From Actinokineospora baliensis (lineage in GTDB: Bacteria > Actinomycetota > Actinomycetes > Mycobacteriales > Pseudonocardiaceae), in assembly GCF_016907695.1 (NCBI RefSeq), contig NZ_JAFBCK010000001.1:7118001-7182000 (forward strand): a stretch of DNA of 64,000 nucleotides, read 5' to 3'. Below the pieces are notes generated by a model, which made no database searches, was not told the DNA's origin, and saw only the letters and a program-made list of their open reading frames with translations. Both the position numbers and the translations under genes were made by a program. The first letter of the stretch is position 1, and every line of letters begins with the position of its first letter. Positions 1 through 64,000 of the stretch are shown here, one piece after another.

Positions 1-2073
1 CTGCCCAAGGGCGGCCGGGGCCACGTGCTGATCACCGTTCCCGAGGTCGCCGAGGACCTGGTCGACGCCGCACTGCCGGTGTCCGGGCTCTCGACCGAGC
101 ACGCCGCGGTTCTGGTCAGGCAGGGCGCCGAGGGCCTCCCGGCGGGGATGGCCGAGGAGATCGCCGAAGAGCTGCGGAACTGGCCGCTGGCGCTGAACCT
201 GGCCGCGAGCTGGCTCGCTGAGCGGGTCCGGGTGCTGACCGACGGCACCCGCGCGACGTACCTGGACGTGTACGAGGCCGCCGATGTCGCGGGCACCGAC
301 CTGCTGGACCGGCTACGCGCCGACACCACCGGGCCGACCGCGATCCACCGGATGGTCCGGCTGGCCTTGGCCACCGCCCGCGCGCACGGCGCCAAGGGCC
401 AGACCACGGCTGCCCCCGTCGACGCGCGACTGGGTGCGGTCGCGGCGCTGGTGGCCGAGTACGGCGCGTTCCTCTCACCGCTGGGCGCGGCGTTGGACCT
501 GGTGCGGTCGCTGCCGTGGCGGGCCGAGCTCGGCGCCGAGGTCGAGGCGCCGGAGCTGCTGGTGTTCCCACCGCTGATCGACCGGGCGCTGTGGCTCGGT
601 GAGCGGTACGGGCTCTTCGAGGTCGACTGGGGCCGGGAGCGGGTGCGGGTGGGCGACGTGTTGCGCTCCACCATCGCCGAGCTGATCGACCCGGCCAGCC
701 ACGCCGCGCGCCAAGTGGCGGTGCTGCGCGCGCTGTCCGGGTACGCCCCGTTCGAGGTGAGCGCGGCGCACCGCAAGCGGTTCGTGGAGCTGGGCACGCA
801 CATCGAGCCCTCCGGCGCGATGCTCAGCGACGACCCGGCGGTGCGGCGGTGGCTGGTCAACCAGGCCAGGTTCTACTTCGCTTTCGGCGGGGTCGGTGTG
901 CGTCGGGCGGCGTTGGCATCGGGGCTGCAGCTGTTCGAGGCGTGGACCGAGCGCTATGGCGAAGAGGACGAGCTTAGGCTGCGGCTGGGTACGCAGCTGG
1001 CGAACCTGCGGCGTGAGCTAGGCGACCGCGAGGGAGCGTTGGCCATGGACGAAGCCGTAGTGCTGGTGCAGAAGCGGGTGCACGGCGTCGCTGACCCACG
1101 CACCCTCGCCACCGCCCGCGACCGGGGCGGCAACCTGCGCGGACTAGGGCGCTTCGCTGACGCTCTCGTGCAGGACTCGCTCACCTGGCAGCGACACGTC
1201 GACGTGCTAGGGCCAGACCACCCGGAGACGCAGTGGGCGACCAACAACCTCGCTGTGTCGCAGTTCCTCGCCGGTGACCCGCGCACCGCACTGCACACGC
1301 AACGCACGCACCTAGAGCGGTTGATGCGCCTCTATGGCGACTACCACAAGGACACCGTGTGGGCGCTGGGCAAGGCGGGCATCTACGCGTCGCAGCTGGG
1401 CCTACCGGAAGCTGAGGCGTACCTGGAGGAGGCGGACCGGCAGGCCCGCCACTCGCACTGGACGGACCTGCAGCTGCGCGGCGGCATGGAATGGCACCTG
1501 GGTATCGCTAAGAGGGGCCGGGATCCCCGGTCAGCGCGCGCGGACATCAACAACGCGCTGCGACACCTGACCACCGTGCGCCGGGACACACACCCGGACC
1601 GGTTCGCGTGCATGCTGTCGCTGGCGGCGACGCAGCGGGTCTACGAGTGGGAGCCCGCGGAGACGGTCCGGTTGGCCAGGGCCGCGCTCACCGGACTGGT
1701 CGACACGATCGGGTTGAGCGGGGACCACCCGTTCGTCGGACTGGGCAGGCTGGGGTTGGGGCTGGCACTGCGCGCACGGGGCGTGGCCGAGGACGGGTTG
1801 ACCGAGGTCCGCGCCGCGTACGAGGTGCTGCTGGACCGGCTGGGCGGGGCGCACCCGTGGACGTTGGCCGCGGCGGTGGACCTGGCGGCGGCGACCGCGT
1901 CGACCGGTGACCGGGCGGGCGCGGCCGGGATCGCGGCCACCGCGCTGGTCGACTGCGAGGAGTACCTCGACCTGGACCACCCGTACACCGCGGTGGCCGG
2001 GAACAACGCGCGGGTGGCCGAGGCGGGCACCGGGACCTGGAAGGTGATCGATGTCGACATCCCCCAGATCTGA
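1..2073 (+). CDS. NB-ARC/TPR protein, 5' end cut by the window (FxSxx-COOH-system type, tentative)
   Basis: The reading frame is open from base 1, so the N-terminus, including the Walker A motif, lies outside the window. The first visible residues (GGRGHVLIT) look like the NB-ARC strand that follows Walker B, and NWPLALNLAASWL about 55 residues later matches the GLPLAL-type motif. A winged-helix-like region follows, and from about residue 300 the protein is made of TPR-type repeats (for example ATARDRGGNLRGLGRFADAL and WATNNLAVSQFLAGD). Such STAND proteins act as signal-controlled scaffolds. TPR proteins of this build accompany FxSxx-COOH peptide-modification systems, and the C-terminal VDIPQI ending fits that recollection, but no FxSxx peptide or radical SAM gene is visible here, so the assignment is tentative. 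The 3' end overlaps the next gene by 23 bases. Codons around 0.95-1.6 kb are less GC-biased than the rest of the gene. Confidence 0.75.
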   Translation: MPKGGRGHVLITVPEVAEDLVDAALPVSGLSTEHAAVLVRQGAEGLPAGMAEEIAEELRNWPLALNLAASWLAERVRVLTDGTRATYLDVYEAADVAGTDLLDRLRADTTGPTAIHRMVRLALATARAHGAKGQTTAAPVDARLGAVAALVAEYGAFLSPLGAALDLVRSLPWRAELGAEVEAPELLVFPPLIDRALWLGERYGLFEVDWGRERVRVGDVLRSTIAELIDPASHAARQVAVLRALSGYAPFEVSAAHRKRFVELGTHIEPSGAMLSDDPAVRRWLVNQARFYFAFGGVGVRRAALASGLQLFEAWTERYGEEDELRLRLGTQLANLRRELGDREGALAMDEAVVLVQKRVHGVADPRTLATARDRGGNLRGLGRFADALVQDSLTWQRHVDVLGPDHPETQWATNNLAVSQFLAGDPRTALHTQRTHLERLMRLYGDYHKDTVWALGKAGIYASQLGLPEAEAYLEEADRQARHSHWTDLQLRGGMEWHLGIAKRGRDPRSARADINNALRHLTTVRRDTHPDRFACMLSLAATQRVYEWEPAETVRLARAALTGLVDTIGLSGDHPFVGLGRLGLGLALRARGVAEDGLTEVRAAYEVLLDRLGGAHPWTLAAAVDLAAATASTGDRAGAAGIAATALVDCEEYLDLDHPYTAVAGNNARVAEAGTGTWKVIDVDIPQI

Positions 2074-2968
2074 GCTCGCGTGGCGGATCGAGACCGCGGA
2101 CGACCGCGCGGATGTGCCGGTGGTCGTCTCCGAGCGCCTGCGCGCCGCCACGGCCGCCGCCCCCGGCCTCGACAGCGTCGGCTTCTTCGACCACGACGAC
2201 TTCGTCTACGGGCTGAGCCGGGTGCCGGGCAGCGGCCGGTGGGACGCGCTGCTGCGCCTGGGGATCCGGCTGGCGGTGGCGTGGCGGTCGCTCGACCGCG
2301 ACCTGCAGCCGATGCGCACCGGCAGGCTCATCCGCACGGTGCTCGACGCCGAAGGCGGCGCGGTCTTCTGCGAGACCGTTCGCCCCGGTCGGCACGTGAT
2401 CGGGTCGGTCACCGCGAGCGCCACCCCGCTCGAACGCGAACGCGCCGACGCCGTGCTGGCCGGGGTCGTCAACGACCTGCGCCTGGACGAGAACCTCCCG
2501 CCGCAGAACCCCGGCTCCTACGACGACGAGGGCACCCCGGTCGCCGAAGACCCCACCCCCCTGCACACCACCGGCGACGAAGCGGCCCTGGCGACCCTCG
2601 CCCCCGCCATCCGCCTCGACGGCCTGCACGCCCTGTCGTACTTCACCCGCACCGAAAAACTGGCCGAGGTCGACTGCTTCGACGCCGCGGAGTTGGCCGC
2701 CTTCCACGAGCTGGCCACCCCCACCCACCGCCGAGCCCTCTACGACACCCTCGGCCGAGGCCTGTCCACCCTGGCCAACCAACTCAACCAAGCCATCTCC
2801 CCAGCCCTGGGCGGCCGCCTCCAACGAATAATCCTCGACGTCCAATCCGGGGCCATCTACTACCGCCGCCTCCCCCGCCAGCACTACCTGGTCGGCATCA
2901 CCCTCGACCAAACCCGCGTGCGGCGCGCAGACCACGAGATGGACGCGCTGGTGGCCCAACTCAGCTAG
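2051..2968 (+). CDS. Protein of unknown function, two-part, possibly roadblock-like
   Basis: A 305-residue protein starting with ATG inside the end of the NB-ARC/TPR gene (23 base overlap), so the two are very likely translated together. No catalytic motif is visible. The N-terminal half (to about residue 150) and the C-terminal half (about 185-305) are separated by a proline/acidic linker. The C-terminal part, with the pattern LQRIILDVQSGAIYYRRL followed by QHYLVGITLDQ, resembles the beta-sheet pattern of roadblock/LC7 proteins that act as small GTPase or signalling scaffolds in actinomycetes; this is inference from pattern only. It converges on the ATPase operon, sharing 8 bases with the end of the nSTAND1 gene. 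Confidence 0.7.
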   Translation: MSTSPRSELAWRIETADDRADVPVVVSERLRAATAAAPGLDSVGFFDHDDFVYGLSRVPGSGRWDALLRLGIRLAVAWRSLDRDLQPMRTGRLIRTVLDAEGGAVFCETVRPGRHVIGSVTASATPLERERADAVLAGVVNDLRLDENLPPQNPGSYDDEGTPVAEDPTPLHTTGDEAALATLAPAIRLDGLHALSYFTRTEKLAEVDCFDAAELAAFHELATPTHRRALYDTLGRGLSTLANQLNQAISPALGGRLQRIILDVQSGAIYYRRLPRQHYLVGITLDQTRVRRADHEMDALVAQLS

Positions 2969-5900
2969 GACAAGGCACATCCTCCGGCCCGACCCCGATC
3001 GAGGCCCAGTCCGCCCGAGGCCCAACAGCCCGGCACAACCTGGCCACCACCCGCTCGACGTCGACATCCCACACCCCGACCCTGCCGTCGTCGGCCGCGG
3101 TGACCAACTTGCCGTCCGCGGTCCAGGCCAGGTCGGTGATTTGCTCGCTATGGCCGGGAAGAACGGCGAATAACTCGCCGGTTCGCACATCCCAAAGCCG
3201 GACGACATCCGCTCCAGTGGCAACGACGCGTTCGTCCGCTGTGATGGCGACAGCGGTGGGGATCAGGGGGTGGTCACCTACCTTGGCCTTCGTCCGTCGG
3301 GCGTCCAGATCCCAGATCGTGACCGCCCGGTCGGTGCCGATCGCGGCGGCGATCCGCCCGCTGCCCCCGATGGACAGCCTCCTGATCGGACCGGGCCCAA
3401 GGTCGAGGGTGAACTCGTCGTCGAGGCCCGGGATCCGCACAACCCGCAGAACGGAGTTCGTCGCGGGGTACTCCGGCAAGTACGCCTTGGTGACGACCGC
3501 CAACCGCTTCCCTGGCAGGGTCTCGACGGCGAGGACAGAACCGAGGAGGTCGAACTCCCGATTGGCCAAGCGCCGCCCGGTGGAGTCGATCAGGGTCAAG
3601 GCAGAGAAGCGGGACTGCGTGTCGTACGCGCTGGTCCCTATGCCGAGATCGTCGCCGTCCTCGGTGAACGCCATGGCGGAGATGATGGTGTTGTCCACCG
3701 TGATGTCGGTGCTCGTGCCGTCGCCAGCCATGCGGACCACGTTCGGTGCAATGCGCCTCGCGGAGAGTCCAGCCGCGCTGAGTGCGACTCGACCGGGCCC
3801 TTGGTACCGCTGGCTACGAAGGTGGGTGTGCGCTCGGACGTCCCAGAAGGCGACGGCGTTGGCCGCGTCACCAACGCTCAAGGCGTCGTCCACCACGTCA
3901 ACGTGGACCTGCCCCGTAACGCTGAGCGGCAGCCAACCCCCATCTCGACCGACGATGTCGACCGAACCGTCCTCGTTGGCGAACGCGACGACATGCCCGT
4001 CAGCGGCGATCACCCCGCCCACCGCGGCCTCGCCGATCACCTCGGGTGTCCATTCGTGGGTGCGGGTGCTCCAGAACCGGATCGAACTGGGATGGCCGTT
4101 CGCCATCAGTTGGCCATCCGCGGTGAAGGCGATCCTGCCCCTCAGCGCCGACGACTGAGGGAGGGGGACGTCCTCGACAAGTCCGCCGGTTGAGGAGTTC
4201 CAGAAGCGGATCCCATGTGGCGTTCCGGTCACCACAGCCGCCCCGTCGGGACTCCAGGTGGCGTCCAGGAACACCTCCGGCACATCGGTTCGCCGCCAAG
4301 CCGGTGTTCCGTCAGTGGACATGACCGTCAACGAACTCTCGAACTGGTCGACCAACGCGACTCGGCGCCCATCAGGGCTGAACGAGATGTGCTCCGCCTG
4401 CCGCGCGGCCACCTCCCCGTCGGCTTCCCAGGTAGCGGTCCGCCAATACCGCAGGGAGAAGCCATGGGTCGGTTGAGGGGACACGGTCGCGAGGCGCCTA
4501 CCGTCCGGCTGCCACGCCAGCGCGTAGGACGCCGGGAGGGATGCGGCTTGCCTGCCGCTGGGCAGCTCCCAGACCGCTGTCCCGCCGGGGTGTGCGGCCG
4601 CGAACCACCGCCCATCTGGCGAGAACTCGAAGTGCAGGTACAGGCCTTGGTAGAAGGAGAAGTTGATGGGAAGTGCGGTCCTGTCCGTGACGTCCCACAC
4701 GAGGAGCTCGCGGTTGTCTCGGATGATGGCCAGGTACCGACCGTCGCCGCTCATCACCGTTGGTGTGAGTCCGGGTCCATCGATCGTACCGAGGTACCCG
4801 GACATCGCTGCCCCAAGAAGTGCTCCCCTGGCTTCGGGCGTTCGGGCGACGTCATAGGCACGCAGGGCGTACATGGCTGCTCGATCAGCTGGAACGCCAG
4901 AAGCCATCGCCTGAGCGCTGTACTGACGGGACAGGGCTTCACCACGACTAGTTCCTGCTCTGCGCCACTGAAGAACAGCAAGCGCGCCTGCGGCCAGACT
5001 AAGGACCAGAACGGCAGCGATTGCGGCATTGAGTCGGCGGAGCCTGCGGAGACGAAGGGCTTCGCGGTAGGTGTGGGCTTGATCAGCGGCCAATGACGCG
5101 GTGACGAAGCGTCGTTCAACAGGTCCAAGGGTGGCGAACCGGGTGGGGCTAGCGGCCAACCAGGCCTGGGTGAGGGTCAACTGGGCGCCGCGGTCGAGGC
5201 TGCCGGGGTCTTGGGAGAGGTCGAGCCAGGTTTGGGCTCGTTTGGCGAGCCGGTCGAGGAAGGGGGCGGATTCGGCGGCCTCTGCGAGCCAGGTGCGCAG
5301 GTGGGGCCAGGTGCGCAGCAGGGCGTCGTGGCTGATCTCGGCTTGGTCGTCGGTGATGGTGATCAGGCGGGCGGCGTGCAGTTCGGTGAGGACGGGGCCT
5401 GCGATGAGGTCGACGGGGACCCTGCGGCGGCGGTGGGCGCCTTCTTCGCCGAGGGTCACCAGGGACACCAGGACCGAGCGGACGTCGGGTTCCGGCAGGG
5501 ACGCCAGGACGTGGTCGGCGGCTTCGACCAGGGCGCCGCGGACCCGGCCCGCCGCGTGGTAGTCGGCGAGGGTCATGGTGGTGCCGCGGTGGCGGTGCCA
5601 GGTGGCGTGCAGCGCGTAGCCGAGCAGCGGCAGCGAACCGGGGTGGTAGTGGGGGTCCGGGCCGAGGTCGCGCAGGTCCTCGATCATCAGGTCGGCCAGA
5701 CCGTCGGCCAGGGTGACGCCCGCGGCGGCCGCGGGGGCCGTGATCGCGCGCCCGAGTTCCTGGTCGGTCATCCGGCCGACGGTGAAGGTGTTGTGGTGCA
5801 GGGAGAACACCGCGGCGCAGGCGGCGTAGGCGTCCGCGCGCAGGCCGACGACGACGAGGTGGTCCTCGGCCGCGTCCGCGACCGCGGCCAGGAATGCCGA

Positions 5901-6644
5901 CCGTTCGGGGTCGTCCTCGAGCAACGCGTTCTCGAACTGGTCGACCACCAGCACGGACCTGTTGTCGGGCAACGCTTCCCGCAGTCCGGTCAACGGCGCG
6001 CCGCGCGGGGTGAACACCACCCGCGGCCACGACGCCGACCCGGGTACCAGCAGTTCGCCCCGCCCGATCGCGGGCACCAGCCCCGCCCGCAGCAGCGACG
6101 ACTTCCCCACGCCCGACACCCCGACCACGAACAGCGGCTGCGTGCGCGGTTTCCCCAGTTCCGCCAGCAACCGCGCCAACGTCCGCTCCCGCCCGAAGAA
6201 CACCGGCGCGTGGCGGTCGGTGAACGCGGCGAGCCCGGGGTAGGGCCCCTCGGCGCCCCAGTCGACGGCGGGCCGCGCGGCGCCCAGCCGCTGCCCCACA
6301 CCCACCAGTTCGGCCAGGCCCCGGTCCCACTGCTCGGTCACCGCGGCGCTCATCCCCGCCGCGGCCGCGCCGACCTGCCCCAGCAGCCCCAGGAACTCGC
6401 GGCGCACCGGTTCGGTCAGGTCGCCCTCCGCGGCGATGGCCGCCTGGTTGAACCGGCTCCACAGCTCGGGATCGCGCCGGAACAGGCCGACCACCCACTC
6501 GGCGAGCCGCGTCCGGTCCTGCGGTGCCTGCGCCAGGTCCGAGGACAGCACGACGAGTTCGACCACCAACTGCTGGGCCTGCACGACGGGCCCGTGGACG
6601 GTGCTCCCGGTGATGTGGTTGCCGGGCTGCTCAGCGGTGGGCAA
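2961..6644 (-). CDS. nSTAND1 NTPase with C-terminal WD40 repeats
   Basis: About 1,227 residues. The N-terminal GNHITGSTVHGPVVQA is a short effector-associated strand motif common in actinomycete STAND proteins. EGPYPGLAAF then leads into the nSTAND1 P-loop domain: Walker A GVSGVGKS at residues 175-182 and Walker B-like VLVVDQFEN. A winged-helix region ends in a membrane-like helix (IAAVLVLSLAAGALAVL, near residue 630), followed by WD40-type blades to the C-terminus (last ones end in VWDVDVERVV). These proteins are thought to sense a ligand through the propeller and oligomerise. I placed the start at TTG 6644, which overlaps the upstream gene by 14 bases and keeps the effector motif; GTG at 6584 is an alternative. 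It is the last gene of a three-ATPase operon. Codon use in the WD40 half is clearly less GC-rich, suggesting a recent acquisition or domain exchange. Confidence 0.85.
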   Translation of the reverse strand: MPTAEQPGNHITGSTVHGPVVQAQQLVVELVVLSSDLAQAPQDRTRLAEWVVGLFRRDPELWSRFNQAAIAAEGDLTEPVRREFLGLLGQVGAAAAGMSAAVTEQWDRGLAELVGVGQRLGAARPAVDWGAEGPYPGLAAFTDRHAPVFFGRERTLARLLAELGKPRTQPLFVVGVSGVGKSSLLRAGLVPAIGRGELLVPGSASWPRVVFTPRGAPLTGLREALPDNRSVLVVDQFENALLEDDPERSAFLAAVADAAEDHLVVVGLRADAYAACAAVFSLHHNTFTVGRMTDQELGRAITAPAAAAGVTLADGLADLMIEDLRDLGPDPHYHPGSLPLLGYALHATWHRHRGTTMTLADYHAAGRVRGALVEAADHVLASLPEPDVRSVLVSLVTLGEEGAHRRRRVPVDLIAGPVLTELHAARLITITDDQAEISHDALLRTWPHLRTWLAEAAESAPFLDRLAKRAQTWLDLSQDPGSLDRGAQLTLTQAWLAASPTRFATLGPVERRFVTASLAADQAHTYREALRLRRLRRLNAAIAAVLVLSLAAGALAVLQWRRAGTSRGEALSRQYSAQAMASGVPADRAAMYALRAYDVARTPEARGALLGAAMSGYLGTIDGPGLTPTVMSGDGRYLAIIRDNRELLVWDVTDRTALPINFSFYQGLYLHFEFSPDGRWFAAAHPGGTAVWELPSGRQAASLPASYALAWQPDGRRLATVSPQPTHGFSLRYWRTATWEADGEVAARQAEHISFSPDGRRVALVDQFESSLTVMSTDGTPAWRRTDVPEVFLDATWSPDGAAVVTGTPHGIRFWNSSTGGLVEDVPLPQSSALRGRIAFTADGQLMANGHPSSIRFWSTRTHEWTPEVIGEAAVGGVIAADGHVVAFANEDGSVDIVGRDGGWLPLSVTGQVHVDVVDDALSVGDAANAVAFWDVRAHTHLRSQRYQGPGRVALSAAGLSARRIAPNVVRMAGDGTSTDITVDNTIISAMAFTEDGDDLGIGTSAYDTQSRFSALTLIDSTGRRLANREFDLLGSVLAVETLPGKRLAVVTKAYLPEYPATNSVLRVVRIPGLDDEFTLDLGPGPIRRLSIGGSGRIAAAIGTDRAVTIWDLDARRTKAKVGDHPLIPTAVAITADERVVATGADVVRLWDVRTGELFAVLPGHSEQITDLAWTADGKLVTAADDGRVGVWDVDVERVVARLCRAVGPRADWASIGVGPEDVPCPS

Positions 6645-8847
6645 CCGACTCGAGCACCGCTTCTCTGACCCGGAAGCTGAAGTCCGCCAACGCCCGTTCC
6701 GCGCGCTGGCGGACCGGCCCGGCCAGCAGTCCGGCTCGCACCAACTCGATGAGGGCGCCGCGGGCAGGCAGGGCGTCGGTGATGTTGTCGTAGGTGTCGC
6801 ACATGCGGTCGAGCTGGTCGCGCGCCTCGGCGTCCACACGGGACGGATTGGCGGCGTACCAGTCGGCCAGCACGACGCGGAAGGTGTCGACGACTTGGCG
6901 CAGCAGCACAGCGGACCCGGTCGCGGCCACAATGGACGGTTCTCGCAGCCGGACGACGAGCGGGTCGGCGGTGGCGATCACGTCGCGCCCGAAGACCTCG
7001 GGGGCCACGTGGACGCGGGCCAGGTCGTCGAGCGCGGCAACGGCTTCGTCGAACAGGTCGGCCAACGCGGGCGGGAGCACGCCGTCGGCGACCCGAGCCG
7101 TCTCTCCTGTGTGGACTGTCGCGGCGATGTCGTCGACCCGGCGGGTGAGGGCGTCGGCCAGTTCTCGCTGGCTGGAAGCGATGCGGGCCAGCCAGGTGTC
7201 GAGCTGCCTGCGCACGCCGCCGAGGGAGTCGTCGTCGGCGCCGCGCGGCAGCCTGGTGCGGGCGGACTCCAGCACGGCGGTGAGGTCCTCGGTGAAGCTG
7301 TGCGGTCGCACCACCAGCGGATCCCGGTCGAGCACGTCGCGCACCCGGACCACGGCCAAGTCCGTGGGCACCCCGACGACGACCACGACGACCTCAGCCG
7401 CGGGGGCGAGCGCGCGCAGCGCGGTGATCCGCTCCAACAGCCTGGCCACCTCGGCGTCTTCGACCAGCGAGGGGGCGATCAGCAGGGCAACGCCGCTGTC
7501 GAACTCGGGGAAGGTGATCCAGAAGTCCGCGCGCGCCAACGGGTCCGCGTCGAGCATGTGGTCGCGGCGCGGGTTCCACCCCCGCCGCTCGGCCAGCCGC
7601 CAGACCTGGCCGAGGACGTCGTCGAGGTTGGGGGCGCCGAACTCGTCCGCCGCGGCGGCCTGCAGCATCGCCTCGTCGACGAGCACCTCGTGCCCAGCGG
7701 CGGCCGAGGCGTTGTCGGCGAGGCGGAACGCCTTGCGGCACAAGCGGATCACGTCACGGGCGTGACCACGGGTCAACCTGCCGATCGTGCGGATGGCAAC
7801 CGGGGTGAACGGCCTGATGTCGTCGTAGCCCAGGACCTGGCGGTGCGACTGGAGCACGAACTCGGTGATCTCGGCGTCGGTGAGCCCGGCCAGGTCGACC
7901 CGCACCGGGATCCGCGCCCGCACCGCGGGGGTGAGCACCTCCCAGCTGTCGGGCAGTCCACACAGGACCAGGCAGGCGCCGGTGCGGGCGCTGACCGCGA
8001 GCAGGTCCTGGAACCGGGCCATCAGCGTGTCGTTGGGCCGGTGCCCGGTGGAGAAGATCTTGTCGAGCTCGTCGATCACCAGCACGAACCGGTTGCGCAG
8101 CCCGGAGAACAGCAGGGCGATGACCCGCAGCGCCTCCAGCGCGGCGAGTTCGTTGTCGATGCGGCGGGTGATGCCCCGGTCGACCAGGATCTCGTCCGGG
8201 TCGCCGCCGGTGAGCCAGCGCCAGACCGCCTCGTCGAAGCCCGAGCGCAGCAGCAGGGTCAGCACGGCGCTGAAGTCGTGCTCGCCGGTGACCCCGACCA
8301 GGGTCTCCTGCACCCGGCGCAGCAGCGCGCTCTCCAGCATGCCCAGTTCGCGGATGACCCGCTGCGGGGTGACCTGGCCCGCGGTCAGCGCGCGCAGGGC
8401 GTCGCCGGACAGGCCGGTCTCCTGCAGCGCGGCGGCGACCACGTCGGCGTAGTAGTCGCGGACCTGGGTGACCAGGGCGTCCGGTCCGACCTCGCGCATG
8501 AACCGCAGGTAGAGCGACAGGAAGTCCTCGGCGTTGGCGTCGAGGTAGATGGCCTTGGTCGGGCCGCCGAGCACGGTGCGGGCGTGGCGGACCAGGCGGA
8601 CCGCGAGGTGGGTCTTGCCCATGCCGTAGTCGCCGAGCAGCGCCACGACCACCCCGGCGGAGGCCGGGTCGACGTCGGCGTCGAGGTACTCGTCGAGCAT
8701 CCGGTAGGCGCGGCGCATGGCGTCGGTGACCACGGTGACGTCGGCGGTGGCGGCGTCACCGCCCACGACCGAGGTGGTGGCGACCGCCATCGCGTTGTAC
8801 GGGTTGCGCCTGCGCTCCCGCCTCGGGGTCGGATCGACGCCGCTCAT
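6631..8847 (-). CDS. AAA/STAND-type ATPase, second gene of a three-ATPase operon
   Basis: 738 residues with Walker A GDYGMGKT at residues 72-79 and Walker B VLVIDELDK, followed by a sensor-like segment (LVLCGLPDSWEVL) and a winged-helix lid (GHARDVIRLCRKAF). This is the ORC/Cdc6-like AAA architecture used by several conflict and partition ATPases. The C-terminal 300 residues are alpha-helical with no domain I recognise. Its ATG overlaps the stop of the upstream ATPase gene (ATGA at 8844-8847), so the two are translationally coupled, and its own end overlaps the nSTAND1 gene. The target of the complex is not evident; a regulatory or defence role is an inference from the company of three P-loop proteins. 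Confidence 0.8.
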   Translation of the reverse strand: MSGVDPTPRRERRRNPYNAMAVATTSVVGGDAATADVTVVTDAMRRAYRMLDEYLDADVDPASAGVVVALLGDYGMGKTHLAVRLVRHARTVLGGPTKAIYLDANAEDFLSLYLRFMREVGPDALVTQVRDYYADVVAAALQETGLSGDALRALTAGQVTPQRVIRELGMLESALLRRVQETLVGVTGEHDFSAVLTLLLRSGFDEAVWRWLTGGDPDEILVDRGITRRIDNELAALEALRVIALLFSGLRNRFVLVIDELDKIFSTGHRPNDTLMARFQDLLAVSARTGACLVLCGLPDSWEVLTPAVRARIPVRVDLAGLTDAEITEFVLQSHRQVLGYDDIRPFTPVAIRTIGRLTRGHARDVIRLCRKAFRLADNASAAAGHEVLVDEAMLQAAAADEFGAPNLDDVLGQVWRLAERRGWNPRRDHMLDADPLARADFWITFPEFDSGVALLIAPSLVEDAEVARLLERITALRALAPAAEVVVVVVGVPTDLAVVRVRDVLDRDPLVVRPHSFTEDLTAVLESARTRLPRGADDDSLGGVRRQLDTWLARIASSQRELADALTRRVDDIAATVHTGETARVADGVLPPALADLFDEAVAALDDLARVHVAPEVFGRDVIATADPLVVRLREPSIVAATGSAVLLRQVVDTFRVVLADWYAANPSRVDAEARDQLDRMCDTYDNITDALPARGALIELVRAGLLAGPVRQRAERALADFSFRVREAVLESVAHR

Positions 8848-9770
8848 GACTGGATTCCTCTGGTGTATCGATTCAGATCCTCGACGGTCACCGCGTACGA
8901 CTCACTGTAGTTCACGGCCTCACCGCGCAACATCTCGAACGTGCGCAGCAGGGTGCGCTGCAGCGTCTTCACCGACCCGGTGGTCACCAGCTCGGTCACC
9001 GTGGCGTCGGTGAGCCCCGGGTAGCGCCCGGCGCCGCGGTGGCGGTCGAGCCGGTCGGCGACGAACCGCAGCACGTCGGGGCGGGTGAGGGTGCGCAGCC
9101 GCAGCACGGTCGGCGGCCTGGTGTCCTCCAGGTCCAGCTCGATCTTGCGCACCTGGGCGTCGGTGAGCAGGGCGGACTCGGCCAGGTAGAGCACCCGGGG
9201 GCTGAGCATGCCGCTGGCGTAGAGCAGCACCTCGCGGACCAGGTCCAGGTGGTCGGGCAGCAGCACGATCAGCGCGAGGCTCGGGTCGAGCAGGGAGTCG
9301 AGCTCGGGCAGGATCTGGTCCGGGTCCTCGGAGTCCAACTCGGGGGCGGCCGGGTCGACCAGCGCCTTCTCGTCGCGCAGCGCCCTGACCAGCCGCTGGC
9401 AGGCCCACCCGATGCGGGTGGCCACACTGGAGGACTCCAGGGCCAGGGCGTGTTTGCGCAGGTCGACGATGACCACGCGGGCGTCGAGCGCCTCCCGCAG
9501 CGCCTCGCGCGCCCAGTGCGCGCAGCGGTTGACCAGGGCGGTCTTGCCGCAGCCGGACTCACCGAAGGCCAGCACGTACCCGCCGGTGGTCACGATGTCC
9601 TCGACCACGTCCGGTGAGCCCACCAGCCGCTGGTAGGCCCTGGCACTGCCGCAGACGTCCACGTAGTGGTCGTCGTGATCGGGGTGGTCGATGGGACGCA
9701 GCGTGAGCATGGCCTTGCTCACCCGCCGCTGAGGCGGCACGAACGGGTTGAACGCGGGCCGGTCGGTCAT
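8844..9770 (-). CDS. AAA-family ATPase, first gene of a three-ATPase operon
   Basis: 308 residues. I chose ATG 9770 (MTDRPAFNPF) because the residues from here on look like a domain while the longer frame upstream is low-complexity arginine/proline translation. Walker A GESGCGKT lies at residues 70-77; the segment ILPELDSLLDPSLALIVLLP could carry Walker B; a C-terminal helical lid (LTDATVTELVTTGSVKTLQRTL) follows. N-terminal NPFVPPQRRVSKAM may be a docking tail. It reads through an ATGA overlap into the second ATPase. It is transcribed divergently from the haloperoxidase gene across 257 bases, in which I see no clear operator. Confidence 0.8.
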   Translation of the reverse strand: MTDRPAFNPFVPPQRRVSKAMLTLRPIDHPDHDDHYVDVCGSARAYQRLVGSPDVVEDIVTTGGYVLAFGESGCGKTALVNRCAHWAREALREALDARVVIVDLRKHALALESSSVATRIGWACQRLVRALRDEKALVDPAAPELDSEDPDQILPELDSLLDPSLALIVLLPDHLDLVREVLLYASGMLSPRVLYLAESALLTDAQVRKIELDLEDTRPPTVLRLRTLTRPDVLRFVADRLDRHRGAGRYPGLTDATVTELVTTGSVKTLQRTLLRTFEMLRGEAVNYSESYAVTVEDLNRYTRGIQS

Positions 9771-10027
9771 GGCCGCACCCGCTCCTCTCGCCTTGCGCCG
9801 GTGGTCACGCCGGGGGTGGCCGATGCTACCGAGCGCAGCCACCCCACGTCCGCCGAACGGCGCGGACCCACCCTTTCCGGCACCGCGCCACGGGCCGGGT
9901 CGGCATGCCGGACGCCTCCTTTGTGGACGGTCTGGCGGTGCGCGCAACCCCTGTTCACCTGGTGGGCCTCCTGGACGGGCCGTGTGGCCGCGTGGTTGAA
10001 CAGCGGGACCGACGGAACGGAGTGGTG

Positions 10028-11227
10028 ATGCGATATCGACTGGCGGGGCTGGCGGCGGCCGTGGCGGCGGGCGCCCTGGTGTCCCCGGTGCAGGCCCAGG
10101 CGAGCCGGGTGGACCTCGCGCTGGAGTGGTACGACGTGACGGCGCGGGTGGTCGCGGCGGCGCCCGCGCCGACGCAGGTGACCAACAACCGGACGTGGGC
10201 GATCGGGTGGCTGGCCGCGGCCAGGGCGCTGCGGCACGGGCACGACCGCCCGTTCGCCGAGGCGGCGGTGGCGACGGCGCTGCACGACGCGCTGGTCGAC
10301 CTGGTGCCGGGCCAGTCGGCGGAGATCGATCGGGCGCTGGCCACCACCCTGGCCAGGATCCCGGACGGGGCCGGGAAGTCCCGCGGCGCGCGGGAGGGTG
10401 CCGCGCAGGCGCTCCGGGTCCTGGCCGAGCGCGCGGGTGACGGCCTCGACCCGGCGTCGGTGAACGCGCCGTTCGCGGTGCCGCCCGCCGCGCCCGGGGT
10501 GTGGCAGCCGACGCCGCCCGCATACGCCCCGGCCGCCCAGTACGGGAACCGCTCGGCCAAGCCGTTCGCGCTGCGCCGGGCCGACCAGTTCCGGCCCGCG
10601 CCGCCGCCCGCGTTGGATTCCGCGCGCTACCAGCGCGATCTCGCCGAGGCGCGGGACTACGGGTCGAGCACCAGCACTGTGCGCACCGACGCGCAGACGA
10701 CAGTGGCCTCCTTCTGGTACCAGGGTTCGCAAACCGCTTACGTCACGCCACTGCGGGTCGCGCTGGCCGGGTCGCGGGGTTCGCTGGCCGACCGGGTGGC
10801 GCTGGTCGCCGTGTTCAACGTCGCGGCGGTGGACACCCAGATCGCCACGTCCGACGCGAAGTACGCCTACCAGCTCTGGCGCCCGGTCACCGCGTTGCGG
10901 GCGAACGGCCTGCCGGACTGGACCCCATTGCACGCGACGCCCGCGCACCCGGACTACCCGAGCGGGCACGGCACGTACGCCGGGGTGGCCGAGCAGGTGC
11001 TGACCGCACTGGTCGGACCGCGCGCCTCGAAGCCGTTCGAGCTGACGAGCCCGACGGCACCGGGGGTGGTGTTCCGGTACCAGGCGTGGCGGGAGTTGAG
11101 CCGCGACAACGTGAACGCGCGGGTGTGGTCGGGCATCCACACCCGGGTGGCCGACGAGGTGGGTGTCGAGTTGGGCCGCGACGTCGGCCGCCACACCGTG
11201 GGGGCGGTCGACCGGCTGCTCCGCTGA
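10028..11227 (+). CDS. Secreted vanadium-dependent haloperoxidase-like protein
   Basis: 399 residues from ATG 10028. The first 28 residues (MRYRLAGLAAAVAAGALVSPVQAQA) form a signal peptide ending in an AxA-like site. The PAP2/haloperoxidase active-site motifs are both present: PDYPSGHGTY with His314 (acid-base histidine) and WSGIHTRVADEVG with His371 (the expected vanadate or phosphate ligand). The family oxidises halide with peroxide or acts as a phosphatase; the bacterial vanadium haloperoxidase-like branch is usually of this length. It stands alone on this strand; the Fic-fold gene follows after 334 bases. Which substrate it uses cannot be read from the sequence. Confidence 0.85.
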   Translation: MRYRLAGLAAAVAAGALVSPVQAQASRVDLALEWYDVTARVVAAAPAPTQVTNNRTWAIGWLAAARALRHGHDRPFAEAAVATALHDALVDLVPGQSAEIDRALATTLARIPDGAGKSRGAREGAAQALRVLAERAGDGLDPASVNAPFAVPPAAPGVWQPTPPAYAPAAQYGNRSAKPFALRRADQFRPAPPPALDSARYQRDLAEARDYGSSTSTVRTDAQTTVASFWYQGSQTAYVTPLRVALAGSRGSLADRVALVAVFNVAAVDTQIATSDAKYAYQLWRPVTALRANGLPDWTPLHATPAHPDYPSGHGTYAGVAEQVLTALVGPRASKPFELTSPTAPGVVFRYQAWRELSRDNVNARVWSGIHTRVADEVGVELGRDVGRHTVGAVDRLLR

Positions 11228-11561
11228 GCGGCGGTCCGGTGCTGCGATAAGCCGAATGGGGTGCGCCGTTTCCCCGTGCCCACCCAGAACCGCCGGGACA
11301 ATTGCGTCGTTCGGGTGAACTTCGGCGGTTGCACCGGAGGCCGTGGCGGCCACGCGCTTGTCTTTGTCCAGAAAACGCCCAGCGGGACTGGACCACCGCC
11401 GGGCCAGGACATCCGCGTGGCCGCGCACCGGCGGCGGTGAACTGGGGAATCGGCCGCCGCCCAGGTGGACCAATCCGGGTCTCGGGGGCCAGGTGTCGAT
11501 CAAGGAAGCCGAGATCTCACCGTTTGTGGATATCAGTCCGTGTCTTGGAGGCTTCCCGGCC
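11228..11561 (+). other. Intergenic stretch, no gene recognised
   Basis: This 334-base gap between the haloperoxidase and the Fic-fold gene has an open frame continuous with the Fic gene from about 11343, but its translation (arginine- and proline-rich, no domain) does not look coding. The only clear signal is TTGGAGG near 11545, a ribosome binding site for the ATG at 11562. No strong hairpin was noticed. Confidence 0.5.
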
Positions 11562-12737
11562 ATGGAGACGACGCGGTCTTCCCCGGTGAGGTCTTCCCCC
11601 GCGGGTATGTGGATCCCGGTGCGCGACGGGCGGGACACCGTGCCGGTGCGGCTGGCGGCCGAGGGGGCGTTCCTGCCCAAGCCGCTGCCGTCGGACGTGC
11701 TGCTGTCCTCGCGCACGCACCGGGGTCTGGCCGACGCCCAGGAAGCGTTGGGGCGCTTGGACGAGGCGACGGTCCGGCTGCTCGACCCGTCGGCGTTGGT
11801 GCGCGCCACCCAGGTCCGCGAGGTGCAGCGGTCGGCCCGGTTGGACGGGATCAGCACGGCGCTGCTGGAGGTCCTGGTGTCGCAACTGCCGGGGGTGCGG
11901 CCGGATACCGCGGTCGAACCGGCCATCACCAGCTACTTGCGCGCCGGGGACACGGGCTTCGCGGCCGTGCGCGCGGGCGTGACCGACCACGTCGCCCTGA
12001 TGTCAGCCGTGGCGGGCGCGTTCGGCGGCAGTGAGAGCGGGATCTGGCGTACCCACCACACGTGGCTCGGCGGCAGCGACCCGTTCCTGCTGGCCAGCCC
12101 GCCGGGTGCGGCCAGCAGGGCGGCGTTCGAGCAGTTCGCGGCGTGGTCGGGGGGCGAGACCGAGGTCCCGGTGCTGGCCAAGGTCGCCCTAGGCCACTTC
12201 TTCCACGAGGTCGTCCGCCCGTTCCGGCACGGCAACGGCCACATCGCCCGGCTCTACGTGGGCCTGGAGTTGGCCCGCTCCGGGGTGCTGCGCGGGCAGG
12301 TGCTGCCGCTGTCCACCTGGATCGACCGCAACCTGGGCGAGTACCGCGCCCGGGTGCGCCTGCTGGCCGACGAGGGCGACTACGAGCAGTGGATCTCCTT
12401 CTTCGCCAACGGCATCCGCGCGGTGTCGCGGGAGGAGCTGTCGTTGATCACCAAGCTGGAGGCCGCGCACGAGGCCCTGCACCACCGGCTCTCCGGCAGG
12501 CGCACCGGCAACATCCGCAAGGTCCTGACCAGCCTCATCGCCACCCCCGTCACCAACCACCGCCAGATAGCCGAACTCCACGGCATCACCACCAAGAACG
12601 CCGGAGACGTCTGCGCCCGCCTAGTAGACGCCGGAGTCCTCCACCGCCTCGACGACAAGCCCTACGCCAAGGCCTACTACGCCCCAGACCTGCTGCGGCT
12701 GCTCAGCCTGACCGATCCGCTCCCCCACCGCCCGTAG
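11562..12737 (+). CDS. Fic-fold protein with degenerate catalytic motif
   Basis: 391 residues from ATG 11562, preceded by TTGGAGG. The architecture is that of a class II Fic protein: an N-terminal helical part with S-x-x-x-D-G (SARLDG, residues 91-96), similar to the inhibitory helix motif (S/T)xxxE(G/N); a Fic core; and a C-terminal winged helix (TNHRQIAELHGITTKNAGDV, about residues 333-352). Active Fic AMP-transferases carry HPFx(D/E)GNGRxxR. Here residues 219-230 read RPFRHGNGHIAR: the catalytic His is Arg219, the acidic metal ligand is His223 and the phosphate-binding Arg is His227, while GNG is kept. AMPylation by the normal mechanism is therefore unlikely; the protein may be a binding or regulatory pseudo-enzyme, or use other chemistry. 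It is probably transcribed alone; its last codons recur at 13247. Confidence 0.85.
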   Translation: METTRSSPVRSSPAGMWIPVRDGRDTVPVRLAAEGAFLPKPLPSDVLLSSRTHRGLADAQEALGRLDEATVRLLDPSALVRATQVREVQRSARLDGISTALLEVLVSQLPGVRPDTAVEPAITSYLRAGDTGFAAVRAGVTDHVALMSAVAGAFGGSESGIWRTHHTWLGGSDPFLLASPPGAASRAAFEQFAAWSGGETEVPVLAKVALGHFFHEVVRPFRHGNGHIARLYVGLELARSGVLRGQVLPLSTWIDRNLGEYRARVRLLADEGDYEQWISFFANGIRAVSREELSLITKLEAAHEALHHRLSGRRTGNIRKVLTSLIATPVTNHRQIAELHGITTKNAGDVCARLVDAGVLHRLDDKPYAKAYYAPDLLRLLSLTDPLPHRP

Positions 12738-12756
12738 CGCGAGGATGGGCGGGATA

Positions 12757-12815
12757 GGTGTTCGAGGGGCAAGGGATCTGACTCGGCGGGTGGGGGTGGA
12801 AGGGTCGAGGATGAC
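12757..12815 (-). pseudogene. Older decayed copy of the M15-like gene 3' end
   Basis: Just behind the Fic gene stop, the + strand text from 12757 (GTTCGAGG, then CTCGGCGGGTGGGGGTG) matches the 3' coding end of the gene at 13282-13905, more diverged than the copy at 12889. It no longer has an aligned stop or a continuous frame. It is a remnant of a tandem duplication, not a gene. Confidence 0.6.
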
Positions 12816-12888
12816 GGCTGGCGCGAAGTGGCGCGACGACGCCGGATGGTTCTGCGTCGCACCGCTTCTCCCTCGAACACCACGTGGA

Positions 12889-13030
12889 TCAACGGCGGCG
12901 TTGGCGGCGTTCGAGGGCGAGGGACTTGGCTCGGCGGGTGGGGGTGAAGGGGTCGGGGATGACGCCCGCGGCGGGCGGGGTGTGGGCCGCTTCCCCAGCC
13001 GCCGCTGGGGTGGGAACGGCGCTCGGCTGG
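12889..13030 (-). pseudogene. Near-identical copy of the last ~25 codons of the M15-like gene
   Basis: Bases 12889-12961 match 13282-13354, the 3' end of the M15-like gene, with one difference seen over about 73 bases, including the in-frame stop. On the minus strand it encodes IPDPFTPTRRAKSLALER and the same RRQRRR tail. Upstream (12962-13030) the similarity fades, with only a TPAAA-type stretch left. There is no signal peptide or start, so this is a detached 3' end. The same 19 bases (CCCCACCGCCCGTAGCGCG) stand at 12723-12741 and 13247-13265, which suggests that a unit of about 524 bp was duplicated, covering the end of the Fic gene as well. Confidence 0.75.
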
Positions 13031-13281
13031 GGCCGCGGCGGCGTTCGGCCGAGACCCTGGCGGGAAGCAGTGGCGACGGACGCTGGTGGCCACCATGGTG
13101 TGGCCGGGATCCGCAGCCGCCGCGGTGGCAGCGGCGAGAAGGCCAACTCTCCCGACATGGAACGCCGCCACTCCTTCACTCGCCGCCGCTGGTCCGCCGC
13201 CTCGGCAGCCAGGGGTGCGTCGTCGCCGTTTCCCGCGCCCCGACTACCCCACCGCCCGTAGCGCGGTGGGGCGAGCTCGGA

Positions 13282-13905
13282 TCAGCGGCGGCGTTGGCGG
13301 CGTTCGAGGGCGAGGGACTTGGCTCGGCGGGTGGGGGTGAAGGGGTCGGGGATGGCGCCTGCGGCCACCAGGGTGCGGACCGCGTCCGCGGCCGCCGCCG
13401 GGGTGATGTCCAGGGCGAAGTGGCCTTCCTGCGGGGTGAGCAGATCGTCGCCGCCCCAGCGGATCGCGGCTGAGCAGTCGGTGAGGATGTCTCGGATGGT
13501 GGCGATCTCGTGGGGGTAGAGGTTGCCGGTGGAGGAGAGGGGGAGGCGGGTGGGCAGCAGCGAGATCGCGGTTCCGGAGAGATGGTTGGACTGCAGCGCG
13601 CCAACTCGGCGGTCGGTGGTGTGGCCGAGGATGTCGCCCGCCGCCAAAGGGGTTATCTCGTAGTGGAAGCGGCGTGCGACGTGGGCGAGGAGGATGGCGG
13701 CCGGGCCTGCCAGGGCCGTCATGGTCGCGGTGGAGCCTTCGACGCGGACCTCGGTCATGCCGCGGGTGCGGATGGGCCAGCCGTTGGCGGAGGTGCGGCC
13801 GCGCCATTCGGTCGGCGCGGCGGCGGCTTCGGTGGCGCCGACCGAGAGTGTCAGCGCGACACCGCCCACCCCCGCGAGGAAACCCCGTCGTCCCAGTGTG
13901 GTCAT
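13282..13905 (-). CDS. Tat-exported M15-like (D,D-peptidase fold) protein
   Basis: 207 residues. The start (MTTLGRRGFLAGVGGVALTL) has a twin-arginine motif RRGFLAG and a hydrophobic stretch ending AAAAP, so export by Tat is expected. The mature part has the M15/hedgehog-type signature SNHLSGTAISL (His108) and EGHFALDI (His162), with a tryptophan/glycine turn IRWGGDD between. In M15 zinc peptidases the first motif normally reads SxHxxGxAxD; the aspartate ligand is Ser115 here, so zinc binding or activity may be altered. Its ATG overlaps the stop of the membrane protein gene (ATGA), making it the last gene of a cell-wall operon. The tail ends in RRQRRR. Copies of its 3' end lie downstream. Confidence 0.75.
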   Translation of the reverse strand: MTTLGRRGFLAGVGGVALTLSVGATEAAAAPTEWRGRTSANGWPIRTRGMTEVRVEGSTATMTALAGPAAILLAHVARRFHYEITPLAAGDILGHTTDRRVGALQSNHLSGTAISLLPTRLPLSSTGNLYPHEIATIRDILTDCSAAIRWGGDDLLTPQEGHFALDITPAAAADAVRTLVAAGAIPDPFTPTRRAKSLALERRQRRR

Positions 13906-14279
13906 GTCTGGACCCCTCCCAGAGTTCGTGCGCGGACCGCCATCCCCAGGCAGGCGGTGGCCGCGAGTGCGAGCCCGGCCATGGCCGGGTTGACGTAGCC
14001 GGGGACCAGGTCGATCCCGGCGGCGCATTGCCTGCTCAGGGGCAGCAGGGTCGACCCGCCGACGCGGGCGTCCCAGGCGATCCCGTACACCAGCGCGCAG
14101 GTCTCGCTGATGTCCGGTGTGTACATGTGCGCCGCGCCCCACCCGTACGTCGCGACCGCAGACAAGGCCGCCACGACACCCACGACGGCCCACGGGCGAA
14201 CCGCGCGCGGCAGCCGCCTACTTGCTTTGTGTACCAACAAGATGACGGCAGCCAACACCGCGATAACCAAGCCCACCAT
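13902..14279 (-). CDS. Small membrane protein of unknown function
   Basis: 125 residues with three predicted membrane helices: about residues 2-18 (VGLVIAVLAAVILLV), 33-50 (VVGVVAALSAVATYG) and 95-115 (MAGLALAATACLGMAV). Between helices 2 and 3 lies an outside-facing loop with two cysteines (SETCALVYG, SRQCAAGID) that could form a disulfide. It is wedged between the DUF1906 gene and the M15-like gene: start and stop share one base upstream (TGATG) and ATGA downstream. It probably serves the envelope function of the operon. I do not recognise the family. Confidence 0.75.
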   Translation of the reverse strand: MVGLVIAVLAAVILLVHKASRRLPRAVRPWAVVGVVAALSAVATYGWGAAHMYTPDISETCALVYGIAWDARVGGSTLLPLSRQCAAGIDLVPGYVNPAMAGLALAATACLGMAVRARTLGGVQT

Positions 14280-16651
14280 CAACTCAGCCGCAACCCGCGG
14301 GCGTTCTCCTGCCCTACCAAGCCGAGCAACGTGTCGGCGTAGCCCTGCAGGAACGGGTCGAGCTTGCTGTCGGGCATGTGCCCCGGCAGCAGCGCGTCCC
14401 ACCCGCCGGTCGTCTTGATGGCCGCCGTGCGCAGGGCCGCCAGTTCGGTGTCGCCCGCGCTGCCCAACAGGTTCCGCGCGGTGGCGACCACGTGGTCGGC
14501 GCGACCGCCGTGGCGCAGGTCGACGAACCGGCGGAATCGCGACACGTGGCCGGTGGTCAGGTGTTCCCGCACAGCGGCGTTGATCGGCGTCCCGGCCAGC
14601 ACGGCCGCCGCGACCAGGTACCCGTCGACGTCCTCGACCAGGTCGGCGAACGGGAACGACGAGCTGACGTTGATCTTCGCGAGCCGGTCGGCGCAGAAGG
14701 CGTACCCCGAGGCGTAGGCGGTCCCGTTGGCCCGCCACTCGCCGTAGAACGTGGCCAGGTCACCGCCCCAGCCGCCGAAGTCGCCGCGGTCGGCGGTGGT
14801 GCCGGAGCCGGTTCCGCGCAGCAGCACAGCATTGGCCGTCGCGCCGAAGTGCTCGACCCCGATCTCCACGCCGTAGCAGGGATCGAGGTAGCGGGTCACC
14901 TTGGTCAGGCCCGCCCGTTCGGCGTAGGCGATCCAGTCGCGGTCGACGTCGCCGATGAGGTTCTGCCAGCCGGAGTAGAGGTCGACGTAGGTCGGGTAGC
15001 GCAGGTACTCGGCGACCAGCCGGTTCGGGTCACCCTTGCCGTAGCGCTGGGCGGTCGCGTACAGGTCGTCGACGTACCGCAGGTAAACGTCCACAGGGGA
15101 CTGTTGGCCGCCGACGCCCTCCGGTCCGACACCGGGGTCGCCGCCGTCGCGGCACACCACGCGGTCGAGGTCGAAGCGGTCGGCCCCGGAGGTGAACGAG
15201 AACTCCTTGATCTGGTTGAACGACCAGTTCGTCGGCAGCGGGAACCCCAGGTTCCCCGAGAACCCCCACGACATCCCGGAGACGAAGGAGAACCGGGCGT
15301 AAGCCTCGTCGGTCACCCGCGAGCACACGTTGCGCGACCCGTACACGCCCGCCAGGTAACGCTTGCCCTGGTTGGCCAGACCCGCTTGCACACCGCGGAA
15401 GTAGGGCAGGATGTTGCTGTCGATCTGCTCGTCGGTCGCGTCGTAGTCGACGGCGAAGTAGATCACCGCGCCCCGGTTGAACCCGTAGCCGACCGCCCGC
15501 GCGTGGGCGCGCAACGCGTGCTGGTAGCCCTGCTCGTAGGTGAAGTCCGGGAGTTCACGGGCGTTGTACTGCGAGATCGGGAACATGCGCAGGCCGCCCG
15601 CGAAGATCGCCTCCAGCTCGCCCGGCTGCAACTCCTTGTCCAGCGTGCTGTTGACGTCCTCGTCGAGGTAGCGCCCGACGATGGTGTACCCGGCCGCGCG
15701 CAACGCCTGCGCGCGGGTGATCGAGATGTGGAACCTCGTGTCGCACCCAGTCACGGGCCGATCGGGGTCACCGCTGGAGACCAGCAGCTGCGACCAGGTC
15801 TGGTAGTCGCCGTATCCGGTGGTCGAAAGCGCGGAGAACCGTTGGAAGAACTCGACGAACTGCTTGAGCGCACTGTCGAAAGTGGACTTGAACGCGGTGC
15901 GGACCGGAATGGTGTTGTTACCGGGGATGGTGTCGTCCGGCACCGGGCCGTTGAACACGCACGCGGCGCTGAACAGCTGCACGAACACCCCGGACTGCCC
16001 CAGTGACACCGGGTGCGCGCGCAACCCGCTCTGCGTCGCCGGACCGAAGTTGCCGGTGACCTGGTCCTCCGGGATGCCGAACTCGTACTGCAGCGCCTTC
16101 ATCAGCGCCTTCTGCACGTCCCGCGAGAAGTGCCCGTCGCACGGGGTGGCGAAGAAGGTGGACCTGCCCAGGTACCGGCCGTTGAGCCACTGCTGGATCA
16201 CCCGGACCTGCTCGTCACCACCGGAGAGCAGCACGTAGGCGTCCATGGTCAACAACGCCTTGAACACCTTCGGCGGCAGGGTCCCGTCCCCGCCGACCCC
16301 CAGGTCCGCCTTGAGCTGGGCGACCGCAGTGAGCGTCGCCTGGCTGTAGACGCCATTGGTGGTGCCGCCCCAATAACCCTTGCAGTACAACGCGTGCTGC
16401 ACGATCCGGACGACGTTGGCGTTGGCGTAACCGGGACCGACGTTGCCGCGCTGGGCCAGCAGCGACAACGTGGTGGGGCCGAAGCTGTCCGACAGAGAGG
16501 TGATGCCCAGTTCCCGTTGCAGAGCGCGGGTGAGCGAGAACATCGTGCTCCACGCGGTCTTGCCGTCCTCCGGGCAGCGCACGTAGCCGGGCACGGCGCC
16601 GTAGGTCGCGTTGACCCAACGTTGCGCTTCCAGCACTTTGACATCGGCCAT
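14279..16651 (-). CDS. Large protein with peptidoglycan-binding-like repeats and a DUF1906 glycoside-hydrolase-like domain
   Basis: 790 residues starting at ATG 16651 (MADVKVLEAQRWVN). The N-terminal ~300 residues contain repeated peptidoglycan-binding-domain-like helices (VQHALYCKGYWGGTTNGVYS; QVTGNFGPATQSGLR). The central part (FHISITRAQALRAAGYTIVG onwards, about residues 310-520) is the Rv2525c-like glycoside-hydrolase-like TIM barrel, with YFAVDYDATDEQ and the acidic positions expected for that fold. The C-terminal 250 residues are helical and unassigned. No signal peptide is seen, although Rv2525c-type proteins are usually exported. It leads the three-gene cell-wall operon, with the next start sharing one base with its stop. 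Confidence 0.8.
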   Translation of the reverse strand: MADVKVLEAQRWVNATYGAVPGYVRCPEDGKTAWSTMFSLTRALQRELGITSLSDSFGPTTLSLLAQRGNVGPGYANANVVRIVQHALYCKGYWGGTTNGVYSQATLTAVAQLKADLGVGGDGTLPPKVFKALLTMDAYVLLSGGDEQVRVIQQWLNGRYLGRSTFFATPCDGHFSRDVQKALMKALQYEFGIPEDQVTGNFGPATQSGLRAHPVSLGQSGVFVQLFSAACVFNGPVPDDTIPGNNTIPVRTAFKSTFDSALKQFVEFFQRFSALSTTGYGDYQTWSQLLVSSGDPDRPVTGCDTRFHISITRAQALRAAGYTIVGRYLDEDVNSTLDKELQPGELEAIFAGGLRMFPISQYNARELPDFTYEQGYQHALRAHARAVGYGFNRGAVIYFAVDYDATDEQIDSNILPYFRGVQAGLANQGKRYLAGVYGSRNVCSRVTDEAYARFSFVSGMSWGFSGNLGFPLPTNWSFNQIKEFSFTSGADRFDLDRVVCRDGGDPGVGPEGVGGQQSPVDVYLRYVDDLYATAQRYGKGDPNRLVAEYLRYPTYVDLYSGWQNLIGDVDRDWIAYAERAGLTKVTRYLDPCYGVEIGVEHFGATANAVLLRGTGSGTTADRGDFGGWGGDLATFYGEWRANGTAYASGYAFCADRLAKINVSSSFPFADLVEDVDGYLVAAAVLAGTPINAAVREHLTTGHVSRFRRFVDLRHGGRADHVVATARNLLGSAGDTELAALRTAAIKTTGGWDALLPGHMPDSKLDPFLQGYADTLLGLVGQENARGLRLS

Positions 16652-16830
16652 GGTCCGCCCCCAGCACTTCCCGTGTCGCCCCCAGCGGGCGAATCGGAGG
16701 ATAGGCGGAAGATCAACGGAGGGAGGGGGTGCGCACAGAGACTCCGCACACCCACACCATTCCTCCACAATCCGGTGGCTTCGGGGTCGGCTCGCCTTCG
16801 GCATTGCGCTGGATCGTGGTGGCGTGGGTG

Positions 16831-16976
16831 TGCTCGATGGGGCGAACTTGGTTTGCGCGGGGCCCCTGCGCTACCCGTGGCAGGACCGCAAAGCTGGGGC
16901 CGAAAAGCATGGCCCTGCAGCGCACAACGCTACGGGCACCGCCACCCCACACAAACCAAGTCCGCCCCATCGAGCA
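16831..16976. repeat. Structured dispersed repeat, copy A
   Basis: About 146 bp, bounded by TGCTCGATGGGGCG and its inverted counterpart ending CGCCCCATCGAGCA. The arms extend inward about 27 bases with one constant mismatch; in this copy both arms carry GG (ACTTGGTTTG on the left, CAAACCAAGT on the right). Inner hairpins are possible at CCTGC...GCAGG and GGGCC...GGCCC. The left flank (GGCTCGCCTTCGGCATTGCG) and right flank (CTTCCGAGTGTCCAGTGGTC, 16991) are shared with copy B. It fills most of the gap between the DUF1906 operon and the dehydrogenase. Confidence 0.85.
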
Positions 16977-17109
16977 TTTCGGGTGGGCAGCTTCCGAGTG
17001 TCCAGTGGTCGGCAATGCTGTCGGAGTCGGGTGGTCGGGCTGGCGGGGTCGGCCCCAGCTCAAGAGCGAACAGGCCCTGGGTCAGGGGGGCCGTGCGATT
17101 CCTCGGGGA

Positions 17110-17145
17110 CCGGGTGGGTGCCGAGCGGCTTCGGCACCCACCCGG
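17110..17145 (-). terminator. Strong hairpin after the aldehyde dehydrogenase gene
   Basis: A perfect 15 bp stem (CCGGGTGGGTGCCGA pairing with TCGGCACCCACCCGG) around a 6-base loop lies 3 bases beyond the stop of the dehydrogenase gene. There is no U-run, as usual for actinomycete terminators. Confidence 0.75.
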
Positions 17146-17148
17146 AGG

Positions 17149-18609
17149 TCAGAAGGGGTATCGGGGGAGGTCCCCGCGGAGGGTCACCCACTGGGTTTCG
17201 GTGAAGGCCTCGATGTTGGCCGCGGCGCCGCCGTGGCGGGAGCCGGTGCCGGAGGAGCCGACGCCGCCGAAGGGGGCGGGGGCTTCGTCGTTGACGGTTT
17301 GGTCGTTGATGTGGACCAGGCCGGAGGGCACTCGGTCGGCGAGGTCGAGGCCTGCCTGCAGGTCTCGGGTGAGGATGCCCAGCGAGAGGCCGTAGTCCGA
17401 ACCGGCGGCGAGGGCGGCGACCTCGTCGATCGAGGAGAACGGCGTCACCGGGGCGACCGGGCCGAAGATCTCCTCCTGGTAGGCGGGCACGTCGACCGGC
17501 ACGTCGCCGAGCACGGTTGGGCGGTAGAACAGGCCGTCGAAGGTGCCGCCGGTGCGCACCGTCGCGCCGCCCTCGGCGCTGGCGGTGACCAGGCCGTGCA
17601 CCCGGTCGCGCTGGCCCTGGTCGATCAGCGGACCCAGGGCCACCTGCTCGCGGTACGGGTCGCCGACCGGCAGCCCGGACACCTTCTCGGCCAGCACCGC
17701 CGTGTACTCCTCGGCGATCGACTCGTGCACCAGGTGCCTGCTGGTGGCCATGCAGATCTGACCGGAGTGGGTGAACGTGCCCCACGCGCCGACCGAGGCC
17801 GCCGCGGTGACGTCCACGTCGGGCAGGACGATCAGCGCCGAGTTGCCGCCCAGCTCCAGGTGCGCCCGCTTGAGGTGCTGGCCCGCCAGCGCCCCCACCG
17901 CGCGCCCGGCCCTGGTCGACCCGGTGAACGCGATGACCCGCACCGCGGGCTCGGTGACCAGGGCCTCGCCGACGTCGGCGCCGCCGGGTAGCACCTGCAG
18001 CAGGCCCTCGGGCAGCCCGGCCTCGGCGAAGATCCGCGCGAACACGGCTCCGCCGGAGATCGCGGTGCGCGGGTCGGGCTTGAGGATGACCGCGTTGCCC
18101 AGGGCCAGCGCGGGGGCGACCGCGCGGATGGCCAGGATCGTGGGGACGTTGAACGGCGCGATCACGCCGACCACGCCCACGGGCAGCCTGCGCGCGAACG
18201 ACAGCCGGGGCGCACCGGTGCGCAGCAGCTCGCCGTACGGGTGCGAGGGCAGCGCGGCGGCCTCGTAGCACTCCTGGGCGCTGGTGTGGACCTGGAACTC
18301 GCCGAACGGCCGGATCGCGCCGGACTCCCGGGAGAGCCAGTCCTTGATCTCCTCGGCGTGCAGGGTCAGCAGGTCACCGGCACCGCGCAGCACCGCGGCC
18401 CGCAGCTCGTGGGGTGCCGCAGCCCAGGCCCGCTGCGCGGTGACCGCCCGCTCGGCCGCCGCGTGCACGTCGGCCGGGGTGGCCTTGCCGACCACCCCGA
18501 GCGGCTCCCCGGTGGCGGGCTCCACGGCGGTGTAGGTCCCGCCACCGCCCTCGGTCCAGGTCCCGGTCCAGACCTTTCCCTGCCACGCGCCGTCCTCGAG
18601 CAGTGCCAT
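17149..18609 (-). CDS. Aldehyde dehydrogenase, benzaldehyde dehydrogenase-like
   Basis: 486 residues of the NAD(P)-dependent aldehyde dehydrogenase superfamily. Catalytic residues are all present: Lys177 (VILKPDP), Glu252 (LELGGNSALI) and nucleophile Cys286 (SGQICMATS); GSTRAG at 230-235 is the cofactor-binding turn. The start region (MALLEDGAWQGKVWTGTW) and overall pattern resemble actinobacterial benzaldehyde dehydrogenases that oxidise aromatic aldehydes to acids. I chose ATG 18609 because GGAGG lies 8-12 bases before it. It is divergent from the hydrolase gene; an AGTTGT/ACAACT palindrome at 18670 in its promoter region may be its operator. A perfect hairpin follows its stop. Confidence 0.85.
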   Translation of the reverse strand: MALLEDGAWQGKVWTGTWTEGGGGTYTAVEPATGEPLGVVGKATPADVHAAAERAVTAQRAWAAAPHELRAAVLRGAGDLLTLHAEEIKDWLSRESGAIRPFGEFQVHTSAQECYEAAALPSHPYGELLRTGAPRLSFARRLPVGVVGVIAPFNVPTILAIRAVAPALALGNAVILKPDPRTAISGGAVFARIFAEAGLPEGLLQVLPGGADVGEALVTEPAVRVIAFTGSTRAGRAVGALAGQHLKRAHLELGGNSALIVLPDVDVTAAASVGAWGTFTHSGQICMATSRHLVHESIAEEYTAVLAEKVSGLPVGDPYREQVALGPLIDQGQRDRVHGLVTASAEGGATVRTGGTFDGLFYRPTVLGDVPVDVPAYQEEIFGPVAPVTPFSSIDEVAALAAGSDYGLSLGILTRDLQAGLDLADRVPSGLVHINDQTVNDEAPAPFGGVGSSGTGSRHGGAAANIEAFTETQWVTLRGDLPRYPF

Positions 18610-18669
18610 CGCGTCGTCCTCCGTCTGCGGCGAGCACACCGGTCAGGGGTGAGCCTGCTGCATTGTTGA

Positions 18670-18682
18670 AGTTGTGACAACT
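18670..18682. promoter_or_regulatory. Candidate operator upstream of the aldehyde dehydrogenase gene
   Basis: AGTTGTGACAACT is a perfect 6 bp inverted repeat around one base, 61 bases before the dehydrogenase start in the divergent region. The GTTGT/ACAAC pattern resembles GntR- or MarR-type sites. No regulator gene is adjacent. Confidence 0.4.
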
Positions 18683-18803
18683 CGATCCTGGTGACCGGCC
18701 CTCCCCCGGACGGAGGACGCCGCGGTCAGACATCGGGGGGACGCCGGTGCCGGTCGCCCGCCGAGACGATGGCGAGGTCCACAGACGAGGGGAGTTCGTC
18801 CAC

Positions 18804-19991
18804 ATGAACCGGAGAACGTTCGGCGCGGTGCTCGCCACCGCGACGGCCGCGACAGTGCTCACGGCACTGCCCGCGGCGGCGGGTACTGGGGTGACCACGC
18901 CGGGGTTGAGCGGGCGGTACCCGGTGGGGACCAGGGAGGTGCACGTGGTCGACCAGGGCCGCGCCGACCCGTGGGTCCCCGACCGGCGCCGCGAGCTGAT
19001 GCTCACCGTGAGCTACCCGGCGGCCAGGGCGGGCGGCACCCGCGCCCGCTGGCTGTCGAGCGGGGTCGCGGCGGCGTTCACGCAACTGTTGGCGGACCCG
19101 AACTTCGTCGGCCTCCCACCGGGCACCGTCGACTGGACCGCGGTGCGCCGCCAAGCCGTGCTCGACGCGGCCCCGGCGCGCGGCAAGTGGCCGGTGGTGC
19201 TGTTCTCCCCGGGATTCGGCGGCCCCCGCGAGTTCTACACCGACAGGATCGACGACCTGGCCAGCCGCGGCTACGTCGTGGTGTCGATGTCGCACACCTT
19301 CGAGTCAGCGGTCGTCCAATTCCCGGACGGCCGGGTTGAGTACGGCCGCGCGAACGCAGGCAGCAGCGCGGACAAGAAGAAGGCCATCGACACCCGCGTC
19401 GCCGACACCCGCTTCGTCCTCGACCGGCTCGCTGACCTGCCCTTCGCCGACACAAGCCGGATCGGCATGGCGGGACACTCGTACGGCGGCTTCACCACGG
19501 GCGAGACGATGGTTGTTGATCGACGCATCAAGGCGGGGGTCAACATCGATGGTGCGCTCGGGTACGGGGCGGGGGTCTATCTGCCTGGTCGGGTGGTGGC
19601 GGAGGGGCTTGATCGGCCGTTCTTGCTGTTCGGCGGGGATGATGTGGATCCGGTGACGGGGCGGGAGTTGGAGCATTCGCACGTGGCGCGTGAACTGGAT
19701 CCGAGTTGGGCTGATTTCTGGGGGGTGCAGCGGGGGTGGAAGCGGGATCTGCACTTGGACTCCAGTACGCATTACTCGTTTACGGATCTGCAGTTTGTGG
19801 TGCCGCAGGCGCGGGGGTATTTGGGGGCTGGGGTTGTGGAGCGGGTGGTTGGGGGTGTGGATGCTCGGCGGTCGGTGGTGGTGCAGCGGGAGTATGTGGC
19901 AGGGTTCTTTGATCTGCATTTGCGGGGGCGGGATCGGGGGTTGTTCTCTGGGGGGTCGTGGTGTTATCCGGAGGTGCGGTTGATTCCGTAG
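18804..19991 (+). CDS. Secreted alpha/beta hydrolase, PAF-acetylhydrolase/lipase-like
   Basis: 395 residues from ATG 18804. The N-terminus (MNRRTFGAVLATATAATVLT...AAAG) is a signal peptide, possibly Tat-type because of the RR pair. The serine-hydrolase elbow GHSYGG places the nucleophile at Ser226; GKWPVVLFSPGFGG at 128-140 forms the oxyanion region and LLFGGDDVDP near residue 275 may supply the acid. This order fits isoform II PAF-acetylhydrolase-like esterases. It is divergent from the dehydrogenase gene (194 bases). The last third of the gene has many T/G-rich codons compared with the first two thirds. Substrate unknown. Confidence 0.8.
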   Translation: MNRRTFGAVLATATAATVLTALPAAAGTGVTTPGLSGRYPVGTREVHVVDQGRADPWVPDRRRELMLTVSYPAARAGGTRARWLSSGVAAAFTQLLADPNFVGLPPGTVDWTAVRRQAVLDAAPARGKWPVVLFSPGFGGPREFYTDRIDDLASRGYVVVSMSHTFESAVVQFPDGRVEYGRANAGSSADKKKAIDTRVADTRFVLDRLADLPFADTSRIGMAGHSYGGFTTGETMVVDRRIKAGVNIDGALGYGAGVYLPGRVVAEGLDRPFLLFGGDDVDPVTGRELEHSHVARELDPSWADFWGVQRGWKRDLHLDSSTHYSFTDLQFVVPQARGYLGAGVVERVVGGVDARRSVVVQREYVAGFFDLHLRGRDRGLFSGGSWCYPEVRLIP

Positions 19992-20043
19992 GGTCCTGGT
20001 CGGCTCGCCTGCGGCATTGCGCTGGATCCGTGGGTGGTGCGGT

Positions 20044-20192
20044 GTGCTCGATGGGGCGAACTTGGTTTGCGCGGGGCCCCTGCGCCACCCGTGGCAGGAC
20101 CGCAAAAGCCGGGGCCGAAAAGCATGGCCCTGCAGCGAGGCAAGGCTACGGGCACCGCCACCCCACGCAAACCAAGTCCGCCCCATCGAGCA
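20044..20192. repeat. Structured dispersed repeat, copy B
   Basis: About 149 bp with the same terminal arms as copy A (TGCTCGATGGGGCG ... CGCCCCATCGAGCA) and again GG in both arms (CTTGGTTTGCG / CGCAAACCAAG). Left flank GGCTCGCCTGCGGCATTGCG and right flank (CTTCCGAGTGTCCAGTGGTC at 20268, with a shorter extra copy at 20208) match copy A, so the mobile or amplified unit is longer than the hairpin. The 19992-20329 gap holds little else. Confidence 0.85.
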
Positions 20193-20329
20193 TCTGGCAC
20201 CGGAGGGTCCGAGTGTCCAGTGGCCGGGTTGGGCGGGTCGACTCGGGGAGTGTTCTGGCACCAGCGGCTTCCGAGTGTCCAGTGGTCGGCAATGCTGTCG
20301 GGGTCGGGGGGTTATGTTGGCACGCCTGC

Positions 20330-21280
20330 TCAGGTGTCTCCGCTCAGCAGTAGGCGTATTCGGGCGGCTTCGACTTCGTCGACATCAATGGCTAGGGATA
20401 GGGCTCTGTGTAGGTGGTGGCGGGCGGCTGCTATTGCTCCGGATTTTTGGGCGGCGGTGGCTCGTTGGAGCAAGAGATCAAGCCGTGGGCCTAGTGCTCG
20501 TTCCGCTTGTTCCAGGTACATCGCAGCGGCGGTGGGGCGGTTGGCTTGGAGCATGAGGGTGCCGATGGTGTGGAGGGCGGGGCCTTCGGGGGTGTCCTGG
20601 CGGCGGTGTTCGACCAAGAGGGCGAAGGCGGCGTCAAGGGCTCGGTGCCATTGTCTGGTGTTGCGGAACAAATCAAGCAAGGACTCGAGGGTGCCGATAA
20701 GGCGAGGCTCGTCGGTGAGGTTGCGCCAGAGGGTTAGGGCTCGGACCAGTTGGGATTCCGCTATGAGCGGGTCGCCCGCTGCGGCTGCGGTGTGGCCGGA
20801 GTGGTCGTGGAGGGCGGCTAGGGCTGCGGGGTTTTTCCATTGGCGGGCAGCGGTTTCGCCCCAGGTGGTCAGGTCGGCGCGCCAGGTGCTGTCGTGCAGT
20901 AAGGGGGGTTCGGCGGTGAGGGGCCAGAGGGTTAGGGCGAGGGTGCATCGGGCTTGAGCGGCGCCTGCGGAGGCGAAGGCGGCGGCCAAGTGGGGGCGGT
21001 GGTCGGCGACCCAGGTGGGTGAGTGGGCGTGTGATGCCAAGGCCGTCACGAACTTTGTCGGCAGCACGGGGTCCGGGGCGGAGCGCAGGGGGGTGGGGGG
21101 CGCGAACCAGCCGGGGCGGGTGGGGGTCAGGGTGCCCGCGCGGGTCATCTCGGTGACGACGTGGTGGGTGGTGGGGTGGGGCCAGTCGAGGGTGGCGGAG
21201 AGGAGGGGGAGGGACAAATCGGGTACGGCGAGGGTGGCGAAGGTGGCTGCCACCCGTTCCGCGGCCTCGTCTCGCCCCAC
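20330..21280 (-). CDS. Winged-helix/TPR protein resembling the C-terminal half of a STAND regulator
   Basis: 316 residues beginning at GTG 21280. The first 60 residues (VPDLSLPLLSATLDWPHPTT, then VTEMTRAGTLT) look like the winged helix that follows an NB-ARC domain, and the rest is TPR-like helices (LESLLDLFRNTRQWHRALDA; GTLMLQANRPTAAAMYLEQA). No P-loop is present, and only 62 bases separate it from the GntR gene upstream. It may be a stand-alone adaptor or the remnant of a larger STAND protein whose ATPase part was lost. Function unknown. Confidence 0.65.
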   Translation of the reverse strand: MGRDEAAERVAATFATLAVPDLSLPLLSATLDWPHPTTHHVVTEMTRAGTLTPTRPGWFAPPTPLRSAPDPVLPTKFVTALASHAHSPTWVADHRPHLAAAFASAGAAQARCTLALTLWPLTAEPPLLHDSTWRADLTTWGETAARQWKNPAALAALHDHSGHTAAAAGDPLIAESQLVRALTLWRNLTDEPRLIGTLESLLDLFRNTRQWHRALDAAFALLVEHRRQDTPEGPALHTIGTLMLQANRPTAAAMYLEQAERALGPRLDLLLQRATAAQKSGAIAAARHHLHRALSLAIDVDEVEAARIRLLLSGDT

Positions 21281-21342
21281 CGCACCGGCTCCGTTCGGCT
21301 CGTGCGCTGATCACGGCCCGCGGTCCATGATGCGCGCGGGCG

Positions 21343-22035
21343 TCAGCCGCCGAAGGCGGCCGTCAGGGTGAACCGGTCGCCGCGGACCAGGGTGTGCCGC
21401 CATTCCATGGGCTGGCCCTGGGCCCGGCTGAGCCGGTGGATGGAGAGCCCGACGCCGCAGCCGAGGACGGAGCGCTCCACCGGCGAGAGGGCCACCGCGC
21501 GGATGTTCTCGCGGGCCCGGTCCAGGCGCAGGCCGGTGCGGGCGAGAACCGCGTAGACGCCGATGTCGGTGAGGTCGGCGGTCAGCAGGCACCGCCCGTG
21601 CTCGGCGGGTAACCACACGCGGTCGATGGCCAGCGGTTCGTCGCCCGCCAGGCGCAGCCGCTCCAGGTGCACCAGCGGGGCGGAGCCGTCGAGGCCGAGG
21701 TGGTCGGCGACGACGCCGTCGGCGTGCACCTCGAGCTTGCGCACGACGCTGCGCTGGGTGAGCCCGGCGGTGCGGACCGAGGCGTTGAGGCTGTAGAGGG
21801 TGCCCAGCGGCTGCTCGACGCCCTGTTCGGCGCGGACCCGGGGGCGTCGCCCGCGTTCGGCGGTGACCACGCCGTCGGTGCGCAGCTTGGCCAGCGCCCG
21901 CCGGACCGTGGTGCGGCTGACCCCGTACTGCGCGACCAGCTCCGCCTCGCTGGGGAAGAAGCCGTCGAACTCGCCCTCGCGGAGCCTGCGGACGAGGTCG
22001 TCCTGCACGCGCCGCCACCGGATCCCGTGGTCCAT
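21343..22035 (-). CDS. GntR-family (HutC/UTRA) transcriptional regulator of the sulfide genes
   Basis: 230 residues. An N-terminal winged helix (residues 1-65; FPSEAELVAQYGVSRTTVRR is the recognition region) is followed by a UTRA effector domain (LGTLYSLNASVR to the end). It is divergent from the sulfide:quinone reductase gene with about 80 bases between, so it most likely controls that operon and itself; an AATGT/ACATT palindrome and a repeated TAAATGT lie in the gap. Most known sulfide operons of this gene content use CsoR- or ArsR-type persulfide sensors; here two cysteines, Cys149 and Cys193 in the UTRA domain, are the only candidate sulfur-sensing residues. That role is inference. Confidence 0.85.
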   Translation of the reverse strand: MDHGIRWRRVQDDLVRRLREGEFDGFFPSEAELVAQYGVSRTTVRRALAKLRTDGVVTAERGRRPRVRAEQGVEQPLGTLYSLNASVRTAGLTQRSVVRKLEVHADGVVADHLGLDGSAPLVHLERLRLAGDEPLAIDRVWLPAEHGRCLLTADLTDIGVYAVLARTGLRLDRARENIRAVALSPVERSVLGCGVGLSIHRLSRAQGQPMEWRHTLVRGDRFTLTAAFGG

Positions 22036-22089
22036 CCGCTAAATGTACCTACCTTTGCGCCCCGGACAAGCCCGCCGAGTCGTACCTTA

Positions 22090-22103
22090 AATGTCCGAAC
22101 ATT
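22090..22103. promoter_or_regulatory. Candidate GntR operator in front of the sulfide operon
   Basis: AATGTCCGAACATT (5 bp arms, 4-base centre) overlaps the region just before GAGGAGG, the ribosome binding site of the reductase gene. A second TAAATGT at 22040 repeats the left half. Binding here would block both divergent promoters. Confidence 0.5.
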
Positions 22104-22114
22104 GAGGAGGCGTG

Positions 22115-23263
22115 ATGGTCGTGATCGTGGGTGGCGGCACAGCCGGTATCACCGTGGCCGCTCGGCTGCGGCGGGCCGGTCTGCAGGACATCACCCTGGT
22201 CGACCCGGCGCACACCCACCACTACCAGCCGCTGTGGACGCTGGTCGGCGGCGGCCGGGCGCCGTTGCGGGAGAGCGCCCGGCCGCAGGCGTCGGTGGTG
22301 CCCAAGGGCGTCACCTGGGTGCGCCGCGCCGCCGTGGGGATCGACCCGGACGCCAAGCGGGTGCACCTGGACGACGGCACCGAGCTCGGCTACGACCAGC
22401 TCGTCGTGTGCCCCGGCATCCAGCTCAACTGGGGCGCGGTGCCCGGCATGACCGAGGCGCTACGCGCGAACGCGTCCAGCAACTACAGCGCCGACCTGGC
22501 GCCGCGCACGTGGGAGCTGATCAAGCGCACCCGGCGGGGCACCGCGGTGTTCGCGATGCCGTCGGGGCCGATCAAGTGCGCCGGGGCGCCGCAGAAGATC
22601 GCCTACCTGGCCGCCGACTACTGGCGCGAGCAGGGCGTGCTGCGCGACATCGACGTCCACCTGGTGCTGCCGACGCCCGCGCTGTTCGGCGTGCCGGAGT
22701 TCGCCGAGGTCCTGGCCGGGGTGGTGCGGCGGTACGGGATCACCACGCACCTGTCCAGCGAGGTGACCGAGGTCCGCGACGGGTCGGTGGTGATCAACGG
22801 CGAGACCGAGCTGCCGTACTCGATGGCGCACCTGGTGCCACCGCAGAGCGCGCCGGACTGGATCAAGGGCGGGCCGCTGGCCGGTGCGACCGGGTACGTC
22901 GAGGTGGACAAGCACACGCTGCGCCACGTCCGCCACCCCGAGGTGTTCGCGCTCGGCGACGCCGGGTCGACGCCGAACTCCAAGACCGGTGCGGCGATCC
23001 GCAAGCAGGCGCCGGTCGTGGTGGCCAACCTGCTCGCGGTCCGCCGGGGCCAGGAGCCGACCGCGCGCTACGACGGGTACGCGTCCTGCCCGCTGACGAC
23101 CGCGCGCAGGCGGATGCTGCTGGCCGAGTTCGACTACACGATGCGCCCCACGCCGTCGATCCCGGTGATCAACACGATCCGGGAGCGCACCGACATGTGG
23201 TACCTCAAGCGCTACGGGCTGCCGCTGATGTACTGGAACCTGATGCTGCGCGGGCGCGCGTGA
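22115..23263 (+). CDS. sqr: Sulfide:quinone oxidoreductase-like flavoprotein
   Basis: 382 residues. ATG 22115 has GAGGAGG five bases ahead; a GTG one codon earlier is too close to it. FAD-binding GGGTAG at residues 6-11 and the second FAD motif EVFALGDAGSTPNSKTGAAI near 276-295 are clear. Three cysteines at 99, 155 (IKCAGAP) and 325 (ASCPLTT) match the trio used by sulfide:quinone reductases to carry the growing sulfane chain. The reaction is sulfide oxidation with electron delivery to quinone, forming persulfide or polysulfide at the membrane; the amphipathic tail (DMWYLKRYGLPLMYW) could be the membrane anchor. First gene of the sulfide operon. Confidence 0.85.
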   Translation: MVVIVGGGTAGITVAARLRRAGLQDITLVDPAHTHHYQPLWTLVGGGRAPLRESARPQASVVPKGVTWVRRAAVGIDPDAKRVHLDDGTELGYDQLVVCPGIQLNWGAVPGMTEALRANASSNYSADLAPRTWELIKRTRRGTAVFAMPSGPIKCAGAPQKIAYLAADYWREQGVLRDIDVHLVLPTPALFGVPEFAEVLAGVVRRYGITTHLSSEVTEVRDGSVVINGETELPYSMAHLVPPQSAPDWIKGGPLAGATGYVEVDKHTLRHVRHPEVFALGDAGSTPNSKTGAAIRKQAPVVVANLLAVRRGQEPTARYDGYASCPLTTARRRMLLAEFDYTMRPTPSIPVINTIRERTDMWYLKRYGLPLMYWNLMLRGRA

Positions 23264-23277
23264 GACCTGGAGGAGCC

Positions 23278-24603
23278 GTGGCGTCGAACCTCGTTTTCGC
23301 CCAGTACTACACCGAATGCCTGTCCCAAGCGTCCTATTTGGTCGGTGACAGGCGCAGCGGGCTGGCCGCCGTCGTCGACCCGCGCCGCGACATCGGGACC
23401 TACCTGGCCGACGCCGCGGCCAACCGGCTGCGGATCGAGTGGGTGCTGGAAACCCACGTGCACGCCGACTTCCTGTCCGGTCACCTGGAACTGGCCGAGG
23501 CGACCGGGGCGGTGATCGGGTACGGGAGCGCGGCGGAGGTGGACTTCCCGGTGCACCGGCTGGCCGACCGCAGGCGGATCTCGTTGGGGGACGTGGACCT
23601 GGAGGTGCTGCACACGCCGGGGCACACGCCGGAGTCGATCTGCCTCGTGGTCCGCGAACACGCCGACGACGAGGTGCCCTACGGCGTGCTGACCGGCGAC
23701 ACGCTGTTCCTCGGCGACGTCGGCAGGCCGGATCTGTTGTCGGCCAACGGGTGGAGCGCCAGGGAACTCGCCTCGGCGCTGTACCGGTCGACGCGGCGGC
23801 TGCTGGAGTTGCCGGACGGGACGCGGGTGTTCCCCGGGCACGGGGCCGGGTCCGCGTGCGGGAAGAACCTGTCCACGGAGACGACCGGCACCCTCGGCGA
23901 GCAGCGGCGGACCAACTACGCACTGGCGCCGATCACGGAGCGGGAGTTCGTCCGCGCGGTGTGCGCCGGTCAGCCGACCGCTCCTCGGTACTTCGCCTAC
24001 GCGTCCACGCGCAACCGGGCTTCGCGGCCGATCTTCGACGAGCACGACCCCGTTCCCGAAGTGTCCGCTGTGGAGGGTTCGGTGCTGTTGGACACGCGGG
24101 ACCCGGACGAGTTCGCCGCGGGGCACCTACCGGGTTCGGTCAACGTCGGGCTCGGTGGACGCTACGCGGAGGCCGCGGGGACGGTGTTGGCCGCGGAGGA
24201 CGAGATCGTGCTGGTGTGCGCCCCGGAGCGAGCGGTGGAGTCGCGCAACCGGTTGGCGCGCATCGGGTTCGACCGGGTCCGCGGGTACACGCGGCCGCGT
24301 CCGGTGCGCCGCGCCGAGCGGCTGAGCGCGGCCGAACTGGCGGAGGTGGCTCCGGCGCGGCAGTTGGTGGACGTGCGCGGTCCCGGCGAGGTGGAGGCGA
24401 CCGGCACGATCCCCGGCGCTGTGCTGATCCCCCTGCCGGAACTGGTGGCGCGCCTGAGCGAACTCGACCCGGCCCGCCCGACGGTGGTCTTCTGCGCGGG
24501 CGGGTACCGGTCTTCCGTCGCGGCATCGACCTTGCGCGCCAACGGTTTCGCCGATGTCGCAGACCTCGCTGGCGGGTTCAGCGCGTGGACGGGCTTAGCG
24601 TGA
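23278..24603 (+). CDS. Persulfide dioxygenase fused to rhodanese domains (CstB-like)
   Basis: 441 residues from GTG 23278, preceded by CTGGAGGAGCC, 14 bases after the reductase stop. The N-terminal ~240 residues are an ETHE1-type metallo-beta-lactamase: ETHVHADFLSGH gives metal ligands His60, His62 and Asp64, HTPGHTPES a further His, and TGDTLFLGDVGRPDL the bridging region. Two rhodanese-like domains follow: the first (about 255-345) has no standard active-site loop, the second has CAGGYRS with Cys406. The enzyme would oxidise a persulfide to sulfite and could pass sulfane sulfur on to give thiosulfate, as in staphylococcal CstB. It acts in the cytoplasm on the product of the upstream reductase. 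Confidence 0.85.
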   Translation: MASNLVFAQYYTECLSQASYLVGDRRSGLAAVVDPRRDIGTYLADAAANRLRIEWVLETHVHADFLSGHLELAEATGAVIGYGSAAEVDFPVHRLADRRRISLGDVDLEVLHTPGHTPESICLVVREHADDEVPYGVLTGDTLFLGDVGRPDLLSANGWSARELASALYRSTRRLLELPDGTRVFPGHGAGSACGKNLSTETTGTLGEQRRTNYALAPITEREFVRAVCAGQPTAPRYFAYASTRNRASRPIFDEHDPVPEVSAVEGSVLLDTRDPDEFAAGHLPGSVNVGLGGRYAEAAGTVLAAEDEIVLVCAPERAVESRNRLARIGFDRVRGYTRPRPVRRAERLSAAELAEVAPARQLVDVRGPGEVEATGTIPGAVLIPLPELVARLSELDPARPTVVFCAGGYRSSVAASTLRANGFADVADLAGGFSAWTGLA

Positions 24604-25364
24604 TCCTCACAGCGCTGGCCGCAGGCGGTGTGGTCGGCCTCGCGATGGGCACGCTCGGCGGAGGCGGCGGAGTGCTGGCCGTCCCGGCTCTGGTCTACCT
24701 CCTCGGCATGACCCCATCGATGGCGGCCACGGCGAGCCTGCTGATCGTCACCGCGACCTCGCTCACCGCCCTCACCCGCCACGCCCGGGGCGGCGACGTC
24801 TGCTGGCGGACGGGCCTGCAGTTCGCCTGCGCGGGCATCCCCGTCTCCGCCGGTGCCGCCGTGCTGTCCACCCACCTGCCCGCCTGGTCGCTGACCGCGG
24901 CTTTCGCACTGCTGGCCGTGGCAGCGGCGGTCAAGATGATCGCTGGCGCCCCGGCCGAGGCCGAGGTGTCGGCCCCGCGTCAAGCACGGGCGGCGCGGGC
25001 GGTGGGCGCCGGTGCCGGTTTGGGGGCGGTGACCGGGCTGTTGGGGGTGGGTGGTGGGTTCCTGGCGGTGCCCGCCCTGGTCAGCGCGGTCTCGCTGCGG
25101 ATGCGGGTCGCGATCGGCACCAGCCTGCTGGTCATCGCGGTCAACTCGGTGGTCGCACTCACCACCCGCCTGGTGACCGGTCCATCCGGCCCCCAGTGGT
25201 CGGTGATCGCCCCCTTCGCCGCCGCCGCCGTCCTCGCGGCCTGGGACGGCCGACGGCTCTCGATGGCCCTGTCCCCGGTGATCCTCCGGCGGGCCTTCGG
25301 CGTGGTGCTGGTCCTCCTCGCCGTCGCCATGATCGCGGACCTGGCGCTGACGGCGATTCGGTGA
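24600..25364 (+). CDS. TauE/SafE (TSUP) family sulfur-anion exporter
   Basis: 254 residues. GTG 24600 overlaps the preceding stop (GTGA), so it is translationally coupled to the persulfide dioxygenase gene. Two homologous halves each begin with a glycine-rich loop in a membrane hairpin (GLAMGTLGGGGGVLAVPALV and VTGLLGVGGGFLAVPALV), the TSUP signature, with about 7-8 helices in total. In this context it should export sulfite, thiosulfate or a related product of the two upstream enzymes. The SQR-dioxygenase-TauE trio parallels the cst operon of staphylococci. Confidence 0.85.
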   Translation: MILTALAAGGVVGLAMGTLGGGGGVLAVPALVYLLGMTPSMAATASLLIVTATSLTALTRHARGGDVCWRTGLQFACAGIPVSAGAAVLSTHLPAWSLTAAFALLAVAAAVKMIAGAPAEAEVSAPRQARAARAVGAGAGLGAVTGLLGVGGGFLAVPALVSAVSLRMRVAIGTSLLVIAVNSVVALTTRLVTGPSGPQWSVIAPFAAAAVLAAWDGRRLSMALSPVILRRAFGVVLVLLAVAMIADLALTAIR

Positions 25365-25368
25365 GGGG

Positions 25369-25500
25369 CTAGCGCTGGGTGCACTGCCCGGCGGTGTGGG
25401 TGCCGGGGAGGCGGGGACAGCGGCAGGCGCAGAGGTCGTCGTACTCGGCGTCGTCGAGGGGTTGGGTGGGGCGGGTGGGGGCGGGGGTCAGCGTGGACAT
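25369..25500 (-). CDS. Small cysteine-rich protein of unknown function
   Basis: 43 residues from ATG 25500, with CGGAG nine bases before it. The C-terminal half holds four cysteines in CACRCPRLPGTHTAGQC, after an acidic stretch (DDAEYDDL). This spacing could bind a metal or form disulfides. It converges on the sulfide operon, ending 5 bases past the exporter stop, and lies downstream of the ROK regulator gene on the same strand. Whether it is expressed is uncertain; the frame could also start at 25599. Confidence 0.45.
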   Translation of the reverse strand: MSTLTPAPTRPTQPLDDAEYDDLCACRCPRLPGTHTAGQCTQR

Positions 25501-25564
25501 GGCGAACTCCGGGGAGTTGGCGACAGGGGCGAGACATACACCACGTACCACCGGGAGCGGGGGT

Positions 25565-26707
25565 TCAACCCCAGGAGGTTGTCTGTCCACAGTGGTCAAT
25601 CAACGGCGGGTGGGTGAGGAAGTCCTCGAAGGCCAGTTCCGCGGCACCCACCAACACCGGGTGCGCGACCGCGCCCGCCACGACCGGTGTGCCGTCGGCG
25701 CGGGCGATCACCGAGCGGCCCAGGTGTTCGGTGATCCGGTCGCCGCCGAGGCGGTGCAGGTCGGCCAGGAGGCCGGTGAGGACGACCTTCGCCGGGGCGA
25801 GGACGTTGAGGAGGTTGACCAGGCCGGTGCCGAGGTGGTCGGCGGCGGTCAGGACCGCCCTGGTGTCCCTGGCGGCGCCCGCTTCGGCGCGGGCGAGCAC
25901 GTGCGGCAGGTGGTCGACCGGCACCCCCGCGTTCCTGGCGACCGCGCGCCCGTCGGCGTAGAGCTCCAGGCAGCCGCGTTGACCGCACGGGCACGGCAGA
26001 CCTTTGCGGTCGATCGACAGGTGGCCGACCTCCAGCACGTGCGACTCGGCACCCACCAGCGCGCCGCCGATCCCCGTGTGCCCGCCGACCAGCACCAGGA
26101 CGGGCCCGTCGCCGCGCCCCGCGCCCCGGCGTTGCTCGGCGAGCGCGGTCAGTCCGGAGTCGGTGGCGACCCGCACCGGTAGCCCCTCCGGCAGCGCCGA
26201 CCGCAGCACCTCCTCCGCCGGGACATCGGTCCAGCCGAAGTGCACCGCGTTGCGCACCACCCCGCCCGGCCTGGTCATCCCGGCCAGACCGACCGCCACC
26301 CCGACCAGCGGCCGCCCGTGCCGCCGCGCCACCGACGTGAGCCGAGCCGCCAGCGCCTTGAGCACCGCGCGCGGCCCCTGCCCGGGCAAGGTGAACCCGC
26401 ACTGCTCGACCACTTCGGCCCCGAGCCCGACCACCGCCACCTCCGCGCGCCGGGGCTTCAGGTGCACCGCGAGCACGACCGGTCCCCGGTCGGCGAACCC
26501 GAGCACCGGCGACGGTCGGCCGCGGCCCGTGGGCTCCGCGGCCGCGGCGGCCAGCACCCCGGCGTCGGCGAGCCACCCGGCCGCGTCGCCGATGGCCGTC
26601 CTGGTGAGACCGAGCCGGGTGGTCGCGGCGGCGCGGCTCATCGGGCCCTCGTCGTGCAGCAGCCGCACCAACCGGGTCACCGCGGTCGGTCGAGCGGGGC
26701 TTTGCAC
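25565..26707 (-). CDS. ROK-family transcriptional regulator
   Basis: 380 residues: an N-terminal winged helix (residues 1-70; MSRAAATTRLGLTRTAIGDA) and a ROK sugar-kinase-like domain with the zinc motif CPCGQRGCLE. The ATP-binding region VLVLVGGHTGIGGALV and catalytic-loop-like TDSGLTALAEQRRG are kept. Proteins of this build are usually sugar-responsive repressors. It is divergent from the MFS transporter gene by about 70 bases; an inverted repeat TTTTATCC/GGACAAAA in the gap is a good candidate for its site. It probably controls uptake by that transporter. Confidence 0.85.
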   Translation of the reverse strand: MQSPARPTAVTRLVRLLHDEGPMSRAAATTRLGLTRTAIGDAAGWLADAGVLAAAAAEPTGRGRPSPVLGFADRGPVVLAVHLKPRRAEVAVVGLGAEVVEQCGFTLPGQGPRAVLKALAARLTSVARRHGRPLVGVAVGLAGMTRPGGVVRNAVHFGWTDVPAEEVLRSALPEGLPVRVATDSGLTALAEQRRGAGRGDGPVLVLVGGHTGIGGALVGAESHVLEVGHLSIDRKGLPCPCGQRGCLELYADGRAVARNAGVPVDHLPHVLARAEAGAARDTRAVLTAADHLGTGLVNLLNVLAPAKVVLTGLLADLHRLGGDRITEHLGRSVIARADGTPVVAGAVAHPVLVGAAELAFEDFLTHPPLIDHCGQTTSWG

Positions 26708-26742
26708 GGGCGTCTCCTTCGCCTACGGTTGGCGGTGTCCGA

Positions 26743-26765
26743 TTTTATCCAGTCGTGGGACAAAA
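26743..26765. promoter_or_regulatory. Candidate ROK operator between regulator and MFS gene
   Basis: TTTTATCC and GGACAAAA form an imperfect inverted repeat (7 of 8) with a 7-base centre, the only A/T-rich block in the divergent gap and just ahead of the MFS start. T-rich arms of this kind are typical of ROK-repressor sites. Confidence 0.45.
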
Positions 26766-26780
26766 AGGGAAGTGAGCCGG

Positions 26781-27869
26781 GTGCGCCGACCACTGTGGAC
26801 GTTGCCGTCCGCGTTCGCGGTGTTCCTGGCGCTGGGCGCGTCGGCGGCGGCGTGGGGGGTGGCGCTGCCCCGGCTGCGCGAGACCTACGACCTCGGCCCG
26901 ACCGGGGGTGGGGAGGTCATCAGCGCCTTCAACCTGGGCGCGCTGGTGGCGATCCTCGGCTGCGGCGTCGCCGCGCGGCACCTGCCGCCGAGACCGACCC
27001 TGGCCGTCCTGCTCGCCGCGTTCGGCTGCGGCCTCGTCGGCGCCGCACAAGCCCCGAACTGGACGTTCCTGCTGGTCAGCGCCCTGGTAGCCGGGCTGGG
27101 GTTCGGCGGGGTGGCGCTGCACCTGAACACCACCTACGCCTCCGGACCCCGCGGCGTCCTGCTGGTCAACCTGGTCAACGCGATGTTCGGGGCAGGCGCG
27201 ATCGCCGCGCCGCTGCTGGTGGCCGGGTTCGGCGTGTCGACCGCCCTGATGGCCATCGCCGCGGTGGTCGTGCTGTCGGTACCGCTGGTCGCCGAGGCGG
27301 GCGGGACACCACCCCCGACCCCGCCGGTGGGCCGCGCGACGCTGGTGCTGCTCGCGCCGTTCGCCCTGATCGGCTTCCTCTACGCCGGGGTCGAGACGTC
27401 GGCGGGGGCGTGGGCCAGCACACACCTGACCTGGACCGGCACCGCCCCGGACACCGCCGCCCGGCTGACCGCCCTGTTCTGGGCAGGCCTGGCCGTCGGC
27501 CGCCTACTGGTGCCGCTGGTCGCCACCCGACCAGCGGTGATCGTGCCCGCCGCGTTCGCCGTGACCACCGCCGGACTCGTGGTGGCCACCCAACCCCCGG
27601 TGGCGGTGATCGGCTACGCCCTCACGGGCCTCGGCCTCGCGCCGATCATCCCCACCACCCTGGCCTGGCTCGCCGCACTCACGCCACACGCGCACCTGGC
27701 GGGCTCGGCCCTGCTCACCTGCAGCATGCTCGGCAGCGCTGTGCACCCCCTCTTGGTGGGCCTCATCGCAACGCCCGACCACCCGGTGACCATCCCCCTG
27801 ACCTTCACCACCTACGCCGTCCTGGGACTCGCCGCCGCCCTGTGGACCGCCCGCCACCGCCCAACCTGA
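26781..27869 (+). CDS. Major facilitator superfamily transporter
   Basis: About 362 residues with 11-12 hydrophobic helices and no signal peptide. Glycine-rich membrane segments (LGFGGVALHLNTTYA, GLGLAPIIPTTLAWL) fit the fucose permease-like/Bcr-type MFS group. GTG 26781 is preferred because GGGA stands 10 bases before it; GTG 26772 is an in-frame alternative. It faces the ROK regulator, so a sugar or similar small molecule is the probable substrate, in or out. Nothing in the sequence fixes the direction. Confidence 0.8.
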   Translation: MRRPLWTLPSAFAVFLALGASAAAWGVALPRLRETYDLGPTGGGEVISAFNLGALVAILGCGVAARHLPPRPTLAVLLAAFGCGLVGAAQAPNWTFLLVSALVAGLGFGGVALHLNTTYASGPRGVLLVNLVNAMFGAGAIAAPLLVAGFGVSTALMAIAAVVVLSVPLVAEAGGTPPPTPPVGRATLVLLAPFALIGFLYAGVETSAGAWASTHLTWTGTAPDTAARLTALFWAGLAVGRLLVPLVATRPAVIVPAAFAVTTAGLVVATQPPVAVIGYALTGLGLAPIIPTTLAWLAALTPHAHLAGSALLTCSMLGSAVHPLLVGLIATPDHPVTIPLTFTTYAVLGLAAALWTARHRPT

Positions 27870-27965
27870 ACCCCTCCGCTGCGATGTCCTGTTCGCCACG
27901 CACCGCTACCCGAGCTCGCGCCCACCGCGGCTCGACAACCGCATAAAGACACCCCGAGGGCAACC

Positions 27966-28321
27966 GTCCACAACGTCCCGAGCCATCCACAGCTCGTCGC
28001 AGCCCCTTCCCCGCGCCCCCACACCGGATAGACTGGCACCAGGGCCGCCCCCGGAGAGGGTGGGGGATGTGTCCCGGGTGAGTGCGATGCCGCCGACCGC
28101 CGAGGATTCCGCGCCGCCAAGCTGCCCTTGCACGTCGCCCTGTGGACCTCTGCCCGATCTGAACTGGTCCTCAATGCCCGGGCGGAGAGGGTGCTTGCAG
28201 GAAGGGCCGCTGCTCAACAGCGAAGCGAAGCCGCAGGCGTGATTCGACAAGATCGCCGGTCGCGGGACATCGCTGGTTGCCATGCTCCGCAGCGACACCT
28301 ACCGCTACCCCGAAGCCAACT
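27966..28321. repeat. Tandem repeat unit 1 (about 356 bp)
   Basis: Begins GTCCACAACGTCCCGAG, continues to CATCCACAGCTCG (a diverged DnaA-box-like site), then GGATAGACTGGCACCAGGGC, GAGAGGGTGGG and a GTGTCCCGGGTGAGTGCG block, ending near CGACACCTACCGCTACCCC. No convincing protein frame spans it. The 27870-27965 stretch before it has only weak partial similarity to the end of a unit. Confidence 0.8.
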
Positions 28322-28697
28322 GTCCACAACGTCCCGAGCCATCCACAGCTCGCCGCACACCCTTCCCCGCGCCCCCACACCCGATAGACTGGCACCAGGG
28401 CCGCCCCCGGAGAGGGTGGGGAATGTGTCCCGGGTGAGTGCGCGCAAAGAGGATGACTCCGACAGCCTAGAGGTCCGCGCCGCCAAGCTGTCGCTGCAAG
28501 CCGCCCTGTGGACCGCCTGCCTTCGCCCGACCTGAACTGGTCCTCAAATGCCCGGGCGGGGAGGTGCTTGCATGACGGGCCACCGCCCAGCCGCGAGGCG
28601 AAGCCGCAGGCGTTGTTCGACAAACTCGCCGACCACGGGACATCGCTGGTTGCCGCGCTCCACAGCGACACCCACTACCGCCGCCCCGAAGCCAGCC
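28322..28697. repeat. Tandem repeat unit 2 (about 376 bp)
   Basis: Same order of blocks as unit 1 (GTCCACAACGTCCCGAG, CATCCACAGCTCG, GATAGACTGGCACC, GAGAGGGTGGGGAATGTG), with small insertions and deletions in the second half (GCGCGCAAAGAGGATG replaces the sequence after GTGAGTGCG). The conserved core around TAGACTGG differs by only a few bases from the other units. Confidence 0.8.
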
Positions 28698-28850
28698 GTC
28701 CACAACGTCCCGAGTTGTCCACAGCTCGTCGCAGACCCTTCCCCGCACCCCCACACCCGATAGACTGGCACCAGGGCCGCCCCCGGAGAGGGTGGGGAAT
28801 GTGTCCCGGATGTGTGCGCGCAAAGAGGGTGCTTCCGACAGGCGCAGCCA
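28698..28850. repeat. Tandem repeat unit 3, 3'-truncated
   Basis: Carries the best DnaA-type box of the array, TTGTCCACA at 28715-28723, followed about 45 bases later by GATAGACTGGCACC and the GAGAGGGTGGGGAATGTG block. It stops at GCAAAGAGGGTGCTTCCGAC, where the end of the SpoIIE-type gene begins. TAGACT would serve as a sigma-A -10 element, so each unit may also carry a promoter reading rightwards. Confidence 0.75.
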
Positions 28851-28868
28851 AGTCTGACCCCGGTGCTG

Positions 28869-31493
28869 TCAGCGGGCGTACCGCACCGCCAGCACCTCCG
28901 AGGCCAGGCCCGACAGTCCCAAGATCCGGGCGGGTGCGCTCCCCTCCGCCACCACCACCGTCACCGGGGCCACGGCCGCGACCTCCAGCAACAGCGCCAC
29001 GCCCGCGCTGCTCATATAATCCACACCGGACAGGTCGACCATCACGGGTCCCGCGGAAGCCTTGGCCAGCAACGATTCCCGCCACTGATCCACCCCCGGC
29101 AGGTCCAGCGATCCCGTCATCTCCACCGCGCCAAGAGGATCGACCACCGGCAGCATCGGGTGGGTTCCGCCGCCGACTACGCGGAAGGTCACGGTCGTGC
29201 CCGCGGGGGTTCGGGTGTAAGACACGGATTCGGCCAGTTCGTGGATCATGTCGACGCCGCGGCCGCGGTGGGTGTTGTTGGGGGGTTCGGGGCGCCATTG
29301 GCCTCGGTCGCGGACTTCGGCGACGACGGAGCCGTCCGGGGCGCGGGACACGTCGACGTCGAAGGTGCCGTTGGTGTTGGGGTAGGCGTGTTCGACGGCG
29401 TTGGCGGCGGCCTCGCCGAGGGCCAGGTGGAGGTCGTTGCGGACGCCGGGGGCCAGGCCGGCGGCGTCGGCCCAGTGGTCGACGGCGGTGCGCAGCGGGC
29501 CGAGTTCGGCGACCACGGCGGGCAGGTCGCGCGCGGCCAGCGGCGGCGGGATGAACCGGGCGACGACCAGGGCCACATCGTCGCCGTGGCCGCCGTCGAG
29601 CAGTGCGGTGGTGACCCGGGTGGCCAGGCTCTCCGGGTCCAACCCAGCCCTCGCGGTGACCACCTCGGCCAGCCGCGCCAGACCCACGTCGATCACCGTT
29701 CCTGGCCGCTCGACCAGGCCGTCGGTGTACAGCAGCACCGTCGCGCCCGGCCGCAGGGTTGTCTCCCCTTCGCGGTACGGCCCGCGCCCGGCCACCCCCA
29801 GCACCGGACCGGCCGCGCCCGCCAGGTACCCCACCCGGCCGTCGGCCACCAGCGGTGGCGGGTGCCCGGCCAGCGACCAGCGCAGCAGCCCGCTCGCCCA
29901 GTCGAACGTCAGGCACGCGCAGGTCGTCCCCATCGCACCCGGCGTACGGGCCACGAACGCGTCCAACCGCTCCAAGGCCGCGGCGGGTGAGTACCCGTCG
30001 AGCAGGTACCCGGCGAGCGCGCTGCGCAACTGCCCCATCACGGCCGCCGCGGTCGGCCCCTTGCCGACGACGTCGCCGACCGACAGCGCCACGACGGTGT
30101 CGGTCAGCTGCAGCACCTCGTACCAGTCGCCTCCCGCCTGGGCGTGCCGGGCAGCGGGCAGGTACCGCGCCGCGGTGGCCAGGCGGGCCAGGCCGGGCAG
30201 CTCCCGCGGCAGCAGGCTGCGCTGCAGCGCCTCGGCGATCTCGTGCTCGCGGCGCAGCAGCAGCTCGCGCTCCTGGTCGGCCCGCCTGCGCGCGGTCACG
30301 TCCCGCCCGATGGCCTGGACCCCGGCAGGCGTGGCCTGGATGCTCAGCTCCAGCGCGACCACCCGGCCGTCGCCCCGGTGGATCTCCCACACCTCGGTCG
30401 CCACGTCACCGGCGGTGAGCCGGTGCCACAGCTCCCGCAGCCGCCCGGTCTCCTCGACGGCGACGAACTCGTTGATCGTGCGGCCGAGGATCTCCTCGCG
30501 GGTGGCCCCGAACAACGCGCAGCCCGCCGGGTTGACCTCCACGTAGCGCAGCTGCTCGTCAACCACCCACACGCCGTCGGTGGCCCGCTCGAACAGCATC
30601 CGGTACCGCTGCTCGCTGGCCCGCAGCGCCCGCCCGGCGTGCACGCGTTCCAACGTCTCCCAGCAGCGGGCGACCACGACGCCGACTAGGTCAACCTCCT
30701 CGGCCGTCCAGGCGCGCGGGGTGGCCTGGTGCACTGCCATCGCCGCGACGAACCGGCCCGCCTTGCGCAGAGGCACGCAGATCACCGCGCGGATGCCGGT
30801 CACCCTATAGGCGTCGAGGTCGGCCAGCCGGTGGTCGGTGTCGGCGTCGACGACCACCCACGGCAGACCGGCCCGCATGGCGGTGAGGGCGCCCGCGCCG
30901 AAGGCCGACATCGCGTACCGCCCGGCCAGCGGCGGCAGTCCGGTGGCGTGGCTGCCGCTCATCACGAAGTGGTCTTCGTCGGCTTCGACGCGCGCGTAGG
31001 CGCAGCGGTCGACGCCCAGGTGGACGCCGAGTCTGCTGGCCGCGGTCGCGATGATCTCCTCCGCGTCCTCCAGCGGCTGCAGTTCGCGCTCGAGGGCGCC
31101 GAGGAACCGCTCCCGCTCGTGCGCGGCCCGCCGAGCGGTGATGTCGAGCGAGACGCCGCGCAGGCCGACGGGGGTGCCGTCCGGGGTCCGTTCGACGTGC
31201 ACGACGTCGTGCAGCCACAGCACGGAGCCGTCCGCGGCCACGACCCGCAGGTCGAGCTCGTGGTCGCGCAGCGCGGCGCGGGCGGCGACGGCGGCGGCCC
31301 GGTCGTCGGGGTGCACCACGCTCGCCCAGAAACCGGGGTCGGCCAGCCACGCCTCGCGCGGGTAGCCCAGCAGCGCCTCGACCCCCTCGGAGACGAAGCT
31401 CAGCCGCCCGGTGCCCGCCTCGGCCGTCCACACCACGACCGGCAGCCCGCCGAGCAGACCGGCCGCCTCGGACCAGCCGGGTGCGGTGTCCAT
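28869..31493 (-). CDS. PAS-GAF-PAS-SpoIIE phosphatase with HATPase and STAS domains
   Basis: 874 residues from ATG 31493. In order: PAS (about 1-125, ending GVSLDITARR), GAF (about 145-300), second PAS (about 310-425, ending AIGRDVTARR), SpoIIE/PP2C phosphatase (about 440-640; GGDWYEVLQL, VGDVVGKG, LLYTDGLVER and GGHGDDVALV are metal-site motifs), an anti-sigma-factor type HATPase (about 650-770; LALGEAAANAVEHAY N-box and GRGVDMI) and a C-terminal STAS domain (DLSGVDYMSSAGVALLLE, with the phospho-acceptor serine in the SSAG turn). Phosphatase, kinase and antagonist of a partner-switching circuit are thus on one chain, which would let it control a sigma factor in response to light, redox or ligands. 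No sigma-factor gene is adjacent. Confidence 0.9.
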   Translation of the reverse strand: MDTAPGWSEAAGLLGGLPVVVWTAEAGTGRLSFVSEGVEALLGYPREAWLADPGFWASVVHPDDRAAAVAARAALRDHELDLRVVAADGSVLWLHDVVHVERTPDGTPVGLRGVSLDITARRAAHERERFLGALERELQPLEDAEEIIATAASRLGVHLGVDRCAYARVEADEDHFVMSGSHATGLPPLAGRYAMSAFGAGALTAMRAGLPWVVVDADTDHRLADLDAYRVTGIRAVICVPLRKAGRFVAAMAVHQATPRAWTAEEVDLVGVVVARCWETLERVHAGRALRASEQRYRMLFERATDGVWVVDEQLRYVEVNPAGCALFGATREEILGRTINEFVAVEETGRLRELWHRLTAGDVATEVWEIHRGDGRVVALELSIQATPAGVQAIGRDVTARRRADQERELLLRREHEIAEALQRSLLPRELPGLARLATAARYLPAARHAQAGGDWYEVLQLTDTVVALSVGDVVGKGPTAAAVMGQLRSALAGYLLDGYSPAAALERLDAFVARTPGAMGTTCACLTFDWASGLLRWSLAGHPPPLVADGRVGYLAGAAGPVLGVAGRGPYREGETTLRPGATVLLYTDGLVERPGTVIDVGLARLAEVVTARAGLDPESLATRVTTALLDGGHGDDVALVVARFIPPPLAARDLPAVVAELGPLRTAVDHWADAAGLAPGVRNDLHLALGEAAANAVEHAYPNTNGTFDVDVSRAPDGSVVAEVRDRGQWRPEPPNNTHRGRGVDMIHELAESVSYTRTPAGTTVTFRVVGGGTHPMLPVVDPLGAVEMTGSLDLPGVDQWRESLLAKASAGPVMVDLSGVDYMSSAGVALLLEVAAVAPVTVVVAEGSAPARILGLSGLASEVLAVRYAR

Positions 31494-31859
31494 TTCAGCC
31501 TCCCGCCGCCTGTCGCCCTGCCGCGCCGACCCTACCTCCGCGCCGCCCCGACCGGTCTGCCGGATTTCTCCGCCATTTCCGGTGAATACCCTTTCTCGCC
31601 CTTTCCGAAGGATATCCCGACTTTTCTGGGCGGGTCGACCGAATTGACGCGTTAACACTTGTCGCATGTGAATATCTGGACGTTCCGCGTGAAGTTCGCC
31701 GGAGTTAACGTCTATTCGTCCGGCACCGGCGGCGGGCGAGCGGCGAGGGACCTCACTCGACCGGCGCGGTGCGCGGATTCCTGATGCGCCCGAATGCGCA
31801 TTCCCTGCATCTTTCCGGTCCGTGCGCGAGAACACGGCCGGGAAAGGAGCCACTTCCCC
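31494..31859 (+). promoter_or_regulatory. Long leader region upstream of the M4 protease gene
   Basis: The 366-base gap between the divergent SpoIIE-type gene and the protease gene is noticeably richer in A and T than its surroundings, with two GTTAAC sites (near 31650 and 31706). I see no clear operator; AAAGGAG near 31843 is the ribosome binding site of the protease gene. It should hold both divergent promoters. Confidence 0.4.
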
Positions 31860-33944
31860 ATGAAGCCCAGTCATCGCCTGCTCGCCGTGGGTGGCGCGCT
31901 GGTGTCCGGCCTGGTGGTGATCGGCAGCGCCGTCGCGGCGACGTCGAACCAGCAGGTCGACGCCGCCCAATCCGCCCAGGTGGCCCAGGACACCGCCGCC
32001 CACGCCGCGGCCGCCCTGGTCGACTCCCGTCCCGCGGCACTGCACGCCTCGGCCGACGATTCGTTCGTCCAGCGCAAGGTCTACTCCGCGGGCTCGACCC
32101 AGTACGTGTCCTACGACCGCACCTACAAGGGCCTTCCCGTCGTCGGCGGCGACTTCGTCGTGGTCACCGACAACGCGGGCACCGTGAAGTACACCTCCGT
32201 CGCCCAGGACCAGACCATCCAGGGCGTGGCCACCTCCGCCAAGGTGACCAAGGAGCAGGCCGAGACCGCCGCCCGCGGTCAGCTCAAGTCCGTCGAGAAG
32301 ACCGAGGCGAGCAGGCTCGTCGTGGTCTCCCTCGGCACCGCCCGGCTGGCCTGGGAGTCCACTGTCGACGGCAAGACCGCCGAGGGCGAGCCGAGCAGGC
32401 TCAGCGTCTACGTCGACGCCATCGACGGCAAGGTGCTGCGCACCCAGGAGCACGTGGCCCGCGGCAGCGGCAGTTCCGCCTACAGCGGACCGGTCACCAT
32501 CGACACCACCCACTCGGGCAGCAACTACGTGATGCGCGACCCGAACACCAGCAACCTGTCCTGCCAGGACATCAGCGCGTCGACCCCGTTCAGCAAGACC
32601 TCCGACTCGTGGGGCAACGGCCAGGCGTCCAACCGGGAGACCGGCTGCGTCGACGCGCTGTTCGCCGCCGAGACCGAGCGCAAGATGCTCACCCAGTGGC
32701 TGGGCCGCAACGGCATGGACGGCAACGGCGGCGCGTGGCCGATCAAGGTCGGCCTCAACGACCTCAACGCCTTCTACGACGGCAGCCAGGTGCAGATCGG
32801 GCACAACCAGGCCGGTGGCTGGATCAGCTCCATCGACGTGGTCGGCCACGAGATGGGCCACGGCATCGACGACCACACCCCCGGCGGCATCTCGCAGTCG
32901 GGCACCCAGGAGTTCGTCGCCGACACCTTCGGCGCGGCGACCGAGGCCTTCGCCAACGAGTCCTCGCAGTACGACCCGCCGGACTACCTGGTGGGCGAGG
33001 AGATCAACCTGGTCGGCAGCGGCCCGATCCGCAACATGTACAACCCGTCGCAGGTCTCCAACAACCCCAACTGCTACTCCAGCAGCGTCCCCGGCGGCGA
33101 GGTGCACGCCTCGGCGGGCCCCGGCAACCACTGGTTCTACCTGATCGCCGAGGGCAACAACCCCGGTGGCGGCAAGCCGACCAGCCCGACCTGCAACAAC
33201 AGCTCGGTGACCGGCCTGGGCATCCAGTCCGCCATCAAGATCATGTACAACGCGATGCTGATGAAGACCTCGGCCAGTTCCTACCTGAAGTACCGGACCT
33301 GGACGCTGCAGGCGGCCAAGAACCTGTACCCGGGCAGCTGCACCGAGTTCAACACCGTCAAGGCCGCCTGGGACGCGGTGAGCGTGCCCGCCCAGTCCGG
33401 TGACCCGACCTGCACCGGCGGCACCACCACGCCGCCGACCAGCCCGACCACCACCACCCCGCCGACCACCACGACCCAGCCGCCCGGTGGCTGCTCGGGC
33501 CAGAAGCTGACCAACGCGGGCTTCGAGTCCGGCGCCACCGGCTGGACCCAGACCTCCGGTGTGATCGGCCAGTTCGCCTCGCAGAACCAGCCCGCGCACG
33601 GCGGCACCTACTCGGCGTGGCTCAACGGCTACGGCTCGGCGCACACCGACAGCGTGGCGCAGTCGGTCAGCATCCCGGCGGGCTGCAAGGCCACCCTGAC
33701 CTACTACCTGCACATCGACACCGCGGAAACCGGCTCGACCGTCTACGACAAGCTCACCGTGACGGCCGGTTCCACCACGGTGGCCTCCTACTCCAACGTC
33801 AACAAGGCCGCCGGGTACACCCAGCGGACGGTTGACCTGTCCAGCCTCGCCGGGCAGACCTTCACCCTGAAGTTCACCGGCACCGAGGACGCCTCGCTGC
33901 AGACGTCCTTCGTGCTCGACGACCTGGCGCTGACCCTGGGCTGA
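31860..33944 (+). CDS. Secreted M4 (thermolysin/griselysin-type) metalloprotease with C-terminal beta-sandwich domain
   Basis: 694 residues from ATG 31860. Signal peptide MKPSHRLLAVGGALVSGLVV...AVA, then an FTP/PepSY propeptide (about 30-200; DRTYKGLPVVGGDFVVVTDN) removed on maturation. The catalytic domain has HEMGH at residues 330-334 and the third ligand in TQEFVADTFG (Glu351). GPGNHWFYLIAEG contributes the catalytic histidine region. A threonine/proline linker (about 525-545) leads to a C-terminal domain starting CSGQKLTNAGFESG, a carbohydrate-binding-like or P-domain-like beta-sandwich (about 545-694). It should degrade external protein. A strong hairpin follows the stop. Confidence 0.9.
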   Translation: MKPSHRLLAVGGALVSGLVVIGSAVAATSNQQVDAAQSAQVAQDTAAHAAAALVDSRPAALHASADDSFVQRKVYSAGSTQYVSYDRTYKGLPVVGGDFVVVTDNAGTVKYTSVAQDQTIQGVATSAKVTKEQAETAARGQLKSVEKTEASRLVVVSLGTARLAWESTVDGKTAEGEPSRLSVYVDAIDGKVLRTQEHVARGSGSSAYSGPVTIDTTHSGSNYVMRDPNTSNLSCQDISASTPFSKTSDSWGNGQASNRETGCVDALFAAETERKMLTQWLGRNGMDGNGGAWPIKVGLNDLNAFYDGSQVQIGHNQAGGWISSIDVVGHEMGHGIDDHTPGGISQSGTQEFVADTFGAATEAFANESSQYDPPDYLVGEEINLVGSGPIRNMYNPSQVSNNPNCYSSSVPGGEVHASAGPGNHWFYLIAEGNNPGGGKPTSPTCNNSSVTGLGIQSAIKIMYNAMLMKTSASSYLKYRTWTLQAAKNLYPGSCTEFNTVKAAWDAVSVPAQSGDPTCTGGTTTPPTSPTTTTPPTTTTQPPGGCSGQKLTNAGFESGATGWTQTSGVIGQFASQNQPAHGGTYSAWLNGYGSAHTDSVAQSVSIPAGCKATLTYYLHIDTAETGSTVYDKLTVTAGSTTVASYSNVNKAAGYTQRTVDLSSLAGQTFTLKFTGTEDASLQTSFVLDDLALTLG

Positions 33945-33963
33945 TCACCAGGCACCGCCAACC

Positions 33964-33995
33964 GGGCGGGCACCTCCGCACGGGGGTGCCCGCCC
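33964..33995. terminator. Bidirectional hairpin after the M4 protease gene
   Basis: GGGCGGGCACC pairs with GGTGCCCGCCC across a 10-base loop, 20 bases past the protease stop and 7 bases past the end of the convergent membrane gene. It can serve both directions. Confidence 0.75.
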
Positions 33996-34002
33996 TGCCG
34001 CG

Positions 34003-34296
34003 TCACCAGTGCAGCAGCCAGGGCACCACCAGGGCGACCACCGCCACGGCCCAGAAGCGCGGGCCGCCCAGCCCGCTCGCCGGGCGGATGACGCCGACGT
34101 TCACGCCGAGGAAGAACACGAGCACCACCGCCCAGAGCACGCCGATGTACCCCAGGTTCAGCACGGGACCGCCGTCGTCGGCCAACTCCTCCGGCGCGCC
34201 CACGGCCAGCGCGGCCAACTGCCCGGGCAGCACCGCGAGGTAACCGATGCCCAGGTTGACCAGCACCGTCGCGCTCCAAGCCCCCAGTTGTCGCAT
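34003..34296 (-). CDS. Small membrane protein, paralogue 2
   Basis: 97 residues with three to four hydrophobic segments (VLVNLGIGYLAVLPGQLAAL; VLWAVVLVFFLGVNVGVI; FWAVAVVALVVPWLL). The N-terminus MRQLGAWSATVLVNLG closely mirrors MRRVGAWGAAVLLNLG of the gene just upstream, so the two are tandem paralogues two bases apart, plainly one operon. No motif suggests a function; unusual tryptophan content at the C-terminus (PWLLHW). Confidence 0.7.
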   Translation of the reverse strand: MRQLGAWSATVLVNLGIGYLAVLPGQLAALAVGAPEELADDGGPVLNLGYIGVLWAVVLVFFLGVNVGVIRPASGLGGPRFWAVAVVALVVPWLLHW

Positions 34297-34298
34297 GC

Positions 34299-34622
34299 CT
34301 AGAACGCGATCTCCCGCCAGAGGTCCCACCACCCGACCGCGAACGCGCTCGGTACCAGGAACAGGACCAGCGCCGTCCGCCAATAGCCGCGGCCGCCGAT
34401 CTGCCCCACGGTCACGACCGCCCGGTTCACCCCGTAGAACACCCCGCCCACGACCGCCAGGGCGATGGCGACGAGCGGCAGGAACGCCAGCATCCCGCCC
34501 ATCTCCGCGGTCTCCCCCGGCGCCACCACGGCGACCGCCACCAGGGTCAGCGGGTACACCGCCAGGTACCCCACCCCCAGGTTGAGCAGCACCGCCGCGC
34601 CCCAAGCCCCCACTCGTCGCAT
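34299..34622 (-). CDS. Small membrane protein, paralogue 1
   Basis: 107 residues, ATG 34622. Hydrophobic segments near residues 7-30, 42-62 and 82-97. It shares its N-terminal pattern and GVGYLAV turn with the next gene, and the same loop N-R/V-G-V. Divergent from the MoaF-type gene by about 100 bases. Possibly a two-subunit small transporter or a membrane modulator; nothing identifies which. Confidence 0.7.
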   Translation of the reverse strand: MRRVGAWGAAVLLNLGVGYLAVYPLTLVAVAVVAPGETAEMGGMLAFLPLVAIALAVVGGVFYGVNRAVVTVGQIGGRGYWRTALVLFLVPSAFAVGWWDLWREIAF

Positions 34623-34724
34623 GCCGAAGAGTCTATTGACCAGGAGTGACCAGCTTTTGCCCGCCAGCGCTCGGCCGGGCCGCGCGCGCTGGCCGAGCGG
34701 GCGGTGGGCTCGCACGATGGGCCC

Positions 34725-35492
34725 ATGTCGACTCCTGCCGAGGACGAGTGGCGCACCTACGACGAGTTCGCCGACGGTATCGCCACCTACCGCCTGCCCA
34801 ACGCCGACCTGACCGGGCGCGAGATCGTCATCGCGCTCGAGGACGGCCCCGTGCTCGAGCTGCGGTTCGAGGACGCCACCCACGTGGTGTGCAACGGGGT
34901 GCGCGACCCCTACGACGCGGTGGCGGTGCGCGAGGACGTGTTCTTCGTGAACCTGCCGCTGACCAGTGTCGAGGGCGAGTCGCTGACCCTGGTCTTCTCG
35001 ACCACCACGCACCGCGCGCTCGGCGTGCTGTCGGTGATCGGCGCCGAGGACGTCGAGGGGCAGCCCAGGGTCCGGCAGTCGTTCTGGGCGGGGACCACCA
35101 ACGGCGGCGAGCCGACCGGTGAGGTGCCGGGGCCCTCGCGCGACCTGATCGGCAAGCGCAACCTCTACCGCTACAGCCCCAACCACCTCTACGAGCACGT
35201 GTACGTGTCCTCGCAGCGCTACACCTGGCAGTGCCTGGAGGGCATCCAGCGCGGGCACGGCGACACCGACCTGTCCACGGTCTGGAAGTTCGCCGACGGG
35301 CTGTACCTGTTCTGCTTCCGGGAGTTCCGCATCGCGGTGGCCAGCGTGTGGCTGCACGACCTGAGCATCGCGCTGCGCACCACCGGGGTGTTCCTCGGCC
35401 TCAACGGCGAGGGTGCCTCCGAGCACTCCACCGGCGGCGGCCACATCTACCCGCTCGGCGCGGTCGTCTACCCCGACGTCCAGCCGGTCTGA
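34725..35492 (+). CDS. MoaF-type protein 1
   Basis: 255 residues from ATG 34725. Two lipocalin-like halves typical of MoaF: an N-terminal half (RTYDEFADGIATYRLPN, LTGREIVIALEDG) and a C-terminal half carrying YEHVYVSSQRYTWQCLEG, the segment also present in the second MoaF-type protein at 42628. MoaF was first named in molybdenum-cofactor clusters, but these proteins frequently lie in aromatic-degradation loci, and here no Mo enzyme is present. It is followed after 25 bases by the SnoaL-like gene, and a very strong hairpin closes the pair. A role in binding a small aromatic or its lactone is inference. Confidence 0.8.
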   Translation: MSTPAEDEWRTYDEFADGIATYRLPNADLTGREIVIALEDGPVLELRFEDATHVVCNGVRDPYDAVAVREDVFFVNLPLTSVEGESLTLVFSTTTHRALGVLSVIGAEDVEGQPRVRQSFWAGTTNGGEPTGEVPGPSRDLIGKRNLYRYSPNHLYEHVYVSSQRYTWQCLEGIQRGHGDTDLSTVWKFADGLYLFCFREFRIAVASVWLHDLSIALRTTGVFLGLNGEGASEHSTGGGHIYPLGAVVYPDVQPV

Positions 35493-35517
35493 CCAGCACA
35501 ACGCAGAGGAGAACCCA

Positions 35518-35904
35518 TTGTCTACTGTGGACGTCGTCGCCGCACACTACGCGGCGAGCGACCGCGGTGACCTCGACGGCATGCTCGCCCCGATCACCGC
35601 GACGACCACCTGGACCGAGGCGGCCGGGTTCCCCTACGCGGGCACCTACACCGGGCCGGACGAGGTGCGCGAGAAGGTGTTCATCGCCATCGGGCAGGAC
35701 TGGGACGGCTACACCTTCACCCTGGCCGAGCTGGTCGACGGCGGTCAGACCGTGATCGGCCTGGGCCACTACCACGCCACGAACCGCCGGTCGGGCCGCG
35801 AGTTCACCGCCCGCGTGGCGCACGTGTGGAAGTTCGACGGCGACACCGTCGCCAGCTTCGAGCAGATCGTCGACTCCGTGCCGGTGGCCGCCGCCATCGA
35901 CTAG
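35518..35904 (+). CDS. SnoaL/NTF2-like protein
   Basis: 128 residues from TTG 35518; AGAGGAGAA six bases before it decides the unusual start. The fold pattern is that of SnoaL-like polyketide cyclase/NTF2 proteins: AAHYAASDRGDLDGMLAPIT, then TYTGPDEVREKVF and the paired strands VIGLGHYHATNRRSGREF and ARVAHVWKFDGDTVASFEQI. Members are small isomerases, dehydratases or binding proteins. It shares an operon with the MoaF-type gene, so a supporting step in the aromatic pathway is likely, but the reaction cannot be stated. Confidence 0.75.
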   Translation: MSTVDVVAAHYAASDRGDLDGMLAPITATTTWTEAAGFPYAGTYTGPDEVREKVFIAIGQDWDGYTFTLAELVDGGQTVIGLGHYHATNRRSGREFTARVAHVWKFDGDTVASFEQIVDSVPVAAAID

Positions 35905-35956
35905 CGGATCGAGCCACTGGGGCTCACCCGATGAGGTGAGGCGCCGTGCAGTTCCA

Positions 35957-36009
35957 CCCCCTGGCCGCCTCCTGGAGCGCTTCCGCGCGCTCCGGGAGGC
36001 GGCCAGGGG
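35957..36009 (+). terminator. Very strong hairpin closing the MoaF-SnoaL operon
   Basis: CCCCTGGCCGCCTCC and GGAGGCGGCCAGGGG pair around an inner GGAGCGC/GCGCTCC stem, about 22 bp in all with one internal mismatch and a 6-base loop. It separates this operon from the ABC importer. Confidence 0.8.
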
Positions 36010-36195
36010 CGTTTGCGGGCAAGGTCGGCGAGTGACCTGGATCGCACCCCGTGCTGCGCACGACAACACGCGTGCCCGCAAAGTCAAGGAGCGTGGGCCA
36101 GACCACTCATAGGGTCCGTTCCACCTTCGAAGAATTGAGTGAATCCCGTGCCCTGCGCGCGCAAGCGACCGCAGCCGAGAAAGACAGGGACCGCT

Positions 36196-37386
36196 ATGAG
36201 AAAGATCATGCGCAGCGTGGCGGTGGCCGCCGCGGTCACACTCGTCGCCGCCGGGTGTGCCGACGGTGGCAGCAGTGGCAGCGGCGGTGGCAGCGGGCCG
36301 ATCGTGGTCGGCTCGGTCAACGCGCTCAGCGGCGCGGCGACCTTCCCGGAGTCCTCCGCGGCCGCCAAGGCCGTCTTCGACGCCGCCAACGCCTCCGGCG
36401 GGGTCGGCGGTCGGCAGATCCAGTACAAGGCGCTCGACGACAAGGGCGACCCGGCCGCCGCCGCGGCCGCCGCGCGCGAGATCGTCGGTGCCGACGGCGC
36501 CGTCGCCCTGGTCGGCTCGTCGAGCCTGCTCGAGTGCGAGATCAACAACAAGTACTACGAGCAGCAGAAGATCCTGTCCATCTCCGGCATCGGCGTGGAC
36601 CCGGCCTGCTTCAACAGCCCCAACATCTCCCCGGCCAACGTCGGTCCCTACCACGACATGACGCTGACCCTGCTCTACGGCTCGGAGACGCTCAAGCTCG
36701 ACAACATCTGCGCGCTGCTGGAGATCGCGGGCAACACGCTGCCCTCCTACCAGGCCGCGATCGACGAGTGGACCAAGATCACCGGCAAGAAGCTGACGTA
36801 CATGGACGCCACCGTGCCCTACGGCGGCTCCGACTACACCAGCTACATCGTCAAGGCGCGCCAGGCGGGCTGCAAGGCGATCACCGTCAACCCGGTCGAG
36901 CCGGACTCCATCGGCCAGCTCAAGGCCGCCGCCGCGCAGGGCTGGAACGACGTCACCTGGCTGCTGCTCACCTCGGTGTACAGCGAGAACTACGCCAAGG
37001 CGGTCAGCAACGCCGGTGCGGGCATCTACGTCCCGGCCGAGTTCTACCCGTTCACCGACGCCGACGCCGCCCAGAACAAGGAGTGGCGCGAGCTGATGAC
37101 CAAGAACAACATCCCGCTGACCTCGTTCAGCCAGGGCGGTTACCTCGCGGCGAAGTACTTCCTGCAGGTGGTCAAGGGCATCTCCGGTGACATCAACCGC
37201 GAGTCGGTGACCAAGGCGCTGCAGGAGATGCAGCCCATCAGCGACCCGATGGTCGGAACCCCGTACGTGTTCGGCAAGGGCAAGACCCACCACGACAACA
37301 CCGCGGGCTGGCCGATCAAGCTCATGTCCGGCACCAACAAGTGGGAACTGGCCGAGCAGGACTGGCTGCGGATCCCGAAGAACTAG
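36196..37386 (+). CDS. Branched-chain-type ABC importer, substrate-binding lipoprotein
   Basis: 396 residues. The signal peptide ends in the lipobox LVAAGC, so the protein is lipid-anchored outside the membrane. The mature part (IVVGSVNALSGAATFPES, AAKAVFDAANASGGVGGR) is a type I periplasmic-binding fold of the LivK/aromatic-acid binding group. It begins the four-gene importer operon, 22 bases ahead of the permease. Proteins of this family in actinomycete catabolic loci bind aromatic acids or amides as often as amino acids; the surrounding resorcinol-type genes favour an aromatic ligand. Confidence 0.85.
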   Translation: MRKIMRSVAVAAAVTLVAAGCADGGSSGSGGGSGPIVVGSVNALSGAATFPESSAAAKAVFDAANASGGVGGRQIQYKALDDKGDPAAAAAAAREIVGADGAVALVGSSSLLECEINNKYYEQQKILSISGIGVDPACFNSPNISPANVGPYHDMTLTLLYGSETLKLDNICALLEIAGNTLPSYQAAIDEWTKITGKKLTYMDATVPYGGSDYTSYIVKARQAGCKAITVNPVEPDSIGQLKAAAAQGWNDVTWLLLTSVYSENYAKAVSNAGAGIYVPAEFYPFTDADAAQNKEWRELMTKNNIPLTSFSQGGYLAAKYFLQVVKGISGDINRESVTKALQEMQPISDPMVGTPYVFGKGKTHHDNTAGWPIKLMSGTNKWELAEQDWLRIPKN

Positions 37387-37407
37387 TACCGGTTAGGGAG
37401 TTCCTCG

Positions 37408-38268
37408 ATGCTGCAAGGAGCGCTGGCAGGTCTTGCCGCGGGCGGGCTGTACGCGGTGCTCGCCGTGTGCCTGACACTCATGTCGCGGCTGGTGCGGGTG
37501 GTCAACTTCGCCCAGTCGGCGACCGGGATGTTCGGCTGCTACGTCGCGGTCTGGCTCTCTGTCGACGTGGGACTCCCGACGTGGGCGGCGACGGTGGTGG
37601 GCATCGTGCTCGGCTGCGGGCTGAGCGCGCTGCTCGGGTGGATCATCTCCACCTGGCTGGCGGAGGCCGACATCGGCACCCGCTCCGCGGTCACCGTCGC
37701 CGTGCTCCTGCTGCTGATCTCGCTGTCGTTCATCCTGTTCGGCAACAAGCCGCAGCCCTTCCACCCGATCCTCGACGGCCCCGCGTTCGAGGTCAACGGC
37801 GTGGTGGTCAGCCAGGTCACGGTGGTCACCGTGGTGCTGTCGGTGGTGGTCGCGCTGGGCTGCCGGGCGCTGCTGAGCGGGACCTCGTTCGGCCTGCAGC
37901 TGCGGGCGCTGTCGGAGCGGCCGACGACCGCGGAGCTGATGGGCATCCCGGCCAAGCCGCTGGCGGTCGGGGTGTGGGCGGCGACCGGGTTGCTGAGCAC
38001 CCTGGTGATCTCGATCGTCGCCCCGTCGCAGTCCAACGACGCGACGTCGCTGTCGATGCTGGTGGTGCCCGCCGCGGCGGCCGCGCTGCTCGGCGGGTTC
38101 CGCAGGCTGGACCTGGCGGTGGTCGGCGGGCTGGTGCTCGGCATGGCCCAGGGCGCACTCGCCCAGGTCGACAGCCTCTCGGTGGTCCGCTACTTCCTGC
38201 CGTTCCTCGTCGTCGTCGGTCTGCTGCTGTGGTCGCAGCGCAAGGAGGTCTGGGATGTCGCGCGCTGA
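37408..38268 (+). CDS. Branched-chain-type ABC importer permease (LivH-like)
   Basis: 286 residues with about eight membrane helices. AGLAAGGLYAVLAVCLTLMS at the start and FGLQLRALSERPTTAELMGI, the EAA-like coupling loop, are typical of LivH. AGGGAG precedes ATG 37408. Its end overlaps the fused permease-ATPase gene by 14 bases. Imports the ligand of the upstream lipoprotein. Confidence 0.85.
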   Translation: MLQGALAGLAAGGLYAVLAVCLTLMSRLVRVVNFAQSATGMFGCYVAVWLSVDVGLPTWAATVVGIVLGCGLSALLGWIISTWLAEADIGTRSAVTVAVLLLLISLSFILFGNKPQPFHPILDGPAFEVNGVVVSQVTVVTVVLSVVVALGCRALLSGTSFGLQLRALSERPTTAELMGIPAKPLAVGVWAATGLLSTLVISIVAPSQSNDATSLSMLVVPAAAAALLGGFRRLDLAVVGGLVLGMAQGALAQVDSLSVVRYFLPFLVVVGLLLWSQRKEVWDVAR

Positions 38269-39976
38269 AACCGGCCCGCTGACCCGCTTCGGCGGCCCGC
38301 TGGTGGTGGCCGGTGCGGCCATCGTGGTGGGCTACCTGTTCAGCGTCGGGCTCGACGGGTACTTCGTGTACCTGGGGATGAGCGCGATCGTGGCCGGGAT
38401 CGCGCTGCTGGGCCTCGGTGTGGTGACCGGCAGCGCGGGCATGGTCTCGTTGTGCCAGTTGACCTTCGCCGCGGTCGGGGCGTGGGTGGTCTCCTACCTC
38501 AACCGCGCGGGCGCGCCGGGCGGGTTCCTGGTGTACCTGGTGTGCGGCGGTATCGCCGCCGGGCTGGTCGGCGTGCTGGTCGGCCTCCCGGCGCTGCGGC
38601 TGCGGGGGATCAACCTCGCCGTGGTGACCCTGGGGCTGGCCGCCGCGGCGGACCTGACGCTGGTGCAGATCCAGTTCCCCGGGACCGTCGACGGCGTGTC
38701 GGTGGAGCGCCCGGAGGCGTTCTCCGACGACCGCGGCTACTTCTGGCTGGGCACCATGGTGCTCACCGCGTGCTGCCTGCTCGTGCACTTCCTGCGCCGC
38801 ACCCGCTGGGGCAGCGGCTGGCAGGCGGTGGCCTTCTCCGAGCGCGGCACCGCGGCGGCGGGCGCGTCCGTGCGCACGTCCAAGCTGAGCGCGTTCGCGG
38901 TGAGCGCGGCGCTCGGCGGAGTCGCGGGCGGTCTGCTGACCGGCCAGGTCGGCCTGGCGTTCCCGGCCAGCTTCACCGCGATGCAGTCGCTGGCGCTCTA
39001 CGTGCTGGCCATCATGTCCGGCGCGCACCTGATCGACATGGCCGTCTTCGGCGCGGTGCTGTGGGTCGCGGTCCCCGAGCTGCTCAAGCGCTGGGGCATC
39101 CCGCAGGACTGGGGTTTCGTGGTCTTCGGCCTGCTCGGCACGCACGCCCTCACCACCGGCGGCAACCTGGGCACCGCGGTCCGCGAACTCTGGCGGCGGC
39201 GGTCCAAGGAGGCAGCGGGCATCAATCTGGGCGCACCACCGTCCGATGTGGAGATACCGGAACCCGGTGAACCCGTGCTCGTGGTCCGGGACTTGAGCGT
39301 GAGCTTCGGCGAAGTCAAAGCACTGTCGCACGTGGACATCACAGTGCCGTCCAACGGCGTGCTGGGCGTCATCGGACCCAACGGCGCCGGTAAGTCCACT
39401 TTGGTCGACATCCTCAGCGGCTTCCTCCCCCAGGCCACCGGGTCCGTCGAACTCGACGGCCTCGCGCTCAACGGGATGTCGCCCACCCGCCGGGCCCGCG
39501 CGGGCCTGCGTCGCACGTTCCAGCAGGACCGCGTCCCCGCAGGCCTCACCGTCGGCGCCTACGTCCGCTTCGTCGCCAGGCGCCGCCTGTCGACCGCCGA
39601 GATCGCCGACGCCCTGGAGTTCTTCGGCTGCCCCGCCCCCAAAACCCCACTACGCCGCGTCGACGTCGGCGCCCGCCGCCTGGTGGAGGTGGTCGGCCAC
39701 CTGCTGGCCAAGCCGAAGGTCCTGCTGCTCGACGAACCGGCCGCTGGCCTACCGCACGAGGAGCACGTCGCCCTCGGCCTGCGCCTGCGCCAGGTCCCCG
39801 CCCGCTTCGGCGTGTCGGTCCTGCTCATCGAACACGACCTCGACCTGGTCCGCTCGGTGTGCGACACGATCACCGTGCTCGACTTCGGGCAGGTGCTGGC
39901 CAGCGGACCCCAGGCCGAGGTACTCGCCAACCCGGAGGTCCTCAAGGCCTACATGGGTGAAACGGAGCTCCTGTGA
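38255..39976 (+). CDS. Fused LivM permease and LivG ATPase
   Basis: 573 residues. Residues 1-320 are a LivM-type permease (about nine helices; GLPALRLRGINLAVVTLGLA is the family signature). Residues about 340-573 are an ABC ATPase with Walker A GPNGAGKST near residue 374 and Walker B VLLLDEPAAGLPHEEH, with H-loop LIEHDLDLV. The usual signature LSYGQ is replaced by VDVGARRLVEVV, so this half may contribute a degenerate site, leaving the intact signature to LivF. Permease-ATPase fusions of this kind occur in some actinomycetes. The start overlaps the previous gene, and GTGA links it to the next. Confidence 0.85.
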   Translation: MSRAETGPLTRFGGPLVVAGAAIVVGYLFSVGLDGYFVYLGMSAIVAGIALLGLGVVTGSAGMVSLCQLTFAAVGAWVVSYLNRAGAPGGFLVYLVCGGIAAGLVGVLVGLPALRLRGINLAVVTLGLAAAADLTLVQIQFPGTVDGVSVERPEAFSDDRGYFWLGTMVLTACCLLVHFLRRTRWGSGWQAVAFSERGTAAAGASVRTSKLSAFAVSAALGGVAGGLLTGQVGLAFPASFTAMQSLALYVLAIMSGAHLIDMAVFGAVLWVAVPELLKRWGIPQDWGFVVFGLLGTHALTTGGNLGTAVRELWRRRSKEAAGINLGAPPSDVEIPEPGEPVLVVRDLSVSFGEVKALSHVDITVPSNGVLGVIGPNGAGKSTLVDILSGFLPQATGSVELDGLALNGMSPTRRARAGLRRTFQQDRVPAGLTVGAYVRFVARRRLSTAEIADALEFFGCPAPKTPLRRVDVGARRLVEVVGHLLAKPKVLLLDEPAAGLPHEEHVALGLRLRQVPARFGVSVLLIEHDLDLVRSVCDTITVLDFGQVLASGPQAEVLANPEVLKAYMGETELL

Positions 39977-40665
39977 ACGCGCTGCAGGTACAAGACATCA
40001 CCGTCACCCGAGGCGCAGGCCCGGTAATCCGCGACGTCGGCTTCACCCTGGAACCCGGCCGGATCACCGCACTGGTGGGCCCGAATGGGGCGGGCAAGAC
40101 CTCCCTGCTGGAGGCCATCTCCGGCGTGGTCCCGGCCGCCCGCGGGTCGGTGCGGATCGGGACCACGGAGATCACCAAGCACTCCAGGGTGGCCCGGGCG
40201 AAGCTCGGCCTGGCACACATCGAGCAGGGCCGAGCCGTGTTCCCCGGCCTGACCGTGCTGGAGAACCTCAAGCTCACCGCGCGCACGTGGCCCAGGGTGG
40301 AGGAGGTGCTCGCCCTGTTCCCCGAACTCGACAAGCGCCGAAACTCCCCCACAGCACTACTCAGCGGCGGCGAACAACAGATGGTCGTCCTAGCCCGAGC
40401 CTTCGCCGCCCGCCCCAAGTTCCTCCTCATAGACGAGATGTCCTTGGGCCTAGCCCCAGTCGTCTTCACCCGCCTGCTACCGATGGTCACCCGCTTCGCC
40501 TCAGAAGGCGCCGCAATCCTTCTGGTAGAACAATTCACCCACCTAGCCCTAGGCGTCTCCCAAGACGCCATTGTCGTCTCCTCGGGCCAGGTGACCTACC
40601 AGGGATCAGCCCAAGACCTCCTGAACTCCCCCGAAACCCTCCACTCCGCCTACCTAGGCGAATAA
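39973..40665 (+). CDS. Branched-chain-type ABC importer ATPase (LivF-like)
   Basis: 230 residues from GTG 39973, overlapping the preceding stop (GTGA). Walker A GPNGAGKT, an intact signature LLSGGEQQMVVLARAF, Walker B FLLIDEMSLGLAPVV and H-loop LLVEQFTHLAL mark it as LivF. It completes the importer. A 12 bp hairpin follows immediately. Confidence 0.88.
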   Translation: MNALQVQDITVTRGAGPVIRDVGFTLEPGRITALVGPNGAGKTSLLEAISGVVPAARGSVRIGTTEITKHSRVARAKLGLAHIEQGRAVFPGLTVLENLKLTARTWPRVEEVLALFPELDKRRNSPTALLSGGEQQMVVLARAFAARPKFLLIDEMSLGLAPVVFTRLLPMVTRFASEGAAILLVEQFTHLALGVSQDAIVVSSGQVTYQGSAQDLLNSPETLHSAYLGE

Positions 40666-40671
40666 GAGACC

Positions 40672-40704
40672 GGCTGGGTGACGTCCTGGGGGCGTCACCC
40701 AGCC
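40672..40704 (+). terminator. Hairpin after the ABC importer operon
   Basis: GGCTGGGTGACG pairs exactly with CGTCACCCAGCC over a 9-base loop, six bases beyond the LivF stop. Confidence 0.8.
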
Positions 40705-40773
40705 ACCCAAACCCTGGCACTGGCCCGGCCCCGTCAGCCTCGCCGCCGCTCTCGGAGGCCGCTGCCTCTCACT

Positions 40774-40918
40774 GCTCGATGGGGCGAACTTGTTTTGCGC
40801 GGGGCCCCTGCACCAGCCGTGGCAGGACCGCAAAGCTGGGGCCGAAGAGCGTGGCCCTGCAGCGAGGCAAGGCTACGACTGGCGCTCCCCCGCGCAAGAC
40901 AAGTCCGCCCCATCGAGC
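40774..40918. repeat. Structured dispersed repeat, copy C (first of a four-copy array)
   Basis: GCTCGATGGGGCG left arm and CGCCCCATCGAGC right arm, about 145 bp. Arms read ACTTGTTTTGCG on the left and CGCAAGACAAGT on the right, giving one extra mismatch. Left flank CTCTCGGAGGCCGCT is shared with copies D and E. The array from 40739 to 41699 has a period near 267 bases and contains no credible gene. Confidence 0.85.
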
Positions 40919-41040
40919 CGTCGCGCCCGGCCCCGAGTTGGCCCGCCCGACCCATCGCCCTGAGCTGGCCCGCTCAACCCAGCTGGCCGAGTCAGTCGCG
41001 TCAGCCTCGCCACTGCTCTCAGAGGCCGCTCGCTCTAACT

Positions 41041-41185
41041 GCTCGATGGGGCGAACTTGTTTTGCGCGGGGCCCCTGCACCAGCCGTGGCAGGACCGCAA
41101 AGCCGGGGCCGAAAAGCATGGCCCTGCAGCGAGGCAAGGCTACGACTGCCGCCACCCCACACAAAACAAGTCCGCCCCATCGAGC
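41041..41185. repeat. Structured dispersed repeat, copy D
   Basis: Same 145 bp unit, 267 bases after copy C. Arms ACTTGTTTTGCG and CACAAAACAAGT match; inner hairpins CCTGC/GCAGG and GGGCC/GGCCC intact. Flank CTCTCAGAGGCCGCTCGC. Confidence 0.85.
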
Positions 41186-41309
41186 CGCCGCGCCCAGCCC
41201 CTCGAGTTGGCCCGCCCAAACCAGCCCCCCGAGTTGGCCCGCCCAGCCCGGCCGTCCGGGCCGGGCCTGCCTGCCTCACTGCTGCTCTCGGAGGCCGCTC
41301 GCTCTAACT

Positions 41310-41456
41310 GCTCGATGGGGCGAACTTGTTTTGCGCGGGGCCCCTGCGCCAGCCGTGGCAGGACCGCAAAGCAGGGGCCGAAAAGCATGGCCCTGTCCGC
41401 GCAGCAACGCTACGACTGCCGCCACCCCCACGCAAAACAAGTCCGCCCCATCGAGC
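41310..41456. repeat. Structured dispersed repeat, copy E
   Basis: 147 bp, 269 bases after copy D, same arms with TTGT in the left and ACAA in the right. The inner segment after GGCCCTG differs (TCCGCGCAGCAACGC in place of CAGCGAGGCAAGGC), as in copy A. Confidence 0.85.
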
Positions 41457-41553
41457 CGCCGCACCCAGCCCCCCGAGCCAACCCACCCAACCCAGCCCCC
41501 CGAGCCAGCCCCGCCAACCCGGCCACCGCTCCCGGAAGTCGCTGGTGCCAACT

Positions 41554-41699
41554 GCTCGATGGGGTGGACCTGTTTTGTGTGGGGGGGACGTCAGCCGTAG
41601 CGTCGCCTCGCTGCAGGGCCATGCTTTTCGGCCCCTGCTTTGCGGTCCTGCCACGGCTGTCGTAGGGGCCCCACGCAAAACAGGTCCACCACATCGAGC
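41554..41699 (-). repeat. Structured dispersed repeat, copy F, inverted
   Basis: The arms are in the usual place but the core (CTGCAGGGCCATGCTTTTCG, GGTCCTGCCACGGCTG) is the reverse complement of the other copies, so the element is inverted. Both arms carry the same two changes relative to C-E: GGTGGACCTG on the left and CAGGTCCACC on the right. The right flank (ATGCCGCAGGCGAGCC, from 41729) is the inverted left flank of copies A and B. Confidence 0.85.
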
Positions 41700-41784
41700 C
41701 CGCACTAAAATCGCGGATCGGCGCGCGATGCCGCAGGCGAGCCGATGATCCGACGGCGAAGCCGAAACAAGAGACCCGCGCCCG

Positions 41785-42483
41785 CTACGCCGGAAACCCA
41801 GACCTCACCGAATACCCGAAGTCCGCCACCACAGCCTGCCCGTTCACCGCCCGAGACCGCTCCGAAGCCAAGTACAGCACCTGCCAAGCCACCTCCCCCG
41901 CCGACTGCACCGGGAACTCCGCCTCCTCAATCGCCTGATCCCCCAGATCCGCCCGCGCCATCGGCGTGTCCACAACAGACGGACACACGCAGTTCACCCG
42001 CACCGGCGCGAACTCCACCGCCAGCGCGCGCGTCATCGACACCACCGCCCCCTTCGAGGCGCTGTAGGGCACCATCCCCGGCACCGACACGAACGCCGAG
42101 TCGGACCCCAGCAGCACGATCGACCCGTCCGCCCCCATGTGCGGGTACACGTGTTTCGCCAGCAGCAGTTGCCCCAGCACGTTCACCGCCAGCACCGCCG
42201 CGATGTCCGACGCGGGTGTGTCGACCAGCAGGTCGCCCACCGGTCCCGAGATGCCCGCGCACCCCACCACGACGTCCAGCCCGCCCAGCCACTCCACCGC
42301 CGAGTCGACAGCGGCCGCCAGCGATCTCGCGTCGGTCACGTCGGTCACGAACTGGGCACCCGGCGCGCGGTCGAGGACGGCGACGGTGGCGCCTTCGGCT
42401 TCGAGGGCTCGGGCGCAGGCCAGGCCGATGCCGGAGGCGCCGCCGGTGACCAGGGCTTTCTTGCCGGTGAGGGCGAGGTCCAT
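41785..42483 (-). CDS. Short-chain dehydrogenase/reductase
   Basis: 232 residues from ATG 42483. Classical SDR: TGGASGIG cofactor motif at residues 14-21, AGISG in place of NNAG, catalytic serine in LLGSDSAF and YSASKGA holding Tyr and Lys, then NCVCPSVVDTPMA. NAD(P)-dependent oxidation or reduction of a hydroxyl or keto group. It is divergent from the second MoaF-type gene by about 145 bases and sits in the aromatic region; its exact substrate is not evident. Confidence 0.85.
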   Translation of the reverse strand: MDLALTGKKALVTGGASGIGLACARALEAEGATVAVLDRAPGAQFVTDVTDARSLAAAVDSAVEWLGGLDVVVGCAGISGPVGDLLVDTPASDIAAVLAVNVLGQLLLAKHVYPHMGADGSIVLLGSDSAFVSVPGMVPYSASKGAVVSMTRALAVEFAPVRVNCVCPSVVDTPMARADLGDQAIEEAEFPVQSAGEVAWQVLYLASERSRAVNGQAVVADFGYSVRSGFPA

Positions 42484-42627
42484 GGTGCCATCCTGGGGGC
42501 GGGCGGGCACCGGTGGTTGGTCTGCGGCGCACCATCCTTGTCCGGTGCCGCACGGGGGTCGGCGGCGCGGTTCCCCCCGGGCGCGCGCAGGGCCAAGACT
42601 GCCGGGTACCCGGAGAAAGGAACGCCG

Positions 42628-43407
42628 ATGACGTTGTCCGATACCTCGACGTGGTTGCCGCTCGACGGGTTGGCGCCCGGGTTCGACGAGAACAAGGCGC
42701 CGACCGTGGGGGACCTGCACGGGCGGACGGTGGCCCTGGTCGGGGCGGACGGGGCCGCGGTGCTGTCGGCGTCGTTCACCGGGGCCAAGGTGGTGTGGGA
42801 CCACGGCGTGGACGACTGCGAGACGTTCCTGGTGGACGAGGACCTCTACTACTCGCAGTGGCACCCGGCCGAGCGGCCGGAGGAGGCCGTGTCGCTGTTC
42901 CTTGACCTGCGGGCCGGGCGCGCGCTGGTGGTCACCACGACCATCAACGGCGGCGGCACGCCCCGGGTGACCCAGGTCTTCACCCCCGCGACCATCGAGG
43001 GCGAGATCCTCTCCGGCGAGGCCCCCGCCCCCTCCCGCGCGCTCATCGGGCGGCGCGCGATGTGGGTGTACAGCCAGGAGCACGCCTACGAGCACGTCTA
43101 CCTGAGCCCGCACTGGTACACCTGGCAGTGCCTGGCCGGACCGGAGAAGGGCCTGGCCGACACCGACGAGAACTCCGTCTACCAGCTGCGCCCGGGCATC
43201 TACGTCTTCACGTGGCGGGAGAAGGTCATCCACTGCGCCTCGGTGACCGTGGCCGACCACCGCGACGTCCACCGGCTGCGCTCGCACGGGGTCCTGTTCG
43301 GGCTGAACGAGACCGGTGACGGGCAGACGCACTTCACCTTCGGGGCGCACGGGCGGCTGCTGAGCAACACCGTGCACCCCGAGGAGTACGACCCGGCCCT
43401 GGGGTAG
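42628..43407 (+). CDS. MoaF-type protein 2
   Basis: 259 residues from ATG 42628, with AAAGGA seven bases before. Like the first MoaF-type protein it has two halves and the conserved segment YEHVYLSPHWYTWQCL. N-terminal half LHGRTVALVGADGAAVLSAS matches LTGREIVIALEDGPVLELRF of its paralogue. It ends five bases from the convergent end of the reductase-dioxygenase gene. The presence of two copies bracketing one catabolic region suggests a role in that pathway rather than molybdenum-cofactor synthesis. Confidence 0.8.
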   Translation: MTLSDTSTWLPLDGLAPGFDENKAPTVGDLHGRTVALVGADGAAVLSASFTGAKVVWDHGVDDCETFLVDEDLYYSQWHPAERPEEAVSLFLDLRAGRALVVTTTINGGGTPRVTQVFTPATIEGEILSGEAPAPSRALIGRRAMWVYSQEHAYEHVYLSPHWYTWQCLAGPEKGLADTDENSVYQLRPGIYVFTWREKVIHCASVTVADHRDVHRLRSHGVLFGLNETGDGQTHFTFGAHGRLLSNTVHPEEYDPALG

Positions 43408-43411
43408 GCGC

Positions 43412-45340
43412 TCACCGCGCGGGCGCGATCCGGAAGCTGAACGCCAGGTCGCGCCACTCGCCGGTGACGTGGCGACCCGGCGGGGGTGTGCCGACCCCCG
43501 CCGGGAAGTCCACGACGAGGTCGGGTTTGACGCCGAACACGGCGTCGGAGTCCAGGTAGTCGCCGCCCGCCACGAACAGCTGGGTGATCAGCCGCTGGTG
43601 GCCGGGCGCGGAGATCATGAAGTGCAGGTGCGGGGCCCGGTACGGGTGCCTGCCGGTCGCGGCGAGCAGGTCGCCGACGGTGCCGTCGGCCGGGATCGGG
43701 TACGCCGAGGGCAGGATCGACCAGAACCGGACCATCCCGAGCTCGTCGGCGCGGAACCGGCCGCGCAGCACCGGGCCCTCGAGGTCGGGCAGCTGCACGT
43801 CGTAGAAGCCGTCCTCGTTGGACTGCCAGACGTCGACGACCGCGCCGGGCAGCGGGGTCCCGTCCACCGAGGTGATGGTGGCCTCGACGTGCAGCGGGAC
43901 GCCGGATAGGCCGTCGGCGACGTCGGAGCCGTGTTCGAGCTCGGGCGGGCCCTCGACGTAGAACGGGCCCAGCACCGCCGAAGGCGTGGTGTCGGGTGTG
44001 CGCGAGTTGGTCAGCGCGTCGACCACGCTGGACACGCCCAGGGAGTCCGACAGCAGCACGAACTCCTGCCGCTTGTCGTCGCACAGCTGCCCGGTGCGGG
44101 TGAGGAAGTCGATGCCCGCCTGCCACTCGGCCTGGGTGAGGTCGTTGTCGACGGCGAACCCGTGCAGGCGCCGGACCAGGTCGCCGATCAGGTGCCGCAG
44201 CCGGGGCTCGCCGCCGAGGGTGCCGACCACCTGGTCGGTCAGCCAGTCCAGCCGGGGTGCGCCGCCCAGCGTCGGCCGCTCGCCCGCCCACGCGGCGCGC
44301 AACAACCCCGTCACGCCGTCTTCGGTCAGCGGGGCGGGGTTCGGGTACGGCTTGGCCACGGCGAGCTCGACCGCGCGCGGCAGGTCTGTCTCGGGCAGGT
44401 CGAGTTCCCGCAGCGAGGTCGGCGCGCCGGTGGCCACGAGCAGGTCGAAGATCGCGCCGGGGGCGTCGGTGCTGCCCAGGGCCTCGCCGATGCGGCGGAC
44501 GGCCTCGGGGGTGTGCGCGGCGTTGTAGGCCAGGGCGTGCGGGAGCACGACGGCGTGCGTGGGCGAGTGCGGGAGGCCGAAGGCGCCGCCGAGGGTGTGG
44601 CAGAGCTTGTGGTGCAGGCCCATGCCGACCGCACCGAGGCAGGTCCCGGCGAGCCAGGCGCCGGTCAGCAGGTCGGCGCGGACGTCCTCGGCGCTGGGGT
44701 CGGCGGTGATCCGGCGCAGCGCGCGGGCGATGCGCTCGATGGCCTCGAGCGCGAGCCGGTCGGTGACCGGGTTGGCGTCGGGGGCGTAGAGCGCCTCGAC
44801 CGCGTGTGCCATGGCGTTGACCGCGCTGGTGACGGTGATGCCCAGCGGGAGGCCGCGGGTGAGCTCGACGTCGTAGATGACCGTCTCGGGCAGGATGTCA
44901 GGCGAGGAACGGGTGGTCTTGACGCCGCCGTCGGTCTCGCCGAGCACCGGCGTGACCTCGGAGCCCGCGTACGTGGTGGGCAGGATGACCTGGTCGACGC
45001 CGGTGCGCACGGCCAGCGCCTTCGCCAGCCCGGTCGTGGAACCGCCGCCGACGGCCACCACGCAGTCCGCGCTGACCTCGCGCAGCACCGCCAGCGCCTT
45101 CTCGGTCACCGCGACCGGGGTGTGCATGGCCGCGCCGTCGAACCGGCCGACCGCGAGGTGGCCCAGCGCCTCCCGGAGGCGGTCGCCGAGCTCCGGCAGC
45201 CCCGGGTCGGCCAGGATGAGGACCCGCTCACGACCGAGCCGCTCCACCTCCGGCCGCACGTCGGCGAGGGTGTGCGAGCCGAACACGACGCGCGCCGGGC
45301 CAGCGGTGTAGCGGAAGTTCGAGTAGCGGGAATCAGACAC
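43412..45340 (-). CDS. Fused maleylacetate reductase and hydroxyquinol 1,2-dioxygenase
   Basis: 642 residues from GTG 45340. Residues 1-350 are an iron-alcohol-dehydrogenase-fold maleylacetate reductase: GGGST at 98-102, PTTYAGSEVTP at 121-131, and HHKLCHTLGGAFGLPH at 243-258. Residues about 365-642 are an intradiol dioxygenase: Fe(III) ligands Tyr461 (GPFYVEG), Tyr547 (SAYPIP), His571 and His573 (RAPHLHF). The second half would open hydroxyquinol to maleylacetate and the first half reduce that to 3-oxoadipate, so two successive steps are joined in one chain. Such fusions are known in actinomycetes. With the next gene, the FAD hydroxylase, it makes a complete route from resorcinol. Confidence 0.92.
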   Translation of the reverse strand: MSDSRYSNFRYTAGPARVVFGSHTLADVRPEVERLGRERVLILADPGLPELGDRLREALGHLAVGRFDGAAMHTPVAVTEKALAVLREVSADCVVAVGGGSTTGLAKALAVRTGVDQVILPTTYAGSEVTPVLGETDGGVKTTRSSPDILPETVIYDVELTRGLPLGITVTSAVNAMAHAVEALYAPDANPVTDRLALEAIERIARALRRITADPSAEDVRADLLTGAWLAGTCLGAVGMGLHHKLCHTLGGAFGLPHSPTHAVVLPHALAYNAAHTPEAVRRIGEALGSTDAPGAIFDLLVATGAPTSLRELDLPETDLPRAVELAVAKPYPNPAPLTEDGVTGLLRAAWAGERPTLGGAPRLDWLTDQVVGTLGGEPRLRHLIGDLVRRLHGFAVDNDLTQAEWQAGIDFLTRTGQLCDDKRQEFVLLSDSLGVSSVVDALTNSRTPDTTPSAVLGPFYVEGPPELEHGSDVADGLSGVPLHVEATITSVDGTPLPGAVVDVWQSNEDGFYDVQLPDLEGPVLRGRFRADELGMVRFWSILPSAYPIPADGTVGDLLAATGRHPYRAPHLHFMISAPGHQRLITQLFVAGGDYLDSDAVFGVKPDLVVDFPAGVGTPPPGRHVTGEWRDLAFSFRIAPAR

Positions 45341-45371
45341 GAGTGGCTCCAGGTCCGGGTGGGGTCGGGCT

Positions 45372-47153
45372 CTACTCTGCGCCCGCGAGCTCCCCGGCGC
45401 CTTCGTCGCGCCGGTCGAGCAGGGTCGCCAGCGCGGTGGTGAGGTCACCAGCCGGGTCCGCGGGCAGTGTCCACGCCCGCCAGCCGACGTGCGCGTCCGG
45501 GCGGACCAGCACGCAGCCGGACTCCTCGACCTCGCGCAGCCTGGCCCAGTCGTCGTAGAGGTCGATGTGGTCGCGGCCCGCGCCGATGACGAAGGCCGCG
45601 ATCTCGATGTCGAGCTGCTTGGCCGCGATCTCGGCCGCCGCGACCCACTCCTCGCCCGCGATGCCGGTGAGCAGGGCGAAGCGGCCCTTGCCCGCCAGGT
45701 CGTGGGTGCTGACCTTCTGGCCGCCGCTGCCGAGCCAGCAGTGCGGCAGACGAGCGCCGGGCCAGGTCGTCGGGTGGTAGTACAGCTCGGGGTCGCGGGT
45801 GTACTCCGGTTCGGGTGTGCCGTCGCCGACGATCGCGCTGGAGTTGTAGCGCTGGCCGAGTTCGACGCCGTGCGCGTTGAACTCGTAGTCCTTGAGCTCT
45901 AAGGCTTTGCGTAACGCGGCCCGCTGCTCGGCGGCCTTGGCGGTGTTCTCCGTCCTGGCCCGCATGTTCGCGACCTTCTCAGCGGGGTCGTCGGACTCGG
46001 TGAAGCCCAGGGCCTCGAAGATCGGGCCGAACTCCTCGATGGACTTGTTGGCGCGCAACACGATCTGCTTGCCGACCGGCGCGCGCTCGGCGTCGTAGCT
46101 GTCGAGCAGGCCGGGACCCGCCTTGCCGGAGAGCACCATCGCGAGCTTCCAGGCCAGGTTGTAGGAGTCCTGGATGGAGGTGTTGGAGCCCAGCCCGTTT
46201 GACGGCGGGTGCCGGTGCACGGCGTCGCCCGCGCAGAACACCCGGCCCGCGCGGTAGCGGGTCGCGTACATCTTGTTGTTGCCCCACAACGAGGTGGAGC
46301 GGATGGTGACCGGGATGGTGTCGTCGCCGATCAGGTCGTGCACGATCTTGGTGGCCATCGCGTCGTCCACCGCGGGCGGCGGGCCGGAGATGTCGTAGCC
46401 CCACACGATCAGCCACTCGTCCCACGGGCGGACCATCCGCACCAGGCCCATGCCGATGCCGCCGATGTCGGAGCCGGGCTGCAGCACCCAGTACAGGACG
46501 CTGGGCCGGTGCTCGACCAGCCGGGACAGGTCGGCGTGGAAGACGATGTTCATGCTGCCCGCGAGGTCCATCTGGCCCTCGAAGGGCAGGCCGACGTCCT
46601 TGGCGACCTGGCTGCGGCCGCCGTCGGCGCCGATGACGTACTTGGCCCGGATCGGGTAGGTGTGCCCGGAGAGCCGGTCCCGCACGGTGACGGTGACGCC
46701 CTCGTCGTCCTGCTCCAGGCCCAGGTACTCGGTGTCGAACCGGACGCGGCTGCCGCGCTCGGCGGCGTGGCCGATCAGGATCGGCTCCAGCAGCGTCTGC
46801 GGCAGGTCGCAGTTGCTCGACGGCGAGGCCAGGGTGTAGTCGGCGCGGCGGGCCGGGTGGGTGCCCCAGGTGCGGACCCGGCCGATCTCGTCGCCGGTGA
46901 GGCTGGTGCAGAAGACGGTGTCGCCCATGAGGTCCTGCGGGGTGCCCTGGGCGCGCACGTCGTCCTCGATGCCCAGGTCGCGCAGGATCTCCACGGTGCG
47001 CTGGTTGGTGATGTGCGCGCGCGGGGTGTTGGCCGTCCAGCGGTACTTGGTGATGACGATGTGGTCGACGCCGTGGGTGGCCAGCATCAGCGCGGCCGAG
47101 GCCCCGGCGGGACCGCTGCCGATCACCAGGACGTCGGTGGTCAGGGTGCTCAC
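45372..47153 (-). CDS. FAD-dependent aromatic hydroxylase, probable resorcinol hydroxylase
   Basis: 593 residues from GTG 47153. Class A flavoprotein monooxygenase: GSGPAG dinucleotide-binding motif near the N-terminus, DG motif VIGADGGRSQVAKD, and the second FAD motif FCAGDAVHRHPPSNGLG. Length and pattern match the 2,4-dichlorophenol 6-monooxygenase/resorcinol hydroxylase group with a C-terminal thioredoxin-like domain (about 480-590; LLTGIAGEEWVAAAEIAA). Immediately upstream (31 bases) of the fused dioxygenase gene, it would add the hydroxyl that produces hydroxyquinol using NAD(P)H and oxygen. Resorcinol as substrate is inferred from the downstream enzymes. Confidence 0.85.
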   Translation of the reverse strand: MSTLTTDVLVIGSGPAGASAALMLATHGVDHIVITKYRWTANTPRAHITNQRTVEILRDLGIEDDVRAQGTPQDLMGDTVFCTSLTGDEIGRVRTWGTHPARRADYTLASPSSNCDLPQTLLEPILIGHAAERGSRVRFDTEYLGLEQDDEGVTVTVRDRLSGHTYPIRAKYVIGADGGRSQVAKDVGLPFEGQMDLAGSMNIVFHADLSRLVEHRPSVLYWVLQPGSDIGGIGMGLVRMVRPWDEWLIVWGYDISGPPPAVDDAMATKIVHDLIGDDTIPVTIRSTSLWGNNKMYATRYRAGRVFCAGDAVHRHPPSNGLGSNTSIQDSYNLAWKLAMVLSGKAGPGLLDSYDAERAPVGKQIVLRANKSIEEFGPIFEALGFTESDDPAEKVANMRARTENTAKAAEQRAALRKALELKDYEFNAHGVELGQRYNSSAIVGDGTPEPEYTRDPELYYHPTTWPGARLPHCWLGSGGQKVSTHDLAGKGRFALLTGIAGEEWVAAAEIAAKQLDIEIAAFVIGAGRDHIDLYDDWARLREVEESGCVLVRPDAHVGWRAWTLPADPAGDLTTALATLLDRRDEGAGELAGAE

Positions 47154-47270
47154 GGCGCCTCGCCTTCGGTGGGGACCGCGCCGGTGCTCCGGCGGACATC
47201 GGATTGATGATGCGAACCCGGGGGCCATTCGTCCAATACGTCTTGCCCACGCCTGCTATAGCCTGCCGAT

Positions 47271-48164
47271 ATGGATGTGCGGGACCTGGAGTGCTTCCTC
47301 GCGGTCGCCGAGGAGGGCACCATCAGCCGCGCCGCCGAGCGCCTGCACATGACCCAGCCGCCGCTGACCGTGCGGGTGCGGGCCCTGGAGCGGGAACTGG
47401 GGGTGGAACTGCTGGTCCGGCACGGGCGCGGGGTGACGGTCACCGCCGCGGGCCGGTTGCTGGCCGACCACGCCCGCAGGCTGCTGGCCGACCTGACGGC
47501 GACCACCGAGACGGTGCGCGCGGTTGGCCTCGGCACCCGGGGCAGGCTGGCCCTGGCGATCGGGCACTCGATCGCGCCGAGGTTGCTGGCGCGGTTGCTG
47601 CGCTCGGTCGGGTCCGATGTGGACGTGGCACTGGTCGAGGTGTCGGACGCCGAGGTGCTCGACCGGGTGCACCACCGGGAGGCGCACGCGGGGCTGCTGA
47701 GCCAATCCCGGTCCACGCCGCGGCGGGCGGCGGGACTGGAGGTGGCGGTGGTGGGCCGGTCCCCGCTGGTGGTGGTGCTCCCGCAGACCCACCCGTGCGC
47801 GGACGCCGAGCGGGTCGACCTCGCGGACCTACCGGACGACCGGGTGGTGGTCCCCGACCTGGCCGAGCTCACCCCGACCGCGGCGACCCGGCACCGGGCG
47901 GACTCCGTGGCGCATGCGCTGGCGCTGGTGCAGGCCGGGATGGGGGTGGTGGTCCTGACCGCGGAACACGCCCCCCAGGTCTGGCCCGGCCTGGTCGCCC
48001 GCCCACTGCGCCAACACACGGAGATCATCGAGGCCGCCGTCTGCTGGCGCCCCGACGAACACTCCCCCGTCATGCGCCGCTTCCTGCGAGCCGCCCTCGC
48101 CACCCCGGAACCCGACGCCCTGGGCCACCCCTTCGCCCGCCCCCACCCCGCCGACGACTCCTGA
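47271..48164 (+). CDS. LysR-family regulator of the hydroxylase operon
   Basis: 297 residues. N-terminal winged helix (residues 1-62; EEGTISRAAERLHMTQPPLT recognition region) and a LysR effector domain. It is divergent from the hydroxylase gene across 117 bases, the standard LysR arrangement, so it should activate the hydroxylase-dioxygenase operon with a pathway intermediate as inducer. The gap holds ATTG...CAAT near 47205-47234 flanking GCGAA/TTCG, a possible LysR site. Its stop is only two bases from the first ABC-F ghost. Confidence 0.88.
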   Translation: MDVRDLECFLAVAEEGTISRAAERLHMTQPPLTVRVRALERELGVELLVRHGRGVTVTAAGRLLADHARRLLADLTATTETVRAVGLGTRGRLALAIGHSIAPRLLARLLRSVGSDVDVALVEVSDAEVLDRVHHREAHAGLLSQSRSTPRRAAGLEVAVVGRSPLVVVLPQTHPCADAERVDLADLPDDRVVVPDLAELTPTAATRHRADSVAHALALVQAGMGVVVLTAEHAPQVWPGLVARPLRQHTEIIEAAVCWRPDEHSPVMRRFLRAALATPEPDALGHPFARPHPADDS

Positions 48165-48165
48165 C

Positions 48166-48305
48166 TCAACCCACCAGGGCGCCGTCGCGGAGCTCAAGCC
48201 ACCGCGAGATGCCCAGCCCGCTCAGAAACCGAGCGGCATGGCCCACCGCAACCAAAGACACCCCGCAGACGTCGAGCGCGTTCACCACTGGGCCGACGCC
48301 CACCA
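48166..48305 (-). pseudogene. Ghost copy 1 of the ABC-F gene 3' end
   Basis: Reading on the minus strand, this piece ends in LGISRWLELRDGALVG and a stop at 48166, matching LGITRWLELRDGALVG at the end of the ABC-F gene. Upstream about 30 codons still align (VGVGPVVNALDVCG versus VSVGQLESALAAYRG) with heavy substitution. No start or Walker motif, so it is not a gene. Confidence 0.75.
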
Positions 48306-48425
48306 CACCCATCCGGCAGCTGGCGACCGCCAGTCCCGGTGGGGCGAACAGCGCCCCACACCAGTGGGGCGCAATTGCGCAGCGGGCAGAGGCGTCCTCG
48401 GCATGCAGTCCACCCGCGCCCCTGG

Positions 48426-48560
48426 TCAGCCCGCCAGGGCTCAGTCCCGGAGCTCGAGCCACCGCGAGATACCGAGCTCACCATGCAACCGGGCATCGCG
48501 CCTCACCACAACGAACACACCCCGGGGCGCCGAACGCGTTGGCCACTCGGCCGACGCTCG
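48426..48560 (-). pseudogene. Ghost copy 2 of the ABC-F gene 3' end
   Basis: Minus-strand translation reads RGVFVVVRRDARLHGELGIS and then RWLELRD before an early TGA, followed by ALAG and the original stop at 48426. The full gene has RGAFVVVSHDARFLGELGIT here. The extra stop shows it is decayed. It lies between ghost 1 and the intact gene. Confidence 0.75.
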
Positions 48561-48607
48561 CCACGCCCAGCCGCCCCCGATCAGCCCACCACCCCGACGA
48601 ACCCGGG

Positions 48608-50167
48608 TCAGCCCACCAAAGCCCCATCGCGAAGTTCCAGCCACCGGGTAATCCCCAGCTCACCCAAGAACCGCGCATCATGGCTCACCACAACAAAAGC
48701 ACCCCGATAAGCCGCTAGCGCGCTCTCCAACTGACCAACGCTCACCAGGTCCAGGTTGTTCGTCGGCTCGTCCAGCAACAGCAACCGCGGCGCCGGTTCG
48801 GCGAACAGCACGCACGCCAACGTGGCCCGCAGCAACTCCCCACCGGACAAAGTGGACACCGGCTGGTGTGCGCGGTCCCCCCGGAAGAGGAAGCGGGCGA
48901 GCAGGTTCATCAGGTCGGCGCGGGGCATCGACGGGGCGGCGTGGGCCAGGTTCTCGGCAACGGTCAGTGCCGGGTCTAGGTTGTCCAGGCGCTGGGAGAG
49001 GTAGGCGGCTGGGACGGCGTCGCGGATGAGGCGGAGCAGGGTTGACTTGCCCGCGCCGTTGGGGCCGGTGAGGGCTATGCGCTCGGGGCCGCGGATGTCG
49101 AGGGTCAGTCCTTCCCCGGCGAACAGGTCCCGCGCGCGCAAGCGTGAGCCGTGGAACAGGGTCCGGCCAGCCGGGACGGTGGTCTCCGGCAGCTCCAGGA
49201 CGATCTTGGCGTCGTCGCGCACGGCCCGGCTGGCGGCGTCGAGGCGGGCTTGGGCGCCGCTCACCCTGGCCGTGTGGGTGCCTTCAGCCCGGCCTGCGGA
49301 CTCCTGGGCGCGGCGTTTCATGGTGCCCGCGAAGATCTTGGGGAGTCCGGCGCTGTCGAGGGTGCGGGCGGCGTTCCCGGCGCGTCGAGCGGCGCGTTCG
49401 CGGGCCTGCTGCATCTCCCGTTTCTCCCGCTTGACCTCCTGCTCGGCGTCGCGCACGGTCCGTTCGGCCGCCTCCCGCGCCGCCTTGGTCGCTGCGTCCC
49501 ACTCGGTGAAGTTGCCGCCGAACACGCGGATCTCGCCGTGGTCGACCTCGGCCACGCGATCGGCGCGGTCGAGCAGGTCGCGGTCGTGGCTGACGACCAC
49601 AAGGCACCCGCGCCAGTCGGCCAGGACCGAGTACAGCCGGGTGCGGGCGGCGGTGTCGAGGTTGTTCGTGGGTTCGTCGAGCAGCAGCACGTCGGGCCGT
49701 TTGAGCAGTTGCGCGGCCAGGCCGAGGGATACGACCTGGCCACCGCTGAGGGTGCCGATCCGCCGGTCGAACGCGACGTCGGCCAGGCCGAGGCGGGCGA
49801 GTTCGGCGCGGGTGCGCTCCTCGATGTCCCACTCGGTGCCGATGGTGGTGAAGTGCTCGTCACGCACGTCGCCGGACTCCACCGCCCGCAGCGCCTCCAG
49901 CACCCGGTCCACCCCGAGGACCCGCGACACGCTGAGGTCGTCGCCCAGCGGCAGCGTCTGCGGCAGGTAGCCGACGACCCCGTCGACCAGTACCGACCCT
50001 GACCGCGGCCGGTATTGGCCCGCGAGCAGCTTGAGCAGGGTCGACTTGCCCGCGCCGTTGACGCCGACCAGCCCGGTGAACCCGGTGCCGACGGTGAACG
50101 ACACCCCGTCGAATACGGGGGTGTCGTCCGGCCAGGAGAACACGAGGTCGGTGCAGGTGATTGCCAT
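48608..50167 (-). CDS. ABC-F family ATPase
   Basis: 519 residues with two ABC domains and no membrane part. First: Walker A GVNGAGKST, signature LSGGQ, Walker B VLLLDEPTNNLD. Second: GPNGAGKST, LSGGE, LLLLDEPTNNLD. The charged linker (about 210-300; AEQEVKREKREMQQARERAA) is the P-site tRNA-interacting segment. ABC-F proteins act on the ribosome in translation control or in resistance to ribosome-targeting antibiotics; which applies here is not evident. The start is ATG 50167. Two decayed duplicates of its last 45 codons follow its stop. Confidence 0.88.
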   Translation of the reverse strand: MAITCTDLVFSWPDDTPVFDGVSFTVGTGFTGLVGVNGAGKSTLLKLLAGQYRPRSGSVLVDGVVGYLPQTLPLGDDLSVSRVLGVDRVLEALRAVESGDVRDEHFTTIGTEWDIEERTRAELARLGLADVAFDRRIGTLSGGQVVSLGLAAQLLKRPDVLLLDEPTNNLDTAARTRLYSVLADWRGCLVVVSHDRDLLDRADRVAEVDHGEIRVFGGNFTEWDAATKAAREAAERTVRDAEQEVKREKREMQQARERAARRAGNAARTLDSAGLPKIFAGTMKRRAQESAGRAEGTHTARVSGAQARLDAASRAVRDDAKIVLELPETTVPAGRTLFHGSRLRARDLFAGEGLTLDIRGPERIALTGPNGAGKSTLLRLIRDAVPAAYLSQRLDNLDPALTVAENLAHAAPSMPRADLMNLLARFLFRGDRAHQPVSTLSGGELLRATLACVLFAEPAPRLLLLDEPTNNLDLVSVGQLESALAAYRGAFVVVSHDARFLGELGITRWLELRDGALVG

Positions 50168-50220
50168 CGCCGACCACGGTAGGCAGCGATCCCGCCGAGC
50201 ACCAACCGGTTATCCCAGGG

Positions 50221-51744
50221 CTACGGCACGGCGACCACGGTCAGCGGCTTGCGCGCGCTCAGATCGCACGTCGGAGCCGTGCTGTCGACGCGGTCCCCGT
50301 TCTCCGCGAAGCAGAACGAGCCCGTCGCACCGTCGAACATCTGCGCGCCCTGGCCGGTGTGCATCACGCGCGAGCGGGCCAAGACCTCCGTGGCGTCCAG
50401 TTTCCTGCCCTCGGCGAGGACCTTGTTGATCCAGGAATCGACGACTTTCAGCGCGTCCCAGGCGTTGGCCGCCCACCCGGTGCTCAGGTCGGCGGGGTTG
50501 AAGTCGAGGTCGTTCATCGCGGCCTTGAGGTCCTGGAACTGCGGGCGGGAGTTCTCCTGGGACAGCGGCGTGTAGCGGATCGAGAACCGCCCGCCGGGCT
50601 CGAGCAGGTTGTTCACCCGCTGGATGCCCCAAGAGTCGATCGCCGTCTTGTCCGATCCGGCCAGTTTCAGGATGGCGGCGTCCGAGGTGGACAGCACGGT
50701 GATGTGGCCGCAGGTGTTGTCCTTGACCAGTTCGTCGAACAGCCGCGACAGGTAGCGCGACCTGCCCGCGTAGAACACCGTCGCGGAGCCGTTCGCCGTC
50801 GGGCACAGGGGGTCGAGCGCGATGGCGGTTCCGAAATCAAGCTTCTTGTGCTGGATGTCGTTGTCGTTCAGCAACTGGGCGGTCGCCTCAGCACCGGACT
50901 TGGTGTAGGTGTCCGTGTCATCGGCGTAGCGCATGAGCAGCACGGACTCCGAAGGGGGAATGGGTTTGGCCAGGAGCGCTTGCACCTGATCGCGGTTCGA
51001 GTAGGCGATCCGGCGGAAGTCCCGCGTGGTCCCCACGTTGGTCGCGGTGACCACATCGGACACCATGGGGATCTCCTTCTCCGACAGGGTGCGGGTGATC
51101 TCGGCGAGCTCGCTCGTGCTCAACCCGAGGCCGATGGCCGCGACCAGCGGTTGTTCCTGGTCGTCGCGCAGCTCGACCACCTGGTCGAGCACCGTCTTCC
51201 ACTGCTTCTCCGCCGTACCCAGGTGCGCCAGCACCAACCGCACGGCGTAGGGCCGGTCGCGGTTGATGCGCTGCTGGGCAGCGGCCGCCCCCTCGAGCTG
51301 GTGCACCAGCCGCGGCCCGGACAGGTCTGAGGTGAAGGTCGCCACGAACGCCACGGTGACAGCGGGTTTCTCGATCGCGGCGTTCTGCTCGGCGATCTTG
51401 GCCTCGACCCTGTCGAGCGCGCCGCGGGTGTCGTCGCCGAAGTCGTCGCTCAAGGCGCCGGAGAACTCGTAGCCACCGTCGGTGATCCCCACGCACTCGC
51501 CGTCGGAGCGGGAGATGCCCAGGTCGAAGCCGCCGCCCAGGCAGGTGAGGTAGCCCCACGACGAGGCGACGGCCACGACCGGGGCGGCGAGGAGACCGAG
51601 GACGACGGTGATCACGACCCGGCGGCTGGGAGCCGGTCGGATCTGGCCGGGCCGCCGCTTGCGGAAAACCCGGCGGTCGAAGCCGTACCAGATCACGCCC
51701 GCCCAGAGCAGCAGCGCGACGGCGGAGATCAGCAGGGCGATCAC
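50221..51744 (-). CDS. Membrane-anchored periplasmic-binding-like protein
   Basis: 507 residues from GTG 51744, overlapping the stop of the ATPase gene (GTGA). Two N-terminal hydrophobic helices (VIALLISAVALLLWAGVIWY, 2-21; VVITVVLGLLAAPVVAVA, about 40-58) are followed by a large domain with the type I periplasmic-binding pattern seen in branched-chain receptors (VTVAFVATFTSDLSGP, AAAAQQRINRDRPYAVRLVL, VLLMRYADDTDTY). No ABC permease or lipobox is near. Coupling to a cytoplasmic STAND-like ATPase suggests a receptor that senses an outside ligand rather than a transporter. I do not know a described system of this kind. Confidence 0.75.
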   Translation of the reverse strand: MIALLISAVALLLWAGVIWYGFDRRVFRKRRPGQIRPAPSRRVVITVVLGLLAAPVVAVASSWGYLTCLGGGFDLGISRSDGECVGITDGGYEFSGALSDDFGDDTRGALDRVEAKIAEQNAAIEKPAVTVAFVATFTSDLSGPRLVHQLEGAAAAQQRINRDRPYAVRLVLAHLGTAEKQWKTVLDQVVELRDDQEQPLVAAIGLGLSTSELAEITRTLSEKEIPMVSDVVTATNVGTTRDFRRIAYSNRDQVQALLAKPIPPSESVLLMRYADDTDTYTKSGAEATAQLLNDNDIQHKKLDFGTAIALDPLCPTANGSATVFYAGRSRYLSRLFDELVKDNTCGHITVLSTSDAAILKLAGSDKTAIDSWGIQRVNNLLEPGGRFSIRYTPLSQENSRPQFQDLKAAMNDLDFNPADLSTGWAANAWDALKVVDSWINKVLAEGRKLDATEVLARSRVMHTGQGAQMFDGATGSFCFAENGDRVDSTAPTCDLSARKPLTVVAVP

Positions 51745-53615
51745 GCGGTCTCCTTCTCGTGGTCGGGGCAGGTGATGTGCCGCCACGCGCGGACCGCGTC
51801 CTGGTGGGCCTTGCTCTCCTCGACCAGTTCGGCGTAGCCGCCCGCGGAGTGCTTGAGGACCGCGAGCAGCTCGGCGGCGACGATGGCGTGCAGGTCGGCG
51901 CGCTCGGTCACCGCGAAGGGGTCGTTGACCCCCTGCCAGGCCAGCACGAGCGTGCCGACACCCGCGGTCACCGGGTCCAGGTCGGCGAGGGTCTCCTTCG
52001 CCGCGGCGAGCCGCTCGGACCAAACGGGGGCGCAGTCGGCGGCGGGCGGTGCGGGGGCGGTGGCCAGGTCACGGACGTGCTCGAGCCACTCCGCGCCGTC
52101 CGTGCTGGTCAGCGCCTCGGTCACCTTGACAGCCACCTCGCGCACCTCGCCAACCGACAACAGGTGCGGCAGCGCCCGCACGCGCGGCGGGGAGCCCGCA
52201 GGGCCCGGGTCCGCCTGGGCCAGGTAGCGGTGCACGGCGTTCCAGGACCGGAAGTGCCCAGGTGGCAGCGCGGCCAGGCGGCGGTGGAGCAGGGCCCGGG
52301 TCAGCGGGTGCATAGTGCGCCGATCGCCCGTACCCACCTCGAACAGCGCCGCGATGAGGGCCAGTTTCTCCTCGTGGGTACCCGACACCAGCACGCTCTC
52401 GCTTGACGCCAGCACCTCGGCCTCGGCCCAGTCCCGGGCGGCGGAAAGGACGGCCAGGTTGTCCGACGACGTCCCGGGGGGCGGCAGGAGCATGCCCTCG
52501 ATCAGCTCGACCACCGGGCGCGGTGCCTGCCTCGGTGCCCGGTCGTCGACCACGAGCCTGCTCAGGAGCTGTCCGGGGCAGGCGTCGTTCGGGGCGGCCG
52601 CCAGGGCGGCCCGGGCCAGCGCGGTCGTGGCACCCGGGTGGCCGCGGGTCAGCGGCCTGAGCACCTGGACCAGCCGGTCGCGCTGATCGGCGGGCACCTT
52701 CAGCGCGCTCGTCAGGTCGAACATCTCGGTGTCGGTCAGGTCGCGCAGGGGCAGGGTGACGCCAGCCGCACCCGCCGCCCGCCCGGTGGCGACGACGGTG
52801 AGCCGGGTCGGCTCCGGTCGCTCCTGCCGGTAGAGCCGCAGGAACTCCAGCGCGGGCTCGCGGTCGGCGTTGTCCAGCAGCAACACCGGGTCGAGCGACG
52901 AACCGCGCCGGGTGGTGGCCCGGACATCGGCGAGGAACGCCTCGAACAGCACCTCAACCACCCGGTCACGACCCGCGTCGCCCGCGTAGCGCCACTGGTC
53001 GTTGAGCGAGACCAGTTCCATCACCGGGTCGTTGCGCAGGCCCCGGTCCTGGTGGCCGTACCAGTGCTGACCGGCGCGCAGGGTCAGCCGCCCGCCGAAC
53101 CGACCGCTGCTGAGCCCGGCCAGCAGCACCCGGGCCATCGGTTGCAGCGCGATGGTGGGCAAGCCCAGCGCCCGCAACGGCTCGCTCAGCAGCGCGTCCA
53201 ACTGCTGCGTGAGCTCGGTGGTGTTCTTCACCCTGGCCAGCTCGCGGCGGACCTTGTCCGCCTGCGCCCGCAGGTCGTTGGCGGGCAGCGCCATGGTGGT
53301 CACCAGGCGGCCGACCACGAACCGGGAGAAGCTCCAGCGGGTGGCGAGCCTGCCGAAGTCGACGACCAGCGCCGACAGCAGGTCCAGCACGCCCGCTTCC
53401 GGCTTGAGCTCGTGGACGTCCCTGCGCACGTGCGGTTCTTCGCCGAGCCGCGCGGCGACCTCGGCGAGCACCGCGGTCCGCCCGGACCCGCCGGGGCCGA
53501 CCAGCAGCAGCGCGGGCCGCTGGCCGGGATCCGGGTCGTCCGGCAACCGCCCGTCGACCACCAACCGCACGACCCGGTCCAGCAGGTCCGCCCGTCCGAC
53601 CAAGGCCATCGGCAC
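51741..53615 (-). CDS. STAND-like ATPase with altered Walker A, partner of the membrane receptor
   Basis: 624 residues. N-terminal P-loop region ALLLVGPGGSGRTAVL: the invariant Walker A lysine is Arg46 (GPGGSGRT, 40-47). Walker B PVLLLDNADREPALEF and a sensor-like TVVATGRAAG follow, then a winged-helix-like part (LRDLTDTEMFDLTSALKV) and helices to the end. The lysine loss suggests nucleotide binding without normal hydrolysis, or partner-dependent activity. It is coupled by GTGA to the receptor gene. I interpret the pair as one system; its target is unknown. Confidence 0.75.
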   Translation of the reverse strand: MPMALVGRADLLDRVVRLVVDGRLPDDPDPGQRPALLLVGPGGSGRTAVLAEVAARLGEEPHVRRDVHELKPEAGVLDLLSALVVDFGRLATRWSFSRFVVGRLVTTMALPANDLRAQADKVRRELARVKNTTELTQQLDALLSEPLRALGLPTIALQPMARVLLAGLSSGRFGGRLTLRAGQHWYGHQDRGLRNDPVMELVSLNDQWRYAGDAGRDRVVEVLFEAFLADVRATTRRGSSLDPVLLLDNADREPALEFLRLYRQERPEPTRLTVVATGRAAGAAGVTLPLRDLTDTEMFDLTSALKVPADQRDRLVQVLRPLTRGHPGATTALARAALAAAPNDACPGQLLSRLVVDDRAPRQAPRPVVELIEGMLLPPPGTSSDNLAVLSAARDWAEAEVLASSESVLVSGTHEEKLALIAALFEVGTGDRRTMHPLTRALLHRRLAALPPGHFRSWNAVHRYLAQADPGPAGSPPRVRALPHLLSVGEVREVAVKVTEALTSTDGAEWLEHVRDLATAPAPPAADCAPVWSERLAAAKETLADLDPVTAGVGTLVLAWQGVNDPFAVTERADLHAIVAAELLAVLKHSAGGYAELVEESKAHQDAVRAWRHITCPDHEKETA

Positions 53616-53750
53616 CCCTCACGGCGTCGCGGGCCAGGCGCGCCCGTTGCCGTGAAAGACGCCGTCGGGTGTACGGGGATTACCGTCCTGGGCGAACTTC
53701 ACCCGGAAAGCCCAAAGTTCGACGATCGACGTCCCGGCCGACCGCGCTGG

Positions 53751-53900
53751 GCAGCCCCCGAATCCAGTCTACGCAAGGGGGACCGACAAAACCGGGCCGC
53801 GCAGGCGAGGCACCTGTGGACAACTCGAGTTGTCCACAGTCTGTCCAGCCGCCGAGCGCACCGACCGGCTTTCCTTCAGTAGACTGGATTCGGGGGCTGC
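53751..53900. repeat. DnaA-box inverted-repeat element, complete copy
   Basis: Two perfect 22 bp inverted arms (GCAGCCCCCGAATCCA + GTCTAC at 53751, and its exact complement at 53879) enclose a perfect 26 bp palindrome at 53814-53839 whose halves are CTGTGGACAACTC and GAGTTGTCCACAG. Each half contains TTGTCCACA, the actinomycete DnaA-box consensus. The right arm also provides TAGACT, a possible -10 sequence. It lies between the ATPase and GMC genes. Confidence 0.85.
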
Positions 53901-53914
53901 TGAGCGCGGCCCGC

Positions 53915-55363
53915 CTAGCGGGACAACAGGTCCGCGGCCCGTTCGCCGATCATGACGGCGGGGGCGTTGGTGTTGCCGGTCGGCACGGTGGGCATGACCG
54001 AGGCGTCGGCGACGGTGAGCCCGGTGAGGCCGTGGACGGCGAGGTCGGGGCCGACGACGGCGAGGGGGTCGGCGCCCATCTTGCAGGTGCCGACCTGGTG
54101 GTGGTAGGTGATCGCGGTGCGGCGGACGTACTCCTCGACGTCGGTGCCCGCCGACGGGTACAGCTCGCGGGCGCCCCACTCCTCGGCGAGGGCGGGCGCC
54201 GCGCCGAGGCGGCGGCACTGCTCGACGGAGGCGATGAGGCTGGCGAGGTCGTCGGGGTGCTCGAGGGCGGCGAGGTCGATCAGCGGCTCGTCGGCGACGC
54301 CGGGGCCCGACAGGCGCAGGCTGCCCCGGCTGCGCGGCGTCACCATGCCCGCCATCAGCGAGAACCCGGTGGGCGGCCCGGACATCCACGGCTCGTACAT
54401 CGGCACGCTGAAGTGGATCGGCTGCGTGTCCGGCAGCGCCAGGTCCGGCCTGCTGCGCCAGAACAGGTGCGTCTGGGTCACCGAGCGGCCGCTCACCGGC
54501 GGTTCGACCTCGCGGCGGTCGGTCGCGAAGATCACCGGGGACAGCAGGTGGTCGTGCAAGTTCTCGCCGACCCCGGGCAGGTCGGCCACCACGTCGATCC
54601 CCAGCACGCGCAGGTCACCCGCGGGCCCGACCCCGCTGCGGAGCAGGATCGTGGGGGACGCGAGCGCACCAGCCGACAGCACCACCCGGTCGGCGCGCAA
54701 CTCCCGCAGCTCACCATCGACCTCGGCGAGCACACCGACCGCGCGAGTGCCTTCGAACAGCACGCGGTGCACGATTGATCCCGTGTGGACGGTGAACAAA
54801 GGACTATCGAGGATCGGCTCCCCGTAAGCGATCCAGGTGTTGATGCGACGACCGTCGCGGGCGGTGATCTGCTCGACCGACACGCCGTCGAGCTCACCCG
54901 CGTTGTAGTCGGGGTTGAACCCGATCCCGATCTGCACCGCTGCGTCCACAATGGACCGCTGGATGGGGTGCAGCGGTTCGTTGGCGGTGACCGGGAGCAG
55001 GTCGTTCTCGATCCGCTCGTACACCGCCCGCACGTCCGCCCACGCCCACCCCGGCTGCCCCCACCCGTCGTAGTCGGCGGCGGCACCGCGGACCCAGATC
55101 ATCGCGTTGAGCGCGTGCGACCCGCCGAGCACCTTGCCGCGCGGCAGGTGCAGGCGGCGGTTGGCGGCGTGCGGCTGCGGCACGGTGTGGTGGTCCCAGT
55201 CCTGCGGCCCGTGCCACAGCTCCCCCGCGCGCGCCGGGTCGTGGATGGCCGGGTTGGTGTCCCGGTCGCCCGCCTCCAGCAGCGTGACCCGCGCCCCCGC
55301 GTCGACCAGCCGCCGCGCCACGACCGAGCCCGCCGAGCCCGCTCCGACCACGATGACGTCCAT
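53915..55363 (-). CDS. GMC-family FAD oxidoreductase (choline dehydrogenase-like)
   Basis: 482 residues from ATG 55363. FAD-binding VVGAGSAGSVVARRL at residues 5-19, the GMC signature 1 (KVLGGSHALNAMIWVRG) near 85-101, signature 2 (GALASPTILLRSGVG) near 245, catalytic His422 (YHHQVGTCKMG) and the second catalytic region PTGNTNAP. These enzymes oxidise alcohols, sugars or choline. A 32-residue membrane peptide gene lies 133 bases upstream on the same strand. No aldehyde dehydrogenase or transporter is adjacent, so the substrate is open. Confidence 0.88.
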   Translation of the reverse strand: MDVIVVGAGSAGSVVARRLVDAGARVTLLEAGDRDTNPAIHDPARAGELWHGPQDWDHHTVPQPHAANRRLHLPRGKVLGGSHALNAMIWVRGAAADYDGWGQPGWAWADVRAVYERIENDLLPVTANEPLHPIQRSIVDAAVQIGIGFNPDYNAGELDGVSVEQITARDGRRINTWIAYGEPILDSPLFTVHTGSIVHRVLFEGTRAVGVLAEVDGELRELRADRVVLSAGALASPTILLRSGVGPAGDLRVLGIDVVADLPGVGENLHDHLLSPVIFATDRREVEPPVSGRSVTQTHLFWRSRPDLALPDTQPIHFSVPMYEPWMSGPPTGFSLMAGMVTPRSRGSLRLSGPGVADEPLIDLAALEHPDDLASLIASVEQCRRLGAAPALAEEWGARELYPSAGTDVEEYVRRTAITYHHQVGTCKMGADPLAVVGPDLAVHGLTGLTVADASVMPTVPTGNTNAPAVMIGERAADLLSR

Positions 55364-55496
55364 GTGCCCGCCCTTCCCTGTGTGCGTGGCCACAGCTTGG
55401 CAACGGCGCACCCGCCCCGGCTGCCCCCGGAGCGGATCGATTCGCCAGCGGACAACGACCGTGCGGCGCCGGACAACACCGGGCGGTCACGCTCGG

Positions 55497-55595
55497 TCAC
55501 GACAGGGTGCCGAGCACCCAGCCCGTGATGAACCCGATGACCAGCAGCCACAGCCCGAACCGGGCCGCCTGCCCCGGTGAGAACAACATCGCCAT
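55497..55595 (-). CDS. Very small membrane peptide, 32 residues
   Basis: ATG 55595 with GAGGAGGGG just ahead is a strong translation start. The product MAMLFSPGQAARFG followed by LWLLVIGFITGWVLGTL is one membrane helix with a short cytoplasmic head. It is too short for most gene finders. It is divergent from the paralogue gene at 55778, with the GGGTTTCC inverted repeat between them, and upstream of the GMC gene. A similar arrangement with a 17-residue peptide recurs at 59642. Possible roles: regulatory peptide, toxin-like membrane peptide or signal; all inference. Confidence 0.6.
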   Translation of the reverse strand: MAMLFSPGQAARFGLWLLVIGFITGWVLGTLS

Positions 55596-55662
55596 CTCGC
55601 CCCTCCTCGACCAGCCGGATCCCGACGCTTCTCATGGTGGCGCGCCGGGGTGGGGGTGCCGA

Positions 55663-55703
55663 GGGGTTTCCTGTCGCCTGGGCGGTGCCTGGCCGGGAAA
55701 CCC
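55663..55703. promoter_or_regulatory. Shared inverted-repeat element, locus 1
   Basis: GGGGTTTCC at 55663 and GGGAAACCC at 55695 face each other 32 bases apart, with TGT and CCTGGG and GTGCC between in the same order as at 59723-59764. It lies in the divergent region between the small peptide gene and the DUF-type gene, so it is probably the control site of both. Confidence 0.65.
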
Positions 55704-55777
55704 GCGCGGCATGACAAGTGCCGGACAACTCCTGGTCAACTGGACACGCGGCGGCCGAGGCCCGGTTCAATCGGACC

Positions 55778-56659
55778 GTGCACCCACTAGCCGCCGACCT
55801 CAGGACGCTGCGCCGGGGCAGGGCCGTGCACGCGACCCCGCTGCCGCCGCGCCTGGGCCCCGCGCTGCGCGCCCTGTGCGCCGTCACCCCCGCCGACGAC
55901 GACGTCGCCGCCCGCACCAAGGTGGTCGACACGCTCACCGAGCTCGCCGAGAAGCTCCCCGACGACCTCCGCCTCTGCTTCACCGCGGCGTTCGCCCTGT
56001 CCGAGGAGACCCGCCAGCCCTTCTACGTCGACCGGCTGGCCTGGGCGGGCGCCCAGCTCAGCCGGGAGAGCCGCACCATCCGCCGCCGGGTGGACGAGAG
56101 CATCCACACCGTCAGCCAGCTGGCCGGGTCGCGGCCCCGGCCGAGCTGGCACACCGAGGAGCTGCGCACGGTGGTCACGCTGACCGCCGAGCCCGAGGTG
56201 TTCGAGTTCCGCAGGCTGGTCGCCGACACCGAGATCACCGACGTCGACCTGGGCTGGTCGACCAAGGCCGGGGTCGAGGACCTGGCGATAGACCTGATCC
56301 ACGGCGGCGTCCTGACCGACCGCGTCCGCAAGGCCCGCAACCGCGTCGCCACCACGGTCCGGCTCCCGGTGCCGTTGCGCGCGGGCCAGATCCACGACCT
56401 AGCCGTGCGACTGCGCCCCCGACCGATGCACCGGCACTACGTGTGCACGCCGCACACCCGCTGCCAGCTGTTCACGCTGCGCGTGGCGTTCTCATTGGCG
56501 GACGTGCCGGACCAGGTCCTGCTGCTCGACGGCGTGCCACCGGGCGAGGTGGAGGACGACCTGGCCGCCCACCACCAGCTGCCCGTGGATGGAACAGGGC
56601 AGATCACCGTGACCTTCACCGACCTGACGCCGCACCTGTCCTACGGCCTGCGCTGGTAG
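55778..56659 (+). CDS. Protein of unknown function, paralogue of the gene at 59868
   Basis: 293 residues from GTG 55778; a longer form could start at GTG 55718. Residues 1-130 are helical (TKVVDTLTELAEKLPDDLRL; ESRTIRRRVDESIHTVSQLA). The second half, starting at SWHTEELRTVVTLT, is a beta-rich domain ending VTFTDLTPHLSYGLRW. The paralogue shows the same plan (RTIQRRADEVVYLVAELA; PWHTKRLQVRLVL; FTNLRPARSYGIGW). No catalytic motif, signal peptide or membrane helix is visible; it looks like a cytoplasmic sensor or effector. A DnaA-type box stands four bases after its stop. Confidence 0.75.
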   Translation: MHPLAADLRTLRRGRAVHATPLPPRLGPALRALCAVTPADDDVAARTKVVDTLTELAEKLPDDLRLCFTAAFALSEETRQPFYVDRLAWAGAQLSRESRTIRRRVDESIHTVSQLAGSRPRPSWHTEELRTVVTLTAEPEVFEFRRLVADTEITDVDLGWSTKAGVEDLAIDLIHGGVLTDRVRKARNRVATTVRLPVPLRAGQIHDLAVRLRPRPMHRHYVCTPHTRCQLFTLRVAFSLADVPDQVLLLDGVPPGEVEDDLAAHHQLPVDGTGQITVTFTDLTPHLSYGLRW

Positions 56660-56729
56660 CCCTTGTCCACAACGGCCCTTTTCTTCCCCAGCCGCGACTT
56701 TCAGCCTGGGCCACGGGGTGGGGCGCTCG

Positions 56730-57314
56730 GTAGGCTGGATTCGGGGGCTGCTGGGAGCGGTTCGATCTTGTGCGCTTTCGTTGGCTCGCGGCCCAACCGG
56801 CCCGCCGCGACAGCCACGTGCTCCTGACCACCGGAACCTTGTCGCGCACCTGAGCGAGTACCGGTTGGTGTCGCGGGCGAACAGCAGGCCGGACAAGGCT
56901 TCGAGAACCCAGGCGCGTGCTGAGCAGCCCCCGAATCCAGCCTACTCGCGGGGACTGGCACTTCGGCGAGCCGAGCGAGGTGCCTGTGGACAACTCCGCG
57001 CGCAGCCTCAGGCAGGCAGTACCCGGCAAGATCAAGTGTCGCGAGCAGCCCCCGAATCCATTCTACGCAAGGGGAATCGGGGAACGCACATGGCGGACGG
57101 CGGCCTGTGGACAACGTCCGGGCACGGCTGCGGCGGGACGCAGAGCCCGCAAGATCGACTGTGCTGAGCTCCCCCCGAATCCAGGGTACGCGGGGAAGGT
57201 GGAGGATCGGGGTACGCCGGGGAGGGCTGTGGACAACCCGGAGTTGTCCACAAGGGACCGACCGCGGGAAAGCACCAGCCGGGTTCGCTCGCGTAGAATG
57301 GATTCGGGGGCGAC
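56730..57314. repeat. Cluster of DnaA-box inverted-repeat elements
   Basis: The 680-base gap 56660-57339 has no gene but holds four arms of the GCAGCCCCCGAATCCA type: inverted at 56730, direct at 56924, 57045 and (shortened) 57168, and inverted again at 57293. Between them lie DnaA boxes TTGTCCACA or its complement at 56663, 56984, 57106, 57228 and 57244. The arms at 56730 and 56924 are perfect complements over 22 bases, as are those at 57045 and 57293 apart from the last three. It looks like several nested or eroded copies of the 53751 element. Confidence 0.8.
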
Positions 57315-57339
57315 TCAGCACAGTCGATCATGGCCACGG

Positions 57340-59517
57340 TCAGCCGGAGGCCAGGGAGCGGCGGACCTTCTCCTCTCCCAGCACCTCCGGCAGCAGCCGC
57401 GTCTCCTGTCGGTCCGCTTCCCCCCAGTGCGCCCGCGAAGCCGCGACGTCCCCTCGCACCGCGGCGACGTTGCCCAACCCCGTCAGTGCGCGGGCCAGTT
57501 CGTAAGCGCTGCCCGCCAGTTCCGCCAAGCCGCACGCCTCCCGGTATAGGCGCACCGCCTCGTCGAGTCTGCCCGCGTTGTAGTGGATCCAGGCCAGGCA
57601 GTTGAGGGCCATCAGCACGTCCACCGGTTGCTGGTCGGGTTGTGCCCGCGCGCGTTCCGCGTGTTCGAGCGCCTCGTCATACCGTTCCAGCATGGTCAGG
57701 GCCAGGGCGATCCCGCGGGAGGCGATGGCCACGTTCCGCATCCGCCCGGCGGTCCGGTACGCGGCGAGCGCCTCCTCGAGGTCGTGCGCGGTCACCTCGG
57801 GTTCGCCGTGGTAGAGGCGGGCCCAGGCGAGGCTGGACAGGGCGTCGGTGCGGCCCCAGGTGTTGCGGGCGGCGGTGAAGGCCGCCAGGGCGCGTTCGTG
57901 GCAGGAGATGGCGTCGGTGATGCGGCCCGCGTCGATGTAGGCCATGCCCAGGTTGTTGAGGATCATGCCGGTGGCCGACAGGTCACCTAGGGCGTCGGTG
58001 GCGTCGAGGGCCCGGGTGTGGGTGGCCAGCCAGGGCTCGTAGAGCTTGTCGCGGAAGAAGAAGGCGCGGAGGACGAAGGCGAGCTGCCAGCACGCCGTGT
58101 GCAGTTCGCGGGTCGCGGCCAGGTCGACGACGCGTTCGAGGGTGGGCCACTGGGCCCGCAGCCAGGTCAGGGCCGCCTCTGGGTCGGCGAAGGGCGGCAG
58201 CGGGGTGTGGTCGATCGCGGGGCGGTAGCGGGACGGTTCGAGGGTCTTGTCGGCGGCTATGACCTTGGCCAAGGCGTAGTCGACTAGGCGGACCACTGCG
58301 ACCGCTTGGCCCTCCTCGGCGGGTTTGGCGTGCCGGGCGGCGAAGGCGCGCACTAGGTCGTGCACCCCGATGTGGCCTACGTCGTCGACGGTGATCAGGC
58401 TGGCGTCGTGCAGGCGGTCGAGTAGGACCTCGGCCTCGCCTATAGGCAGAGCGGCCATTGCCTCGACAGCAGGGACCTCCAGCACGGGACCGGGATGCAC
58501 GGCCAGCAGCCCGAACAAAGCGCGCTCCTTGTCGGTCAGTGCTGCGTAGGACACGGCGAAGGCCGCGGCGACCGCGCGTTCACCGTCGTCGAGGGCGAGC
58601 AGGCGGGTTCGTTCGTCGGCGAGGCGGTCGCGCAGCCGGGCGCCCGTGCCCGACGCCAAGCGGGCGGCGGCGATGCGGATCGCCAGCGGCAGGTACCCGC
58701 AGAGGGCGGCGATCTCCTCGGCCTCCGCGGCGGCGGGCGCCCGGTTCCCGGCGACCGAGCGCAGCAGGGCGACCGCGTCGGCGGGCTCGAGCATGTCCAG
58801 CGGGATGTGCCAGGCCTCGTCGAGCGCGGGCAGCCTGCCGCGGCTGGTGATCAGCACCCGGCAGCCGTCCTCGGCGGGCAGCAGCGGGCGCACCTGCGCC
58901 GCGGTGGCGACGTTGTCGAACACCAGCAGCATCCGCCGACCGCGCAGCAGGTCGCGCAGCAGGTTCGAGCGGCCGTCCACATCGGGCGGGACGCGCTCGG
59001 AGGCGACGCCGAGCAGGCTGAGCAGCGCGTGCGATGCCTCCAGCGGGTGCACGGGGGTCGCGCCGGGGGTGTGGCCGCGCAGGTCGAGGAACACCGACCC
59101 GTCCGGGAAGGAGTCCTCGGCGTCGCGGGCCGCGCTGACGGCCACCGTGGTCTTGCCGACCCCGGCCAGGCCGTGCACCACGCACATCCGGACGAAGTCG
59201 CCGTGCAGCACGGAGGACAGCTGGTCGAGCACGTCCGCGCGGCCGACCAGGTGACCGGTGGCGTCCGGCAGCCCGTGCAGCCCGGGCCCGGTCCCCGCTC
59301 GCGCGGGCCGGTCCGGTTCGTCGAGCAGGGCGAGCAGGGCGCCACCGGCGTCGAGGGCCGCGTCGCAGGCGGCCGCGATCTCGCGGCTCGCCCTGCCCTT
59401 CCCCGTTTCGATCTTGCTGAGGTAGCCGCGGCTGATGAAGGCGGCGTCGGCCAGCGCCGACAGCGACATGCCCTTGGCGTGCCTGCCGCGCCGCAGAGCG
59501 GTTCCGAACTCGGTCAT
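57340..59517 (-). CDS. HTH-NB-ARC-TPR transcriptional regulator
   Basis: 725 residues from ATG 59517. An XRE-type helix-turn-helix (residues 4-55; LADAAFISRGYLSKIETGKG) is followed by an NB-ARC ATPase with Walker A GLAGVGKT at 116-123, Walker B MLLVFDNVATA, RNBS-like VLITSRGRLPAL and the GYLPLAIRIAAARL motif. From about residue 430 there are TPR repeats (ILNNLGMAYIDAGRITDAIS; LNCLAWIHYNAGRLDEAVRL). It would bind DNA and oligomerise in response to a signal and ATP. The 17-residue peptide gene lies 71 bases upstream on the same strand, so the two probably share a transcript. It sits between the two paralogue modules and may control both. Confidence 0.88.
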   Translation of the reverse strand: MTEFGTALRRGRHAKGMSLSALADAAFISRGYLSKIETGKGRASREIAAACDAALDAGGALLALLDEPDRPARAGTGPGLHGLPDATGHLVGRADVLDQLSSVLHGDFVRMCVVHGLAGVGKTTVAVSAARDAEDSFPDGSVFLDLRGHTPGATPVHPLEASHALLSLLGVASERVPPDVDGRSNLLRDLLRGRRMLLVFDNVATAAQVRPLLPAEDGCRVLITSRGRLPALDEAWHIPLDMLEPADAVALLRSVAGNRAPAAAEAEEIAALCGYLPLAIRIAAARLASGTGARLRDRLADERTRLLALDDGERAVAAAFAVSYAALTDKERALFGLLAVHPGPVLEVPAVEAMAALPIGEAEVLLDRLHDASLITVDDVGHIGVHDLVRAFAARHAKPAEEGQAVAVVRLVDYALAKVIAADKTLEPSRYRPAIDHTPLPPFADPEAALTWLRAQWPTLERVVDLAATRELHTACWQLAFVLRAFFFRDKLYEPWLATHTRALDATDALGDLSATGMILNNLGMAYIDAGRITDAISCHERALAAFTAARNTWGRTDALSSLAWARLYHGEPEVTAHDLEEALAAYRTAGRMRNVAIASRGIALALTMLERYDEALEHAERARAQPDQQPVDVLMALNCLAWIHYNAGRLDEAVRLYREACGLAELAGSAYELARALTGLGNVAAVRGDVAASRAHWGEADRQETRLLPEVLGEEKVRRSLASG

Positions 59518-59588
59518 GGCTCCTGGTTCTCGATCCGGCGGCTGGTCCCACCCGGGGGCCGGTCGCGGCCGCCCCCGGGTGGTCGCGG

Positions 59589-59642
59589 TCATCCGAGCAG
59601 ACCGACGGCCAGCAGCACAATGGTGACGTAGTGGGTGTGCAC
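59589..59642 (-). CDS. Tiny hydrophobic peptide, 17 residues, upstream of the NB-ARC regulator
   Basis: GTG 59642 is preceded by GGAGGGGGGAG, a very strong ribosome binding site, and the frame encodes MHTHYVTIVLLAVGLLG before TGA. It could be a leader peptide, a signalling peptide sensed by the NB-ARC protein, or a counterpart of the 32-residue peptide at 55595, since both are divergent from paralogous genes across the same inverted repeat. Without expression data it could also be fortuitous, but the ribosome binding site argues otherwise. Confidence 0.5.
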   Translation of the reverse strand: MHTHYVTIVLLAVGLLG

Positions 59643-59722
59643 CGGTCTCCCCCCTCCATTGTCTTGGCGTTGCCGGTAAATCCGACACACCAATGGTCTT
59701 CCGGAACGGCGGGGTGGCGACA

Positions 59723-59764
59723 GGGGTTTCCTGTTTCCTGGGTTTTCCGGTGCCGGGAAACCCC
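59723..59764. promoter_or_regulatory. Shared inverted-repeat element, locus 2
   Basis: CAGGGGTTTCC and GGGAAACCCCTG form a near-perfect inverted repeat with starts of the cores (59723 and 59755) exactly 32 bases apart, as in locus 1. Extra half-sites (TTTCCTGGG, GGTTTCCC at 59771) lie within and after it. A TACACT -10-like hexamer at 59830 stands between it and the downstream gene. Confidence 0.65.
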
Positions 59765-59867
59765 TGGCGCGGTTTCCCGGTCGGAACGTGAAATGGGGTG
59801 CGGGAATTCGCGCGCGGCGCCGTACTGGGTACACTCGGGTGCCCGCCGGGGGAGATGGGGGTGAGCG

Positions 59868-60830
59868 GTGGTGAACGCCGACCGTCGGCTCGAGGTCCTC
59901 AACCACGAGCTCAAGCAGGTGCGCAAGGGACTCGGGGTGCACCAGGTGGGGCTACCCGCCTCGGCCGGTCCGGTGCTGCGCGAGCTGGCCGGGGTGCGCG
60001 CGGACGACCCGCCCGGCGCGGTGCGCGACAAGCTGATCGCCGCGGTGCGCGCGCTCGTGGAGCGGCTGCCGCAGGGGCGGCGGGCGTTGGCGCGGGCGGT
60101 GTTCGGGTTGGACAACCCCACCAACGCCGCCTACACGACCCGGCTGGCCGACTACGGGCAGACCGCGGATCGGGACGTGCGGACCATCCAGCGGCGCGCC
60201 GACGAGGTCGTGTACCTGGTCGCGGAACTGGCTTGCGCGCAGGCGACCGGTGACGGCGGCGACCCCGGCGTTCCCTGGCACACCAAGCGGTTGCAGGTGC
60301 GGCTGGTGCTGCGCGGCGCCGAGGTGGAGGTCTTCGAGACCCGCCGGATCGTCAGCCACCAGCCCGGGCTGACCGACGTGCGGCACGCCATCTCGGTCGG
60401 GCTGGCAGGCCGGGAGGCCGGGCCGGTCGACCTGGCGGCGCTGGGCATCGACGAGATCTCCGGCGGCGAGGTGCGGTCGCCGGTGATGGCCTCCGCCGAC
60501 CGGGTGGCGTTCACGCTGCGGCCGCCGCACCCGCTGCAGCCCGGCGACGAGCACGACTTCTTCTTCCGGGTGCGCACCGGGGAGATCGCGCCGTTCTACT
60601 GCTGCACCCCGGAGTTCGAGTGCGAGCGGTTCACCCTCAACATCCGGTTCGAGCCCAAGCGGCGGCCGAGCGGGGTGTGGTTGATCGACGGCGAGTTCTC
60701 CAAGGAGGTCGCCGATCCGACCCCGGCGCGGCGGCCGCTGCGCCTCGACGACACCGGCGAGGTGCGGGCCGAGTTCACCAACCTGCGGCCCGCCCGGTCC
60801 TACGGGATCGGCTGGGAACCTGCGCCCTGA
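59868..60830 (+). CDS. Protein of unknown function, paralogue of the gene at 55778
   Basis: 320 residues; GTG 59868 or the next codon GTG 59871 could start it, with GGGGAG upstream. Helical N-terminal half (VLNHELKQVRKGLGVHQVGL; RTIQRRADEVVYLVAELACA) and beta-rich C-terminal half beginning PWHTKRLQVRLVLRGAEVEV and ending FTNLRPARSYGIGWEP. Two adjacent cysteines (FYCCTPEFECERF, near residue 245) correspond to YVCTPHTRCQLF in the paralogue, so a Cys-x(n)-Cys pair is conserved. Its end overlaps the TIR-STAND gene by 56 bases tail to tail. Unknown function; same module as at 55.7 kb. Confidence 0.75.
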   Translation: MVNADRRLEVLNHELKQVRKGLGVHQVGLPASAGPVLRELAGVRADDPPGAVRDKLIAAVRALVERLPQGRRALARAVFGLDNPTNAAYTTRLADYGQTADRDVRTIQRRADEVVYLVAELACAQATGDGGDPGVPWHTKRLQVRLVLRGAEVEVFETRRIVSHQPGLTDVRHAISVGLAGREAGPVDLAALGIDEISGGEVRSPVMASADRVAFTLRPPHPLQPGDEHDFFFRVRTGEIAPFYCCTPEFECERFTLNIRFEPKRRPSGVWLIDGEFSKEVADPTPARRPLRLDDTGEVRAEFTNLRPARSYGIGWEPAP

Positions 60831-62862
60831 CCAGCGCACCGTCGCCGAAGACCGCCCGGAGCGCGCGCGTCCACCGCGATCCGGTGGCGGGCACCGGGTT
60901 CGGGGGTGGCGACAATCGGCCACAGAGCTCCCGTGAGCGGGTGGCGAGCGGGTCCGCTGGGCCGTACCAGCGCTCGACCTGATCGGCGAAACGACGTGCT
61001 GACCCGGAGTCCTCCGTGGCCTCTACAGCGATTGTGTCGGCCTCTAGTGCCAACCGGTGCCGCGAGAGCCCCGCTGCCCTGAAGGCGGAAACGACCTCTT
61101 CTGCCCTCTCCCGCGCAGCGTCCACGCTCCCGGTGAGCAACAAGAGGCGAGCGTGCTCCACGGCGGCTGCGGGCCACTCTCCGCGGTGTGTCGGCCCAGG
61201 GGCCGCTCGCTGGATCTTAGGAAGCAGTTCCTCCACTAGGTCCCGCGCAAGCCAGTGTTGCCCCCGTAGCCGGAGGGCTCTTACCCGGATCAGGGCCATA
61301 CGACTGCGTTCGGACTCTGACACCCAGACGGGCTCAACGCCTCTATCGCCAAGAACCACGTTGGCGGCGTTGTGGTCACCAAGCAGGTCGTGGGCGGCCG
61401 CGCGTAGGAAGCGAGCGCGGTACTCAGTGACTGGATCTCCGGTTAGTGCCGCAGCGTTGGCCAGAACAGCGTGGGCATCACCAGCGGCGAGTGCCATCCA
61501 GGCTGCTGCGAGGTTGTCTCCGGCCGCGACTCGGACTGTGTAAGAGGCGGCGAAGTCTCCGCGCTCTTCAAGGCGGTCGGCTACCGCGCGCAACAGAGCT
61601 TCCTTGGTCCGAACAGACAACGTCTGTTCACGCGCAATGTGGACTGCGTGCCTAAGGGTGTCCAGTCCCACCCTTGGGTCCGCCACAGCCCGCTCTAGGA
61701 CGACAGCGGCACGCTCCACAATCGCTGCCACGTCCGTTCCTCGGCGGATCTCAGCAGCCGTCAACGGGTGCAGACGCCACGTTTGCCTGCCTGCGCTGCC
61801 CGGGTTGTCCACGGCGTGCAAGACCCCGTCGAGCTCGTCGAGCACCCGCGCCACCAGCATCGGCGCGGAGGAGCCGAACGCGGGGGCCACCCCCTCCACC
61901 AGGAAGTCCCCCGCGAAAGGAACCGAGTCGAGGACGGCGGCGAACGCCAGCACAGCGCGCGCGTGCTCGCCGTCAACTCGGATCGCACTACGCGCGAACG
62001 GCGGTACAGCGACCTCGGTGAAGCCCCAACGCCGGTTCGCGGTTCGCGCTGTCAGCACCGTCCGCACGCGCGGGGACGGAAGAACCAGCCGGGCCGCGTC
62101 GAAGTCCGCGGGCACGTCGTCGATCACCCAGAGGACGTCGACCCCGGCCACTGTCATCAGATCAGCGAGCGTGTCGCGGGCTTGGTCGAACTCCAGGCCG
62201 CTCAGGTCGACGGCGAACCGCTCGGCCGCCACGCGCCTCAGTTCCGCCGCGTACCAGGCGAGCGGATCCAGGCGGTCGAGGCTGGTCCACTCGACGCCAC
62301 CGGCGTAGGCGGTCCGGAAGAGGACCCCGTACTGCTCGGCGAAAGTCGTCTTACCGGTCGCTGCCGCCCCCGTGACGACGACCGGCTGCACTGCGCGGTG
62401 CAGATCCCACAGCGACGCGTACCCGCCCACGAACCGCCGAGGCCGAGTAATGCGCTCCGGCATGCCGCCCTCGGCCAATGACACCCCATTGGCCGCTTGG
62501 ACCTTCTTAAGCACGGCGTCGCCAATGGCCTCCAGCGTGACCCGGTCGGCGAGTCCTGTGGGATCCCCGCCGCCGACGGCTACGACCCGGTCCCGTGGTG
62601 GGCCGAGCCGCTCGGCGGCGAGCAGGGCCCTGGTGAACTCCCACTGGCAGACGTGCTGGTCGAGGTACGTCGGCGAACAAACCGCCACGAACACCGCTGC
62701 CTCGTCCAGTGCCTGGCGCAGTTTGTCGGTGACGCCGTCGAAGAGGGTGAGGTCGCGACCACGCGACACCGGGACACCCCGAGCCAGCAGCGCCGCCTCG
62801 ATGAGTTCGGCGCTCGCCTCGTCGCCATGGGCGTAGCTCAGGAATACCCGTTCAGTGCTCAC
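60775..62862 (-). CDS. TIR-STAND-TPR protein, candidate immune sensor
   Basis: 695 residues from ATG 62862. N-terminal TIR/SEFIR-like domain (residues 4-130): VFLSYAHGDEASAELIEAAL box 1, AVCSPTYLDQHVCQWEF with Glu75 at the position of the NADase glutamate. Then a P-loop NTPase: Walker A GAAATGKT at 165-172, Walker B VDVLWVIDDVP, sensor VRTVLTARTANRRWGF, a winged helix and TPR-like helices to the end. In bacteria such proteins cleave NAD+ or make cyclic ADP-ribose signals on sensing phage. Codon use is markedly less GC-biased than in neighbours, fitting horizontal gain. It may be the effector arm of the 55-60 kb modules, or independent. Confidence 0.85.
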   Translation of the reverse strand: MSTERVFLSYAHGDEASAELIEAALLARGVPVSRGRDLTLFDGVTDKLRQALDEAAVFVAVCSPTYLDQHVCQWEFTRALLAAERLGPPRDRVVAVGGGDPTGLADRVTLEAIGDAVLKKVQAANGVSLAEGGMPERITRPRRFVGGYASLWDLHRAVQPVVVTGAAATGKTTFAEQYGVLFRTAYAGGVEWTSLDRLDPLAWYAAELRRVAAERFAVDLSGLEFDQARDTLADLMTVAGVDVLWVIDDVPADFDAARLVLPSPRVRTVLTARTANRRWGFTEVAVPPFARSAIRVDGEHARAVLAFAAVLDSVPFAGDFLVEGVAPAFGSSAPMLVARVLDELDGVLHAVDNPGSAGRQTWRLHPLTAAEIRRGTDVAAIVERAAVVLERAVADPRVGLDTLRHAVHIAREQTLSVRTKEALLRAVADRLEERGDFAASYTVRVAAGDNLAAAWMALAAGDAHAVLANAAALTGDPVTEYRARFLRAAAHDLLGDHNAANVVLGDRGVEPVWVSESERSRMALIRVRALRLRGQHWLARDLVEELLPKIQRAAPGPTHRGEWPAAAVEHARLLLLTGSVDAARERAEEVVSAFRAAGLSRHRLALEADTIAVEATEDSGSARRFADQVERWYGPADPLATRSRELCGRLSPPPNPVPATGSRWTRALRAVFGDGALVRAQVPSRSRRTGRAAGW

Positions 62863-62946
62863 CCGGACAACGATGCCCCATCCGCCCGCTCAGCGAATCG
62901 GTGAAGTCGCGACAAAAACATGACAGTGTCCTGTCACGGCACGGCT

Positions 62947-63324
62947 TCAGGCTATTACCCCGTCGAGGTAGAGCCACAGGCCGCCGTCGCGGACGAAACG
63001 GCTCCGCTCGTGCAGGACACCCCGGTCGCGGTTGTGCCGGTAATGCGCGCGGAACTCGACCGCGCCCTTCGCGTGGAATGGACCACCGCCCTCGGTGGCC
63101 ACGATTTCCAGCAGCGTCCACCGCTGGTCGGCGTCGAGCACCAGGTCGGTGGGCCGGGTGTCGGGGTGCCAGGTCCGGCTGACGTAGTCGACGTCACCGA
63201 GGGCGAACGCGCTGTAGCGGGACCGCATCAGAGCCTCCGCCGTGGCCGCGGGTGTGCCCGCGTGGGCGCGCCCGCAGCACTCGTCATAGGTCAGACCGGT
63301 TCCGCAAGGGCAGCGTCGCGACAT
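62947..63324 (-). CDS. YchJ-family protein (SEC-C motif, NTF2-like)
   Basis: 125 residues. The N-terminal SEC-C zinc motif is CPCGTGLTYDECCGR, and the rest is the NTF2-like YchJ middle domain (EALMRSRYSAFALGDVDYVS; TWHPDTRP; VEFRAHYRHNRDRGVLHERS). Full-length and intact for the family. Function of YchJ is not established. It stands alone between the TIR gene and the peptidase gene. Confidence 0.88.
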   Translation of the reverse strand: MSRRCPCGTGLTYDECCGRAHAGTPAATAEALMRSRYSAFALGDVDYVSRTWHPDTRPTDLVLDADQRWTLLEIVATEGGGPFHAKGAVEFRAHYRHNRDRGVLHERSRFVRDGGLWLYLDGVIA

Positions 63325-63442
63325 GCGACCAGTATCGCGCCTCTTACGACCACGGGATGACAGCAGGACCAGCCCCGAGCGTGAGTCCCGGCTACCCCCG
63401 CCTTCCGTAGAAGTGTGTCAAGCCCGAATGGAGGGGACAGAC

Positions 63443-64000
63443 ATGCTCAAGAGATCGGTGGCCGTCTTGGCGACGGCCACACTCGCCGCGATGGCGTTAC
63501 CCGGCATCGCCGCCGCCCGAGGCGGGGTGCAGGTGCAGTGGGCGCAGTGTCCGGATGACACGGTGCTCCAGTGCGCGGCCATCGTGGTCCCGCTCGACCA
63601 CGCGCGGCCGAAGGGCCCGACCATCACGCTGCGCGCCACGAAGCTGCCCGCGGGCGACCAGCGGAACAAGATCGGCACGCTGTTCATCAACAACGGCGGC
63701 CCCGGCGGTTCCGCCGCCGACTTCACCCCGGTCGCGGCGCAGCTGCTCGGCGCGAAGGTCACCGCCCGCTACGACATCGTCGGGGTGGACCCGCGCGGCA
63801 TCGGCGGGTCCCGCAACTGCGTCACCGACGGGTGCGGCTCCGCTCCCCTGACCTGCTCACCGACACCGGGTGGCCCCGCCGAGGTGGCCAAGCCGGTGGA
63901 GCCGTTCCCGGCGACCGCCGAGGACGTGCCGGGGTTCCTCGCCTACGCGGACTACCTGCGCGCCCTGTGCGCCACCGGCTCGAACCCGGTCATCCGGCAC
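63443..64000 (+). CDS. Secreted alpha/beta-hydrolase peptidase, 3' end cut (tripeptidyl aminopeptidase-like)
   Basis: 186 codons are visible and the frame is open at the window edge. ATG 63443 follows GGAGGGGACAG. Signal peptide MLKRSVAVLATATLAAMALP...AAA, then the S33 peptidase start WAQCPDDTVLQCAAIVVPLD and the oxyanion loop LFINNGGPGGSAADF, followed by YDIVGVDPRGIGGS. The catalytic serine would lie beyond the window. The family removes tripeptides or acts on small secreted peptides. Confidence 0.85.
   Translation, partial: MLKRSVAVLATATLAAMALPGIAAARGGVQVQWAQCPDDTVLQCAAIVVPLDHARPKGPTITLRATKLPAGDQRNKIGTLFINNGGPGGSAADFTPVAAQLLGAKVTARYDIVGVDPRGIGGSRNCVTDGCGSAPLTCSPTPGGPAEVAKPVEPFPATAEDVPGFLAYADYLRALCATGSNPVIRH

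Follow-up and report, generated by a model that had tools for sequence, protein, structure and literature searches.

The window (the whole stretch of 64,000 nucleotides of Actinokineospora baliensis DNA analysed here) carries six copies of a palindromic element of 144–147 bp with a terminal stem of 31 bp, all of them present where an earlier note had placed them with matched changes in the two arms (the note gave the stem as 27 bp). Five are CTTG-type palindromes on the minus strand, copies A (16832–16975; 154.9 bits on this strand versus 63.8 on the plus), B (20046–20191; 149.8 versus 62), C (40774–40918), D (41041–41185) and E (41310–41456), and the sixth, F (41554–41699, plus strand; 151.3 bits versus 76 on the minus), is a CCTG-type copy of the same element in the reversed orientation. 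It should be noted that the strand given in each case is what we call the f strand, on which the arm mismatches are G.U. The arms carry CTTGG/CCAAG in A and B, CTTGT/ACAAG in C–E, and GGTGGACCTG/CAGGTCCACC in F, with one additional arm mismatch in C. Copy C heads a direct tandem array (40730–41524) with a 267-bp period and 27-bp minisatellite spacers which carries C, D and E, and E is also the inverted partner of F, the two lying 97 bp apart (41310–41699) in the geometry of the gene-carrying units described below, without a gene. Copies C–E have a core that is flipped relative to the flanks.

A search of the window with the 13-base arm start, allowing up to two mismatches, gave 17 matches, which is little above chance (shuffles had a mean of 7.3 and a largest value of 17), and 11 of the 17 were the exact arm starts or ends of the six copies. 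The flanks of the element are themselves repeated and element-specific: in 1.084 Mb of element-rich sequence, the module on the outer side of A (16785–16831, GGCTCGCCTTCGGCATTGCG...) was found 64 times no more than 400 bp from an element and a single time away from one.

In the folded f strand a long stem, P1 (31 bp in A. baliensis), with a purine-rich bulge of about 5 nt on its 3' side (AGGGG or AGAGG in most), is combined with a further stem, P2, a UAAGCU-like stretch, a hairpin inside and, often, a stretch of CUUUU. Within the genus, an alignment of 50 of 140 distinct copies (A2, six species; picked for diversity and reduced from 58 to 52 to 50, with one truncated and one further copy taken out) was 97.8% paired, with double-sided changes at 21 of 42 pairs and 156 double-change cells versus 39.5 after shuffling and no more than 32 when slid. 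Across five genera, double changes were found at 20 of 24 pairs with a score of 0.702 versus 0.217 for shuffled sequences (A5, 18 of 38 core sequences, leaving out those of genomes G001, G002, G004, G007, G010, G013 and G014, five aligner-shifted). With covariation so far above the shuffled and slid controls, the suggestion that the paired form is under selection was borne out. Rfam families, HEARO included, were rejected as an identity for the element: no family passed its gathering score in scans of the whole window, of 401 bases centred on the copy A region and of 13 loci elsewhere, and the six microRNA and two YrlA matches obtained in the scans fell short of cut-off.

On the f strand almost every arm mismatch is a G.U pair, with 307 wobbles in P1 on f versus 9 on the other strand among the 140 distinct copies from nine species, and in A2 the numbers were 115 versus 2 for P1 and 82 versus 2 for P2. 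The f strand also gives the more stable fold in 137 of the 140 copies, and the G.U excess was absent in G014 (1 versus 3). Paired changes keep the fold intact, as do G.U wobbles on one strand in most species. This bias bears on the idea that the palindrome acts as DNA, either as a cruciform or as a nucleoid-protein binding site with arms homogenised by copying from one to the other, which the long near-perfect palindromes and the flipped core of C–E would suit. A DNA-level site predicts no strand bias in G.U, and P2 and the unpaired stretches are conserved as well. Wobbles so biased to one strand argue against cruciform copying, as the earlier note had considered, and against a protein site on both strands, and they favour a single strand, RNA or ssDNA, in folded form; we have set the cruciform or double-stranded site aside on these grounds as very improbable indeed. 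The same look at G.U by strand offers an easy means of telling, for other families of repeats, whether palindromes are folded single strands or double-stranded.

The A. baliensis genome contains about 213 copies, based on a 24-base arm pattern which, with up to three mismatches, matched 212 forward and 214 reverse sites in 7.68 Mb (the reversed control gave 0 and 1). Gene context was determined for 102 elements (two pairings of more than 160 bp that overlapped another were dropped to reduce 114 to 112, and ten more at region edges were then removed). The copies are intergenic, with none of the 102 inside genes called by our own script, and the concern that they might be misannotated as proteins found no instance here. 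Of the 102 elements, 60 lie between convergent genes and 7 between divergent ones, whereas the 678 pairs of adjacent genes in these stretches include 135 convergent and 148 divergent; the convergent placement recurs in G006 (11/19) and G014 (15/20). Together with the strong fold on one strand, this placement is what would be expected if the element were a terminator or a functional RNA acting at the 3' ends of genes (an mRNA stabiliser or RNase III site), spread by recombination and retained by selection. Against this, there is no orientation bias towards co-directional neighbouring genes in A. baliensis (f the same in 15 and opposite in 20), no T run was seen by eye after the stem, an orthologous site lacks the unit, and matches per congener range from 1 (G012) to at least 150, and we consider a role of this kind quite improbable. 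No promoter-like stretch was noticed by eye on the f side, which, like the lack of orientation bias, counts against the mobile-element reading favoured below. The replichore strand bias was at most 49 versus 63 with any origin tried.

In the proposed search of relatives, a covariance model matched all 16 Actinokineospora genomes, one of them solely through a truncated hairpin, and family-wide it matched 18 of 150 genomes in 6 of 46 genera (Actinokineospora and five others), where the few candidates scored per genome (21 in the family search and 9 in the phylum search) make zeros weak. Copy number varies widely among congeners, from the single match in G012 and three in G010 (seven with R2) to at least 150. 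A palindrome can be matched on both strands, as seen in G085, so the true number of copies may be slightly lower than the number of matches. Species differ in whether one site of the window is filled or empty: the unit at site A is present in A. diospyrosa and absent in A. globicatena and A. terrae. The note had proposed a check for target-site duplications; none was seen by eye at elements, and the empty sites were not clean.

Inverted neighbours in A. baliensis face outward in 16 cases and inward in three, and 15 of the 16 outward pairs, including E and F, join a CTTG-type to a CCTG-type end (45% expected, P = 6e-5). The genome retains two arm types in an outward geometry, gene-less. Spacers were considered as possible autonomous copies and rejected, as the one at 3941089–3942586 holds an IS3-like insertion (by eye) and two of about 1.6 kb hold an IS4-family insertion (Pfam); the IS4-family copies lie inside two elements and have other ends.

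A gene does lie between such ends in sister genera. Among the matches listed for G137, G168 and G153 (one sister genus) there are at least 35 inverted pairs, all minus-then-plus, and all 22 pairs read enclose a DUF222 sequence, split over two frames in three. All four single elements read in these genomes adjoin a DUF222 gene, the one pair of G061 (another genus) encloses a DUF222-HNH gene, and DUF222 is adjacent to elements in 3/3 places read in G050 and 1/1 in G022. The gene's 5' and 3' ends differ in type in all 12 units compared from two of the three sister-genus genomes, and two end types were not seen in G168 (7/7 units with the same base sequence at both ends) or G061 (1/1). These genes are a candidate autonomous partner not visible from the window. 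Pfam identified DUF222 (PF02720) in seven proteins (E 7e-18 to 2e-36) and HNH above cut-off in three; for the G137, G168 and G153 proteins the HNH call is from invariant residues and a profile match to IscB HNH (best 1e-5), not Pfam HNH. NCBIfam had no name for either of two proteins tested, and a structure model was of low confidence (pLDDT 60) and too weak for a fold search. DUF222-HNH is a large, uncharacterised actinobacterial protein family which includes the REP13E12 / DUF222-HNH repeats of mycobacteria, repetitive in their genomes, for which we know of no description of folded inverted ends. IscB/HEARO (OMEGA) also has an HNH nuclease beside a structured nucleic acid; the DUF222-HNH protein is like IscB in its HNH part, and differs in that DUF222 stands where IscB has its RuvC parts.

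The part of the A. baliensis genome that was read, 1.48 Mb (19%), contains no DUF222 frame, and neither does other DNA read from Actinokineospora. The enzyme has therefore not been seen in the genus, and no Actinokineospora locus read has a gene flanked by two inverted palindromes. Nor was DUF222 found in the flanks of about 1.5 kb read around copies in G085, G136, G173, G122, G142, G058, G059 and G010, or in two single-element places of G061, and the three of seven plasmid DUF222-HNH matches read from other families were all without such palindromes. This lack of DUF222 in the places read in most palindrome-bearing genera would fit another enzyme, such as a DDE transposase, moving the palindromes, with the DUF222-HNH gene carried along as cargo or as a homing passenger that one lineage had captured between two ends, and terminal inverted repeats at high copy number suit a miniature inverted-repeat element (MITE). 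We think this unlikely given the 22 of 22 pairs in three genomes and the further cases in G061, G050 and G022, with no other gene family recurrent beside elements (1450 proteins from element loci), Y1 transposase missing in 14 of 16 genus genomes, and RVT_1 in 13 of 16, that of the window included. Reverse transcriptase was rejected as a candidate, RVT_1 being found in G003, G006 and G011 and absent in G000 and G015, both with at least 150 matches.

One close parallel is with REP/REPIN and RAYT, described in the sources cited as species-specific intergenic palindromes in hundreds, often at gene 3' ends, with a nuclease gene between two inverted palindromes (PMC2817692, PMC3733652). The element shares the hundreds of intergenic palindromes, the species specificity and the inverted-flanked nuclease gene (found in G137, G168, G153 and G061, as DUF222-HNH). 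It would work like REP–RAYT but is not a member: it is 146 bp long and has two stems and unpaired stretches that are conserved, in contrast with REPs of 20–40 bp tagged GTAG as these are described there, no GTAG-like head is present on the element (144–147 bp), and its gene is DUF222-HNH where RAYT is a Y1 tyrosine transposase. RAYT was itself rejected, as PF01797 occurs in two of the 16 genus genomes (G006 and G014), not in that of the window, and is missing from every one with more than 26 matches. The BOX repeats of Streptococcus pneumoniae, as far as described in PMC3049150, are also modular, intergenic, enriched between convergent genes and of uncertain mobiliser, with paired termini and ends that have been compared with an IS, and the element resembles them in each of the first five respects; unlike BOX in that account, it occurs in sister genera as a form that carries a gene and has the same folded ends, and its fold is kept across genera. 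MITEs, in the source cited, are short and non-autonomous with inverted termini and many copies (PMC10969869), and the gene-less, high-copy element with terminal inverted repeats is alike; it differs from that description in being GC-rich with a whole single-strand fold selected, no target duplication seen by eye and no DDE parent among the proteins neighbouring element loci. REP13E12 is mentioned in PMC10589994.

The inverted ends around a DUF222-HNH gene in sister genera suggest a hitherto undescribed kind of mobile element, the enzyme of which may be the DUF222-HNH nuclease. The three options of the earlier note, whose interpretation is partly supported overall, were a structured RNA, a non-autonomous mobile element and a protein binding unit; we rate the mobile element best, and a two-strand protein site is opposed by the G.U bias. 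We think it somewhat probable that each copy is a solitary or miniature, non-autonomous end of a palindrome–DUF222-HNH gene–palindrome element acting through a folded single strand, with movement and enzyme action deduced from the arrangement, and we infer that E and F are such a unit, internally deleted. More tentatively, and short of calling it probable, DUF222-HNH proteins may be the nucleases that mobilise a new class of transposable element, the two folded palindromic ends of which are recognised as one strand, perhaps RNA from the 3' region of the gene, and which leaves gene-less ends by the hundred in genomes of the family. Each end folds as one single strand (f), and would be recognised by the DUF222-HNH protein as RNA or ssDNA, where the RNA form could come from the f strand downstream of the DUF222-HNH gene itself. 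The HNH domain would do the cutting, new copies would arise at gene 3' ends, and gene-less copies would have been moved in trans.

If this is true, it would account for a very abundant repeat and provide a function for the DUF222-HNH proteins, to which the REP13E12 repeats belong. It would also add a class of mobile element that combines an HNH enzyme with a folded end, in parallel with REP–RAYT and IscB.

The earlier note described six window copies (A–F) of a folded palindrome, and these proved to be closely similar elements of 144–147 bp each. In the complete 7.68 Mb A. baliensis genome the arm pattern had 212 forward and 214 reverse matches, whereas its control had 0 and 1. The stretches we read from it were element-enriched and not a random sample, with 112 complete copies in a first 1.084 Mb picked for elements and 161 in an extended 1.484 Mb. 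None of the 102 copies with both neighbours lay inside a gene called by our own gene caller. By the same calls, 60 of the 102 were found between convergent genes and seven between divergent genes; among the 678 adjacent gene pairs of these stretches, 135 were convergent and 148 divergent.

The fold is shown by covariation of paired bases, which the note had described for the arms. An alignment of 50 sequences from six species (A2) had 97.8% of cells paired and double-sided changes in 21 of 42 pairs, with 156 double-change cells compared with 39.5 after shuffling, which ignores relatedness, and at most 32 in a slid control, which retains it. In a second alignment of 18 sequences from five genera (A5), double-sided changes were seen in 9/9 pairs of the second stem (P2) and 11/15 pairs of the long outer stem (P1). 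Three unpaired parts recur: the bulge (AGGGG or AGAGG), a UAAGCU or UAAACU stretch, and CUUUU, of which the second and third are variable.

The strand of the fold was visible in a tally of 140 distinct copies from nine species. Over the 31 outer pairs, the strand carrying GGGGCCCC close to the 5' end had 307 A.C and 9 G.T mismatches, a ratio which overstates independence because cells count sequences and not events; read on the strand we call f, the same 307 are G.U wobbles. P2, outside the arms, had the same bias (82 G.U vs 2 A.C in A2), and G006 was in agreement (19 to 0), while G014, with nearly perfect arms, was without bias (1 to 3). Distinct position-and-type combinations were less lopsided but ran in the same direction (A. 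baliensis, 14 to 6; A. sp. NBRC 105648, 7 to 1; G009, 6 to 0; A. globicatena, A. terrae and A. diospyrosa, 10 to 0; G002, 3 to 1; G013, 1 to 0; G008, 1 to 1). As the more stable fold was also on f in 137/140 copies, the sequences favour a folded single strand, and cannot choose between RNA and ssDNA.

We note that by eye the f-strand bulge and the P1 top mirror one another, GGGG occurring with AGGGG and GGAG with AGAGG (e.g. L168, L171 and L172), which is what a purine triple strand would need. In most G006 copies (L305–L324), also by eye, an additional outer stem, CCGCAC/GTGCGG, and its loop of ~15 nt on one side lengthen the element to ~185 nt. Two weak tandem matches to YrlA (Y RNA-like), under the cut-off, are found at L171 308–563.

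The spread of the family is uneven. A covariance model of Actinokineospora copies (R1) found matches in 16/16 genomes of the genus (1 in G012, then 3, 13, 15, 24, 26, 41, 97, 112, 116, 123, 136, 136 and at least 150 in three), of which 15 are firm, as the sole match in G012 was a hairpin of 69 nt that R2, a model built across genera, did not recover. BLAST picked up the family in nine of these genomes, A. baliensis included. Among 150 genomes of the bacterial family R1 had matches in 18, from 6/46 genera, and among 396 genomes of the phylum R2 found A. baliensis and one weak match only. R2 also matched 13 of 20 genomes we had selected, including an additional genus (G022); the match in G542, from another bacterial family, has the same layout but is single and weak. 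Individual sites also differ: site A is occupied in A. diospyrosa (arms CTTGT there, CTTGG in the window), with the whole unit absent from A. globicatena and A. terrae, and the C–F site has one element in A. terrae compared with four in the window. No such inverted repeat was seen in 60 kb from one region of the A. globicatena genome, and no clean target duplication was seen at the elements.

Linkage to DUF222-HNH genes was directly observed in sister genera. In three genomes of sister genus g36 the matches formed inverted pairs 1.4–3.0 kb apart, with at least 14 pairs and three singles in G137, 15 pairs and ten singles in G168, and at least six pairs and three singles in G153 (hand counts among the 31/34, 40/40 and 15/18 matches listed). 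All 35 pairs among these ran minus then plus on f, so both f strands read outward. DUF222 sequence lay between the ends in each of the 22 pairs read (nine, nine and four; in two the second end was just beyond the stretch), over two frames in three, and adjoined 4/4 singles read. The one inverted pair in G061, of another genus, enclosed a gene for a 447 aa protein (DUF222 2e-36, HNH 1e-5), with no DUF222 gene at two single-element places read there, and DUF222-HNH genes adjoined single elements in G050 (three places) and G022 (one). At its C-terminus the protein carries an HNH motif whose Cys and His are invariant, and in a profile comparison with solved structures the HNH domains of IscB came closest to this part. 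In 12/12 units compared from G137 and G153, whatever their orientation, the modelled stem base was GGAT at the gene's 5'-side end and CGAT at the 3' end, and judged from these bases such units have two defined ends; both ends were alike in 7/7 G168 units and the G061 unit. On balance, we think it slightly more likely than not that the palindromes are the ends of a DUF222-HNH mobile element. The main gap in this reading lies in Actinokineospora itself, where none of the DNA read, the 1.484 Mb of A. baliensis included, yielded a DUF222 frame.

If the CTTG-type (A–E in the window) and CCTG-type (F) copies of A. baliensis are two such ends, neighbours should face outward and mix types. Inverted neighbours less than 2.5 kb apart among the 161 copies were outward in 16 cases and inward in three (P 0.002), and 15/16 outward pairs had mixed types (45% expected, P 6e-5), though these P values assume independent pairs and are optimistic because arrays recur. 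Direct neighbours were of the same type in 32/44 cases, and E and F form an outward, mixed-type pair with a 97 bp gap. The C-D-E-F array at 40774–41699, three CTTG-type copies then an inverted CCTG-type copy, recurs at G000:C1 3102317, 3224957, 3393400 and 3898166; these are probably copies of one larger unit, suggesting that this itself multiplies. Compared with A and B, copies C, D and E (40774, 41041 and 41310) have the core flipped relative to the immediate flanks, which may reflect inversion of the core between the arms. A 27-bp minisatellite (ACCCAGCCCCCCGAGCC...) occupies spacers beside elements (window 41463–41524 and others).

Other repeats and insertions were also noticed. Another family of palindromes, whose arms read CAGCCCCCGAATCCAGTCTAC, occurs in arrays at 53742–57308 of the window and in A. 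diospyrosa (L116 261–4442); its five arm matches in the 1.084 Mb of A. baliensis were all within the window. An IS4-family insertion sequence (Pfam Nterm_IS4) at L071 9850–11300 and L073 near 16780–18240 occupies the identical position within two elements; a 10-bp duplication, TGTTTTGCGT, is apparent there, and the element may be the target of this insertion sequence. An IS3-like insertion (by eye) lies between two palindromes at L093 ~9270–10560 (G000:C1 ~3941270–3942560), and its end sequences also adjoin several other elements.

No Rfam family matched in the sequence scanned. The element shares traits with MITEs but has no known parent, and it resembles REP-RAYT systems in its way of working, from which it differs in two defining respects (size and tag; enzyme). 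We propose that the DUF222-HNH protein would recognise the palindromic ends and move them. With one end lying downstream of the gene on f, the fold could be part of the gene's own transcript, which would be comparable to the use of nearby RNA by TnpB and IscB. The literature searched held no described role for the DUF222-HNH family in moving such ends. Our confidence in the mobile-element reading, and in the wider one that follows, is slightly lowered because G168 and G061 are without two end types. It is a tentative possibility, a little short of an even chance, that DUF222-HNH proteins are the mobility nucleases of a new class of element with folded ends recognised as single strands.
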